A program made the translations under genes and the position numbers. Shown one piece after another: positions 1 to 64,000 of a DNA stretch of 64,000 nt (positions are counted from its first letter, which is position 1; each line of letters opens with the position of its first letter). The stretch covers positions 1,612,001-1,676,000 of the forward strand of contig CM066310.1 of the NCBI GenBank assembly GCA_033807695.1, read 5' to 3'. Source of the stretch: Daedaleopsis sinensis (lineage: Eukaryota; Basidiomycota; Agaricomycetes; Polyporales; Polyporaceae). Below the pieces are notes generated by a model, which saw nothing but the letters and a program-made list of their open reading frames with translations, ran no database searches and had not been told where the DNA came from.

Positions 1-3000
1 CAACAACTCAACCAGATCTCGCAAAACTCCTCTCGCAATCATACAGTAAGCACCCGGAACGGATCCGACCCGCCGCCCTCGAGGCCCGCCAGGACGGCCT
101 GGCGCACCGCGCCGAGGTAGTCGCCCAGCCTGCGCCCGTCCTGGTTTGAGAAGTCGTCGTAGAGCCGGTAGCGCGAGTCCGCAACGATGTTGACGAGCGA
201 CAGCGCGTGCTTGACGTTCCTGGAGGATAAGCAAAGAAAAGGGGCAGTAGGACGTCAGCAGCCGTGCAACAGACCACGATGGGAGATTGACGGGAAGGGA
301 GTGAGGGACAAGGGGCGCGTGAGAGAAGAGTCGAGAGGGCGGGACGTACTCTGGTATCCGGCTGCGCGAGTTGACGAGGATCGAGTGCAGGCGGAGGATA
401 AGTTCCGGGATGTATATCTGGCGGATGCGAGCGAGGTCGCGCCGTCTTCGGTCACCTGCTGCGCGAACGGGTGAGCATGGTCGCGTCATAATGCCTCAAA
501 AAGCGAAGACGAAGACGGCTTACCGCTATTGGCCTCCTCGTCGGCCATCAGCCAGTCCGTCGTCAACAGCTTGACGGTGTCCTCCCTCGCCTGCTCGATC
601 AAGCCCTGCACGAGGACAGTCAGTCCCGCCTCTCGTTCCAAGTCACCCCAAGATGAACGACGTACTGTGTAGTCGCTCAGCCACGCCGCCCTCGTCTCCC
701 TGTTCATTTGCGGCTGCTCAAGAGCCTCGCACTCGACCACGCGCGCGAACGTCTCCCAGACGCCGAAGAACTGGCGGTACTGCATGTACTCGGTCGCCTG
801 GTCCTCGGGGTCGCGCAGACTTCCCAGCTCGGGGGGAAGCATCTCCAGCAGGCTCTTTGCTAGCTGTACCCGACCGCGGCCTGTATGTGTTCAAGGAGAT
901 ATTCAGATGTCAGGCGAGGCGCGGACACTCCGAGAACAGGCATGAAACGCACCGAGAAGGTATCGCAGGATGACGTTTGCCTGCTCGAGCGCGGTGTCGT
1001 ACGTCGACTCCACGAACGTCGTCCACTCAATCGAACGCACGAGCAGCCACTCGGCGTCTGTGGGGGCGGGCTCCAACCCGATGATCGACGGGAGCGGCCC
1101 TTTCGCTGGCGGTAGGATCTGTTCGTCATACGAGCACGAGGGTTGTAAGGAGAGCGGTGAGCGTTACGTAGCGAAAGCGGGGGTGAGGCAGAGATACGTA
1201 CGGTGAATGCCTTCTCGATCGTCCGCTCCGCCGTGACGACGGCGACGCGCTCGACGTCGAGCCCGTGTTCGCGCGCGCGAGTGAGCGCAAGGCGTCGCGC
1301 GTGCGCATCACCAGAGAGCTCAAGAGAGGTGAGGAACAACGCATAGCGTTCGACTGCGTTGTCGCCCAGCGCCCCGGCGTACATTGCGATCAGCTCGCGC
1401 TGGCCTGCGCCCTAGCCACACCCTTCGATCAGTACTTCGGCAGAGCACGAAGGAGGTTGCGTCATACCTCCAATACTTGAAGATACGCCTCCAGGATGAT
1501 CTGGGTGGCTAGCGGAGACACGGGGATGTCGATCATCTGCAAGAACAGACACAGATGCGCGAAGAAGCGCGTCATCGCGGGATACCTACGCGAGACAGTC
1601 AATACAGAATGTTCAAGAACAGGACTGCTAACCTACTCCGGGGCCGAGAGGTACAGTCCCTCTTGCAAGTTGCTCGCAAACGTCTCTAGTAGTACGTCTG
1701 TGCGGTCGAGGATGATGTGCAGCTGTGATACGTGGTAAGGGTGATCTGCAGGTGCGCTATGTCGCATTCGCATGCATTCGTTCAACGATGAGCAGCGGCC
1801 ACACAGATAGGCAAAGAAGACCCACCCTTCAGCTACCTGTACGTTCGACAGCGCGTCGAGGGTCTGCATAACCTCCTCTTCCCATTCGTCCTCCTCGCCG
1901 CCACCTACAGCTTGCCCTTCGGGGCCTGCTGTGGCCCCGCTCTCGAGCGCGCCTAGACCACCTTCCCAGAAACACTCTCGCTCGATATTTGCGAGTCCCG
2001 CGCTGAGTCGCTCCTCACACGCGACGCTCACGAGGGCCCACAGATGGTCCTCCCAAGTCCGACAATGCGACTTGAGGGCGGCGGAGGTCGAGGGTGTCGG
2101 CGCGAGCGCGGCATACAGCGCGCGCTCGGATGGGGAGAGGGTTGGCTTGAAATACGGGACCGAGCGGATGAGAAAGGGATCTGGTAAGAGAGCAAGGCAC
2201 GTACGTTGAGTGCCGCACGCTGGCACACGGTCTTCCACATCTTCCTGCGTACGTTGCCGCGCCACTGCTGTGAGTCTTCTGAGTACTCATCGTCCATCGA
2301 ATCCTCATCGCGCGGTTCGTTCGCTGGAGGTGTGCCAGTCAGTCGGGGTAGTTGTACATCTAGGCTGAGGCTGGACTCACCGATCGCGCCCCACTGGAAC
2401 AGCAACGCGCCTCTGATGCTCGCCGCGCGCCATGGTTGGTTTGCTTTCCGGCACAAGTCAACCGCGTCTTCAAATTGGCCTGCTCGGACGTGTGCATATA
2501 GTGCTTGTAGCACTGCTTTATCATAAGCCTGTTCGATATCATTCAGGAATGGCTCTCCAACAGCAAGGCTGCTCGCATATGCAGGGAGTGTGCTTGAACA
2601 CGTAGCCCATCGGGGTGCCGTGTGCGATCTCGACTTGCTGCAGCAACTACCGGCAACGAAAAGACAGAAGACTCACCGCATCGTCAGGCGTCAGCCCTTT
2701 TCCATCCTCCCCATCCCTGTTCACCGCATCCGGGTCCAACTCCGTCACCAAACCCGCGGCCAACCGCCCAGTCCTCTTCCCTTGCAAGACCGCATTCCGT
2801 GTGAATCGCCAATAGCCATTAGTCGCACCAGGAGTCATTGGTAGAGGTGCCGAGTCGTGTAGCCACTCTCGAACTACGACGAGGGCGGAGAGAAGAGGGG
2901 AGGAATGCATGATGGAGTTCGCGAGCGTTGCGGGTGGCGTGTAGGGGTTTGCGGCGAGGAGGTCGCGGGGATGGGGGTATTCGGGCGGTGTTGTCTTTCG

Positions 3001-3348
3001 TAGTCTTCGCGCAGTCAATTCAAGACCGTGAGCACAATAGAAGGCAAGTTACGCACGACATGAGTGCTTGTAGAAGTGCCCAGGTGTCGCTCTCCATTTT
3101 GAGAGCTTCCAGCTCATGCGGGGAGAGGTTCCCAGCTATGGCCTCCTCTTGCAGCTCCAGTAGTCTGTATGTTCAGTTGGTCGGCAGCCATATGCCACTT
3201 AGAAATAAATAACGCACTGCTGAGTGCAGATTTGTCGTAATTTGGGAGCAAACCCATCTTCAGGATGGAGGAGGAACTCAAGGTTGTCCTTGTTCGCTTG
3301 GCATACCGATAGGACTTCAGCGCAAGACGCGTATAGAGACTCCGTCAT
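1..3348 (-). CDS. NUP84: Nucleoporin of the Nup84/Nup107 family (3' end outside window)
   Basis: Subunit of the Y-shaped (Nup84/Nup107-160) scaffold of the nuclear pore, acting at the nuclear envelope. I chose the ATG at 3346-3348, giving an N-terminus MTESLYASCAEVL followed by short introns. The diagnostic stretch lies at about 2380-2513 and reads VRAGQFEDAVDLCRKANQPW then RAASIRGALLFQWGA, the helical solenoid signature of this family. Further solenoid exons are seen at about 1640-2265, 1210-1390 (NAVERYALFLTSLELSG), 490-842 (QYRQFFGVWETFARVVECE) and 60-225 (RYRLYDDFSNQDG). At least eight introns of about 50-60 nt are needed, with clear GTACGT/CAG borders, for example inside the 486-842 stretch. 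The C-terminus runs off the left edge. The gene points away from the reductase and shares an upstream region with it. Family assignment is confident; the individual introns are inferred. Confidence 0.85.
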
Positions 3349-4596
3349 ATCAGCAGCACATCAATAGCTCTCCGAGGAGGTTTAGAGCGACAGACAAGGC
3401 AAAAGCACAGAATGAGAACGAGGTCGGGAACAAACGTCCATATGAACGCGAGACGCGTCGGTGGCTGATGGGCGCTTCCTACCATCTCCTCGGGGTTAGG
3501 GTTCCGCGAAGTGGTTTTTCGAAATTCGTACTGTACCGACCTCGTGAAGGGGTTCTTGTAAGATTTCTCGATCGGACTACCACTAAATTCTCAAAGATTT
3601 CTCAGACGTGTCATCTAGTGGTATACAAAACAACGTCCGAGTCGTACATCGGTCGCATATGTTGACTGCAAGCCAATCAGAAGCTGGCCGTGGCACAGCC
3701 ACCCAGAAGACTGCCGACCCGCGTCCGACCGCAACTTCTGCCTCTCACCACCATCAGGCAGTGAGAATGACTCAGCCATACGTTCACGTTCAAGCTATTG
3801 ATATTCTTTGCAGCGTTAAGACAATGATGGGCATAGGAAAGGATCTTCCGATAGAGTGGTAAGTCCTCTTTTACAACCGGCGTTCCTCCGACAGATAAAC
3901 GTCAAACCCTCATACGCCTTCTCGGCGTGACAACAGATGGCTGATACACGCAGCAAAAGTTTCCCTTCCTCATCTTGTGGGAACTTAACAAGGAGATGAT
4001 TTCCGACGCTGTTCCAGGTAGCAAAACACGTTCGTTGAAGTGTATATACACTTGCTAACTTTGGGACATAACGGCAACATGCTATCATTGATACTAATAA
4101 CCACCCCGATTACTACAGTGCTGACTCTTCTCTCCACTTCTCGCTGCAATATAATAATTAAGTGAGTCATCTCTATTTAACATCCCCAATGTTTACCGCG
4201 CTCTGAATCAACACACTTACGCTTACAGGTGGCTATTCCGGCAAACGCTGCTACCTGCAACGTTGCCGACAGTCAGTGCTCCGTTAGCGTCGGCAGGATT
4301 GTCGGCCCGGAAGATATTCATGGATCATCGGACTTTGACTTAATGATGCTTCTTGGGAAAAGAAGGGAGTCGCGCGAGAAACTCTACGAGTCGACTCATC
4401 CTACTCGTTTTGATGACGTTCAATTCCAATTCCAGCGATGAAGTGCCCATCGGACTTGTATCTTCGCCTCCGTTTGCCTCGGTACTCTGGAGATAGCTCG
4501 AAGGTCTTTCAGACTTTGCAGTACATATATAAACGGGTCCGTACCATCCCTTGCATCCCATTCTATCCTGCCATCTCAGCTCATCTACTATTCATC
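3349..4596. other. Divergent intergenic region between the nucleoporin and reductase genes
   Basis: About 1.25 kb with no convincing coding exon. It must hold the promoters of both flanking, divergently transcribed genes. Short ORFs here have no recognisable motif. The only clear core element is the TATA-like box close to the reductase start. Confidence 0.6.
4525..4533 (+). promoter_or_regulatory. TATA-like box of the reductase gene
   Basis: The sequence ATATATAAA lies about 65-70 nt upstream of the ATG at 4597. A pyrimidine-rich stretch follows between box and ATG, a common basidiomycete promoter layout. Assignment rests on position and sequence only. Confidence 0.5.
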
Positions 4597-7500
4597 ATGC
4601 CTCTCGATCACACTGTTCCTACTACTATCAGCACTATTTTCCGCAAGCCTGAGGAACTCCTCCGGCGCCATGACATAACAATCCCGCAGCTCTTCGAATG
4701 GCACGCCAAGGAGAACCCAGATTACCCTCTGTTCGTCTACCACGATGGCTCGAAGCTCGAGTACATCACCTACTCGGTGGCCAACCGAGCCATAGACCGC
4801 GCCGCCCGTTTCGTGGCATCGACCGTAGGCGCGAACCCCCCTAAATCTAGTTCGCTGCCTGTGGTGGCTATCTTTGCCAATGCAGGTGAGTGCATCCAAA
4901 CCTATCGCGACCGCTACTTCTGACCCCACCCGTGTGCTCAGACACCGTCTCGTACTTCTGCACTTACATGGGAGTCATACGTGCAGGCTGCACCGTCTTC
5001 CTCGTCTCGACCCGGAACGGATCCGCCGCGGTCGCCGACATGCTGCAGCGGACGGGCGCGGGCCACATCATCGTTTCCGCTGACGATGCGATGCGCTCCA
5101 CCGCGGCGGACGCCCTTTCGACTCTGTCGAGCGCCGGGGTGAATGTCATCCAACTCGCGATGCCGACCTTCGAGGCTCTGTTTGCCGAGCACTCAGAGCC
5201 GGGAAGCCCGTTCGAGGCGCAAGTACAGTTCCCGACTAGCTTCGACATGGGTGCACATGCCACCATCATGCACTCTTCTGGTAAATGATACTATCAGCTC
5301 CGACGGCCTACTTCCTGCTGAACAGGGCATCACAGGTTCGACCGGACACCCGAAGACGATTTACTGGACCCACGCTGCAATGGCACAATGGGGCCAAGGA
5401 CCGCGTACGCAGTGTCTCACCCGGTCGACTAATATTTTGCATCAACTCACCGCATATACAGTAGGCTGCGAGGTGAACGTCGAGGGCTCGATCTTTGCAT
5501 GCCACGGCTCGCCCATGTTCCACGGTCTTGGGACGTATGTCTGCTCAGGCGCTGTAAGTGCACAGGTGTTTGACGAGGGTCTAATTCGAAGCTTACTGGG
5601 ATCGATGCTGCTGCAGGCTTGGGCAGGGTTTGTGGTTGGCGTGTTCAAGCCGACCTTCCCGCCGACCCTCCCGATCCCGGATGCCGTCTGGGAAGGCCTT
5701 GTGGCGGTCAATGCGGACTACTCCTGGAGTGTCCCTTCGTTCATCGAGGTCAGTGCTATGACTTCTCTCCTCATTGCGCGCGAGCCTGATTGGCCGTTTT
5801 CGCGCTTACTTAGGAATGGGCACGAGACCCGGAGAAGGTCTTGTACATGAAGAAGATGCGTGGTATGGTACGTGCATCAGACCTATCTCCTGCGGACTGT
5901 AGTGCTTACTGATATGGTGCGTGCAGATGTTTGGAGGCGCTGCGCTGAACGCCGAAGTAGGCAACGTTCTCGCGCGTAGTGGTGTGTCGCTCTTCAGCGA
6001 GTATGGCTGGTAGGTCGCTCCATGTTCGCGCCAGTCAATCCGAGTCTAATTCTGACCCAATGCTGCCCAGTACGGAGGCGGGCATGATCAACGAATTCGC
6101 CAGGCGTAAGTCAATGTCGCAGCATTTAAAACCAACTTACGAATCGGACACCTTTATAGCTAACCCTGGTCTGGAGTGGGAGTACTGGAAGCCTGGCGCG
6201 GGAGTTGAAATATACTTCCGCCCCGTCGAGAAGGACTTGTGTGAAATTATCGTCATCGTGAGTACCTCTAGCAGCCTATGGGGTGCTGATCTGATCGCCC
6301 CTCGTCAGTCTCCTCGTGATGTTCCTCTAGCGCAGACGAACACCAAGATAGGCGATCGCGATGCGTACGCGACCAGCGACCTCACGGTGCCGCACCCAAC
6401 GAAGCCAGGCTTTTGGAAGATCATCGGACGCGCGGACGAGCAGATTGTCCTCTCCAACGGCGAGAAGGTACGCACGAACTCCTGCGTTCTGGTGTGGGCA
6501 TGACTGACGGGCTGTAGACCAATCCTCTTCCTCTAGGTCTGTCACAACCCTACTACTGTTCCTGCGAATGCCGACTGATTCTCAATGACAGAGAAAATGA
6601 TCAACGACAACCCCTTCGTCAAGAGCTCGGTGATGTTCGGACGGGGCAAGTTCCAGAACGGGGTGCTCATCGAGCCGGCGGAGGACTACGTCTTCGACGC
6701 CACGGACGTCAAGCAGCTAGAGGCCTTCAGAAACGCCATATGGCCGACCATCGAGCGCGTGAACGAGTTCGCGCCACAGCACTCCCGCATCTTCAAGGAG
6801 GTACGTACCGCTGCGCTGCAAGTAGCGGGCGGATGGCTGACGAGTGGCGCTTCTTCTGCCTAGATGATCATGGTGACGTCCCCGTCCAAGCCGTTCGAGT
6901 TCACGGTCAAGAACCAGCCGCGGCGGAACTTCATCCTGCAGCATTACCACGACGAGATCGAAGCGCTCTACAAGGAGGTCGAGAGCAGCGCACAGGGCGA
7001 CCTCGTGCCCCCATCGACGTGGGACCCTGCGAGTACACTTGCGTTCGTGCGCGCTGTTGTAGAGGGCACGCTCTGCCGGGCCATCGCCGACGACGCGGAC
7101 ATCTTCCGGAGCGGTGGAGACAGGTACGTCCTTCAAATCTAGCGGGGAACATCCATATGTCCTCTGTCTCCTCACACGCCCATCGTCAGCCTGCAAGCGA
7201 CGTGGATCTGCAACACCATTCTTCGCGCGGTCCGCGAAACGGACAAGGCCGCCGCCGCGCGCGTCCCGATGAACCTCGTCTTCGCCGCCCCAACCATCGC
7301 GTCCCTCGCCCACGTGATCCACGACATTCTGCACAGCGAGTCCGATGCTAGCTCCCAGCGCCGCCAGCCGCAGGACCTGTGGGACTACGTCGCGAAGTAC
7401 TCTGCGAATCTCCCCTCGCGACCCGCGAATTTGGTCGCGCGTGCTCTTGGGAGGGACGTCGTCGTGATCACCGGAACAACGGGCGGGTTCGGGTGTGACA

Positions 7501-8811
7501 CGCTCGAGCACCTGCTGAACGACGAGAAGGTCGAGCGGGTGTACGCGTTCAACCGGAAGGGCGCGCAGGCGATGGAGCGGCAGAGGGCGCAGTTCCGCGC
7601 CAGGGGCTTGAACGAGGCTCTCTTGGACTCGCCGAAGTTCAGGATGGTCGAGGCGGTCCTCCATGAGCCTGGATTCGGCTTGGATGAGCAATTGCTCGAT
7701 GAGGTAGGTGTCGCGCGACTCACAGCTTTAGTCGGTTTAACTGAGAATCCCGGCAGATCCGGACTTCTGTGACGCACATCATGCACAACGGTAAGCACAC
7801 TGTGCTGTTGGTTCGTATGTTACCGTGATAATCATGCCGTTCGTATAGCTTGGAAAGTCAACTTTAACATGTCTATCGCGTCCTTCGAGGTCGACATTCA
7901 AGGGACTCGTAACTTTGTCGACCTCGCTTTGAGCTCTCCGTACATCCGACCGCCGTCAATCATTTTCGTGAGCTCCGTGGGCACCTTCGCTAGTGCGTCC
8001 ATTTGTGACTCCTTTGAATCGACGCACTGACAAACGATCGTCTCATACAGACTGTACACTTCCTCCGCCGGTGCCAGAAGTCTCCATGAACGACCCCGCA
8101 TTCGCATTCGGCTCCGGCTACTCCGAGTCCAAGTGGGTCACGGAGCACATGCTCGAAACCGTCTCGGAACAGACCGATGTGCACACCATTGTCATGCGAC
8201 TCGGACAGGTTGCTGGAGACCGTCTAGGCTACTGGAACGAGAAGGAGTGGTTCCCGTCGCTCGTCAAGTCCGCCCTGTTCCAACGCTGCCTGCCGGACAT
8301 TGAGGGAGTGAGTGACTCCTCAAAAAATCGAGTGCCCCCACAGATGCTGACGTCCGATGTCCAATAGACTGTTGCGTGGTTCCCGGCCTACGAGGCGGCG
8401 AAAGCATTCGCCCAGATGCGCCACTCGGAGGAGCGCTTCCTCCACCTCGTCCACCCGACCCCAACGACCTGGCACACCCTCATGGCTCCTATCGCGCAGT
8501 CCCTCGGAGTCCCGCTCGTCTCGTACAAGGAGTGGCTTGCCACGCTCGAGAGCAGCGTGAGCTCAGGCTCCTCGGAGGAGGTCGAGACGATGAAGCGCAA
8601 CCCTGCGCTGCGCATCCTGCCGTTCTTCAAGGCGCAGGGCCAGGTCATGGACTCAAGCCTGGGCGGAGAGCGCGAGCCGATGGGCTTTGTGTACCTGTCG
8701 ACGGAGAAGGCGGCGAAGGTGTCGGACGCGTTCACGAAGATGCCGCAGCTGGATGGAGAGCGCTCGATGGCTTGGGTTGCTGCCTGGACGAAGGCGGGTT
8801 TCTTGAACTAA
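4597..8811 (+). CDS. Adenylate-forming reductase (A-T-R, NRPS-like)
   Basis: Activates a carboxylic or amino acid with ATP, loads it on a phosphopantetheine arm and reduces the thioester with NAD(P)H. About 16 exons encode about 1,100 residues, the usual size. Adenylation domain (about 1-560): the A3 loop HSSGSTGHPK is formed across an intron at 5281-5335; the YGCTEAG motif is near 6000-6090, also across an intron; the NGEKTNPLPLE motif is at about 6457-6535. Carrier domain (about 600-690): GGDSLQA, where the attachment Ser codon is split by the intron starting at 7123 (AG|C). Reductase domain (about 720-1115): nucleotide-binding TGTTGGFG at about 7470-7495 and catalytic GYSESKW near 8120. 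Start chosen at the first ATG after the TATA-like box, with the N-terminus MPLDHTVPTTISTIF. All three active-site motifs are intact. Substrate cannot be told; the class includes aminoadipate-reductase-like and natural-product aryl or amino acid reductases. No other biosynthetic genes adjoin it. Confidence 0.88.
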
Positions 8812-9315
8812 CGAGACCACCACTCTGAACTGGATGTGCGTATAGAGTACTATGCTTTATATATGCCATATTCTTGTTCCTGTCATCCTTGCCATCCCAG
8901 CACGCAGCCGTCGCGTCGGACGAGGCTCGAGTCTACGAAACTACTCCTCTTCTCGCCCTCTCAGCAATCATGGTGCCTGTGCGCTGTCGGCTTCAAGTCG
9001 ACAGAGTCCGACTCGCCCACGTAGAAAATACCAACCTCCTATGGGGTGATTGTGATCTTGAGAGTTGTGTGGCTTCAGTTGGTAACGTTCGGTGACGATG
9101 TTCGACTTTGATACAGACGACGAAACTTCGCATCTCGGAGTTCCCGACCGTCAGCATCACTGGATGGGCCATACGCGAGAGAACTGAAGTGAACGATTGC
9201 GGTACAGACAAGAGTCTGAAGGGTTTACGTTACGAAACAGATACGCATGAATGTTAAAAAAATTGGAGAATCCTAGTATGGGGGACACTACTACTTAGAC
9301 TGGGGGCTGAGATCT
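8812..9315. other. Intergenic region between convergent genes
   Basis: Lies between the stop of the reductase (plus) and the stop of the broken F-box gene (minus), so both 3' ends face each other. No motif or gene is visible in it. Confidence 0.6.
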
Positions 9316-9766
9316 CTATAAAAGCGGAAGATAGCGATAGAGATTGTCGACGACAAACTTAACGTCCCCGGGCTCAAACTCCTTCTCGTGCCTGCGCAGC
9401 GCGACCACCCTAGAATCGTCAGCGAAAGAGAGTTTCATGTCGATGGGCACACGATACTCACCAGGCGCGCAGGTGCCACACAATGCCCTCGGGGGTTTCG
9501 GGCAGCTTCAGGTAGCGGTCACAACCCGGGCGATACGTCTTCCGCGTCAGCCGATCGCACTGACGGCACAGCGCGATCGCGAGGGGCTCAGCCTGAGGCC
9601 GCTCGGCCAGCCTAGCTTGGACCTTCGCGTGCACTTCGGAGGAGATTGTCACTGGCACGGCACCCGGCAATGGGTCGTCTGGGGCAGGGATGTACTTCAC
9701 ACAGCAGTCCGGGCCCGCATCGAGGGAGTGAGTACGCTTGAGAACCAGGTTGCGCTTCGGCAGGTC
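9316..9766 (-). pseudogene. Interrupted F-box gene, segment 5 (C-terminus)
   Basis: Last coding segment of the minus-strand F-box gene. It opens with LPKRNLVLKRTHSLDAGPDC, runs through a cysteine-containing stretch CRQCDRLTRKTYRPGCDRYL and ends, after a short intron near 9420-9470, with NLYRYLPLL and a TAG at 9316-9318. The C-terminal pattern (a cysteine pair, then YRPGCD, then WHLRA) is, from memory, typical of agaricomycete F-box proteins. Immediately upstream lies Plavaka element 1. Removing that element with one copy of the TC/GA duplication joins this frame to segment 4 (HHCRPD|LPKRN). No stop or frameshift is seen inside the piece. Confidence 0.8.
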
Positions 9767-9783
9767 CATCAGCAAAACGTCCG
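9767..9783 (+). repeat. Left terminal inverted repeat of Plavaka element 1
   Basis: CATCAGCAAAACGTCCG, exact reverse complement of 16705-16721. The first ten bases recur at both ends of Plavaka element 2. Confidence 0.88.
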
Positions 9784-10493
9784 AAACACTTGGGCACTTA
9801 GAGTCACTGAGACGCACTGGGACGCTCTGACCCAGAGGCTCCCAGTGATTCTCAGTGCCTCTGATATTCACTGGATCAGTAGGTTCAATCCCTGATCCAG
9901 TGCAGCAAAGGGCACTCAAGTCATGCTCAGTCGTCTCAAGTGCCGGGAAGTATAGCTCAGTCATCTCAAGTGCCGGGAAGTGTAGCGCACAGGGATTCCA
10001 GTCGGCACAAGCAATATATTGTAGCCAAATTGCGGATACAAATGTACTACTAGTAGGAGCGCATACGACGACGACCGTGTATTGTAGACAGCACAATGAG
10101 TTCATGGAATAAGGAGCGGACATGTGATAACGTACACACAGGCGAACATGATACAGCAAAGGAGTGGACACGTCATCACGACGCACAGAGTCGAGCGGAC
10201 TGAGATACAATCTGAGGTGGAGGAGCAACGAAAAAGAGCGGACACATACTAGAATGACAGAATGCGAGTGAGGAACAGAGGAGGCGCGGACAGTCAAAAG
10301 AGTGGACGTGTCATAACAACACTGCGGCAGCGGGACAGGGAGGAGAGTAGCGTGATCGGGATGGATTCTAGTACATCGGATGTGAGGGTCACTGCGGGAG
10401 TGGGATTTGGGCTAGGATATACCATGCTTGAGCCCGAGGGGAGGATGTGGTACGGAGGGGGAAATCGAGAAGACTCACGTTGGTGTGGTACAT

Positions 10494-12584
10494 CTAAACG
10501 TCCTCCAAAGCTGCGTCCATCATGTGCGCACGTCCGGTTGCGGGCACGGCATCGTCGGCATCATCATCCTCGCGCTCCTCGTCGGAATCGTCGTCGAGTC
10601 CCCTCGCGCATATTTCGGCCTTCTTCAAGATGAGATCCCACTGAACGTCGGATAGATCAATGATACTCGTGAGGTATTCGGAGGCCGTCTTGCCCCAGAG
10701 GCGATCCGAGAACTTGGCCTCCTCGGTGCGTGGTGCAGGGCGCCGCAAGCTACCGGTCTTCCACATCTTGAGTGCTCGCTCAACCTATACAACATGTGTT
10801 AGCCATTCGGTCAGATGCACTGACTGTGATATATCATACCGCTGTAGTTGCGAGTGCGAGAGCGTTGCACGGGTGGTCACAGATCTGGTCGGCGGGCTTC
10901 CCGATCCGTCGAACGTGACAGGCGAGGGTACACCTGATCAGCGTACCCTGATATGCGCCGTATGCTTTCTATGTGCAATTTTTTCAGACGGTGTATTGGG
11001 GAGAATAGTAGTATACTTACCGGAACACCAGTGAGGGCACAGTCCTCAACCTTCTCGTAGCGGAATGGGTACGAGACCCCATTGGAATCGGGGTCATCGT
11101 GGAACGCCCACTCCACGAAAGCTGCACGATCCTCGGCCGTATCAAAGCGGCTTGACTGAAGGTACGTGGCGACCACAGTAACTGCTTCGTTACCTACTTG
11201 GTTACGATATTCGGAGAGCTTCTGCTTGGTCTGTGACAAGGAATATCAGTTGGCGTGGAATGAGTGTGTCAACAACATGTACTGACGACTTCAAAGAACG
11301 GCTGCCGGGGGATAATGTCGATGTGCAAGTCGGGCCAAACACGTTCAGCGATAATACGCATCGTGCCTACGAAGTCGAAGCCGTATAGCTGCCAGGGGCC
11401 CGTCGCGCCGTTCCCGATGGCTTCTATGAATTTGGGGATGAACGATGTCATGAACAGACCGGTGTATGGACTGAGGATTTGTTCGATGTGACGCATCGAA
11501 AACTGCCCGTTGACTGGGATGGCGGTCGTAGTCGGTGTGGCGGCAGTTGTCAGTCCGGGAGCCGGGTGGCCTTCTTCAACGATTGGGATTGCGGCTACGT
11601 CGACGACAGAGAGCTGGAGAACCTGTACAGATGTGGTCAGTGTGATAGGACCTAGATGAGGCTGCGTGAATAGGCCATTCACAGACCTTGGCCCCTGGCG
11701 CATCCTTGCCTGCCTTAGTGTTGGCACTCAAGGCAGGCCGTTCCACGTCGACAGTGCGATCATCGTCAAGCTCGAGCCCTCCAACGGGCTGTGTGTATAC
11801 CCCTTGACGCTCAATGTCGATGAAGTTGTCGGTACTGGCGATCGTGGTCGTGGTGGTAGGAGTCGGAGTGGCCGGTGCTGAGAACGTCGCCTTTGCCGCA
11901 GCAGTGACGCCCGCGGGCTTGCCTGGCCTGCCTCTTTTGGACGAGCTGTAGCGCACGACGTAGGCGCGAGATAACTTGTGAGCGAACACTTCTCTCTCCG
12001 ACTCGCACTCAGGCTCCTGCTTACACTCACCTGCTGTTGATATTGCCCTCTGCCTTATGCTTCGGGGCTCCGGCACTAGGAGCCAGGTTCTCTTTGGCGG
12101 GGAGGGTGGTGCTCGCAAGAGGGGACTCAGGGTCGAGCCGGTATGTCTCCAAGTCATCGCGGGTGACCCGCTTTAACTTGCCTTTCTGACCAGCCTGTGC
12201 AGGTACCGCCGCAGACTGGGCGAGCAGGACGGGGTCTATGACATTGTCAAGGACAGTCCGGCGTCCATGAGCGGCAGCTGGTGTCTGAGGCGACGAGATT
12301 TCCAATCCAAGAGTGTTGCGTAGGGGGGAGGAAGTCACGACGGAAGGGGGACGTGCCTCGTAAGCAGTGGTTTGCTCACTCTGCGTTTTGAGCTGATTTT
12401 CAAGCAGGGCCAGGTTCCGGAGCTCTTCGTCACGCCTGTTGACGATCTCCTGTCGTTTGGCTTGAAGTGCAACCTCGTCCATGATGACCTGTTCAGAAGA
12501 GCGGCGTGTGCGCTGATCCGCTAGCAGAACAGCAGCGGGGTTGGTGTTGGCGTTTTTGCGACGTGGGCGAGAGGAACCGGACAT
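10494..12584 (-). CDS. Plavaka-1 accessory protein, function unknown
   Basis: Multi-exon gene starting at the ATG at 12582-12584 (MSGSSRPRRKN). The N-terminal third (about 12030-12584) is low-complexity and charged, with a short coiled-coil-like run (ALQAKRQEIVNRRDEELRN). Then come Ala/Thr/Pro-rich exons (11730-12020) and a conserved-looking core: DFVGTMRIIAERVWPDLHID and PRQPFFEVV at about 11280-11400, YEYRNQVGNEAVTVVATYLQ near 11150-11220, ALALATTAVERALKMW across the intron at about 10787-10840. It ends in an acidic tail (DDDSDEEREDDDADD). I recognise the core as recurring beside Plavaka transposases in agaricomycetes but know no function. It shares a divergent promoter region with the transposase. 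An accessory role in transposition (DNA binding or regulation) is inference. Confidence 0.7.
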
Positions 12585-13002
12585 CACTGAAGCTGGTGGG
12601 TTTGTGGTAGAGATGGGGGAGGGAGAGTCGAAAGGAGGAACGACTCAGAGGAGACGGTCGCAGCAGGTAAGTAGCCCGCCCGAACCTGTCTCAAGCTGAT
12701 TTGGGAGAGACTGATATCCCGCCGTAGTAACCTTTTCCAGTAATTCGTGGCGGTTATCTCGGCCGTTGTACACCTTCAATTCGTGCTCCTATTGGGTACG
12801 TCTGAGTTATCTTTGCACCTCATTGTTGTGCATGTTGTCGATGATCGTCTTGTCCGCATGCTTCATGTCTTGTAACAGTAATCAGTGTATGTCACCGGAA
12901 CGGGTCTCCGACAATGAACTTTGCATTCTGAGGCGAAGGAAACACTGTCCGCGCACTCTGCCTTCTCTCGCTCAGCAGCTATACTCTGTAGCCTTACTAC
13001 CC
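12585..13002. promoter_or_regulatory. Divergent promoter region inside Plavaka element 1
   Basis: About 420 bp between the start codons of the accessory gene (minus) and transposase (plus). No coding exon is evident; it should hold both promoters. Confidence 0.5.
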
Positions 13003-16000
13003 ATGGCCAAGTCGCGTCGCAAAACTCACAACATCAATCTGCACCCTTGTGACCATTGCGACAAGGTCTGCAAGGGTTTATCCGGTCTAACGCAACATGT
13101 CAACAGCAAGCATATGGATATCATCATCGCACAAGCAGCTCGCGCCCGACAACCTCAGCCCGCCTCCGCCTTAGCTCATGACGACATCTTTCCGAACCAC
13201 CCACCTCCAAGCCGAGAACATTCGCCGGAGGAGCCTGACCCAGTGCCTGACTCCGAGCAGGAGCAACCGGGGATTACTGAAGGACACCCCAGGCTTGATG
13301 GTGCGTTCTCTTGTATCTTAATGTCGGCGAGCCGACATTAACATATAAGTCTACACTATTAGGACGCCCGTGCGATAACACTGGTAATTACATTCCCAAT
13401 GGTACTCCCCCTCCTCCCCGCACCAACGCGCGCTTTGGCGATTGGAGCCCATACGGCAGCCGTCTGGAGTTCGAGCTCTCGGATTTCCTATTCAAGAAGG
13501 CGAAGATGTCCCAAGGCAACATATTGCACCTCATGGACATGTGGGCTGCCGACGTCTACCGCTATGGAGGTACACCGCCATTTGCCGATCACCCTGACAT
13601 GTACCGCGTCATGGACAACATTCAACACGGTGACGCCCCCTGGTTATGTCTCAAGATCAAGTACACTGGTCCTCGCCCCGAACACAACGTTCCGAAGTGG
13701 ATGGAAGAAGAATATGAGGTCTGGTATCGGGATCCACGCGTCATCGCTCGCAACATGCTCGACAATCCCGATTTCGATGATGAGATCGACTACGCACCTC
13801 TCCGGGAGTTCACGAAGGGCGGAGAACGACGTTTCTGCAACCTGATGTCAGGCAACTGGGTGTGGCGTCAGGCGGTACGTTTACTCTACTAATAGTTCAT
13901 ATTCTTGCCCAATGTAACGCATGCACCGTATAGGATGCCATCATCTCTCAAGTACCAAATAGTGATGGCGGGATGTTTGTTCCGTTCGTTCTGGGAAGCG
14001 ACAAGACCACTGTGTCTGTCGCTACGGGCGCAAATGACTACTATCCTCTGTATATTTCCCTCGGCAACCTACACAACAATGTCCGGTGCGCACATCGTGA
14101 TTCGGTCCTCCCGCTTGCCTTCCTGGCTATTCCCAAAGGTACGTGAGACCTCTTGGAGCTCCATCTGCACGACGATGGTCGCATAAACTAATTATACACT
14201 CAGCTGAACGCAAGCAGTCCGATACCGCTGCTTTCCGCCGCTTTCGACGCCAGCTCTTCCATTCCAGTCTAGCTGCCATTTTCCGGACCTTGAAACCGGG
14301 AATGGAGCATCCGGAGGTTGTGCGCTGTCCCGACGGTCAGTATCGCCACGCCATATGGGCGATCGGCCCCTACATTGCAGATTACCCCGAGCAGGTCCTC
14401 GTGGCGAACATTGTCCAAGGATGGTGCCCTGCGTAAGTCTCCACCTGCCTCATACCGAGAGTTCTTTTCACCGAGCCATTGCATCTAGCTGCTTCAACAA
14501 GTCGACACGTCTAGACCGCCCCAATGCCCCAGGCGCCGGTCAGCCCAGAAGCCGCGCGTTCACCGAAGCACTCCAACGATCCCCAGTGTGGACGTCAACA
14601 GGTCTATGGGATGATTGGGGCATAGTCAGCGATGTGATCGTGAGTCCTCACTCCCCTCTGCTGATCCCTCGTGAGCTCAGCTAAGAGACCTCTCAAGCCC
14701 TTTACCGCCGACTTTCCTCGCGCCGATATCTATGAACTGCTCTCTGGAGATCTCCTCCACCAGGTCATCAAAGGAACATTTAAAGACCATCTAGTCACAT
14801 GGATCGGCGAGTTCCTCACCGAGACGTATGGTGAGAGCCGAGGCAAGGAGCTCCTCGATGAGATTGATCGACGGTGAGCCCCATACAGTCACACATCAAC
14901 TCTTGCTGATTGCCAGCCTGTAGCATAGCCATGATGCCTCCTTTTCCTGGTCTACGTCGCTTCAAAGAAGGTCGCGACTTCAAGCAATGGACCGGTGACG
15001 ATTCGAAGGCCTTAATGAAGGTTTGTGGCCCCCCCCTTTCAGTGTATAGCTCCCGACCTCATGCGTGTCCAGATCTATGTTGCTGCAATTGCCGGCATCG
15101 TGCCCTCTGAAGTTGTTCGCGCAATGGCGGCCTTTCTGGATTTCTGCTATCTTGCACGACGCGCGTATATAACGGACTCCACTTTGATCGCCATGAATGA
15201 TGCACGTTGTCGCTTCTATCAGTACCGCACCATCTTCCAGACGAGTGGTGTCCGCCCCGACGGCTTCTCTCTCCCACGCCAGCACTCTCTCGACCACTAC
15301 GATCAGCACATCCGCAACTTCGGTGCCCCGAACGGTCTATGCTCCTCAATCACTGAAGCCAAACATATCAAAGCCGTGAAGGAGCCATGGCGGAGGTCGA
15401 ATCGCTACGAAGCCCTTGGACAAATGCTGCTCACGAATCAACGCAACGAGAAGCTTGCAGCTGCCCGGGTAGACTTCACCATGCGTGGGATGCTCGTAGG
15501 AACTGGTCTGCAAGCGGCTATCCGGGACTTCGAAGCGGCTGAAGCTTCTGCCAGCCTCCAAGAAGGGTCAGAAATCGGAGAAGATGGTCATCCCGACCCT
15601 CACCAACCTGGAGAAGACCCCGATGAAGACTCTGAAGACGAGGAGGACTCTCTAGACCCATCAGCCCCACGCGCCCATCCCGCCGATGGAGACGGTGAAG
15701 CAACGGGCCTCCGAGTCGAGCAGGACACAGGAATCATCACCGGGCCACGCATTGATGGGTGTGTCACCCTTGCCCGCAAACCTCGTAAGCTGTCACTGCA
15801 TACGGTATCTTTGATTGATGGAACTCATGTCTAGTATGCTTATAGAACCACACTATCCTCGAGCACCGGATGTGCTTGGCCACCACGTCGGAGTGCACGA
15901 TCTTGCGTATCTTCTTTCAAGATTCATCTTCCGGCAACTCCACCCTCACGACGACATCCCCGACAATCCAGCCGTGCTTCCTCATCCCTCCTCTCGCATT

Positions 16001-16543
16001 CATGTCTTTCATTCAGCCGCCGCAACATTCTATGCCCCGAGTGATCCGTCTGGCGTTGGGGGCATGCGCCGCGAACATATACGGTCGACCCCATCGTGGC
16101 GTAAGGGCCCAGGCCGCCGGGATTGTGTCTACGTCGGCGCAGATGCTTCCATCCGAGGGTTCGGTGGCTTGCTTGTCGCCCGAGTTCGCATGTTCTTCTC
16201 GTTTCGACACGAGATGCTGCCGAACGCGGATACCGCCGGCGGCGACTACCCGGACAGGTCCAAGGACATTCCTTGCGCACTCGTCGAGTGGTTCTCGACA
16301 GTATCAGACGAGCCGGATGAGGACACTGGACTCTGGGTCGTGGAGCCAGATTTGGATGCTGACGGCGCGCGAGTGCTTGATGTAATTCATGTTGATACAA
16401 TCCTTCGCAGTGCTCATCTACTTCCAGTCTTTGGCGAGGACCCTGTGCCACCTTATCTCTCTTATGCAGACTCATTAGATTCGTTCCGAGCCTACTACGT
16501 GAACAGATACATTGACCATCACGCACACTTTACTGTATACTAG
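13003..16543 (+). CDS. Plavaka transposase, element 1
   Basis: Predicted to cut and move the element. The ATG at 13003 gives MAKSRRKTHNINLHPCDHCD, leading into a C2H2-like finger (CDHCDKVCKGLSGLTQHVNSKH) that probably binds DNA. After a Pro-rich linker come the family blocks: WRQADAIISQVPNSDGG and FVLGSDKTTVSVATGANDYY (across the intron near 13875-13935), AHRDSVLPLAFLAIPK (about 14090-14138), IGPYIADYPEQVLVANIVQG (about 14365-14430), KPFTADFPRADIYELLSGDL and HQVIKGTFKDHLVTWIGEFL (about 14695-14820), FKQWTGDDSKALMK (about 14980-15020) and SSITEAKHIKAVKEPWRRSN (about 15345-15405). These are hallmark Plavaka sequences. About eight short introns are needed. An acidic Asp/Glu-rich region (15580-15680) precedes a less conserved C-terminus. 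No internal stop was noticed, so it could be active. Confidence 0.85.
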
Positions 16544-16704
16544 CCATATTGTAGTGTCCACTTATATTCACTTTATTCCACTTGGACAAACGCGCATCTG
16601 CTCAGCGTCTCCTACTGATGTCCAGTGCCTCCAAGTGTCCCAGTGGGACTCAGTCGATCTCAGTACCTCCAAGTGGATCAGCCGCCTCAAGTGCGTCCAA
16701 GTAC

Positions 16705-16721
16705 CGGACGTTTTGCTGATG
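16705..16721 (-). repeat. Right terminal inverted repeat of Plavaka element 1
   Basis: Reverse complement of 9767-9783. Read on plus it is CGGACGTTTTGCTGATG, followed at once by the duplicated TC. Confidence 0.88.
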
Positions 16722-17108
16722 TCGGGCCTGCAGTGATGCGAGTCGCAGTGAGCACGTCTGCAATGATGTAGACAACTCAATAGTTACGCACCTCAAGAAC
16801 TCGTTGCGGAAATCGTAGGCTGCTACTTCCGTCATCACGTGCTGGTAGAGCTCCCCCCAGCTGAGATTCGGCGGCGGGGACAGCGAGGGATCGCCGCACG
16901 AGCAGTACAGTCGCCCAGCATGGACGAGCGCGTTGAGCGTGCTCAGCGGAGTATCCCTGGGGAGACCTACACCGTCGAGAATCTTATCGCCGAACACGCG
17001 CTGGCCGAAGTGGAATACGCGTGTGCGTTCGTTGTAATCTGATGGGTCAGGGAACCAGGTCTTGTCCGGGTGCACGGTGCGCCAGTGAGTGTGTATAGCG
17101 GTGTCGGG
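16722..17108 (-). pseudogene. Interrupted F-box gene, segment 4
   Basis: Reads on minus AIHTHWRTVHPDKTWFPD, then FGQRVFGDKILDGVGLP, LNALVHAGRLYCSCGDPSL and WGELYQHVMTEVAAYDF, then a 33-nt intron (about 16757-16790) and RAHCDSHHCRPD up to Plavaka element 1. The block LYCSCGDPSLSPPPNLSWGE is clearly homologous to LSCACGDPSLPKPPQLKWGD in the intact paralogue at about 63710-63780. The H..W...H part pairs with the CSTC of segment 3 as a zinc-finger-like unit once the MITE is removed. Confidence 0.8.
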
Positions 17109-17973
17109 AGCCGTCTACACCAAGGCATGTTTGCCTTTGGTTTAAAAACCTCGCAGACTTATTGCCCCCCCTCCCATCACCGCCCATGCCCTCCGCATCA
17201 CGCGGACCATCCGCCACATTAATTCCGGCGCCTGTGTCTGCGTGCCGCAGTGCGTGCCGTTCCCGCCCACATCCCCAAGACCGCCCGCCCGCCATCCCCG
17301 CCGTCCCCGCCGATGCCCACGTATGACATACCAAACGCCTCGTCGACCGACCGCCCGCCCGCTCTGTCCTAAGGACGGAGCAGGCGAACGGGACAGCGGG
17401 GAGGGCGTGTCGGATATCCTGTGACGGGCCCTGGGGGTGCGGGCGGGCGGGGGCGCAGTCGACGATACGCAGTGGTGAGCGGGCCGCCCGTCGGTTGCCT
17501 CTCCTCGATGTATCGTCGGCGACGCCCATCAGCTGGACGCCCGTTGGCAGCGTCGTCGGGCAGCCTGAGCGACGGGCAGAGCAGACTCACCCCGCCGTCC
17601 CGCTCACCCGCCCGCCGCATGCACGGCGGGTGAGCGGGACGGCGGGAAGTCGAGGAGGCGTCGCCGGACGCGTCCGCCAGTACTATCCCATGGAACCATC
17701 CGAGTCGGTGCGAGGACGTGTTGGACGCGTCGGGTATGGCGCGAAGGGAGGACATTGGTGGGGGCACCACGAAACGGTTGGCGGGCGGTAGGACCCGGCG
17801 GGCATGTCGTACAAGGGCGGGCGGGCGGGGCGGCACGCACAGCACGCAGATGGCTCAGGCGCCGTGGCGGATGATCCGCGTGATGCGGAGGGCATGGGCG
17901 GTGATGGGAAGGGGAGGAAAAGGTCTGCACGGTTCTTTAACCAAAGGCAAACATGCCTTGGTGTAGAATCTAC
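17109..17973. mobile_element. 865-bp MITE-like non-autonomous DNA transposon
   Basis: Flanked by an exact 8-bp duplication GTGTCGGG (17101-17108 and 17974-17981). The ends are long inverted repeats: 29 nt from 17114 (TCTACACCAAGGCATGTTTG...) match the right end exactly, and similarity continues for about 100 nt (17165-17218 against about 17860-17915). The outermost few bases match poorly. Removing the element with one duplication copy rejoins the F-box frame as KIIPVPD|TAIHTHW. No transposase ORF is present. The interior is very GC-rich, with a near-central hairpin. 8-bp duplications are made by hAT and by KDZ/Zisupton transposases; which one mobilised it is not settled. Confidence 0.85.
17591..17646. 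repeat. Perfect 19-bp-arm hairpin at the centre of the MITE
   Basis: Arms 17591-17609 and 17628-17646 are exact reverse complements; the 18-nt loop is itself partly self-complementary around CATGC. It sits close to the midpoint of the element. Confidence 0.85.
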
Positions 17974-18384
17974 GTGTCGGGCACGGGGATGATCTTGCAA
18001 GTGCTGCACCCAAAGAGAGCGTAGTGGCGTTCGAGGGCGACATCAGCGGGAAGGCTGTCAATGTCTTCGCGGATACCTTCCTTCGACCGCAGCCGTTCGA
18101 GGAGCGTGTCTTTGACTCGGAGCTTGTAGTCTTCAACTTCGGCGATCATCTGGTGTGCTACCAACAGGAAGGCTTGCGGGGTGACGTCAGATTGAATGTC
18201 TCCTTCCATTGCAAGAGCTTTGAGGGACGGGAGCAGACCGACGTCCAGCGCATTTGGCATGAGCTCACTCGCGGCGGGAGGTACAGCCACGGCCAGGAAG
18301 TATTCATAGAAGTGAGCGACTTGCGCCATGCGTTGCTTGACGCGCTGCTCGTGTGCGACCTTGGCTTGTCGTTCGCGCTCCTCT
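17974..18384 (-). pseudogene. Interrupted F-box gene, segment 3
   Basis: Minus-strand coding segment starting right at the Plavaka-2 border with ERERQAKVAHEQRVKQRMAQ, a charged helix. It continues FYEYFLAVAVPPAASELMP, a run of amphipathic helices, and LERHYALFGCSTCKIIPVPD. The layout (charged helix, HFYEYF-like motif, helical region, CxxC) matches the intact paralogue at 62950-63480 (LREYYNCFVKAFY ... RCQLCPV). No intron or stop is needed in this piece. Confidence 0.8.
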
Positions 18385-18871
18385 CATCAGCAAAAGGCCA
18401 AACGGATTGCAAGCCCCGGCGAGTCGCCCCAAGCGGTTGCGAGTCGTGTAGCTGATTGTGATGGAATATAAGCAAATGAAGCACCTATTCAATCACTACA
18501 ATCCTCCCACTATGTGATTACAATCTAACACAATCTCACTTGGAGAATGCATGACTCGTGCAGGATTTGATGTCTGGTGGGGACTCAGTGGTAGGCCGCT
18601 CATGCTTTCAGTGGGTAGTACGTATCCTGTTAGTCGAATGGCTGATTTGTTGTGGACGCTCAGGAGTCGTGTGGAAATCACACACAGCGATCAAAGTTTC
18701 AATGCCAGCAATGAAGTATATATTCAAGTTTGTCGGAGTAACGACAGTGGTCATAAGAGAGCGAGCGTGGTCGACGGATCCCGCCGTCGACTTGGCAAAG
18801 CCGAGATGAGTATGTACAGAGGAGTCAGACTAGCGGTCCTCGAAGATGATGGCAAAGTAAACGGAGGCTCA

Positions 18872-20856
18872 TTAGGCAGAGCCTGTGGCTGCGGTCATTG
18901 ACACATCAGCGTCGAACGATGATGGCGCGGAAGCCTCTTGAGCGGCGATAGCAGTGGCGCGGGCAGCACGCTGTTCAGCGAGGAGCTCGGCCTGGGAGCG
19001 GTTTGAGCGACCGAGACGACGACCTTGTGTGCGTGAACTTCCGGATGTTGGACTGCCATAGACGCGGCTAGAAGGGCGACTGTGAGCGCAAGTCACACAC
19101 TGCAATGGACAAGGGAGGGATATACTTGTTCCACCAGGCCAGGGTCTCGAGGGCCCAGGTCTCCTCGATGATGTTCGTGCTTGCGAAGAGGTTGACAATT
19201 CTCGTGAAGAACTGCTTCCCATCGAACGGCCCATCCTTCTCCTCCCATTTTGGCGAGGATGTGAGAACATTGCGGTACTATACGAGCAATGATCAGCGTG
19301 TCATCATGCGGAGATAACCACAGCACCTACGAGTGTGGCAATGTAAGCAATCATTTCCGGCTCCACGGCATGGATCTTGTAGAGCTGCGATATACATCCG
19401 CGGCCAACACTCTTTCTACCAGCAGGTTCGAACACTGAGCTAGGGCTCGTGTAGACACACCTCAGAGCCTAAAATGAATAGCGCTTTGGAGTTACACACA
19501 TACGTTATATATCAAGAGAACACTCACACGCGTCAGACCCTCGCCTTGTAGGAGAGTATGGTCAATTTGGTCGGGATTGTACTCCCCCGCAGCGTACAGG
19601 AAGGATGGATTATCGTTGTGGTCGATCAAGATGTCCGTAGTTGTGCGTAAGAGATTACGGAACCTGGTAGTAGGCGAGAACAAAATGTCACTGGTGAGTC
19701 TGCAAGTGGGTAAGCGGGGACATACTCTTCAGGATCAGCATCGTATTCTTCTATGGCGTCCGGGGAAATGAGCTGAATGGTTGTCCAGTCTGCCTCATAT
19801 CCAAAGAAGACCTTGTTGACTCGCTGGGCGTTGTTAGTGGGTGCAGTGATTGTGCGTCCGCTCGGGAGCATCATGTCGTCGAAGTACTCGGCGAGGTGTT
19901 TCTTGATATTGTTGATATCGGTAGCGCGAGCTTGACGAGCATGTGTATCGAGCTAAACAAAATGGTAAGTATCAGTGAACATAGTGACAGAAGTAGTAAT
20001 GGTGATTCACAAAGCGGCCCATCATGAGGATGTCACGACCTTTCCCAGCCAAGAGCGGGACTATCTCATCGAAATATGGCATGTTGTCCTTGAGCCATTG
20101 GAACGTCTTCACACATTGACGCTGATGAAGTAGCCGACTCTTCTCCTTCTGAGAGTAACTAGCAGGGAGCGGCACAGAGTTAGATAGAATGATTGCAAGG
20201 TGTCATAGAAAGTGGCAGGCATACCTGGCTTCAGGCCGGTCCCAGCGTTCGGGAGTGCCATTCTCCCAGAGCATACCGATCTGAACGACGTCGCCAAGGT
20301 CGAAGAATGGTCCAATCCGACGAGGAATGGATCGGGCGTGCTTGGCTAGCTGCCCAGCAGGAGAGCTCTTGTCGCTGGATAGGGATATGACAATTGGCGC
20401 ATGGACTCGGACCCATAGATTAAGTTGGAATGAGACTCACGCGATTGTCCATTTAGGACTCTTCGCTTCACGCACCGTCCTGATGATGTTCTCATACAGA
20501 GATACACCAGAGAGATCGGTCGGCGCAGCTTCTGCAGAGATCTCCTCCGTCTCCTCTTCCTCCTCAGGTGGTGGTGGAGGAGTAGGGCTTCGATCTTGAC
20601 GACGGCCTCGGCTGCGTGAGCGTGAGTATCGTGAACGCGATCTATGTGCCCGGGATGGACTGCGGCGCGAATGTGGACGGTCTCGATTGTCGCGAGGGCT
20701 ACGAGAATGCGAGGCCCGTGCATGGTCACGTCGAGAAGGCTGCTGGTGAGAGTGAGGATCTTGAATTCGGTCGTGTCCATGTGAGTCACGACCACGATGG
20801 CGCGAGGGGGTGAACGGTGCAACAGGTTCACTGTACGGAGGGTGGTGTGAAGGCGA
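18872..20856 (-). CDS. DUF6698-like Plavaka-2 accessory protein
   Basis: Multi-exon minus-strand gene ending at the stop 18872-18874. Predicted order: an Arg/Ser-rich N-terminus (HRSRSRYSRSRSRGRRQDRS, about 20600-20700), a Pro/Glu linker, SGVSLYENIIRTVREAKSPK (about 20450-20520), QCVKTFQWLKDNMPYFDEIV (about 20060-20125), ITAPTNNAQRVNKVFFGYEA (about 19795-19855), then the family block LQGEGLTRALRCVYTSPSSV (about 19425-19555) and PEMIAYIATLYRNVLTSSPK into WALETLAWWNK (about 19130-19350). The last two blocks are what I know as DUF6698, a domain of unknown function common beside agaricomycete transposons. The first exon with an ATG was not found: the frame is open up to 20856 without a start, so the true 5' end is upstream. 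Function unknown; a role with the transposase is inferred from position. Confidence 0.65.
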
Positions 20857-22143
20857 TCAGCCTGAGCTCAGGTACTGTGGAGAGAAGACGAGTACTGCGC
20901 ACCGAGGGTAAGTACGGACGCTCGCCATTGTGGGAGTCGGGAATAGACGATGGTGGAGAGAAGTTAGACAAGTATTTTGAAGGAGTAGGGGCCACGCAGA
21001 GGCACAAGGTGCAAGTTAAATAGAAGAAGAGAGCTGGAGAGACCGCACAGCGGTCAGAGCGAGAGATGTCGAGAGGATAGAAGAGTGAAGACGAGAGTCG
21101 GACGTCTATGAGGACCTTGTAGTAGCCAGTCAGTGCGGGCATGTCCAGTCTGGTATGACTTGCGTTCCTTACCATTAAGCGGTTGGCAAGTGGAGTAGTA
21201 TGTGCCACAGGCACGATGTACTCGATTGAGGTCATGCCAATCGGCCGAGTGGGCCAGAAATGATATCCAGATGTCCTACAGCAGAAGAAGGGAGCGTCAC
21301 GGACTCACGGTACGGATGTTATGCATGAAGAGAAGGGGTAAAAAGCCTGAGAGAGCCAGAAATACTTGGGTGACATGTAATTTTTGTTGCACGTCGTATA
21401 GCCGCCATGACCCGTTGGGCTGACGACATATATGAGCTGTGCACTATGCCAATCACAACGCGGTGATCATCTGATCCAGTAGGTTCACTAACCCATCCCC
21501 TTAGGAACTGCTTTTGTCATTGCATCGGACTGGGGATACGACTGGCTCAGGAGTCAGGCCCAGTGTGTCTAGACCGTTCACGCCATTTTGCAGGCATCGT
21601 GTCGGCAAAGAGAGACCCTGAGCCTGATTATCATGTTCACGGATGTCAGATAGAACTAATAACGAAGAAGAAACAAGTCTAGTACCAAAGAACAAGCTCA
21701 ATCTGCATGAATGTGCAGTGAGCGCTGGTCAATCAGATGGTGGTTGGTAAGAGACAGGGACATGCTCAAGCCGTGTGACTGTGTGACTGTGAACATCCCA
21801 GTTAGGCGCTCACATTGCGAGCCAAAGGCTGAATTGTGTGGTTGCTTCTGGTCTATCTATCTGCTTTCAAAAACTCATAGAAGAGCTCATGTGGGGTTTA
21901 CGCACATGCCAAAACCATTTTGGGGCCATAGCAGTCAACATTTAACTTTGGAAGTCATCATTGAGCGTGGTCACACCCAGTGGCCATTTTGGGAGTCAAT
22001 CAAGCGCCGTTCAACTTCTTTCCTTAATGCGATCATCTCCAACGCACCTCATCTTCTATGTGCTATAACGACCACTTCGAATGATATTGAGACTACTACT
22101 GAGTCAGTTATCCTTGGCTATTATCCTGCTCTGTGTGCTCTCT
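20857..22143. other. Region between the divergent genes of Plavaka element 2
   Basis: About 1.3 kb holding the 5' end of the DUF6698-like gene (start not located) and the promoter of the transposase. No separate gene is recognised. Confidence 0.45.
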
Positions 22144-25100
22144 ATGCCTGAGTGTAGTGGGTGCAACCGAGACATTGGTCGGTCCTTGGCCAGCCACGAG
22201 AAGTCTTGCACCGCGCTACTCAAACTACTCAACGATGACCCTGGAAATAAGCGCAAACGACGAGAGGAGGAGGATCATCGGCGAGCTAAACAAGCTAGGC
22301 TTGAGCAGGACCGGAGAGAGGCAGCTGAAAGAGAAGAGGAAGCACAGCGCCAGGTGCGTGACTAAAGACTAGGCTGTCTCTATCCAAACCTCTCATGTTG
22401 GCAATAGCGAGATGAACAGCAGGCTCCCTTGGAACTATTTACACGAGGAGGTCGCAAACGCAGAGCACCAAAACGGATCGTTGACATGGTACCAACATCA
22501 CTCGCCGGACTTCCAGAACAACTCAGACCTCGTCGTGCTCCTTCACCTATGCCACCTCCACCTGCTTTGCTTGCCACGGAAGTGCAACCCACACCAGAGA
22601 GTACCCCACCACCTCCTTCTATCTACGACACCCTCACCAACCGGTTTGGTGTCTTTCGCCGCTACTTTGGTGTCCTTCCTTCTCGTGATCCTGAAGAAGG
22701 TCTTTCCCTCGATGCCTTCACGAATGCAAGTACATTTACAACCCCCCCAACTCAGCCGGTGAGCCATAATCGTCATGGTGCACTCGGTACACGCTTGCTG
22801 GCCTCCGTCACAGATGCTGGCACTGCCGCGTTTGCCCCCTTCGCCAACATCAGCATCGCCAGATGCATGCAATGGCTGTACAACGGCGCAGATCGCAAGA
22901 CACCTGGTGACCTCACTCGCCTTGTACACGACGTATTCCTGGCTCCAGAGTACCAGCAATCACATCTCGATGGGTTTAATGCCTCTCGGGAGCTCACTCG
23001 CCTCGACAAGTTCACGGCCACTTCAGGTGCATTCGCTGCTGACGATGGCTGGCGTGAGGCATCCGTCAAAATTCGTTTGCCCAAAGAAGGCTGCTCATAT
23101 GCATCTGAAGAAGAAGCCCCGCAATTCACAGTTAGCGGTGTCTTCGTTCGATCACTTCGTGAGGTTGTACGTGCAGCATATAAGGATGTCACAGCTTCCC
23201 GATATCATTGGTTCCCTTTCCGATTCTTCTGGCAACGCAATATGTCACGCTCCCCCGACTCACAGACACCACCCCACGAGCGCATATACACGGATATCTA
23301 TAACAGCGACACGATGCTCGATGAACACGAGAAGATCCAAGCCAAGGCTCGTCACGACCGGGAGCCCGGTGATTCCTCCGGAACTGAATATGTCGTCGCC
23401 CCAATACTCCTCTACTCCGACTCGACACATCTCACTAGCTTTGGCACTGCCTCCCTCTGGCCGATCTACGCATTCTTTGGAAGTCTCTCCAAGTACTTCC
23501 GATCTCGCCCCAATGCGCACGCCGCGCATCATCTAGCGTACATCCCTTCAGTAAGCTTTTGATACAGCTTACCAGATGTTGTGTAAAGTCGCTCATATCT
23601 CCCCATCAGCTTCCCCTAACCATTCAGCAAGCGTATGAGGCCATCTACAACGTCCCCGCATCCGCCGCTGTCCTCCGCTTCTGCAAGCGTGAGCTGATGA
23701 ACGAAATCTGGCATCTCCTTCTGGACGATGAGTTTCTGGAGGCGTATCTGCATGGCATTCTTGTTGAATGTGGTGATGGTGTACTACGCCGTATATTCCC
23801 GCGCATCATCACATACTCAGCTGATTATCCCGAAAAGTATGTTACCAGTCCATATCTGCTTTACTCGCTGCATACTCACATTGAAACCGACACGATGCTC
23901 CAAAGATGCCTCCTCGCATGCATCAAACACCTCGCCAAGTGCCCATGCCCATCCTGTCTAGTCAAGAAAGAGGATATCCCCAAAATGGGGACGGTCAACG
24001 ACATGAAGTCCCGCGAGCGCAATGTGCGTCAAGACGACCACCCGGTTCATAATCAGATTGCTACAGCACGTACGTTTATCTTCGAGAAGGGGATAGGGCC
24101 CGAGGGAGCAGCTGTAGAAGCAATGGTCGCACCGAAATCGATAACACCCACCCGCGTGAGTACTTACTCCGGTGAGCGTGAGCTGAGCACAACGTCTGAC
24201 TGAATGTTCAACAGAGTGCGCTATCTGCCAGACTTTGCGCATTTGGTGTCAATGTCTACCAGCTATTCGTGCCCGATCTTATGCACGAGTTCGAACTGGG
24301 GGTGTGGAAGGCCACACTGACACATCTGATACGCATATTGATCGCCGCAGGTGGTGACCTAGTGCAGCGTCTTGACGAGCGGTTTGTTCCTTATACGTTG
24401 CGGAATGTTGTGCGCATGCTCACACTGTCCCAGATTCGCCCTAACACCCACTTTTGGACGTGACACTATCCGCAGGCTAGGTCCGAACGTCTCTGGCTTA
24501 AAGAAGCTGGCAGCCCGTGACTTTGAAGATATCCTCCAGGTACTTCGCATGACTCGTTCGACACTCACTAGCACTCACTGTACAACACTACAGTGTGCCT
24601 ATTTCGCGTTCGAAGGCCTCCTTGAAACCCGACACAACAAGATAGTCATGGACCTGATTTTTGTGCTTGCGACCTGGCACGCGCTGGCCAAGCTGCGACT
24701 ACATACAACATCGACGCTAGCGCTGTTTGAACTGATGACGCGAAAGCTAGGAGCAGCCATGCGAGCGTTCGCGCGACACGTTTGTCCAGATTTCGACACC
24801 CGAGAACTCCCCAGAGAGACTCATGCCCGACAACGTCGCGCTACTCGGTCTACAGCAAAGTCAGCAGCAGGCTCAGGGCAGCAGCCGAAAGGGAAAGCCA
24901 CGACTCGGACATCATCATCAGCTCACCCGGCGCCGAGTCATCCAAGTACAAGCCCCGGAGTGAGACGTAAGACATTGAACCTACATACATACAAGTATCA
25001 TCGCCTTGGAGATTACCCTGCAGCAATACGCCAGTATGGAACCACAGACAACTTCAGCACCCAAACGGTAAGTGCCATCGTGCTTCATGTCACTTAGTAG

Positions 25101-26659
25101 TAAGCCCAAACTGACCAACACTCGACCAATTCACTATGTTCATCTAGGGAGAGCTCGAACATCGACGCGTCAAGCAATTCTACGCGCACACAAATAAATC
25201 CGTGAAGTTCGCATGGCAGATCGCCCGTCATCAACGGCGCCAGGCTTATCTCTGCAAGCTCAGGGAACCTCCTGAGTCGAGAAGCCGCACACGTCCGAGG
25301 GCGACCCCTCAGCACCGTTGCCGACAGCCCTGTGAGGCTCCTCTTCAGCTCCCATTTGAGGCATCAGAACCGTTGCCGCCATCATCAGCTAAGGTGCACT
25401 CCCATATTTCCGAGGAACAGGCCCATCCTATAGACATCCGCGAACACCTTGCAGAGCATCGGGATGATCCCGCTTTCAAGGTAACCGTCATAGCAGTTGC
25501 AGTGTGACCCATTCTTGACCGCTGACGCCGCCACTCTATCATCAGGACTTTCTCCCTAGGCTCCTGACACACATACATAGACGGCTGGATGCTCTCGAGG
25601 GGCACGACTCCACAATATCTGATCATGTGGACTCGGTACCTACACGCAGCCAACTTGCCCAAGTCCGTATCGAGTGTAACCGCATGTACCTGCACAAGAT
25701 CATGCGTATCAATTACACCTCATACGACATGCGACGCCAACAGGACTCCATTAACCCACGCACCCATCCCTACGTTATGATGCTCGCACCATCAGACGAC
25801 ACACATCCGTACCTTTACGCCGAGGTTATATCGATCTTCCATGTTAACGCCTACCGCATACGATCCGAAGACACCCAACTGCCTGTTCCTAGTCTTCTGC
25901 ACATCCTTTGGGTTCGCTGGTTTGACCTCGACACGCTGCTCCCGGGTGGCATAGAGCAACTCCGACCCCATCGCCTCAAGTATGCGTCTCTCGATGATGA
26001 GCCTTTCGGTTTTCTCTCTCCGCGCCAGATTCTCCGAGGAGCGCACATAGTCCCAGCTTGGAACTACCAACAGTCTACAGAACCAGCACTGCCCTATCGC
26101 TGGGCTGCAATGGATGACTCGGAAGACAATGCCGCAGAGGTGTATCCGATTGCGCGCCGATCAACGTTTGATTGGAACTTTTACTACGTCGGAATGTACG
26201 TCCCTCCGATCCTCAAGCCAAGCTTGAATTCACCAACCTTCCGCCATCTCCTCGTGTGCCGGTAGATGGAGTGACCGCGATCTGTTCATGCGGTTCATCG
26301 GCGGCGCTGTGGGGCATGAGGAATCACACGCACCAGGAAGCCCTGCATGTACGAACACCTTGGGCAGTCCCGACCTCGACGACGACACACCGATGCATCC
26401 GGTACATGGCGCCGAAACAGCATCTGATGCTGCTTATAGCTCAGATGACGACGACGACCCCGCAAGAGGATACATTCCGTCTGATTCCGACCATGATGAC
26501 GATCCCGACTCGCACGGGCTAGGACTACATGGACCGAGAGGGGTCACTGGCATGAACGGAGCGGAGAGTGAGGACGAAGAGCCGGAGTTAGGCCCTGAAG
26601 ATGGAGAGGACCAGTACGAGATGGGTGAACAGGAGCCTGTTGAATATGCTAACTACTAG
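22144..26659 (+). CDS. Plavaka transposase, element 2
   Basis: Start chosen at the ATG at 22144 (MPECSGCNRDIGRSLASHEK), a zinc-binding CxxC...H...C motif like other Plavaka N-termini, followed by a very charged helix (about 22230-22350). Then: PPSIYDTLTNRFGVFRRYFG (about 22610-22670), HWFPFRFFW (23208-23234), APILLYSDSTHLTSFGTASL with WPIYAFFGSLSKYFR (about 23398-23505), NEIWHLLLDDEFLEAYLHGI (about 23700-23760), ITYSADYPEK (23809-23838) joined by an intron to LLACIKHLAKCPCPSC, YQLFVPDLMHEFELGVWKAT (about 24258-24317), FGRDTIRRLGPNVSGLKKLA (about 24450-24510) and DLIFVLATWHALAKLRLHT. These order-specific blocks are diagnostic of the second common Plavaka type. About nine introns. The C-terminus is acidic (EDEEPELGPEDGEDQYE). 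No disabling change was seen. Confidence 0.82.
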
Positions 26660-26948
26660 TAGGGTGTACCGTGTACTACATCTGTGTGACAATTGAACTC
26701 CGAGGTGTCGTTGAATCCCGATGCATTTGAATAGTACCTATGACACTTTAACTCTGCATTAGAAAATCCTCGTGCACGCCTATCCCTCACAATCGCTCAC
26801 CAGATGTCACAATCCATTTGTAGATTGCCCATGTCCCGGGAGAAGATCGCGGATTGGACCGGATTGCAATCCTATTCAAGCTCGAACGAGCGCCGATCGG
26901 ATCGCCATCCGCGCAAGCCATCGCAAGCGTTTCGGGGATTTGCTGATG

Positions 26949-27418
26949 CTGTAATGAGGGCTTCAAGCTTTGGCAGGAGGTCAGTCCAGGCTAGGGAAGG
27001 AGGGGTTAGATCACGATGATTATGACCAGGGTTAGAGCAGGGACACACTGCGATCGGTGAGAGCTTTAGGCTGGAGTACGAGCTTGTTCCAAGAATCCGT
27101 GTTGGGGAGATCAGATAGAGGGTAGCCTGCCTTCAGCAGTTTCTCATAGATACTAGAGTATATCGTCATTGTTTTGCTAGAGACTGTATCCGCCATATGA
27201 GCGCACCTATATGCTCTAACCTTCATGACTTGTGCTTCGTCCAAACGCTTGTTCACTTCCACGCTGCGGTGCCAAAGAATGAGTTCTGTCGCATGCTACC
27301 AAGATATCAGCTAATCGACAATGGCAACATGACTAGAGGAAGATCGTACGATATGTCGCCGCGTGACGAGTGTGCGTCTATCCTTCTTGTCGTAATCGTC
27401 TATAACATTTTCCAGACT
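26949..27418 (-). pseudogene. Interrupted F-box gene, segment 2
   Basis: On minus, just inside the giant-element border, the frame reads ENVIDDYDKKDRRTLVTRRH, then an intron of about 65 nt (GTACGA...TTGGTAG). The next exon is HATELILWHRSVEVNKRLDE and IYEKLLKAGYPLSDLPNTDS to LVLQPKALTDR, another intron (GTGTGT...CCCTAG, about 26994-27051) and TWTDLLPKLEALIT, ending at Plavaka element 2. IYEKLLKAGYPLSDLP followed by QPKALTDR is a pattern I recognise from the middle of agaricomycete F-box proteins. The frame enters cleanly from segment 1 once the 32-kb element is removed. Confidence 0.8.
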
Positions 27419-27490
27419 GAGTCGTATACACAGTCACTTGCAAGTCCCCGGCCTAACAGACCGAATGGACTTGCAAGTACCATGCAGTGC
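27419..27490 (+). repeat. Left terminal inverted repeat of the giant element
   Basis: Begins GAGTCGTATACACAG and includes the hairpin arms ACTTGCAAGTCC (27436-27447) and GGACTTGCAAGT (27468-27479) around the conserved core GGCCTAACAGACCGA (27450-27464). Confidence 0.78.
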
Positions 27491-27933
27491 TATTTGACTC
27501 ACAGGATTGGACGAAGGATAAACGGATATCGGAGTCTTGATCAAGCGTGCGCGACTTTGATAGGAGACAGTTGGTGCGCGCCGATAAGGGCGGGCCGGGT
27601 CTGAGACGGTCTTAGGCACACCCGTCTCGCCGAAGATGGACCCTGATGGACCTCACGCAAGAATGTCCGCGAGCGACCTGGCCCCACGGTCCATCGTTTG
27701 GACACCGGTAAGATCGATAGCAGGCACGAGGGCGGACGCGGAGGCAAAAGGCGCGTGATGTCATAGCCTACTGTACATACACGCGTGACGTACTAGTAGG
27801 TCCAATCTATTACGATTGGAACCTGTATATTACAGTCTCCAAACCTTGTTTTAATGACGAACGAGCGGGTGATACGGCGTATGCACGCGTCGCGTGCAGG
27901 CCCTCGATATTTCAAAACTGCGCGTGCATTAGT
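27491..27933. other. Left subterminal region of the giant element
   Basis: About 440 bp between the left terminal repeat and the copia 5' LTR. Short ORFs have no recognisable content; no gene is called. Confidence 0.5.
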
Positions 27934-28538
27934 TGTTGAACTTGTGGTTAGTTGTACAGATAGAAGTGTGTTACACGCTATGGACACAGCCTCATACGAT
28001 ACTTCTCTCGGTTATCTCGGTTACCTTTTATCTCTCGTACATTGTTCCCTATATAGCAACTATTGTACTTTCATTGCTTCTCTTCTTCATTTGTCGTTCT
28101 ACGTCGCTACAGATCACTTCTCCTTGGTCAGATGATCACTCCTTTATTCCTTCTTTAGATATCTCTTTGTTTCTACTGAGTCAGCTACGCACAGCACGAC
28201 TCAGCTCACTCCGTTCCTCATGAGTCAGCCTCGTACTGCCTGACTCATCTCGTCACATGTCTCTCCTCTAGTCGCTTACTCATGCTGCTCCTATACGGTA
28301 TATAAGGAGGGACTCTTTGGCTCGGACTCCTCAGTCTTTTGCTCACTGACTGAGGAGTAAGTACACTCACCTACATATGTTCTCTTATGCTTTACTTACA
28401 AGTATCTACAGCGCCCTTCCGTGTGTTTCTAGGTACTTGTTCATCTATGCTAAAGTCTTTTGCTCACTGACTGAGGACGCCCTTCCGTGTGTCTCTAGTC
28501 GTTGCGTCTCTTTGCCTTCACAGGTTCAGACTTCATCA
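27934..28538 (+). repeat. 5' LTR of the copia element
   Basis: 605 bp, TG...CA ends. A TATATAAGG box near 28300-28308 is the likely U3 promoter. It also holds repeats of the palindromic TGAGTCAGG/TGACTCA kind (about 28188-28250) and of CTCACTGACTGAGGA (about 28340-28355 and 28463-28478). Confidence 0.93.
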
Positions 28539-28555
28539 GGTTATGAGCCCTGCGC
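28539..28555 (+). other. Primer binding site, half-tRNA(iMet) type
   Basis: GGTTATGAGCCCTGCGC directly abuts the 5' LTR. It is the reverse complement of GCGCAGGGCTCATAACC, the anticodon stem-loop part of yeast initiator tRNA-Met (from memory of that tRNA), not of its 3' CCA end. Priming by a cleaved internal fragment of tRNA-iMet is known for Drosophila copia and yeast Ty5. Confidence 0.75.
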
Positions 28556-29059
28556 TCTAATCTAGTTGCTAGTCGACATTCACGCGCAAGTATCCGTCGA
28601 CCCTCCGCCCGTGCACTCCCTCCACTCTTCCCTCACTCTTGACTGTGCCCGCCGACATTGCTACCAGGGGGACTTTTCTGCGCTCGTGACGCAGCCCTGA
28701 GTGCTTTTACCTAGCTCTACTAGTTGCTCGCTGTACCAAACCCTTTGTGCTCTCGAGGCATACGGGTTCTTTTGCTATCCCTCAGCCAGGCCTCGCACTT
28801 GCGACTGCCAGCTGTTGACCCGGGGTGTCTATCACCTTTGGACCGGAGGACAACCGTTTGGACCCTCCTTACGATAGTTTGTTTCGGTACTACAGTACTA
28901 TAGTTCTTCTGGGCACAGTTGGCGACTTCTACACTGGTTCATTGGGGATACCGACTCTCTGACTTACTGGTTCACCTCAATAGGTGTTCATCTCTACGTC
29001 GTCCTTTGCACGAGGCACCTCAAACCATCGCGCTTCCCTGAACCTTTCGCTTCGACACT

Positions 29060-32000
29060 GTGGCGACTCCTGTCGATTGCAGTCACCTCTACCACAGATA
29101 CGACAACGTCCTTGAAAAGGATTACTGCTGGGACGAGTCTGAAAGAGAGTGGTATCCTTGTGAAATTGGACAACCTTGCCCTAACCGATACAACGAGGTT
29201 GCTGCTCCGGACAACGTCAAATTCGACGAAGATCACGAAGCCCCAGCAGAAGGACAAAAAATTGTTGTCACACCACCTCAGACAGCAGTCGTTCCATCTC
29301 CTACTCAAGTCTCCTCTCCCAATCCTACTCAGATCCCTCTTCCTGAAGAGACTTTCGACGAATTAACTCCATTAGTCGAAGTCACTCCTGTTCCACCTCC
29401 AACCGTCGAACCAACTCCTCTTCCTCCAGCTCCTACCACTACTCTTCCACCTCTTCCTGCTTCCAACCTTCTTGCGGACGTTCCTGACGACACTGGTTTT
29501 ATCCTCTCGATTGCCATGTCTGAAGCCGGTCTCGAGAAGAACCTCCCGACTCTTCGTGGTCAGGAGGGGTATCGGGAATGGTCTCGTCAAATGATGGGCT
29601 ATCTCCTGATGGTCGATGCATGGGAGATCGTCAACGGCACGGAGACTACGCCTACCGATGCCAAGGAGCTTGCTGATTGGAAGAAACGAGATGCCCGAGC
29701 TCGTGGTATTCTCATGTACAAGACGGACTCGGAGGTTGCGAAGATCTACGAAGGAAAGACCTCTTCCAAGGATATTTGGGATGCCCTCAAAACCACCTAC
29801 GAGAAGACGGACTCTGGACATGCTTTCTCCAAGTTCGAGAAGTTGCTCAATACGCCTAGGTTTAGCGAGTCCAAGCCGATCGCTGACCAGGTGAACAGCT
29901 TCATCAGCGCTTTGAAGGAGCTCACTTCTACTGGTTCGAGCACCTCCATCGCTGAGCATCTCAAGGTTTACTGGTTATTCTCTCGCATGCCTGATTCCTA
30001 TCGCCCTGCTATCTCCACCATTCTTCATACTACTGAGGAGAAGGCCTTGACTCTCGACAACGTCAAAGCGAAGTTGAAGGTCGAGGACTCTCTTCGGGAG
30101 ACGTCTATTGGGCAGGCGAACAAGATCGTCAAGTCGAAGGGCAAGTTCCCTCCTTGTAAGTGGTGCCAGGGTACGAACCATGACCCTAGTCGCTGCTTCA
30201 AGAAGTACCCTCACTTGAAGGACGAGTTCGATGCGAAGAAGAAGGGCAAGGGCAATAATTCTGGGAATAAGGGAAATGGACAGTCCGCTCAAACCGTTGC
30301 TGCTCCAGCCGGTCTCAATGTATGCGTAGCTAATGCCTCGAGCAACACGATCTCGGCTTCTTACTATGTTGCGGCTCACACCGCTTCTGAGGGACATATT
30401 GCGACTCATTGGCTCATGGACTCTGGTGCTTCTGAGCACATAACTGGTCAGTTCGACGATTTCATCAGCTTCACACCTTACAAAAGCCGGAAGTACTTCA
30501 ACACTGCGAACAGCGGTGACTCCGGGCAGGTGTACGGTGAAGGCGAGGGAATTATCCAAGCCCAAGCCGAAGTCGACGGTCAGCGTACCACTATTGAGCT
30601 CAAGAAAGTCTGCTATGTTCCAGCCGCAGGTCATCTTCGTTTGTTCTCGACTGGCGCCATTGAGAAAGCGGGCAGTTTCCTTTATCAAGGGGATGGAAGA
30701 ATGAGCATCTTCACCTCAAAACCTGTTGGTCAGGTCGCATCAGGATCGACGATCACTGTCGCTGGGAAGAAGGTCATCGAGGCCCGCCATCTTCCAAGTG
30801 TCAATCTTTACATCACTCATTTGTGGATACCCGAGAAAAATCGCTCTGTTCAAGCGGTTCCTAAGTCTCTCCCTCACGATCTCGTTCACCAACGCTGGGG
30901 TCATCCTGGCAAGGAGGCCGTAACGCGTATTCCTAAGGCCGTTGAAGGGGTTCCCGATGTAGGACCCGCTTCGGACAAACCTTGCGACGGATGTGCGAAA
31001 GGCAAACAGCATCGTGCTCCGTTCCCTCCCCACTAGCTGTGGTAGTTCTGATGTATTACAAACAGGTACTTTGTCTAAGCCTTATTGCAATAGGAACAGG
31101 CAGGGCATATGATGTATTACGAAGCCCTGGGGAGGTCCTGGGCACCATCAGCTTGGCAAACCCAATTAGGCAAAAGGGCACAAAATGCTTGATATCTGGC
31201 AAATTAAGCACATCAAAGGCTTATCTCTATAGATAATAGCACTATTAGGCCTGTCCTGGGCGCGCCTTTGGGCGCTTATTCTCGTTCCAGCATTCCCACA
31301 CCTCCTGCACCTGATTAGATAATTTGCTGGGGGGCTACTATAGGTGGGGGATTGGTTCCACTATTGCTCCCTCAATTCTGGATGGATTTGGATGGTTGTA
31401 GGTGCATTGGAAAGGTATTAAAAGGGACGTTTAAGTGCATTATAGAGGGGGTATACTCCAGCTACATGCATGCTATAAATTGCGACCTGATAGGCATAAA
31501 TGCAGGTTTTCATTGGGGTATAGCCTACTTAATTCTAGGTGGGCATATGGGTGTTCTATCTTCCTAGAATACAGTACAAGAGCACTCTCCAACAAGCCCA
31601 TGATCATAGAATTTGATCCAGTGGTTGGGGAGATATACTTTCCCTGCCCCATAAGGAGGAGGAGGGGTCAGTGTATCTCTACTAATTATGGTCAGAATTC
31701 TTTCCAGTTTTTTGGAATACACTCTACATATATACTTGGAAATTGATCCACAAAACCATCCGGTACCACCACCCTCTCCTCCTGACCCCATTAAATAGGC
31801 ATACGCTTATATCTCTATGAATCGTTAACTAAATCTCATGCTCTCTTTGCTGATGGATAGCTACATACATATTGTATCTGTGTGCCCAAAATTGGACCCA
31901 CAGAAGAAGAACTAGATATCTGATTCTACACATGTAGTAGTCTGGTATACCAAGCTGTTAGTGCAGATATATGTGTGTCTCAAGTGGTCTGCACCACAAT

Positions 32001-35000
32001 TATTTTTTTGCATGACACTACCAAAGATCTGATGTTGCATACACATAATCACCTTCAGTACCTATTGAATGAGTACAAATTTATTGGAAACAGTGAAGAA
32101 TTGCATGATATGTGGCCCATACACAGATTAAGACTTTAAGACACTTTAAGACACTTTAAGACACCTGCCACAGACACAGTGTCCGGCAATATAATTGTAC
32201 ATGTACACAGTCTATGCATGAGTTCTGGTCATAGGTTGTTAAGCAGTAAATGTAGCTACTAGAGCCACATAGCAGTAAGCACATTCATGCAGAAATAGAG
32301 GTTTTAGAGGGTAATTAGAGTACATGAAGGGCAGGAGGAGAGGATGGTAATACCGGATGATTTTGTGGATCAATTTCCATGATATTTATACCGTTAGAAA
32401 GATACATGCTGTGGTTTTCCAGCAATATATTTACCATCAGTGTCCATCACGAACTGCACATTATATTTAGGATGGAACACCTCTGTGGCTGAAGTATTAG
32501 TTGCCTCCTATATATAGCTCTTGATATTATATGACCAGGACTTATAGCCACCCTACATCTAGTATATATGTAGAGTGTATTCCAAAAAACTGGAAAGAAT
32601 TCTGACCATAATTAGTAGAGATACACTGACCCCTCCTCCTCCTTATGGGGCAGGGAAAGTATATCTCCCCAACCACTGGATCAAATTCTATGATCATGGG
32701 CTTGTTGGAGAGTGCTCTTGTACTGTATTCTAGGAAGATAGAACACCCATATGCCCACCTAGAATTAAGTAGGCTATACCCCAATGAAAACCTGCATTTA
32801 TGCCTATCAGGTCGCAATTTATAGCATGCATGTAGCTGGAGTATACCCCCTCTATAATGCACTTAAACGTCCCTTTTAATACCTTTCCAATGCACCTACA
32901 ACCATCCAAATCCATCCAGAATTGAGGGAGCAATAGTGGAACCAATCCCCCACCTATAGTAGCCCCCCAGCAAATTACCTAATCAGGTGCAGGAGGTGTG
33001 GGAATGCTGGAACGAGAATAAGCGCCCAAAGGCGCGCCCAGGACAGGCCTAATAGTGCTATTATCTATAGAGATAAGCCTTTGATGTGCTTAATTTGCCA
33101 GATATCAAGCATTTTGTGCCCTTTTGCCTAATTGGGTTTGCCAAGCTGATGGTGCCCAGGACCTCCCCAGGGCTTCGTAATACATCATATGCCCTGCCTG
33201 TTCCTATTGCAATAAGGCTTAGACAAAGTACCTGTTCGTAATACATCAGAACTACAACAGCTGCTGCCCTCCCTCTGACAAACACTCTGAAGGTCCGTGC
33301 GATATGATCCACATGGATTTAGCCGGCCCGATGAGTACCTCGATTGGTGGTTATAACTACTTCTCTGCGTACATCGATGACCATTCTGGACTAGCTGTTG
33401 CGACGTCCATGAAGAAGAAGTCAGATCAGATCACTGCCTTTAAGGACTTTAAGGCGTGGGCTGAGACGCAGACTGGTCGTAAGATCAGAACCGTACGATC
33501 CGATCGAGGAGGGGAATACATGTCCGAAGAATTTCAGGCTTTGCTGCGCGAACAAGGGATTGAGCACGATAAAACTCTCCCTGGGACACCACAACAGAAT
33601 GGACGTGCTGAGCGATGGATCCGTACGATTACTGAGAAGGCTTTGTGCATGCTTCACTTTGCCGGCCTTTCTCACGGATTCTGGAAACTTGCAATTGACG
33701 CCGCCGTTCATATCTATAATCGTCAACCTATGCGTCGCCTCAAATGGCAATGCCCCATTACCGTCTGGTCAGGAAAGAAGCCTGATGCTTCCTACTTCCG
33801 GGTATTTGGGTGTAAAGCCTACGTTCACGTGCAGAGACAGCAAAGAGATGGGAAGCTCGATCCGAAGGCGGTCGAGATGATCTTTGTGGGCTATGAGCCA
33901 GGTTCCAAGGGGTATCGTCTATGGAACCCAGCCTCCCGTCAAGTCGAAGTCTCACGCGATGTAGTCTCCGACGAGACTGTTTTTCCTGCACGTAAGGACA
34001 CCGGCAGTCGTCGTTCTACCCCCGACGACAGTCCATTTCCGAACCTCCGTGATTCAGAGGAGTCTGACGATCAAGTCGACGCCGATGATCCGGACCTTCC
34101 TATACCTCCTCCTCCTGACTCTCAAGATGACGAGCCTGCTCCAGTTCCTGCTCAACCTCAACAACCACCGCCGCAAGCTCCGCCCGCTAATCCTCCTCCT
34201 GTAGTCCAAGCACCTCGTCCTGACCACCGTCGCCAACGACATCCTCCTGTCGCAGAACCCCCTCGTCGTTCTACTCGTGAAAACAAGGGACAGCATTCCA
34301 AGCGGAATGAGGACAATGTCTACGGTGATGAACCTCCTGCTCAGATAGATAGACGGACAGATGATGATGGACATCAGCGTGAGGCGGAAGCAATTCTATC
34401 GTATTTGCACTATTCCCGGTACAAGTCTGGCATTCCTGAACATCATCGGGACGCTATGGCTTCGCCGAATGCGGCACAGTGGCAAGAAGCGGAACGTTCG
34501 GAGTATGAGTCTCTCATGGCTAACAAGACATGGATCTTGGTTCCTCGTCCTAAGGACCGAGCCGTCGTCAAGTGCCGATGGGTCTATGATCGCAAGTCTG
34601 ATGGTCGCTTTAAAGCTCGCGTTGTAGCTAAGGGTTATACGCAAGTCTATGGGAAGGACTACAACGAAACCTTCTCACCTGTTGCTCGATTCGAGTCCAT
34701 CCGGTATCTCTTTGCGCACGCTGCGCTAGAGGACTGGGAGATCGATGCGATGGATGTAAAGACTGCGTTCCTGAATGGCGATCTGGACGAAGAGATCTAC
34801 ATGGAGCAACCAGAAGGTTGGGTCGTTCCTGGCAAAGAGGATCATGTTTGTCTGCTTAAGAAGGCTATCTATGGTCTTAAGCAAGCCTCGCGCCAATGGA
34901 ACAAGAAGATCCACGAGTCTTTAAAGGAACAAGGGTTCATTCGGACCTACTCTGATGCCGGAGTCTACGTATATCGCCGACAAGGGGAGGATTACGTGAC

Positions 35001-35976
35001 AATCGTTGTTCTGTATGTCGACGACCTACTTCTCATGGGTCCTAGTCGCAAACGGATCGACAACGTCAAGAAAGCGTTAGGCAAACAGTACAAGATGACG
35101 GACTTAGGTCCGCTTCAACGATTCCTTGGTCTACGTGTACGTCGAGATCGTCACTCGCGGACTCTTGACATTGACCAGGAAGAGTACATCGACGCCATTC
35201 TGGAGACCTATCAGATGGTGGACTGCAAGCCTGCGCGCACTCCTCTTCCCGCTGGAGCTCTTCTAGTCCAAGCTACAGTGTAAGCATCGGCATCTCTCCT
35301 CAAGCGTTTCCAGAGTCTACTCGGCAGTCTTCTCTATGCCTGTCTCGGAACGCGACCGGACATCTCCTTTGCCATCAGCCGTCTAGGCAAGTATGCTGCG
35401 AACCCTTCGGATGAACATCTCACCTACCTCTTCTACGTTCTCCGATATCTCAAGGGTACAAAGCATTACTGTATACCCTATGATGGTGCGACCAAAGCTG
35501 GTTTGATCGGCTATTCCGATTCAGACTGGGCTGAGGATCGTGATGATCGGCATTCCCAAACTGGCTTCGTCTACCTGATGGCTGGTGGTGCAGTCTGCTG
35601 GACGTCTCGTCGACAGTCTACTGTTTCGCTTTCTTCTACTGAAGCGGAATATAAGGCATGTTCGGACGCTAGTCGTCAGATGATGTGGCTAAGGACCTTC
35701 AGTGATGAGATTGGGGACGACATCTCTTCTGCAACACCTCTGTGTATCGACAACCAGGGTGCTATCTTCCTTGCAGATAACCCGTCTGTTGACCGAAGGA
35801 CCAAGCACATTGAAGTGCGCTATCACTTTGTACGGGAGTACATCGAAAGTGGGAGCATGGACATCTTCTATGTTGAGTCGAAGAAGAACTTGGCAGACAC
35901 CCTGACGAAGAACGTCTCCTTCTCTATATTGGAGTACTTTGTTAAGGAATCTGGTCTTGTTACTTCCGCGTCTTGA
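29060..35976 (+). pseudogene. Copia Gag-Pol polyprotein, interrupted
   Basis: One frame runs through the whole polyprotein, except for the nested element (31031-33266) and a TAA at 35281-35283. Order: an acidic and Pro-rich N-terminus; a Gag domain (about 29520-30110); a CCHC knuckle CKWCQGTNHDPSRC (about 30157-30200); protease LMDSGASEH (about 30413-30440); a pre-integrase HHCC finger (about 30885-31020); integrase with the Asp of MIHMDLAGP (33307), the Asp of RSDRGGEY (about 33497) and the Glu of NGRAER (about 33600); reverse transcriptase with YVDDLLLMG (about 35014-35040); RNase H with SDSDWAEDR, SSTEAEYKA and DNQGAIFLADNP (35510-35790). The frame has no ATG before 29516; the stretch from about 29042 is open but starts near GTG, so the start is unclear. 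The lone stop separates RT from RNase H, so the copy is probably not autonomous. Confidence 0.9.
31031..33266 (+). mobile_element. 2236-bp long-inverted-repeat (foldback-like) element, copy A
   Basis: Inserted in the copia pre-integrase/integrase junction, with a 7-bp duplication CCCTCCC (31024-31030 and 33267-33273). Removing it restores the copia frame. Arms of about 705 bp (31031-31737 and about 32560-33266) are nearly identical inverted copies. The termini are CACTAGCTGTGGTAGTTCTG (left) and, read inward, CAGCAGCTGTTGTAGTTCTG (right). The centre holds a second, shorter inverted pair (31738-31786 against about 32334-32383) and a tandem TTAAGACAC triplet near 32133-32163. It is strikingly AT-rich compared with its surroundings. 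The small ORFs in the arms look like decayed coding DNA; no transposase is present. Confidence 0.88.
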
Positions 35977-35987
35977 ACGAGTGGGAG
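35977..35987 (+). other. Polypurine tract of the copia element
   Basis: Purine-rich ACGAGTGGGAG sits between the polyprotein stop (35974-35976) and the 3' LTR, where plus-strand priming is expected. Confidence 0.6.
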
Positions 35988-36592
35988 TGTTGAACTTGTG
36001 GTTAGTTGTACAGATAGAAGTGTGTTACACGCTATGGACACAGCCTCATACGATACTTCTCTCGGTTATCTCGGTTACCTTTTATCTCTCGTACATTGTT
36101 CCCTATATAGCAACTATTGTACTTTCATTGCTTCTCTTCTTCATTTGTCGTTCTACGTCGCTACAGATCACTTCTCCTTGGTCAGATGATCACTCCTTTA
36201 TTCCTTCTTTAGATATCTCTTTGTTTCTACTGAGTCAGCTACGCACAGCACGACTCAGCTCACTCCGTTCCTCATGAGTCAGCCTCGTACTGCCTGACTC
36301 ATCTCGTCACATGTCTCTCCTCTAGTCGCTTACTCATGCTGCTCCTATACGGTATATAAGGAGGGACTCTTTGGCTCGGACTCCTCAGTCTTTTGCTCAC
36401 TGACTGAGGAGTAAGTACACTCACCTACATATGTTCTCTTATGCTTTACTTACAAGTATCTACAGCGCCCTTCCGTGTGTCTCTAGGTACTTGTTCATCT
36501 ATGCTAAAGTCTTTTGCTCACTGACTGAGGACGCCCTTCCGTGTGTCTCTAGTCGTTGCGTCTCTTTGCCTTCACAGGTTCAGACTTCATCA
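35988..36592 (+). repeat. 3' LTR of the copia element
   Basis: 605 bp, identical to the 5' LTR at a constant offset of 8054 except for one base; followed by the duplicated TTAGT. Confidence 0.95.
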
Positions 36593-36669
36593 TTAGTAAC
36601 TTCACTAACTCGCCTCTATTTCTACGCGACAAACATAGCTCTCCCCAGTTTATGTTGAGAACAATCGTT

Positions 36670-37260
36670 CTACGACTGTACGAAGTCGCTGCTTTGCCAA
36701 CCGTAGGTCAATGTCAGCCTCGTGCTCAAACTGTAGTGTACGCATCAGATATCGTTCTCCACCCCTGCTAACCCTACTTACTGATTTTGCATAGCGTCCG
36801 TCAGCTCGTGATTCGGATGGGGCTGTAGACAATGAAGGTGAGTACGCGTTCGCGGTCTGAGTACACCACTGACCTCGTGGCAATGAAATCGCCAGCTCGA
36901 CGGCACACCCGGGCCTGGGACAAACACCCGAGCAGATCCCCGCCCGCCTTTGCGTCCCTTCCGGCCTGTTTGGTAGACGAATCCGAGCGCGGTCATCGCC
37001 TGTGGCCAAGGTTAGAGCGGCCGGTTTGCTACACGCGATCGTTCTACTCACCGCGACGAAATCGTCCCAGTGCAGGCGTCCTCGATCGCCGTGGCTGATC
37101 TTGAACAGAGACGCAAAAACCTGCGGCCACTACGGTCAGTACCACCAAACGGGCCATTTGAGCACTTCGTACTGACGTGATACAGCTTGCGCTTGACGAC
37201 GATCACCATTGGTGGGGCGGTACCGAGGCCTCTGGAGGTGCAGGAGCTGCACAGAGGCAT
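36670..37260 (-). CDS. Small agaricomycete protein of unknown function (giant-element resident)
   Basis: Predicted start at the ATG at 37258-37260, three introns. The joined frame reads VIVVKRKLYHV, FASLFKISHGDRGRLHWDDF and VAAMTALGFVY, then after introns PHPNHELTDAMQNH and LTLTYGWQSSDFVQS, stopping at 36670-36672. The arrangement (K-R-LY-VF, W-DF--AM--GF, PHP, a basic helix, YGW and F) matches a family I have often seen as short proteins or C-terminal domains in agaricomycete genomes, without known function. It lies just beyond the copia 3' LTR. It may be a trimmed copy, since an N-terminal region is usually present. Splice sites near 37165 and 36850 are clear GT-AG pairs; the rest is inference. 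Confidence 0.5.
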
Positions 37261-37651
37261 CGTCCTCGACTCGCCGGCGGCTATGCTCGCCCCGCCATGA
37301 TAGAGTTCGTCGGGGAGCCTGCCAGCTGATCGTCGGGGAGCCTGCCAGCGACATCTCCCCGACGAGCACTATCACGGCGAGCACCCCCCACAGCTGCGCT
37401 CGGTAACGTTGCACTGGTAGAGTGCAAGGCTACCTACTCATCCACGACCACCCTGCATCTGCGGACACCACGCGTCCACGCACCCCAACCCCACGTCCGT
37501 ACCGCCACACGACGCGTGTCCGCGTCCACCACGCGTCCACCACAGTACGCATCCTCGTCGCCTACCTCGGTGGCCGCAGGCCGAACACGTCCTCCCGCAC
37601 CGCACGTCCGCCCGCACGACCCGTCCGGCGGCAAGACCAGTCCTCCCACCA

Positions 37652-37960
37652 CGTGTACGACCTCCGCGCCCCCCAAACGTCCACCACAGCACGCGGGCCC
37701 TCAGATGGGCGTATAAGACACCTCCGCGCGCACACACCGCGTCTTCCAGCACCCGTCTTCCAGCACCACGGCTGCGTCCAACATGACGCGTCTGTGGGCA
37801 CGCGCGCGCGCCCGCGCGCATGACAGTGCACGGGCGTGCGTCCCCCGTCGCACGTTGCACGTGTACAACCTCCGCGCCCCCCACACGTCCACCACAGCAC
37901 GCGGGCCCTCAGATGGGCGTATAAGACACCTCCGCGCGCACACACCGCGTCTTCCAGCAC
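37652..37960. repeat. Tandem duplication, about 208 bp apart
   Basis: A block of about 100 bp (CGTGTACGACCTCCGCGCCC ... TCCAGCAC) at about 37652-37755 recurs with few changes at about 37860-37960. Its end forms the start of the 144-bp array that follows. Confidence 0.7.
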
Positions 37961-38505
37961 GACGGCTGCGTCCGACATGACGCGTCTGTGGGCACGCGCG
38001 CGCGCACGCGCGCATTACAGTGGAACGCAGCCGTGGTGCGTCCCCTGTCACATGACGCGGCCGCCCCCACGGATACGGCCTAACGCCCTCGCGTCTTCCA
38101 GCACGACGGCTGCGTCCGACATGACGCGTCTGTGGGCACGCGTGCGCGCCCGCGCGCATGACAGTGGAACGCAGCCGTCGTGCGTCCCCCGTCACACGAC
38201 GCGGCCGCCCCCACGAATACGGCCTAACGCCCTCGCGTCTTCCAGCACGACGGCTGCGTCCGACATGACGCGTCTGTGGGCACGCGCGCGCGCATGACAG
38301 TGGAACGCAGCCGTCGTGCGTCCCCCGTGACACGACGCGGCCGCCCCCACGAATACGGCCTAACGCCCTCGCGTCTTCCAGCACGACGGCTGCGTCCGAC
38401 ATGACGCGTCTGTGGGCACGCGCGCGCGAATGACAGTGGAACGCAGCCGTCGTGCGTCCCCCGTGACACGACGCGGCCGCCCCCACGAATACGGCCTAAC
38501 GCCCT
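37947..38505. repeat. Minisatellite, four copies of a ~144-bp unit
   Basis: Units start with GCGTCTTCCAGCACGACGGC at 37947, 38091, 38235 and 38371 (spacing 144, 144 and 136). Each ends CGGCCTAACGCCCT. Differences are few and largely in a CG-alternating stretch (GGGCACGCGCGCGC) whose length varies between copies. Confidence 0.88.
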
Positions 38506-40055
38506 TACGATCCGCGCGTGTGCCATTGCCCCGCCTGACGGCGCATCCGCTCTCATCCGCGCACTAGAAACATGCCTTCAGACTCCCTCATAGCGTCCCC
38601 CGACAACGCGCCGGGGTATACGACGCGTTCGTGTACCCGCTGCGCCCGTCGACACGACGCGTCCGCCACAGCCACCCTGCCCCGGCGCGTTGTCGTCCCC
38701 CCGCTGTCCCCTGCTCCCTCCACATTGTCTGTCCGACTACATCTCGCGTCCGCAGACACACGCGTTCCAAGTGGCTAAAACAACCACGGTGAGTGGCTTG
38801 GTCCAGCGGATCTCGAGCGATCCCCTCTCACCTGCCACCTTCGGCTACAGCGGGCCTGTGACCTCCAACGCAGCTACATCTGCTGTCCCATGGACTCACA
38901 CGACCTGTGGGTTACCCGTGCTGGCAGCAGCCTCGAGCCGGTGCGCGCCCCCCGCCCTCTCCGTTGTCGTGCACGGTGCTGCAGACACGGTATGCGCTCT
39001 CAGTCACAACTGCGGGACGCGTCACCGCGCACGGCCGACTGCTGTCGTGAAGCTCGGCCCAGGGGTCCTCGCCTTCCACCCCCTCCTACACCGTGCTACA
39101 CGCGTTGTGTGGGCCGCAGGCGCGTCCCCGCCGTCCCCGCCGTCCTACACCCTGCGCCGGAATCGGTGGTCGGTCTCAGGCTCGGCGGGTGCACGCATCA
39201 CAGCGCCGTCCGGGCCTTCTGCGCCCTCTGCTGGCTAGAAATGCTAGGGTCAGCGCATTCGTGCACTGCTTCCCTCGAACAGCCCACTAACCTGTATATG
39301 ACGGGCGTGTAGGGTTGCGGCCCGATGGTTCAGGTTGCCATCCGCGCGTCATACTGCCCGAAACAGGGGTCGCGCACACATGGGCCTTCCACTTGCAGCC
39401 GTCCTCGGCCTCCGCCCTCTGCCATCCACGCGTGCCACCGAGAGCAACACAATGTCTCCGTAACCGCGTACCTGCGCCGCGGAGCTCGACGGTCGGTCAT
39501 CTTCACACATCTGCCGGGCATGCGACTTACCCTTGTAATTCCTTTCACCAGCTGGGAGCCGAAGCGAGCGGTTTGGCTATGACTCTCTGCCATGCGCGTT
39601 TACATTACCATTTCGGGTGAGTTATCGCGGGCGTCTGCATTACCTGATTGGGTGGAACAAAGTCGGCGTCGAGTGGGGGGCGAAGTACGTGCCTCTGATT
39701 CGACGTTCCGCTTGGCTATGTTCGGGTGACATGGAATGGGCGCCGTCATGGCTCTGCACACGTATTAGCTTACATCTGCGACCTCAATGCCATTCCCACT
39801 CATCTCGCGATCGCCGATATCTGTCCTCTTCGAGTGTTCCGCCCGTCTTCGTCGTGCTGCACGTTCAGATATAGTCTACGCATGTATATGTCATAATTCG
39901 GGGAGACAACAGTTCGAGTTCTTGCTACACGTCGCTCTGGCGGTACGCTAGCGTTGCAGGTGCTATTTCTTTTGGCTATGTACACTTACTTACCTCGCGC
40001 TCCTGAAAGATAGGTAAATAAGCATGTATCAACGTCGTCTTACGCGAAGTCGGAC

Positions 40056-43000
40056 TCACAGGCGAGTAAGCAACCCTTTGAGGGTCTCGAGGTCTACAAC
40101 CTGGGTCCCGTTTTCATCAGACATTGCTTGGGCCCAGGCCTCTTGGAATTCCTCACGCTCGCGCTCGAGGTGCGATTGGCCGTTGGCTACATTTCGGTCG
40201 TGTTCGATCTGTGTGGTCAGTGCATCAAGCTCGTGTCCGAAGAACAAGAGTTCGTAAGCCTTGTCGTTCCGGGCGATGATCGTCGAGTTCCCGGCTGCTA
40301 CCGCTATCGGTCGGGTGTGGAAACGCGTGATCCAGTCGGCCTCGTCCACGTCCCACACATCATAGTACTGGCACCCACCCGCGGTGAGGGCCTCGTGTAG
40401 CGCGGGGACGGACGTCAGATCGAGCTCTCCATTGTGGTTCAACGCGACACAGGTCATGACCTTCGGGCGCGCTCCGTCCTGGTCACAGATTAGACAGCTC
40501 GGATGTAACACTGCAGTCGTGCTCACCTTGTCGTAGAGCACGATGTTGATGTGGTTAGGGCGTTGGGGACGATCCAGCAGCTGTTGTAGTTCTGATGTAT
40601 TACGAACAGGTACTTTGTCTAAGCCTTATTGCAATAGGAACAGGCAGGGCATATGATGTATTACGAAGCCCTGGGGAGGTCCTGGGCACCATCAGCTTGG
40701 CAAACCCAATTAGGCAAAAGGGCACAAAATGCTTGATATCTGGCAAATTAAGCACATCAAAGGCTTATCTCTATAGATAATAGCACTATTAGGCCTGTCC
40801 TGGGCGCGCCTTTGGGCGCTTATTCTCGTTCCAGCATTCCCACACCTCCTGCACCTGATTAGATAATTTGCTGGGGGGCTACTATAGGTGGGGGATTGGT
40901 TCCACTATTGCTCCCTCAATTCTGGATGGATTTGGATGGTTGTAGGTGCATTGGAAAGGTATTAAAAGGGACGTTTAAGTGCATTATAGAGGGGGTATAC
41001 TCCAGCTACATGCATGCTATAAATTGCGACCTGATAGGCATAAATGCAGGTTTTCATTGGGGTATAGCCTACTTAATTCTAGGTGGGCATATGGGTGTTC
41101 TATCTTCCTAGAATACAGTACAAGAGCACTCTCCAACAAGCCCATGATCATAGAATTTGATCCAGTGGTTGGGGAGATATACTTTCCCTGCCCCATAAGG
41201 AGGAGGAGGGGTCAGTGTATCTCTACTAATTATGGTCAGAATTCTTTCCAGTTTTTTGGAATACACTCTACATATATACTAGATGTAGGGTGGCTATAAG
41301 TCCTGGTCATATAATATCAAGAGCTATATATAGGAGGCAACTAATACTTCAGCCACAGAGGTGTTCCATCCTAAATATAATGTGCAGTTCGTGATGGACA
41401 CTGATGGTAAATATATTGCTGGAAAACCACAGCATGTATCTTTCTAACGGTATAAATATCATGGAAATTGATCCACAAAATCATCCGGTATTACCATCCT
41501 CTCCTCCTGCCCTTCATGTACTCTAATTACCCTCTAAAACCTCTATTTCTGCATGAATGTGCTTACTGCTATGTGGCTCTAGTAGCTACATTTACTGCTT
41601 AACAACCTATGACCAGAACTCATGCATAGACTGTGTACATGTACAATTATATTGCCGGACACTGTGTCTGTGGCAGGTGTCTTAAAGTGTCTTAAAGTGT
41701 CTTAAAGTCTTAATCTGTGTATGGGCCACATATCATGCAATTCTTCACTGTTTCCAATAAATTTGTACTCATTCAATAGGTACTGAAGGTGATTATGTGT
41801 ATGCAACATCAGATCTTTGGTAGTGTCATGCAAAAAAATAATTGTGGTGCAGACCACTTGAGACACACATATATCTGCACTAACAGCTTGGTATACCAGA
41901 CTACTACATGTGTAGAATCAGATATCTAGTTCTTCTTCTGTGGGTCCAATTTTGGGCACACAGATACAATATGTATGTAGCTATCCATCAGCAAAGAGAG
42001 CATGAGATTTAGTTAACGATTCATAGAGATATAAGCGTATGCCTATTTAATGGGGTCAGGAGGAGAGGGTGGTGGTACCGGATGGTTTTGTGGATCAATT
42101 TCCAAGTATATATGTAGAGTGTATTCCAAAAAACTGGAAAGAATTCTGACCATAATTAGTAGAGATACACTGACCCCTCCTCCTCCTTATGGGGCAGGGA
42201 AAGTATATCTCCCCAACCACTGGATCAAATTCTATGATCATGGGCTTGTTGGAGAGTGCTCTTGTACTGTATTCTAGGAAGATAGAACACCCATATGCCC
42301 ACCTAGAATTAAGTAGGCTATACCCCAATGAAAACCTGCATTTATGCCTATCAGGTCGCAATTTATAGCATGCATGTAGCTGGAGTATACCCCCTCTATA
42401 ATGCACTTAAACGTCCCTTTTAATACCTTTCCAATGCACCTACAACCATCCAAATCCATCCAGAATTGAGGGAGCAATAGTGGAACCAATCCCCCACCTA
42501 TAGTAGCCCCCCAGCAAATTATCTAATCAGGTGCAGGAGGTGTGGGAATGCTGGAACGAGAATAAGCGCCCAAAGGCGCGCCCAGGACAGGCCTAATAGT
42601 GCTATTATCTATAGAGATAAGCCTTTGATGTGCTTAATTTGCCAGATATCAAGCATTTTGTGCCCTTTTGCCTAATTGGGTTTGCCAAGCTGATGGTGCC
42701 CAGGACCTCCCCAGGGCTTCGTAATACATCATATGCCCTGCCTGTTCCTATTGCAATAAGGCTTAGACAAAGTACCTGTTTGTAATACATCAGAACTACC
42801 ACAGCTAGTGGACGATCAATGATGGTCCGGTGCTCGCGCATCATGTTGATCATCGATTGCTGCGCAGGCAGGGCGCCCCAGTACGTCGACACTTCGAGCG
42901 TCTGTAGGTGCTTGCCGAACGTCGGCCACAGCGCGTAGGTAACGCGAACTAGGATGATGTTGATCACCATGGTCGCAGACAGCCTGTACTCCTCGGTGTA

Positions 43001-44484
43001 CGGCAACCACGATCCGAGGTCTACAGACCAGTACTCGAGGTCGTTGACGGTCTTTCCGAGCGCGCGGAGGGTGGTGACGATGACCGGGACCGTCGAGAGG
43101 TCGCATTTGACCGGGTCCGCGAAGGTGTGCTCGGTGATACTTATCCTCCTTGGGTTCAGGCTGCCCGTTGATAGACTGTGAACGCGTCAGCCGATGACGA
43201 GCAGTATGAATGGGCGGACGTACGGGTCGCTTGAACACGACGGTCACTAGAAATGAGGCAGCCACCGCCTCGGCTGCGTTCGAGTTCCCTGCGACACGCG
43301 GGACTTCAGTAGCCGGGGTGGGGGCCTGCTCGCCCTGTGCCTGCGCCCGAATGTGAACGTCCGTCCCTTTCGTCATGCCAGTGTGCCATGCTTACGTTCC
43401 GGAGCTCGCCAGCTCGCGTAGCGTTATTCGTAGTGCTCGCCCTATGGCCCGTGCCGTTGCCCTTGCGAAACGCCCTCCCGCGGGCCTGTGGTTGAACGTT
43501 GTCAGCGTGCGAGGGGGGATACATCCACGCAAACGTACTTTGTTCCCGCCGCGTCCGCTCCGCTGCTGCCCGCCGCCCTACATATCGCGAGTCAGTTAGG
43601 CACCCAACGGGCGAGATGAGCGAGTACATACTTTCGTGACAGCGCGCCCATCGGCTTTCTTTGCGCTCTGGGCCGTTGGTCTTCCGACACCCGCGGCGGG
43701 GCCCGCGCGGGCACCAGCGGTGATGCGCTCGAGCTCAGCGCACTGGTGATATATCTGGTCGCGCCCCCCCGCGAGATCGATAGCCATAGCCTCGTCGTCC
43801 TCGACGTCGCTCATCTGCATCGCGTCCATCTTCTGCAGCATGGCGGCCTGGGACGGTATGCTGGCGGTGCCCCCCGCGAGCTCCACGGCGAGCTTCCAAT
43901 CGTCGTTCCCACCACTGACGGGGTTGAAACGTTGGACTATCGCGTCCGACGTGCGGTTGTCTTGGGGCGCGGCATGATTGGAGGTAGCGAGCACGCGGGA
44001 TGCGCTTGTGGCAGTCGGCTGGCCCGAGTCGGTCGCGATCTGCTCGAGGATGCGGGCGTGAAGATCCGCGGGCACGCTTGGCTGCGGCAGCCACATAACC
44101 TCCTCGCAATTCTCGGACATATGCTGGCAATCCGTCAGTATTCGAACTGTGGACATCACTTAAGGAACTCACCCTGTGTCCCCATTGCCCCGCTCGGTCC
44201 GTGCGATACGCGACAAACGCCATGAGCTTGGGCCATTGTTCGCCGCAGGCGAGGCAGTGATCGGGGGCCTTGGGACGACGAGCATCGGCGTCGGTGTGGG
44301 CGAGGAGGCGCAATTCCATGCTGTACTCGCTTTTGGAATTCGTGCTCATCGGGCGCACGAACACCATCGTACCGAGACGGGCGGGGAGGCCCAGAGCGGG
44401 AGCTTGAGTCGATTGGCGCGAGTATGGTGTGGCCGGATGGTTGTAGCTCGGCAACTCGGTCACTCGCAGGCGTACCTTGGGCAT
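40056..44484 (-). pseudogene. Unknown giant-element gene, interrupted by the 2236-bp element
   Basis: Starts at the ATG at 44482-44484 (MPKVRLRVTELPSYNHPATP). The first exon has a cysteine pair in HCLACGEQWPKLMAFVAYR. After a 50-nt intron come CEEVMWLPQPSVPADLHARI, an acidic helix (QMSDVEDDEAMAIDL) and a Gly/Arg-rich basic tail spread over small exons (43420-43620). The long last exon contains VNDLEYWSVDLGSWLPYTEE and PAQQSMINMMREHRTIIDRP up to the insertion at 42817. It resumes at 40574 with QRPNHINIVLYDKVSTTAVL, HPSCLICDQDG and KAYELLFFGHELDALTTQIE, and stops at 40056. The 7-bp duplication GACGATC lets the frame rejoin. I do not recognise the family. Cysteine pairs hint at a zinc site. Treating all exons as one gene is an inference; a split near 43300 is possible. 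Confidence 0.5.
40575..42810 (-). mobile_element. 2236-bp long-inverted-repeat element, copy B
   Basis: Same length as copy A, nearly identical and in the opposite orientation. It is flanked by a 7-bp duplication GACGATC (40568-40574 and 42811-42817) and inserted in a cargo gene of the giant element. Terminal arms, inner inverted pair and TTAAGACAC repeats are all conserved. The identical length and rare differences (for example GATTAGATAATTTG here against GATTAGGTAATTTG in one arm of copy A) point to recent spread. Confidence 0.88.
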
Positions 44485-44871
44485 GTCGTATAAAGTCTAG
44501 CGGAGAGTATACGGAGGGGGTAGTTGCAGGTCGCGGGAGACGAGAGAGGAACGGTAGCGCGAGGGAGGACAAACTAAAGTAGTCCCACAGCGGGGGCGAC
44601 TGACTCACCTTGAACGGGTTTTATCCCCCAAAATCATCGCTTACACCCCCGTATCTTCGGTTTGGGCTGAAAATTTCGGATCAGACTAGTGCGGCCGAAT
44701 GGCGTTCAGGTTCCCGCGTGGATACGGGCGACTTGGTTCAGCGCCGAGTCCGAACGATCGTATGGAGGCGGTACGAACACCTGATAAACCTATGGTACTC
44801 GGCCGGGTCTTCGTTTTATCGAACAGCTTGGGTCAGCCCAGACGTGGCTCAAGCCTCGCGCACGGACCCAC

Positions 44872-46109
44872 TTACAAACGGCGCCGGGGCCCCCCCGACA
44901 GCGTAACGTCATCCTCGTCCCCCTCCCGGCGCCGTTTCATCCCCTGCGCGTGCAAAGGTACGTTCCCTCCTTCCTCCCCACCATCCCTGCCCACTTGCTC
45001 GTGCTCGAGCTGCCCGGGAGCGTACATTGTAGAGACTGTAACTACCGCTCGGTGTGCTGTCGGACCGATGTTGTCTATTTGGACGGGGGTTGCTGCAACG
45101 ACGAGTGGCATCAGGTCGTCGACTTGGCCCGCTTGAACGTCCGCGAAGACCGTGTCGCGTTCTCCGGTGGTGTGCACGTTGTACTCGGGGCTGATGGCTG
45201 CGACGAGGTTGGCTGTGGTCTGCGGGAGCCCGGTGTTAGCGTAGGCCACAAAGGTTGTCATGTACGTACCGTCGTGTCGACTTCGAACTCCCTGGGGGCG
45301 TCTCCATATTTGGGAACGTGCCGGTTCCGCTCAAGGGCTACGAGATGGCGTCCCAGGCCTATGGTGATGGAGACGAGGGGGTCTTTCAGCAAAATGATGT
45401 CGACGTCGGGCTCGACAACGATGCCGCCGAATGCGGAAACTCGCGCCCAGTCTTGCTCATCGGGGAACCACATGTCCAGGTTCGTCGTCCAACCGTTCAG
45501 TCGAGCGAGAAATCCAGGGTTGTCTGCCAAAACTACGTCGTTCATGTCGCCGAAATTGATGAGGTGGACTGTAGGCAGGGCCCCGTTCTTCGCATTTCTG
45601 AGCGCGAGCGACAGTCCCAAGGTTGAGTGAGAACGCACCTCCGTCCACAAGTAGCACTGTACCGCCCGTGCTCCCACTTCCTTCCTCTCGTCGTGCATCG
45701 CCAGCTCCTTCGGTACCGTCGGGAATCCCCTCTGTCGGTAGCAGTAATCGAACTCGTACCCGAACAAGAGGCAATCACCGTCGTCGACGTCGAGTTCTCG
45801 GATGAGGACGGTGACCCCGCCATCGACGGCGGAGATGATGTACTTTTGAAGGGAGTAGGTAGCCCAGTCGCCGTACTGATATCGAAAAACGTCCACGAGG
45901 TTGAGCTCGTTGGTACTGTTGACGAGCCACGGGATGTCGGCGAGGGATATCGCTTCGTTGACTTGTAACTCGACGACGCGATAGAGGGGAAGGTCCCCCT
46001 TCTGGCGCAGGATGAGGGTGCGTGGGATGCATACAGTGGGGACGAGGCGTACCTGGAGCCAGCAGACAACTCGAACCAGAACCTTCTTCGGTGAGGGCGG
46101 GATTTCCAT
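44872..46109 (-). CDS. Unknown protein (giant-element resident)
   Basis: Start at the ATG at 46107-46109 (MEIPPSPKKVLVRVVCWLQV). The first part, about 280 codons, is one long open stretch down to 45258 and may contain one small intron near 45600. It includes NEAISLADIPWLVNSTNELN, VTVLIRELDVDDGDCLLFGY, PTVHLINFGDMNDVVLADNP and DIILLKDPLVSITIGLGRHL. A 47-nt intron (GTACGT...CGCAG) leads to NLVAAISPEYNVHTTGERDT and a basic tail (MKRRREGDEDD). Stop at 44872. Alternating hydrophobic and acidic blocks suggest a globular alpha/beta protein; the overlapping stop/start at 45258-45261 is best explained by the intron. I recognise no family. It lies in a minus-strand series of four genes, all transcribed away from the KDZ transposase. 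Confidence 0.55.
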
Positions 46110-46382
46110 GGAGGCAGACGGTGGTCGGGTTCAGAAAGACACGGGCTACGGGCGTCAGTGATACAAAGCGCGGTTCATGTCAGCCTCTTCCTTCTACGAT
46201 TGAACCGAGCCCTGCGGGTGTATTTACGCATCCAGCTAGTACATAAGAACGAGTGACGATGTGCTATGCGGCGCTGAGACTGATCTATCGTGCTTCGTAA
46301 CCCTAAGTCGCTCTCCCCTTGCCCTTCTTCTGTCTGTCCCTGTTCGAAATCAGTTCTGGCTTATCATCGAGTAAGCATCAAC

Positions 46383-48174
46383 TTACGCCATTAGGAGGAC
46401 CATCTTCTCCGTTGGGATGGAACCACGCGCTGACACCCTCAACGGCTCCCCGTGCGCGTCGGGCATAGACACCCCAGCGACGGCGGCGACCTTGCGCTTC
46501 TTCCGACCTCCTAAAGGGCCCGTTCGAGCAGTCTTACCACCGGCCATAACTCGCTTGTTGTGTCCCACCGCGACGGACGGAGTAGTGTACACCAAACCAT
46601 CTACCTCGTCCCCGCCGTCTGGAGGAGTGATATCGGCGTCTATACTTCCTATTTGGGACTCCTCGTCTTGTGCTGCCTCCTCGGACGCCGGCCCGGCTGA
46701 GTTCTGGGCTTCGAAAATGGGGTTCGCCGGATATATGTCGTCGTCGTCGTCGAAGGCGGGGCCCTCTATACGATCAGAGACGGCGTGAGAACAGACTTTG
46801 ATGACGTATAGACAGCACGAACCGGGTGAGGCCGCGCGGCTTCCCAGGGCAGCCCGGGACGTCGAAGGCTCAGGCGTGCTGCGCGGCGCGGTGGTGGAGC
46901 CCCCGGAGAGGGCTTCGTGCGTCATCTGAGGGACAAACGTCACAGGAGGAATGACTGTAGGAGAAACTGGTGTGAGAGGTGGTCATAGTGTGCGCGCGTG
47001 ACTCACCCTTCTTGAATTCCACTAACAGTTGCTCGATGGGGGTCAATTCGTCCCTCGTCGCGCCTGCATACAAGCGTGAGTGATTGCCTCGAGGCATGAA
47101 CCCACTGATCTCACCGGCACGAGATTGTGCTAACCATAGATTGAGGATTAACGGCAGTGCCGTCGCCGGCGCGCCCAACGTTCTCAAAAGCATTTGGGTG
47201 AAATCCTCGCCGAGGCGATTCCGCCCTTCAGAGTGGCTACAGCGATGGGGATTAGCAATCGCATGCAGACCAGTTCGATTTGGTGACGTACATGTAGTAC
47301 CGCTGCATACCAGTCTCGTCTGGTCCGCCTACGTAGATCGAACCTCCCCAATTCGCCACCGTGCGCAAGGTTTTCATGACTTCTTGGATCCAAAGAGCGA
47401 TGTCCTCAGGAGATCTGTCATTCATGAGTATGCCTAGCCGTTTCAAGAAAACGTGACTCACGGAGGGAACAGGCTGGCGAACACTTCGCTGTCCTCGTCG
47501 TCGTCATCACCGCTGTCAAACACGCTCGCGTTGGCCGACTGGCTCGTCGATTGATTGCCGGACAGAGAACGCGCTTGCTCTTCGTATGGGGCTTGCTCTG
47601 CGGGGGACATTCCATGCCACGCCAAAGCGGCTTCTCGTCTCAGCGTGCCTACGTCGTAATGACGCCTGTTCGGGCCTTCCACGACCCCGACTTCAGAGTT
47701 CTTGTACGTCTTTTGAAACACGTCGAGGCCGGTGGGCGTCCTCGGTTTCTTGCTCGTCTTCAGGGCAGGAATCGCAGGCATCTGGACACGCGCTGTCTTC
47801 TTTTGCTTGTGCTTGAGGACGTGCATCCGGTTCAAGATGGTCTTGGAGCGGGCAGATGACACACGGTTCTCAGCTCTGGGGGAACTACTCACCTCTTTCA
47901 TCCCGGTATAGCGAGCTGCGTGTTCCTCAGCAGTTTCGGGCGGAACTCGGACCGGCACGGGCTTCTTCTTCTTATTCGCGGTCTTGCAACGCTTGGCGTA
48001 CTGAGCATCGGTCTCCCCGGGGTACGGCGGGAAGTTCTTTTCCTTGAACCGTTGGTATATGATCAACGATGCCTCTTCTGGGCCTTGGGCCCCACGTTCG
48101 GCGATGATAGTTTGGATCTGCGGAGACAAGAAAAGCTCGTCGGCGTACCGACGCTCTTCCTCAGTCCAGCGCAT
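46383..48174 (-). CDS. Protein with an HMG-box-like segment (giant-element resident)
   Basis: Start at the ATG at 48172-48174 (MRWTEEERRYADELFLSPQI). The N-terminal half is basic (CKTANKKKKPVPVRVPPETA). It contains a stretch at about 47570-47730, TPTGLDVFQKTYKNSEVGVV then REAALAWHGMSPAEQAPYEE, with the spacing of an HMG box (an F and Y, a W in helix 2, then S--E--PYEE-A), but divergent. Downstream exons read SPEDIALWIQEVMKTLRTVA, NWGGSIYVGGPDETGM, PATALPLILNLWLAQSRAGE and an acidic, disordered C-terminus with a GGRKKRKV nuclear-localisation-like run. About four introns. HMG-type proteins bind or bend DNA, so a role in transposition or chromatin targeting is possible but inferred. I do not recognise the C-terminal half. 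Confidence 0.55.
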
Positions 48175-48361
48175 GGTGAGATAAGTTAGCGATGGAAGAG
48201 GCGCATATCGGGCGGGTCATGTCTTCAAGGCGCTCAAGCAAAATAACAATACTGGGCACGTGACGTTAGTTTCGCATTATTTACCGCAAGATGAAGCACT
48301 CACCAAAGCGGATCTGATTCTGGGTCACTGTTTCGTCATCTGTATATTACAGAACGATGTA

Positions 48362-50908
48362 CTATACGATAGATGGGGCGGGATACGGCACAGGCGGGGT
48401 GGGGAGACGGGCAAACGTTCTTACAAATGTGCGTACATAGAACCCTACTGCTGCTTCCTGGATGCTCGCAAACTCGGCCGAGGATAGGTTACGGTCAGCG
48501 GCAGCCACGAGTAGCGGGGGGCACTCCGGCCAGAGGGGCATGAGAGAGACAAAACTCCGGAGGGCATCGTGAGCGACACCATCCTCAGCAAGAGGACCCC
48601 AGCGGAACTTGCGGTCTTCTTCGGGATCCCGAGGGACAATTGACATGACCGAAGACGGGGTTCCCCAGACGGAACTCACGGTGGACTCGCGTTGCCATCG
48701 GTGAACCTGCCACCAAGATTCCCGATGTGCAAGGAGGGTGTCCAGCGCCATCAGCTCCGCCCGGAAGTTCACCTCGTGACACTCCCACAGGACTCGTTCG
48801 CGAAGACGGAGGTCCGTGCGCGCCCCAAGTACGTCTACCTCCAGGTCCTCGTACTTGACGGGTCCTCCGAGCGGGTCGTACGACGGCAAGCGCGCTACCC
48901 GTGATATGAGGCGACTGACAAAGTTGTGGCCTTGTTGCCGACGTTCCGCTCGGCGTAGGTCGGCGGGAGAACCGTGCGCCATCACCTTGTGTTCCTTGGG
49001 GCTGTAATCACCCCATAAGATCGCACGCCACTCCGCGATCGTCAGGGGGTCATTAGATAGGGAAGGGTCCAGGATGCGGGCGCGAAGAAACGGCCGGATA
49101 CGGACGAAGTTGTGGACGTAGCGGGAGGCCTTGTCGTCGAAGCGCCCCCAAGTGCGCCGCGCCTCGGGGACGAGGGCCAACAACGAGCGGTCGTCCAGGG
49201 AGTCGAGCAGGAAAGGAGGTGGATAGAAATAAAGGGCGGAAGCCGAAGTGCGAGGAATGGGTGAGGCGGCCCGAAGAGCGGCTTCCCAAATCAGGGGAAC
49301 GTCTGTAAAAGGGGAGGGGACGAAACATTTTGCCGGCTGAGGCGCATTCGGGTCGGAGGTGGATATCTCCCCTTGTTCGCCAACGCTCTCGTTTCGGGCC
49401 CCAACGTTGGTGTCCGCCGCTCGCTGTCCCTTGCCTTTCCCTCGCGCTCCTCGCCGCCTTTTACCGGAGGGCTTTGCTGCCTGGCCGTCGACGGACACGC
49501 CCGCTGCGCGCATGGCGATATGTCTGCTATCCCCCTCGGGTTCTTCTAGTCGCGCTCGCTTCCGGCTGGACTCCGCCGTGTCACCTGGAAGCCGGCGAAC
49601 ATCGGCAGAATCAGGGACCTCGGCGACAGTTAGCGTGGCGAGGTGAGTGCCACCGAGATGTTTCGAGACTGCGAGGACCATGTTGCGTTGCCAGACGCCG
49701 GTCATATTGGCCACCCCTGCGATGCCCGTCGGGCGATGGTAGATGGGCGGGTCGCAGGGTTTGTCCGACACGTCCCTGGGGAAGTGAAGAACTTGCACGA
49801 CCTCCCACACTGCGAGCTTGTGCGTCAGCGGTTGAAGGAACCAGACGGGAATCCCAACCCTTGTGAGAGTCGCCGCATCGGCTCCTTCTCGGACGAAAGC
49901 CCCGATGACAGGCAGGACGTCACGGGAGTGGTCGTCGCCCGACTCTATCCGCGGCACGACGACTTCCATGTACGTCTGTAGTCCGAGAAGTTCTAGGGTC
50001 AGGCGCTGGACATGCGCTGCGACGGCGATGGTAACCGAAGGGGTCGCGGGGGCGTGGCGGAGGCGTTGGACGAACTGTCGCAGGATGGTGATCACGAAAC
50101 GAGCGTATTGATGTACGTTGGGCGGCGCGACCATGCGCTCGCAGCCCTCGATGGCCGATTTGGCGTGCGTCATGAAATCTTTCATCATCTCTGGGACGAT
50201 GTTACCCATGCCGCTGAAGCCGATGGTCGTGTCCGGTTTCCAATGTTTGCGCGCTTCGAGAGAGACCCGGAGTGCCTCGGCTGTTGGACCCGTGGAAGAC
50301 GTCGGGATGCAGGCCAGGTGCCACCAACCCCGAGTGAGGTCCTGCGGGCTGTGACTGTACTCGTGAATCCCCCACTTGCCGTCGTTGAACGTTTCAATGA
50401 CGGCAGTCTCTTTGGGATAGGGCGGGACGTAGAGCTGATTTGGGGAGGTTATGACCATGCGGTCGAACTCTCCGCGCGCTGCCACCAACGCCTGATACCA
50501 TTTGGTCACCTTCGGGGCTGGCGGATACGGTTAGCGTAATACGAGCTGCACGGCGGAGAGTGTCACCTTTCGTGCGCCGTGTAACTTTCAAAACAGGAGG
50601 GGCGGACGCTGAGTCCTCATCCTCGCTCCGCTCCGACTCGGAGGAAAACACAGCGAGCGAGTCCGGCGCACTCACGCTGAGCGCCGCCGTCGAGCTACAA
50701 TGCCTCTGTTAGCTGCGATCGGGTGCGGAATTAACAACCGAGCGTACATGGTGGGCACATGTATAATCCCCGCGACATCTTCTACGACCCCCGACGGATG
50801 TGGGTCCGGCGCCTGTGGATCGCTTGGGGTGGGCTCTCGTACAATGCGCTTGAAATTTGGAAACTTGGGGCGAGGTTTGATTGCTGAGCTATCGCCGGAC
50901 GACGCCAT
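48362..50908 (-). CDS. Large unknown protein (giant-element resident)
   Basis: Predicted start at the ATG at 50906-50908 (MASSGDSSAIKPRPKFPNFK). Two short exons encode a disordered, Ser/Glu-rich N-terminus (FSSESERSEDEDSASAPP). One uninterrupted exon of about 2.15 kb (50509-48362) follows, long for this gene-structure style. It reads VTKWYQALVAARGEFDRMVI, GWWHLACIPTSSTGPTAEAL, IVPEMMKDFMTHAKSAIEGC, GVWQRNMVLAVSKHLGGTHL, a basic patch (KPSGKRRRGARGKGKGQRAA), FVPSPFTDVPLIWEAALRAA, WRAILWGDYSPKEHK and CHEVNFRAELMALDTLLAHR, then ends PAPSIV. Total about 800 residues, probably nuclear given the basic patch. I recall similar proteins only as uncharacterised agaricomycete sequences; no catalytic motif is evident. 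No stop or frameshift, so it seems under recent constraint. Confidence 0.65.
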
Positions 50909-52572
50909 TTGGGGTTACTGATGATGGGGGTTGCAGGTCGCACTCACCGCGGGCTTGATGGGTTGCAGAGACGTGAGGGGCGGAGAAGGTGTTGAAGGGG
51001 GCCACCGAGAGGTCTTGATTCCTGGGCGAGGGTTTGAGGGAGTCGCGGGATCCTGGGGATAGGTCCGACACCGAGGCGAGGGTTGGAGATCGTCGCGGCG
51101 CAAGCTAAAGCGTTGCGTGCGGCAGACCTTGTCGGCAGATCTGCGAGCGTCGGCGCGCGTATCGCGGGGCACAACACTCAGCAGATAGTAGAGCGGTTTG
51201 AAAGTAATTTGAGAGCTCCGTCGCGTCAGAGGGAGCAGAGCGACGTGCAGGAGATGGCGGAGAAGGAGGAGAGCCTTCGCGTCCCAAACGGGCGTGCTGG
51301 GGGAAACGCCAGTCGTGGGAACCATCTATTGTCACATGACGCAAATTTTTGAATCCGCGATTGAAAGTATTAACACAGCTGTATAACGATCGATCAAAGC
51401 TCTGTCATCTCTGCAATACAACCCCAGTTACATCATAAGCTACGGTACTAACAACCGACATAGGAACTTTTGCGGAGGTCAACAAGATTCCAAGTCCGAC
51501 GACGCAGGACTTGCGCCCGTCCGGCCGTGCTCTTTGTCTCTCGCCTCTACCTCGACTGTACGCCTTAACTCCTGCACCGCCGCGAGTACGCCCCGCACCA
51601 CCCACCGATCACCTGGGCGCGACCTTGCCAGCTATGTAAGCTCCAAGGTGCGTCCGGGACACCGACGCAAGTGATCTCCGGACGGCAGCAGCCTCCGATG
51701 AGAGAACTATCCGACCCACGACGTGACCCCGACCATTTCCAAACGACGGGCAGGAGCATTGGACACCCTACCGCTCTGCCGACACCCTTCCTTTCGCAAA
51801 CCTCGGCCCAAACCCATGGGATATGCCTCATCCTTGCGCGCCGAGGCGAGCAGGTAACCAGCTGCTGTCGGTACGACAACGTGTACCGTATGGTAACAAA
51901 GTGTGTAACTCATATGCCAATGCTCACAGGAGCTCTAACGGCCAAATTCGGAGAGATTGTGGAGGACGTGAACAGGGACGGGACACTTTGGGGAACAGGT
52001 AAGCTTTTTTTCCTGTATCCATTATCCAAACCGAGATTGAGGTTGCACGCCGTCGGCATCAGTGCAGCAAACCGCATGGCACGGGAGGAACACGCAACGC
52101 CACTATACCCGGCGAACTGGGGTGGACGTGGCGGGAGCGAACACTTGGGGTCCTCGATGTGAGTCGTTCCTCGTGGATATGAACATAGGAACTTTTGCAC
52201 TCATGTCCCACACACTCAGGTATCCCAGTCTCAGTGTGTTGATCCGTTGTTTGCGATAATTACATGATATGAACCATTCAAATCGTCAATTGCGGCCATG
52301 TCGGGCATATTTGTGAAGGTTCCGCCCAGTGAGGGGGCAGTTAGAGCCCCTCCTATACATTGACTACACTCGTACGTCCATGCTCATGGTAAGATTGTTG
52401 TGTAATATTGCATGAACCCGGCATCCCGATGAAAGCCTACGATGGTGGACTGTGTGGGAGGCCATCGGGCCCCATGCCCAATTGGGACTGCACCTCATAT
52501 GAAAACCGCCCGCCCGACCCCTGTTTCCTTTCAAATTTCCTGCTACCTCCCGCCTTGCCCCCCGTTTCCGCC
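50909..52572. promoter_or_regulatory. Divergent intergenic region upstream of the KDZ transposase
   Basis: About 1.66 kb between the unknown 800-residue protein (minus) and the KDZ transposase (plus). No gene is recognised. It contains a 16-nt direct repeat (ACATAGGAACTTTTGC) at 51458-51473 and 52183-52198. Confidence 0.5.
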
Positions 52573-55500
52573 ATGGGTCCTCGCCGTCCGAAGATACCTG
52601 GGCTGGGTAGCGCAGCAAGCTTGCTCGCGCGCTCCGCCGCGACCCCAATGACGTCCAACACTGGCCACGACGGATCTGGCCCCACGGCGGAAACCCCAAC
52701 GCAGAGATCATCACGCCATGCCTATGACTTTTCGGGAGGAGGGGAAGGAAGGTCTGGCATGGGTACGCCGGTCAGTTTCATGGCATCAACATCCTCCACC
52801 GAGCCACCTGCGTCGGCCTCGCCGATGGTGGCGGGAAAGGCAGACCCGACGACCACAGAGGCAGCGGGGAGACCCACGACATCAGCGCATGGCGGGGAAA
52901 GTCAGGGGCCTAGCGCCAGCCAAAGGCACCTGGTACGTCACGTCTGCATCGTACGTATCATTTTGTAAACCTCTGTTGCAGCCGTCCAGAAAGATGGGTG
53001 CGTTCCTCGACAAGCACGCCGTCCATGCCCGCAATTGTTTGGACGCCAGAGAAACACCACCCGAGTGCACAGAGTGCCCAACTTGTCACGTCTCGGACGA
53101 CGTTGCGCGAGTATGGTACCGGTGTCAAGACTGCCCCTTAGCCTCTACGCAGTGCGGAGAGTGTATCCTGACCTCGCACCAGACACGGCCGTACGACAGG
53201 ATCCGCATGTGGAACGGGGACGATGAGTATTGGGCCAAGACCACTATGACCGAGCTCGGTTATGTGATGCACCTGGGGCACGGCACTTTGTGCTGCCCGC
53301 GAATAGCCACCAAGGGGGGTGGGCCTCCTGCTTCGACGTTCCTCCGCGACATGACTGTCGTCCACGAACGGGGGCTGATGAAAGTCACAGTGGCATTCTG
53401 CCGTTGCGACCCGCGGCGAGAGGACGGCGAGCAACTCATCGAGGGTGGACTCTGGCCGGCCACCTGGGCCAGTCCACGCACCGCGACCACCATCTCCGCG
53501 CTCGAGGCCTATCACGGGTTGCTGATCGAGACGAATACCAACATCCACGACTTCTCAACCTATCTCAAGTCACGCACGGACGCTGTACTAACGGAAGATG
53601 TCCCAGTGAGTCTCTCCCGAAGGACGGTACGAAGGACAATCACTGACCGCATTTAGGAACGATACCGGGAGGTGAACGACTCTTTCCGGCAGTACGCATT
53701 TATTCGAGCATGTCAGCGAGCTGCCGTCGACCCGACCCGGGACATCAAGCCGCGGGTGTTGACAGCGTTGTGTCCGGCGTGTCCCCAGCCGGATATCAAC
53801 ATGCGCGAGGGATGGGAGGGTCGTGACGAGAAATACCGGTATGGAGATTTCCTGCTGGTTCAGCACAATCTGAATATGTGCGACAGACATGTCGACGCGC
53901 TGCACATAGCCCTAGATGGCAACTTCCACTTCAATTTGAAACACAAGCACGCAGACCCTGACGACGTGCCGCTCTCGATGGGGGGCGGATACTTTGTGCA
54001 CGAACAGGATTTTGCTCATTATATCAAGCACGTTCCCAAGCCGAAGGACAAGGAGGTACAACGACCTCATTAACGTCCCATGACAGCAGCTGACCGTCTT
54101 TCTCAGAAAAGTACGTGCTCCAATTTCGGCGCCATGGAGTATGGCAAGTATCGAGGGTCGGTTTCCGGGATCGTGGCCGTGCTGTGTCGGCACATGTGCA
54201 CGCTTCCGGGCTCGGTCGTAGATCTCGCCAACAAGGAAGGGTACGCCACCCCCGCGCATCACATTCGCTCACTATGCTGACGTCAGGTCAGCTTCATCTA
54301 TATCGACATCGCGCTGGTGTCCGCGTTGCAACCCTACCTCCCACTAAAACTGCTCGTGATCATTTACGACATTATGTGCCAATACGTCATACGAATAGGG
54401 TCCCGACTCGCCCGGGAGTTCACTCAAGAAATGCTGGACGAGCTCGAGTCGATCAGTTCAGCAGACCTCCCTACGATACTGGCTGCGATCGGGAAATGGC
54501 ACCTGTCCATGCACACGCGCGAGTGTCGCCAGAAGTTCTCCCTCAACCTACTACCATGCTCATGCATGGACGATGGGGAAACTTGCGAAAGGTTGTGGGG
54601 TCTCATCAACGCGATCTCGCGGTCGACGAAGGAGATGACGGCCGGACACCGACATGACGTGCTCAACGACATCCTGGACGCGCAGAATGTCAAGCACCTA
54701 CATCAAATGGGTGAGTCCGACCGATTTCGGAGCATCCATGTACTCAACTAGCGCAGTGACGTTCCTCGTGGCCAAGATGGCACGAAGTGAGGAGAACCTG
54801 AGCCAGACGCAGGAGTACGTCAAGATCCTCGAAGACAACATAGTCGAACTACATGGCCAGGAAACACTCGATGAATGGAAGGCCCGCGAAGCAGCATGGA
54901 AACGCCAGGCTGTGGACGTCAAGCAACACGGGGACCTGCCGAATGAGTACGAGTTGGCACCCACGATATGTAAGCCTTGGCCCATAGTAGTGACCATTCA
55001 TTCACGAAGCTCATGTCTGCTAGCGTTGACCTCCAAGCAGATAGCCGCAAATCTCTTGCAAGAGCTCGCGGAGAAAGGAGATCACCAAGGGCATGGACTA
55101 GCCAGTGTCATGCACGACATCCTGGAATTAGAAAAGGCCAGGTGCATACGAACGCAATATAAGCGGCGCAGAGAGCGACTGACATATCTCCCAGGAGCGT
55201 GCTGCGCGAGGACGTCAAGACAATGCCGAACAGCCAGAAGCAAATAGCGAAGTTCTCCGAGAGATTACAGGAACTAGCAGACAAGGCCACGACCCTCAGG
55301 CACAGGCGCGATGAGTTCATGCAGCCCGCCGTCAACCTCGCGTTCGAAAACATCGTGCGTGCGGGGTCTTGGGCGCAAGAACCGAATTCGCCGCCCGATG
55401 GTGCTTCTTCCGCTGAGGACACGTCGAGTGACAGCGGCGCGGAGGAGGAACTGCGGGGAGATGACGCGGCAAGTACACCGTCCAAACGCGCGCGCGTTGA

Positions 55501-56691
55501 CCCGGACGCGCCCTATTCGACACCGGACCTCGCGACGTACTTCAACACGTTTCTCTCGCCGCAGCCGCCCTCGTCTGCATCAAAGCAACGAGCATCAGGT
55601 TCATCATATCTCATACCCGCCCAGGTAAACGCAGATCCCTCCGACAGCTCTGACCCGGAAGATGCATCGCGCCATGCGTCTCCCAGCTCACACGCGGACA
55701 AGCGCAGGAAGCGCAAACGAGGACACGCCGCCGCGAAGATGCGTCACAAGCTCTCGAAAACACTCGAAGCCATTCCGACCATCCCACTACCCTCGGACTA
55801 CCCTGCCGCTTTCCGGGAAGACGAGGCTATGTTGGACGCAGTACGAACCGAGCGGGAACTGCGGCAGGGATACGCGCACGAAGCCCTGGACGACCTTCGC
55901 ATGCAGCTGATGATGCACGCGGGGGTTCAGGACCGCAAGAAGCACGTCAGCGGCGTGAAGCGAACAGCTCCTGTGGACCACCGACTGGATGCCATGAGAG
56001 CCGCGATGAACATGACGAAAGCGCGATATCGCGCAGAACGTGAGCGACTCATCACGTTGGGGATGGCGCGCGACGACCCGAACCTCCGCGAACTCCTGGA
56101 ATCCCATTGCCAAGCCTTCGTGATCGTTACCGAGGAACAATGCATCGGGGACAGTCAGCGTGCCCCATCCTGGCTATGGGGCAACTTTTCCTTCCTAGCG
56201 AAGAAGACGGGGAAAGACATCACGGAGTTTCTGTTCGACAGTAAGTGGACCAGTCACATATCAAAGCATACCCGCTAACTGACCCACCAGGTTTACGAGT
56301 CCACTGGTTCCGGTATAGTGCACTTCTCTCCCGGTGGACAGAGGAGAATGAGACGGTGTCTGAAGAGATGTTCCGGACGAAACAGAGCTACCGCAAGAGC
56401 GCGGCGACCTGGGCAGAGCGCGCGCAGGACCGCAAAGTCCAAGGCCGCCTCGGGGCTGCGGCGTACGCGCGAAGGTAGATACCGATGTGTGAAGACATTG
56501 CCATGACGCTGACCAACCACAGGCAGCATGTTCGTTTTCGTCGATTGCTTGCGAGAGCGGAGGAGAGATTCCCGAACGCTGTAGATGAGGTACGTTCTGA
56601 GTGGGGTGCGAGCGCGACAAATGCTGAACAAAGACACCGGCAGGGTATCGGCATGCCGCATGCGCGCGCAGCGGGAGTGGCGACAACGTAG
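52573..56691 (+). CDS. KDZ-family transposase with CxC2-like cysteine cluster
   Basis: Predicted to mobilise the giant element. Start at the ATG at 52573 (MGPRRPKIPGLGSAASLLAR), a disordered N-terminus. The CxC2-type cysteine cluster (about 53080-53560) has CTECPTCHVSDD, YRCQDCPLASTQCGECILTS, HLGHGTLCCP and FCRCDPRR, followed by PATWASPRTATTISALEAYH. The KDZ catalytic region (about 53750-54700) has CPACPQPD, ALDGNFHFNLKHKHADPDD with the first Asp, LLVIIYDIMCQYVIR with the second, and GKWHLSMHTRECRQKFSLNL then DDGETCERLWGLINAISRST with the Glu. This is an RNase H-like DDE arrangement. Helical regions follow, then an acidic, Ser-rich section with a KRRKRKRGH nuclear signal (about 55700), and the family C-terminal RVHWFRYSALLSRWTEE (about 56297-56350). 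About nine introns; no disabling change noticed. Kyakuja-Dileera-Zisupton elements are abundant in agaricomycetes. Confidence 0.86.
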
Positions 56692-57598
56692 GAGAGAGCT
56701 TGCATATGTACACAGCAAATGAACCATCACACGCGAAGTATGTCCTAGAAGGGGCGCGGAGTACGCCCAGGATGAGTTCGACGCGCGGCGCCACATGTCA
56801 CGTGGGCGCGATTTAACACATATGCGATTCACAGAAATGTCATCGAAGGGCAGCTGGACATCGCTCGCGCATGGGTCACACTCTCGCGAGCGAAGCCCTG
56901 AGCTTCACGCGAGGCTATAAGTCCTTGTGAACGGAACAACACAACCGCTTCGGGCGGTGTCGCGCGCGCCACGCCGCGCGACAGATCACGTGTGCGCGTC
57001 GTGTAACCATAGGTGCGGATGAATGCGCGCGTGGTAGGGAGCATTGCATACGCCCGAAAGCCCGCGATCGCAAGCCCTTGGGGCTAACATCATCGGGTAC
57101 GCTCTATCGCGCTGCTATCCGTGGGTAACCGTACGGTAAGTACCCTCCCGATGTGGATTTGCTGAATGTCTACAGCCCCCCAAGCTTCTGCACGCATTGG
57201 ACAGACAGCGGACCAGGATTATACCGGCGCTCGCAATCATTGCCCCAACTCGGACTCGCTACATTGAAAAACCAGTGAGTGCAAGATACTACTCGACGGG
57301 CTGGCTGACCACCGCGGCCATTGTATGTGTTCGTGTGCCTCGTGTCCAGGTAGCCCTGACCTCGGGAGGGTTGTGCTGGACACTCGCACAGCGCCTTTCG
57401 ACACGAGCCGTCTCGCCCCGAAGCTCGCCTGCGCCATTTGGACCCAGCCTAGCTAGCTACCGCACGAGGTGAGCGCGTTCGCAGAGTTGACGACCTGACA
57501 CCTGACAGCACCGTTGTTTTCGGGTTTGCGCGGCTGTTACAGAACGTGCCTCTACCACATCGACGCACTTTCCTTACGACAAGAAGATTGTGACCACT
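56692..57598. other. Intergenic region between the KDZ and GIY-YIG genes
   Basis: About 900 bp with no recognised gene; includes GC-rich palindromic words (TGTGCGCGTC, CACGCGCGC) around 56790-57030. Both neighbours are on plus. Confidence 0.5.
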
Positions 57599-58517
57599 AT
57601 GGCGACCAGACGCCAATGCAGCGGGAGAACGCATCGTGACAGGCGCTGCCAGCGGATGGTACCCATCGAACAGGAGCTGCAATATCCAAACTGGTTGGGC
57701 GCACGGATTTACTGCGCGGATCATCTCGCTGTAAGCCTGCGGGAGACGGCGTTCCGCTCGAGGAGAACGCGCTATCAATATGTGCACTACGATGGTACGT
57801 ACGCGCTATGGTATCAACGACGATGGCTGCTAATGTCAAATAGATTTTATTCCTTCCAACCTTGAACCGCGAACGCAAGTCGCATTACGCGAAGAGATGC
57901 GGCGACCAGCGAGAGAAGGTGGGGGCAGCGGCTACATCTACGCTTTAGAGCTCTTCGGTAAGCCCACTAACGTCACCGCGCGAGACCGCGACTTTGATTT
58001 TAGCTCAGAGCGTAGCACGCCGGACGTGGTCTACATCAAGGTGGGCTACACAGAGGGCCTGAACCGTCGACTTTCGCAGTGGTGGCACAATTGCCGCACC
58101 TCTCCGTATACCCTCCTCGGATTCTGGCCATGCGAAAGCGACGACGACGTCATTACAGCGCACCCGCAAGTAGGACGTCCCTCGCCCCATGTCAAGATGC
58201 TGGAGAGGTTAGTACACTACGAGTTGACAGACCGTGCTGTCAATGCGCCGTATCTGGATGCGGGCACCCGTCCACCGGGAGCCATCACTGGAGGTCGTCG
58301 CCAAGGCCCGCGGATGGCGAGAGAGTATTGCCGTACATGTGAGTGTTCGGCCGTACAGTGTGACCGTACTCACCCGTAAGGACGCGCAGGCCGGGTAACG
58401 CACCAAGAGATCTTCGCGTTCGCACGTTTGTCGGGATCAGATCGCGGGTGGGAATGGGAGCGGATAGTGCGCCCGGTGATACGTAGGTGGGGGAAATTCG
58501 TGGAGGACTACGTGTAG
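57599..58517 (+). CDS. GIY-YIG / T5orf172-type (DUF1766-like) protein, giant-element cargo
   Basis: Start at the ATG at 57599 (MATRRQCSGRTHRDRRCQRM), an N-terminal cysteine/histidine motif like those that introduce this family (CSG-T--DR-C). After an intron (57794-57842) the core reads GGSGYIYALELFGKPTN (the GxIY strand), VVYIKVGYTEGLNRRLSQWW (the KVGYT strand with its Arg), PYTLLGFWPCE and VKMLERLVHYELTD (helix with the catalytic-type Glu). A second intron (GTGAGT...CGCAG, about 58340-58388) joins CRTC to RVTHQEIFAF, completing the usual C-x2-C...H-x-E-x-F zinc/strand motif. Stop at 58515-58517. The fold is that of GIY-YIG nucleases; fungal members are uncharacterised. A DNA-cutting or DNA-binding role linked to the element is an inference from position. 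Confidence 0.8.
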
Positions 58518-59581
58518 AACTCGCCCAAAGCACACGAGGCAAAAGTACTTACAGCGGATATCGAGACGCACACAACAATTTCAGGTAAAGGCAAGCCCGT
58601 GGGGCGTGATATGATCATTTGGTTGTAACTCCTCAGTAATACGTACTACCTACAGCTCCTCTTCGCTACACAAGAATTGTGCACAGACCGGTTTGCGACA
58701 GACCTCGCAAAACTGATGTTACCCCGGCGTGGTGATGTACACTCGCGCGCGTCGGGCAGTGGTAGTGCGAACATGGCGCGCGACTGCCTCGCGCGAAGCC
58801 TCGGATGTTAAACTGCGCGTAGCCGGCGAGGTACGACTGTGATGTCAGTGTTGGAAGAGCTTGATCGCCGACGGTAAGTGGCCGACGATAAGTGGCCGAC
58901 GGTCCAGGCCGATGGTACGTGCCTCGCGAGATACATCGGATTCGGGGAGTGTGCCTGAACATGCGCGAGAATCGGGGACAGATAGGGACAGTCGAGACCG
59001 TACGGGTGGCGCGGCACGCACGACGACGCGCCATTGACACCACGCCCGCCGCCAGTCGGGAAGCACGTCCGAGCGTAACTGATCTGCAAACATCAGGACC
59101 CATTGTAAGTAGTGAGAGCGGGCGAACAAGGAGGAGCGAAGCAGGGAGGAGGGGCGAACGAGGGAGGTGTGCCGACGACCGGTATGGGGCCAGTGGGAAG
59201 GGGCAGGGGCTGACCGCTGAGCGCTGATGGGATCAGCGGGAGAGGGGCGGGACGTGCGCATGCGGTACGAAGGAGCTTGATGCGCCACCCGATAGGACGG
59301 GCGCGAGTTGCGCCCGGGTAGCTCAGACTGAAGGTCGACGTCCTCCCGTGTCTAGCCTACCCCTGCTCGCTCGAGGTTGCTCTGAGCTCTGAGCAACCTC
59401 GAGCGAGCGAGCAAAGAGCGGTGTGTGTGTCGGAGGGGTGGAGAGCGGGAGAGGAGCGGGAGAGGGGCGCGATCGGAATGCGGGACAGGGGCGGGATCGG
59501 ACGACATGGCGTTCGGAGGGGCGGACAGCCGGGCGAGGAAGATAGCAGAAGGACCTGCGGGCCAATGAGAGGGCTGGGGGT
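58518..59581. other. Right subterminal region of the giant element
   Basis: About 1.06 kb without a recognised gene. From about 59100 it is purine-rich on plus (GGGAGAGG/GCGGGA words) and contains a strong hairpin. Overlapping ORFs on both strands reflect this composition. Confidence 0.55.
59365..59408. repeat. Perfect 18-bp-arm hairpin
   Basis: Arms GCTCGCTCGAGGTTGCTC (59365-59382) and GAGCAACCTCGAGCGAGC (59391-59408) with an 8-nt loop TGAGCTCT. It lies about 250 bp inside the right end of the giant element. Confidence 0.9.
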
Positions 59582-59653
59582 GCACAGCTTGGTACTTGTA
59601 AGTACTCTCGGTCTGTTAGGCCTAGTACTTAGAAGTACCTGTGTATATACTAC
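59582..59653 (-). repeat. Right terminal inverted repeat of the giant element
   Basis: Reverse complement starts GTAGTATATACACAG and shares the core GGCCTAACAGACCGA (59608-59622) with the left end. Arms GGTACTT.TAAGTAC and GTACTTAGAAGTACC make a hairpin around it, as at the left end. Confidence 0.78.
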
Positions 59654-60493
59654 CCAGACTAGGCACGTAGTACCTGTCTTTGGGGTAATGCTTGGATGGT
59701 TCCTCCTTGGACCTGACATGGTAGAGATCTTGACAAAGTTAGAATATAGCGAAGAAGAATCAGCATAAGCCTCATACCGTCACGGATGCCGATCTCGCAT
59801 GGCACCAGCTCTAGAAAGAAGTGGTTCCACCACGATCCCCGGTCAATATCTTCTAGGATCCTACTTCCTTTCTTCACGCTGGGATACATCAAATCAGCAG
59901 GGCTGCAAGCGTGAGCTCGTTTGTTGAACGTACTTTGTCTGATAGCAGGACTTGCAAAGTCTGAGACGTAGGGCGTAGTCCACACGGGTCGACCGGTTAA
60001 CCCCACAGAGCTGGTGACACGGTCAGTGACATACATCTATGAAGTCTCATATCGATTCAAGTTGACTTACTAGGCATATCCCATCGAACAGAAGCGCAAC
60101 GTAGGCTGGTTCACTCAGATCATCCGGGCACGATGGGAGGTCAGGAATCAAGCCTAGAGATGACGTCCATACATCGCGATGTCGGCGCGATAGTAGAAGA
60201 GAGCGCAGCCGTTTGGAGACGCGGGAGAAAGCGAGAAGTTCAGCTGGATGGAGATTGGTAGCAATCTGTATATCGTGATGAGTATACTTCTACGCAATAT
60301 GTCACCACCCTCTGTGCTCTGGTATACTACGCGAACAGACAGGGAGTAGAGAGCACCGACCAGCCAAAGATATGTCTAGCAGAGGCGAAGAAACGAGGGA
60401 CACGACACATCATTGACAGTTACTTACCTCTAGGACGATATCGATAGGACACTCCTTGAAGCGGGCAAGTTTGCCACTGTTGCAAACTGGCAT
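59654..60493 (-). pseudogene. Interrupted F-box gene, segment 1 (N-terminus with F-box)
   Basis: Start taken at the ATG at 60491-60493 (MPVCNSGKLARFKECPIDIV), although more N-terminal sequence is possible. The F-box forms across an intron: CPIDIVLE|IATNLHPAELLAFSRVSKRL, then RHRDVWTSSLGLIPDLPSCP and DDLSEPAYVALLFDGICL. The next exon, LCGVNRSTRVDYALRLRLCK with SCYQT, has the paired cysteines typical of this group. Then DRGSWWNHFFLELVPCEIGI and LYHVRSKEEPSKHYPKDRYY to VPSL, where the giant element begins. F-box proteins are substrate receptors of SCF ubiquitin ligases; the F-box binds Skp1. All splice pairs are in phase and no stop occurs. The gene was about 670 codons long and is now spread over 51 kb, so it is surely non-functional as it stands. 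Confidence 0.8.
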
Positions 60494-61511
60494 CCTGCTA
60501 TGGTGATGGATCAGAATTAGAGCATGATATGTCAGCATGGCTCGTTAGTTCACCTTACGTAGCTTAAGGAGCTCGCTCGGAGGTCTATGTAGGGCTTGGA
60601 GAGTAAAGTTCAACTTGGTACGGACTCAGATCGGAGGAGGTTCAAGTTGAACTTGGAGGAGAAGAAAAGTGGAGTCGTAGTATAGGCCCCAAGGTCGGGG
60701 TTATATACCGTCCACGTCGGCCGATCACGGAGCTCAAGGACATCATCTCGTGTTCTGGAACTTGAGGATAGGGTTGAGCTAGGTGAGGATATCTCAAGTA
60801 GCACAAAGTAGCACAACCCTCGCTACGAGTCAGAGTACGTAACACATGCCGACGCTTCGGACGCGCCCATCAATATTCAGGGCAGGCTATTTCGCGTCGA
60901 GTCTGAGAGACAGCTCGTGTACTATGCTCTCAGGTCTCAGCAGTGACCACCACTCATACAAGGTGCGATGTTTTCGACCAATATAAACGTATCTGAACGG
61001 AATGGGAGTACAAATTCATCGTGCTACTATCGAGACCAAATCGAGACGCTCAATTGAATAGCCGAGGGACACCTGCCACGACGCGCCTTCAATTTGGTCC
61101 TCAACCGCGTTCAAACGTTCAAACGTTCACTCATCATCCTCTATCAACTCCACTGCCAACCGGCATCAATATAGCAGCGCCTCAAGAACTCTACAAGCAA
61201 AGTTATACAAGTTGCTCCACCAACAAATCATGTTCAAACGGGTCCCGGGCCCGGCAGTCGGACGAGCGCTTAGTTGAACAATGGAAACGCTCAGAACAAA
61301 AGCCGAAAGTCCATGTCACACAGTCAGCGGCTTCATCGTCTTTTCCAATCCGCACACTCATCATCCTCAGGGTCTTGTCTTAGGCCTCTACTTCAAGTTA
61401 TCGGCCACAGAACAGGAGTCAAGCCAAGTAATTGTCGAATATCTACTTCCTAACCACGAATTTACACTGACTATCTATCTTATGCCAACAGTCAATACGA
61501 TCTGAGCAGCG
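60494..61511. promoter_or_regulatory. Head-to-head region between the two F-box genes
   Basis: About 1 kb between the start of the broken F-box gene (minus) and the intact paralogue (plus). No exon is convincing. It probably holds both promoters, and possibly an unrecognised N-terminal exon of the broken gene. Confidence 0.5.
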
Positions 61512-64000
61512 ATGTCCGAGCCGCCAGCGTTCTCAAAAAGACTTGATGAGATCTTAGACCGGTTCGTCTAGGTTCCGGACTTGTACATCTCTCTGCATGG
61601 TGACCGTTTCTCCTCAGATTCAAAGACCATTTGTTTTCTACCCGTGGACAGAACCGCGCCGTCTTCTCTCCCAGTGGTTACGGTTTGGGCAGCTTGCCGT
61701 TGGAACTCTTTGAGCAGGTATGTAGCTTCGTATTCACTCCAATTATTGCAGAATGCTAACCTATACCTCACTTGGCTGTTACAGGTTACAAGTCACCTAG
61801 AACCTATCGACCTCCTGCACTTATCCCGCACTTCAAAGTGGCTTCGAACGACTTTGATGTCCAAACGAAGTTTGAAGATGTGGCAGGCGGCGATGGAGAA
61901 GGTTCTACTCACAACCATGCCCTCTCTTCCCGACGAGATGAACGAGCCGACATACACCGCGTTGGTCTTCGACAATCACTGTTTCGTGAGTAGATGCGCG
62001 TGGTGTGGATACTTGCCTCTTGAAATCGGCTCTCACAACGTTGAACAGGCGTGTGGAGTAAAGGACGCGTACGCGGTCGACTACGCTCTGAGAGTGAGGT
62101 TTTGTGATGAATGTTTTGAGGAGAAGTACGCGATTCGTATGACATAGGGTCCAACAGCTCACATAGCGAACGTCCACAGGGTTTTGGAAGGATCTCAGGC
62201 TCTAGCGGAAGTTCCGTCGTGTTTGAGAGAAGTGGTGATGATACTCACCCCTGCTGAGTCGAGGCACAGTACGTGTTTTAGTCGCCGTGTTCAGTTCTAC
62301 TGTTCTGATAACAATTCTTCCATCGCAGCAACATTTGACAGGCCCCACCCGAACGCTGATCCCGCGATAGGTTTGACAAATCCCTTGTCACATACAATGG
62401 AAGACTTCTACCTCAAAACCGATTTGGAACTCATGATGACAGAGATTGCTTCCCTTCAGGCTTTGGACTGGGAGCAGCTCAAACCCCGGTTGCAGGATCG
62501 TGCGATGTGTGTCGTACAAAGGCAGATAGTGCGTCCAGATCGGCTACACCTGCTGTGCGCATAGTTGATGTGGCCTGGGGACTCGGACAGGGTGCTATGC
62601 GGGTGCACGGATGGGAGCGAACTATCTCCTGGTGGAATACTGATGAGATGTTCTACCCGTTAGTCAAATTCAGTTGGTGCGTTGGGATAAGATACATGAT
62701 TTAAGAACAGTGCTCACATATGCGAACGTACGAAAGCTATATCAATGTTCTAGAGATAGAATGCTCGATCTCGCACGGACGGTGGACTGCGTACAGTGCA
62801 AAATGGGATGAACAACAGCGACAGATTTCCAAAGGTGCGCCTTTCTCGATATCTCTTATGCTCCTCCACTTACCTACAAGTCTCCAGCCATATCTGAGTT
62901 CGATCTCCGTCTCAAGCCACCCGCACATGTGGAGGAAGACCCGCACATGTGGAGGAAAAGATAAAGGTGCAGCCCGCGCGTCAATCCGCTGTGACCCAGC
63001 ACAGATACGAAGTTCGGCTGGTGCAACTACGCGAGTACTACAACTGCTTCGTCAAGGCTTTTTACCATGACGGCGATCCAATCTTGGATCTCCTCCCTCA
63101 CAACACCCTCGGGGCGTTCTTCCTCCGCCAATACGCCTACAACCGGTTTGCACGCGCCGAAATGCCTAAGTGCACGTGGGCCGACTACAAGGAAGCCGAC
63201 GGCGTCATGCACAACGAACTCCATGACTACATACGAACCGTCAAGCAGGCGTTCGCGGCGCTGGCACTCGGGGCTACGGACATGCCTGTTCGCTCCAAGC
63301 GCGTCGGCGGCAGCCTACACATCGAGACGCTCTTGCACATGGCTAAGCTCCAGAGCGAAGGCGTGCCGTTGATGTCTATTGAGAAGATGGAAGAGCTGAT
63401 GGCGTTTGAAACGGAGATGGACGCCATCCTTGCGCGTCCAAACGTGCTCTTCAGGTGTCAACTGTGCCCCGTATCAACGTGGAGTGCATTCACATACCGC
63501 GCCGCACATGCGCATTGGCGTGAAACACATGCAGACGGCGAGGAAGACTTCTTCTGCACGTTCACACTAGCCGGGAGCGACGCCGAGATCGCCCTTCCGC
63601 CGGACTCCGTCGAGTTGTGGAAGGGCTGCGCGCCGCTCGTCTCGCAAATTCTGCACGCGGCGAATCTTCCTGAAGATACGCAGGTGAACAGGCTGGATGC
63701 ACTTTTGAGTACAGGAGAGTTGTCTTGCGCGTGTGGTGATCCATCTCTGCCGAAGCCGCCACAGTTGAAGTGGGGAGACTTTGTGAGTCGAAGCGATCGC
63801 GCCCCGCCCTTTCGCAACTCGCGCTCACCTTCTTGCTGTTCCGCAGGTCCTGCACATCAGCCAGCATGAAGAATGGGCGCGGAGTCGCCTCACCAGAAAG
63901 TAAGTTCGCATCTTCACTGCACACGCACAAGTCCAGCATCACTCACGCATGGGGGCTTCAGGCACAAGAGCGCCCAGCCACCGACTGTGTTAGATGTACT
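61512..64000 (+). CDS. F-box protein, intact paralogue (3' end outside window)
   Basis: Start at the ATG at 61512 (MSEPPAFSKRLDEILDR). After an intron, FSPSGYGLGSLPLELFEQ, and after a second, VTSHLEPIDLLHLSRTSKWL, form the F-box. MPSLPDEMNEPTYTALVFDN, then CGYLPLEIGSHN and YALRVRFCDECFEEKYAI, follow the same plan as segment 1 of the broken gene. Downstream: EGSQALAEVPSCLREVVMIL (about 62187-62245), HRYEVRLVQLREYYNCFVKA (about 63000-63060), FRCQLCPV with AHAHWRETH (a zinc-finger-like pair, about 63450-63535), LLSTGELSCACGDPSLPKPP (about 63700-63760) and, after introns, KSAQPPTVLDVL at the edge. Several introns remain to be placed between 62150 and 62950. Likely an SCF substrate receptor; target unknown. 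It is divergent from the broken gene, about 1 kb apart, suggesting an old inverted duplication. Only the 5' part is in the window. Confidence 0.78.

Follow-up and report, generated by a model that had tools for sequence, protein, structure and literature searches.

A probable 21-kb KDZ-superfamily transposon with a fixed gene array in the polypore Daedaleopsis sinensis

Results

A large element with inverted termini interrupts a host reading frame

We analyzed a 64,000-nucleotide stretch of the Daedaleopsis sinensis genome (the window; GCA_033807695.1, contig CM066310.1, positions 1,612,001 to 1,676,000). Window positions 27419-59653 hold a single inserted DNA transposon, E1, bounded by imperfect terminal inverted repeats of ~66-72 nt. 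The left repeat (27419-27490, plus strand) starts GAGTCGTATACACAG and holds a dyad of ACTTGCAAGT-type boxes; the right repeat (59582-59653, minus strand) starts, on the reverse strand, GTAGTATATACACAG. The ~72-nt inverted termini reported in a preliminary description of this DNA were borne out, with arms of 66 nt (27425-27490 and 59582-59647) that are 80% complementary. Reading of the sequence on either side revealed CCAGACT at 27412-27418 and again at 59654-59660. This target duplication, earlier given as 7 bp or nearly 8 bp, is perfect at 7 bp and does not extend to 8.

Rejoining the flanks with one copy of CCAGACT yielded a 61-residue minus-strand frame that spans the junction, in agreement with the earlier observation that a host frame closes around E1. 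When we searched the genome with this frame, the only two matches were its halves, which are the two E1 flanks; the search thus turned up no paralogue in which this site is uninterrupted. From neighboring frames, and not from a domain match, we read the interrupted host gene as F-box-like. The search for inverted repeats in the window listed no inner pair of at least 25 nt around the transposase gene, where the preliminary description had considered that smaller terminal repeats might lie. A separate F-box-like match, under the Pfam cut-off, is present at 61572-62144 (E = 0.0031).

E1 carries a minus-strand gene array divergent from a KDZ transposase gene

The array consists of genes A, B, the HMG-like C, and ORF722, all on the minus strand and divergent from a CxC2-KDZ transposase gene. 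Gene A (43738-44496) includes a cysteine cluster of the C..C type that spans ~65 residues, and gene B (45261-46130) contains, as judged by eye, a ~100-residue unit present twice. The cluster of A and the frame of B are conserved in the diverged relatives F1, D, and G described below, gene B at about 30-38% identity. Gene C (46386-48216; exon borders approximate) has several exons, with frames at 47461-48216 and 46386-46982 and one between. Its reported likeness to HMG proteins stands, but is weak: each of the four PDB entries matched at E ≤ 5 includes HMG proteins (best E = 0.014) and a three-row profile reached E = 0.0043 (two of its 11 matches at E ≤ 1 are not HMG proteins), with no Pfam match at E ≤ 0.1. 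ORF722 (48365-50530) is a conserved stop-to-stop frame that, as described earlier, lacks a known domain, although its length is 722 rather than ~800 residues. Structure prediction gave a confident model with no convincing match among solved structures.

The transposase gene (52652-56480, plus strand; 3′ border approximate) is multi-exon, with a CxC2 cysteine cluster in 52652-53653 (E = 7.6e-22), followed by the KDZ transposase domain (PF18758) at 53900-54688 and C-terminal frames at 55163-56275 and beyond. The KDZ assignment made from the sequence alone is confirmed by a domain score of 124.7 bits (cut-off 26.6). Since the plus-strand frames between ~52650 and ~56500 all belong to this one gene, E1 has fewer separate genes than a count of frames implies. 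The predicted GIY-YIG-type protein was also recovered, as a T5orf172 match at 57834-58376 on the plus strand (E = 3.3e-8).

The remaining features are nested insertions, a frame that one of them splits, and tandem repeats. An LTR element at approximately 27934-36590, delimited by its LTR pair and by alignment to the copy E3, is foreign to the unit and presumably copia, as first called. Inside it lies a ~2236-bp element (31030-33266) with CA..TG ends and, by reading, the 7-bp duplication CCCTCCC; a second ~2236-bp element (40575-42811) has, also by reading, the 7-bp duplication GACGATC. All three are missing from E3, as determined by alignment. The second ~2236-bp element splits gene X (40059-43387, minus strand; coordinates mapped by alignment), a 362-residue open frame in E3 (E3 3977-5062). 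GC-rich tandem repeats in the left arm (37519-38564) also differ in E3.

Family E recurs with the same ends and perfect 7-bp duplications

We found perfect 7-bp duplications at five of the six family E end-pairs tested, including three further large copies (E2-E4). Each of the five has its own 7-mer (E1, CCAGACT; E2, ATCACTC; E3, CAGGCCA; E4, GCCTGTA; E5, GAAGTTG). On C8, the flanks of a 620-bp copy do not match, so that it lacks a 7-bp duplication, and at least seven end-like places have no partner. E3 is 21,317 bp long, in line with the ~21 kb predicted for E1 after removal of nested elements, and has no nested inserts and frames that are open throughout. It is 94% identical to E1 over 16.9 kb. 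The core is present in E2 at 84-94% identity, but the arms of this copy are unrelated (~5 kb on the left and ~2.6 kb on the right) and a 13.9-kb insert interrupts its ORF722. E4 has expanded to 65 kb; the right 11.9 kb that was read is 92-95% identical, and a stretch matching E3 18611-20226 is missing. The GIY-YIG gene is present in two of the four large copies, E1 and E3, and is unmatched in E2 and E4; frames related to it gave 21 matches elsewhere in the genome.

Diverged relatives share the gene order

F1, a diverged relative of 23,039 bp, has the duplication CCGGACG, a 55-nt terminal repeat at 84%, and ends that start GAG and GTA, in common with family E. Four paralogous empty stretches on C2 run continuously through the F1 site with a 7-bp overlap. 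The order A-B-C-ORF722/transposase is common to E3, F1, D, and G (the position of the G transposase was taken from the ORF722 and CxC2 genome scans), and in the two clusters beyond E and F, ORF722 is only 52-54% identical to that of family E. No terminal ends were found for G or, within the part of its region read, for D. Thus, ends, 7-bp duplications, and gene order all recur, as the description of E1 as one giant KDZ element had anticipated. The copies amounted neither to a syntenic host region nor to ends around unrelated DNA nor to a smaller KDZ unit, the three outcomes that the preliminary description had named as contrary to it.

ORF722 is linked to one group of CxC2-KDZ transposases

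A genome scan placed a CxC2 match 2.3-3.1 kb away from 14 of 16 strong ORF722 loci, each of the 14 in divergent orientation, where chance predicts about 2% per locus. The other two (C4:1455904 and C5:198838) have no CxC2 match inside 5 kb. Five weaker loci (E 1e-6 to 1e-10) were excluded from this count; one, C4:3347139, adjoins a CxC2 match that is not divergent but shares its strand. Each of the 22 TET/JBP (PF12851) matches listed has a same-strand CxC2 match at 1.0-2.0 kb, and none of these 22 is within 117 kb of any ORF722 locus. In a transposase tree built from one 156-residue exon, which has long branches and rows from 14 of 18 sources (four gave none), the ORF722-linked sequences fall on one side of a branch with 99/98 support (10 rows versus 4). 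Within the sequences compared, ORF722 is tied to one transposase group.

An ordinary KDZ transposon consisting of the transposase alone could instead be nested in a separate repeated host block. The KDZ elements used for comparison are only 9-11 kb, and of 98 CxC2 matches considered, 84 are not nearest neighbors of a linked ORF722 locus. Nonetheless, this arrangement is extremely improbable, as no inner inverted repeat of at least 25 nt surrounds the transposase, family E copies align straight across it without a break, the terminal repeats and 7-bp duplications are at the outer ends of E1, E3, and F1, and the empty sites correspond to the whole 23 kb of F1.

Selection and exchange between copies

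Between E1 and E3, dN/dS was 0.15 for ORF722, 0.03-0.23 for pieces of the transposase, and 0.25 for the GIY-YIG gene; it is uninformative for genes A, B, and C, which have too few changes. By this measure, purifying selection acts on ORF722 and the transposase. As such selection could also reflect a host role, we considered whether the genes belong to a remnant or domesticated cluster that is retained for host function and no longer moves. Gene X of E1 and ORF722 of E2 are split by inserts, and E4 is swollen to 65 kb. Against this, all frames of E3 are open, and F2 is 100% identical to F1 across the 13.2 kb compared although the two occupy different sites. The identity suggests recent movement or recent segmental duplication, yet the F1 flanks are unmatched at the F2 site. 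We therefore regard domestication as improbable.

Synonymous divergence between E1 and E3 was 0.44 in ORF722 versus 0.006-0.02 in genes A-C. This contrast suggests that both are mosaics produced by exchange among copies.

The core genes appear to belong to the element

Discussion of large cargo elements in fungi has centered on Starships, very large mobile elements that carry accessory genes, are moved by a tyrosine recombinase "captain," and have cargo that varies freely among copies. The preliminary description likened E1 to these, and a KDZ unit that captured host genes and swaps them among copies would account for the GIY-YIG gene being limited to E1 and E3 with 21 related matches across the genome, for the unrelated E2 arms and the stretch missing from E4, and for the mosaic dS values. 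However, A, B, C, and ORF722 keep their order and orientation even where ORF722 is only 52-54% identical, the opposite of opportunistic cargo, and the long frames scanned hold no host-type metabolic or resistance domain. The carrier explanation is thus unlikely and, for the core, already largely refuted. Because diverged KDZ elements retain the four genes in one order and ORF722 goes with a single transposase group, we consider them the element's own parts. In the copies compared, only the GIY-YIG gene and some portions of the arms behave as variable passengers.

Discussion

A model that accommodates these data is that E1 represents one copy of a large KDZ-superfamily transposon of the cut-and-paste type, ~21.3 kb when insert-free, from a sub-lineage with a fixed gene module; we place its probability at roughly 0.87. 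Evidence for mobility comes from sequence comparison in a single genome, with empty sites for F and not for E1. In this model, the CxC2-KDZ transposase would bind the terminal repeats (5′-GAG...TAC-3′, with an internal dyad in each end), excise the unit, and reinsert it at a 7-bp staggered cut, thereby generating the 7-bp duplication. Short elements retaining just the ends could be mobilized in trans. The A-B-C-ORF722 array most likely either contributes to assembling, bending, or protecting so long a unit as it transposes or acts against silencing, and may fill the place of TET/JBP in other KDZ elements of this genome. Catalysis, cross-mobilization, and the roles of the accessory genes are what we infer, rather than observe. 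More tentatively, and at slightly under even odds, E and F may represent an old, distinct polypore KDZ sub-lineage in which a dedicated helper module (ORF722, whose fold is so far unmatched; a DNA-bending HMG-like protein; a zinc-cluster protein; and B with its duplicated domain) replaces a TET/JBP anti-silencing enzyme, giving two mutually exclusive accessory strategies in one genome.

A genome that holds both kinds of element offers a natural comparison of two accessory strategies, and a helper role in long-element synapsis or silencing escape becomes testable. For polypore annotation, dozens of ORF722-related "hypothetical proteins" now look like transposon genes.

Like Starships, E1 and F1 are fungal mobile elements of very large size that include accessory genes. 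Family E differs in its KDZ transposase, terminal repeats, and fixed gene set, and Pfam revealed no tyrosine recombinase captain in the long frames scanned (short frames and exons were partly scanned). Variation that would fit the Starship type was seen in the GIY-YIG gene and in portions of the arms, while the core is fixed. We read E and F as a novel, multi-gene variety of KDZ transposon rather than a Starship analogue. Starships do occur in basidiomycetes, as eight are reported in Tremella fuciformis (PMC13066641).

The transposase domain of E1, the CxC2 cluster ahead of it, and duplications within the 7-8 bp expected for the superfamily all fit KDZ membership. Among KDZ elements, one likeness is to the Kyakuja branch, which includes TET/JBP-bearing families, has 7-bp duplications, and is found in Polyporales (Kojima 2025, PMC12730594). 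E and F share the KDZ transposase, the 7-bp duplications, the Polyporales host, and an extra protein gene beside the transposase. However, CA..TG termini that lack inverted repeats are described for the Kyakuja families (PMC12730594), whereas E and F have GAG..TAC termini with evident inverted repeats, of 66 nt in E1 (80%) and 55 nt in F1 (84%). Unlike the TET/JBP-bearing elements, E and F have a conserved four-gene array, with no TET/JBP near ORF722. The Cryptococcus elements KDZ1, KDZ2, and KDZ3 are reported to be 9-11 kb, with terminal inverted repeats of 139-241 bp, duplications of 8 bp (KDZ1) or 4-8 bp (KDZ2 and KDZ3), and demonstrated movement (PMC12810828). As described, they resemble family E in pairing a KDZ transposase with a CxC-type cluster and long terminal repeats, but their cluster is CxC1 rather than CxC2 and they are 9-11 kb rather than ~21 kb. 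Against that range, the earlier phrase "far beyond a simple DNA transposon" is justified as regards size. CxC2 itself is reported in intact Pleurotus KDZ elements (PMC7641404). Outside fungi, a review describes how CACTA families in Chondrus crispus, a red alga, are enlarged to 16-20 kb (PMC6431247). By that description, these are likewise classical DNA transposons grown to similar size with several genes, although the transposase superfamily and host differ and the likeness is one of size.

The large E and F elements look like an undescribed branch of the KDZ superfamily. In them, a DNA transposon of the classical terminal-repeat type attains about 21-23 kb together with a conserved set of genes, while sister KDZ elements in the same genome use TET/JBP.

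Results

We searched the genome (51.6 Mb, 24 contigs, here numbered C1 upward) with the two ends of E1, the KDZ element at positions 27419-59653 of the window, which covers C11:1612001-1676000. E1 measures 32,235 bp and has imperfect terminal repeats (66 nt, 80%) and the 7-bp sequence CCAGACT duplicated in both flanks. There were 22 matches to one end and 24 to the other; they yielded six facing pairs suited to testing, of which five, E1 and four further copies, have a perfect 7-bp duplication. The copies are E2 (C11:1075840-1112805; 36,966 bp; ATCACTC), E3 (C2:4341585-4362901, minus strand; 21,317 bp; CAGGCCA), E4 (C4:3234826-3300255, minus strand; 65.4 kb; GCCTGTA), and E5 (C5:1637007-1654614; 17,608 bp; GAAGTTG). 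The flanks of the sixth pair (C8:3480963-3481582, 620 bp) carry no 7-bp duplication. A seventh pair sharing these ends, outside the six checked for duplication, spans 0.4 kb (C3:1972110-1972531), and at least seven end-like places in the genome lack a partner.

Alignment revealed that E3 is free of all the nested inserts seen in E1. Its identity to E1 is 92% in the first 0.5 kb, 98% across 38898-40574, and 94% across 42810-59653. The GC-rich tandem repeats of the E1 left arm (window 37519-38564) are arranged differently in E3. E2 is 84-94% identical to E1 from 42810 to 57031, while both its arms are unrelated. The right-hand 11.9 kb of E4 that we compared is 92-95% identical to E3 and lacks E3 18611-20226, the stretch holding the GIY-YIG gene. 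E5 consists of a short element, of the kind on C8 (99%), enlarged to 17.6 kb by nested inserts, which have weak matches, below cut-off, to reverse-transcriptase and integrase-type domains. Thus, the ends of the E family bound both large, autonomous-looking units and short ones that keep little else.

Other elements lie within these copies. ORF722 of E2 is interrupted by a 13.9-kb insert (C11:1088499-1102375) with its own KDZ and CxC2 matches; its flanks, read by eye, show CA..TG ends and a 7-bp duplication, AAATTGG. Judging from these domain matches, KDZ elements do nest within one another. Two near-identical elements of ~2236 bp in E1 (window 31030-33266 and 40575-42811), with internal inverted arms of ~702 nt, likewise have CA..TG ends and 7-bp duplications by eye. 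As their ends are related to those of the E2 insert, they are probably short Kyakuja-like relatives. Outside E1, window 22408-23559 matches a Plavaka transposase (E=4.6e-10).

The genome also holds clusters with 65-69% DNA identity to E. Among these, F1 (C2:669187-692225; 23,039 bp) had definable bounds, with CCGGACG duplicated and a 55-nt terminal repeat (84%). In both E and F, left ends begin with GAG and right ends with GTA. A second copy, F2 on C4, matches F1 at 100% over 6.0 kb and 7.2 kb and at 96% over another 0.8 kb, the compared stretches excluding the middle. The flanks of F1 are part of a repeated host block, and four of the five listed paralogous stretches (C2:640369-642873, 646709-650609, 654352-658298, and 697627-700676) cross the insertion point without the element, their matched sides overlapping by 7 bp; the fifth stops short of that point. 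These empty sites speak more strongly than any other evidence for a move of the entire 23 kb as a single unit.

The plus-strand frames of E1 at 52652-56480 make up one transposase gene with CxC2, KDZ, and C-terminal pieces, the order of the last being kept in F1 and in D, a related cluster on C10. Divergent from it, the minus strand carries ORF722, gene C (HMG-like), gene B, gene A, and gene X, whose frame is intact in E3 and split in E1. Translated comparison revealed that A, B, C, and ORF722 have identical order and strand in F1, D, and G (a further cluster, on C4). ORF722 of E3 is 52% identical to that of F1 and 54% to those of D and G, which are 90% alike. Gene X appears equivalent to a gene of F from its position and a motif recognised by eye, with no sequence match. 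The HMG-like character of gene C is statistically weak, though by eye the resemblance recurs in three elements. The predicted fold of ORF722 is confident (pLDDT 84), and the solved structures compared with it gave no convincing match. In the right arm of F1, a 332-residue frame (L059:3133-4128) has no Pfam match; it has partial matches close to other KDZ matches at several places (e.g., C6:3054824, C1:4964640, and C10:899108), and it may be a further KDZ-associated gene.

With 181 synonymous and 101 non-synonymous changes, ORF722 has a dN/dS of 0.15 between E1 and E3; three transposase frames have values of 0.23, 0.03, and 0.16, and the GIY-YIG gene has 0.25. In the same blocks, mismatches are enriched at third codon positions. 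In genes A-C, 5-7 changes per gene are too few to judge selection. Since dS is 0.44 in ORF722 but 0.006-0.02 in A-C, E1 and E3 are mosaics, most simply explained by exchange between copies.

A protein search, which scored the 7993 candidates with the most shared words, found at least 73 relatives of ORF722 (E<=0.001). Those with a named source are annotated as hypothetical or uncharacterized and belong to the polypores Ganoderma, Lentinus, Trametes, Cerioporus, and Rhodofomes, among others. In this genome, 28 matching stretches were grouped as 16 loci with strong matches (E below 1e-40) and five with weak ones. Using 98 of 99 CxC2 matches (the weakest left out), we found one 2.3-3.1 kb from ORF722, always divergent, at 14 of the 16 strong loci; chance would give about 2% per locus. 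At the other two, C4:1455904 and C5:198838, no CxC2 match lies that close; C5:198838 has a divergent one 18 kb off. A distant ORF722-like stretch (C4:3347139-3349052; 25-28% identity) lies 1 kb from a same-strand CxC2 match, possibly an older form of the association.

A profile scan of the contigs gave at least 175 KDZ-family matches, exons counted singly; KDZ elements are therefore abundant. Every one of the 22 TET/JBP matches listed has a same-strand CxC2 match 1.0-2.0 kb away; TET-bearing KDZ elements are common here. The genome scan placed none near ORF722, the closest listed match being 117 kb from any ORF722 locus. A transposase tree places the ORF722-linked transposases on one side of a branch with good support (10 rows versus 4); the tree was built on a short exon, its branches are long, and 4 of the 18 sources yielded no row.

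Discussion

The bounded unit, its 7-bp stagger, its recurrence, the empty sites of the diverged F1, and the conserved module show that E is a genuine giant KDZ transposon holding several genes between its own ends, as the preliminary description had proposed, and that it recurs in the genome. The further idea of that description, Starship-like cargo, mostly falls away: A, B, C, and ORF722 form the element's own module, kept in order across relatives and, for ORF722, linked to CxC2. The transposase would recognise the dyad-containing ends and could mobilise short end-sharing elements in trans. A possible role of the HMG-like protein is to bend DNA and so bring distant ends together, and ORF722, A, and B could be structural or anti-silencing factors.

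Our literature search, which covered titles and abstracts, with subscription literature, including the founding KDZ paper, mostly beyond its scope, found no account of this KDZ group. Cryptococcus KDZ1-3 measure 9-11 kb. Starships are reported from the basidiomycete Tremella, and giant elements as such are therefore no novelty among basidiomycetes. TET/JBP-bearing Kyakuja are reported from Polyporales, and the Kyakuja families described lack terminal repeats, with CA..TG at their ends and duplications of 7 bp (Kojima, 2025, PMC12730594). The ~2236-bp elements and the 13.9-kb E2 insert fit that description in ends and duplications, whereas the ends of E and F depart from it both in sequence and in having terminal repeats.
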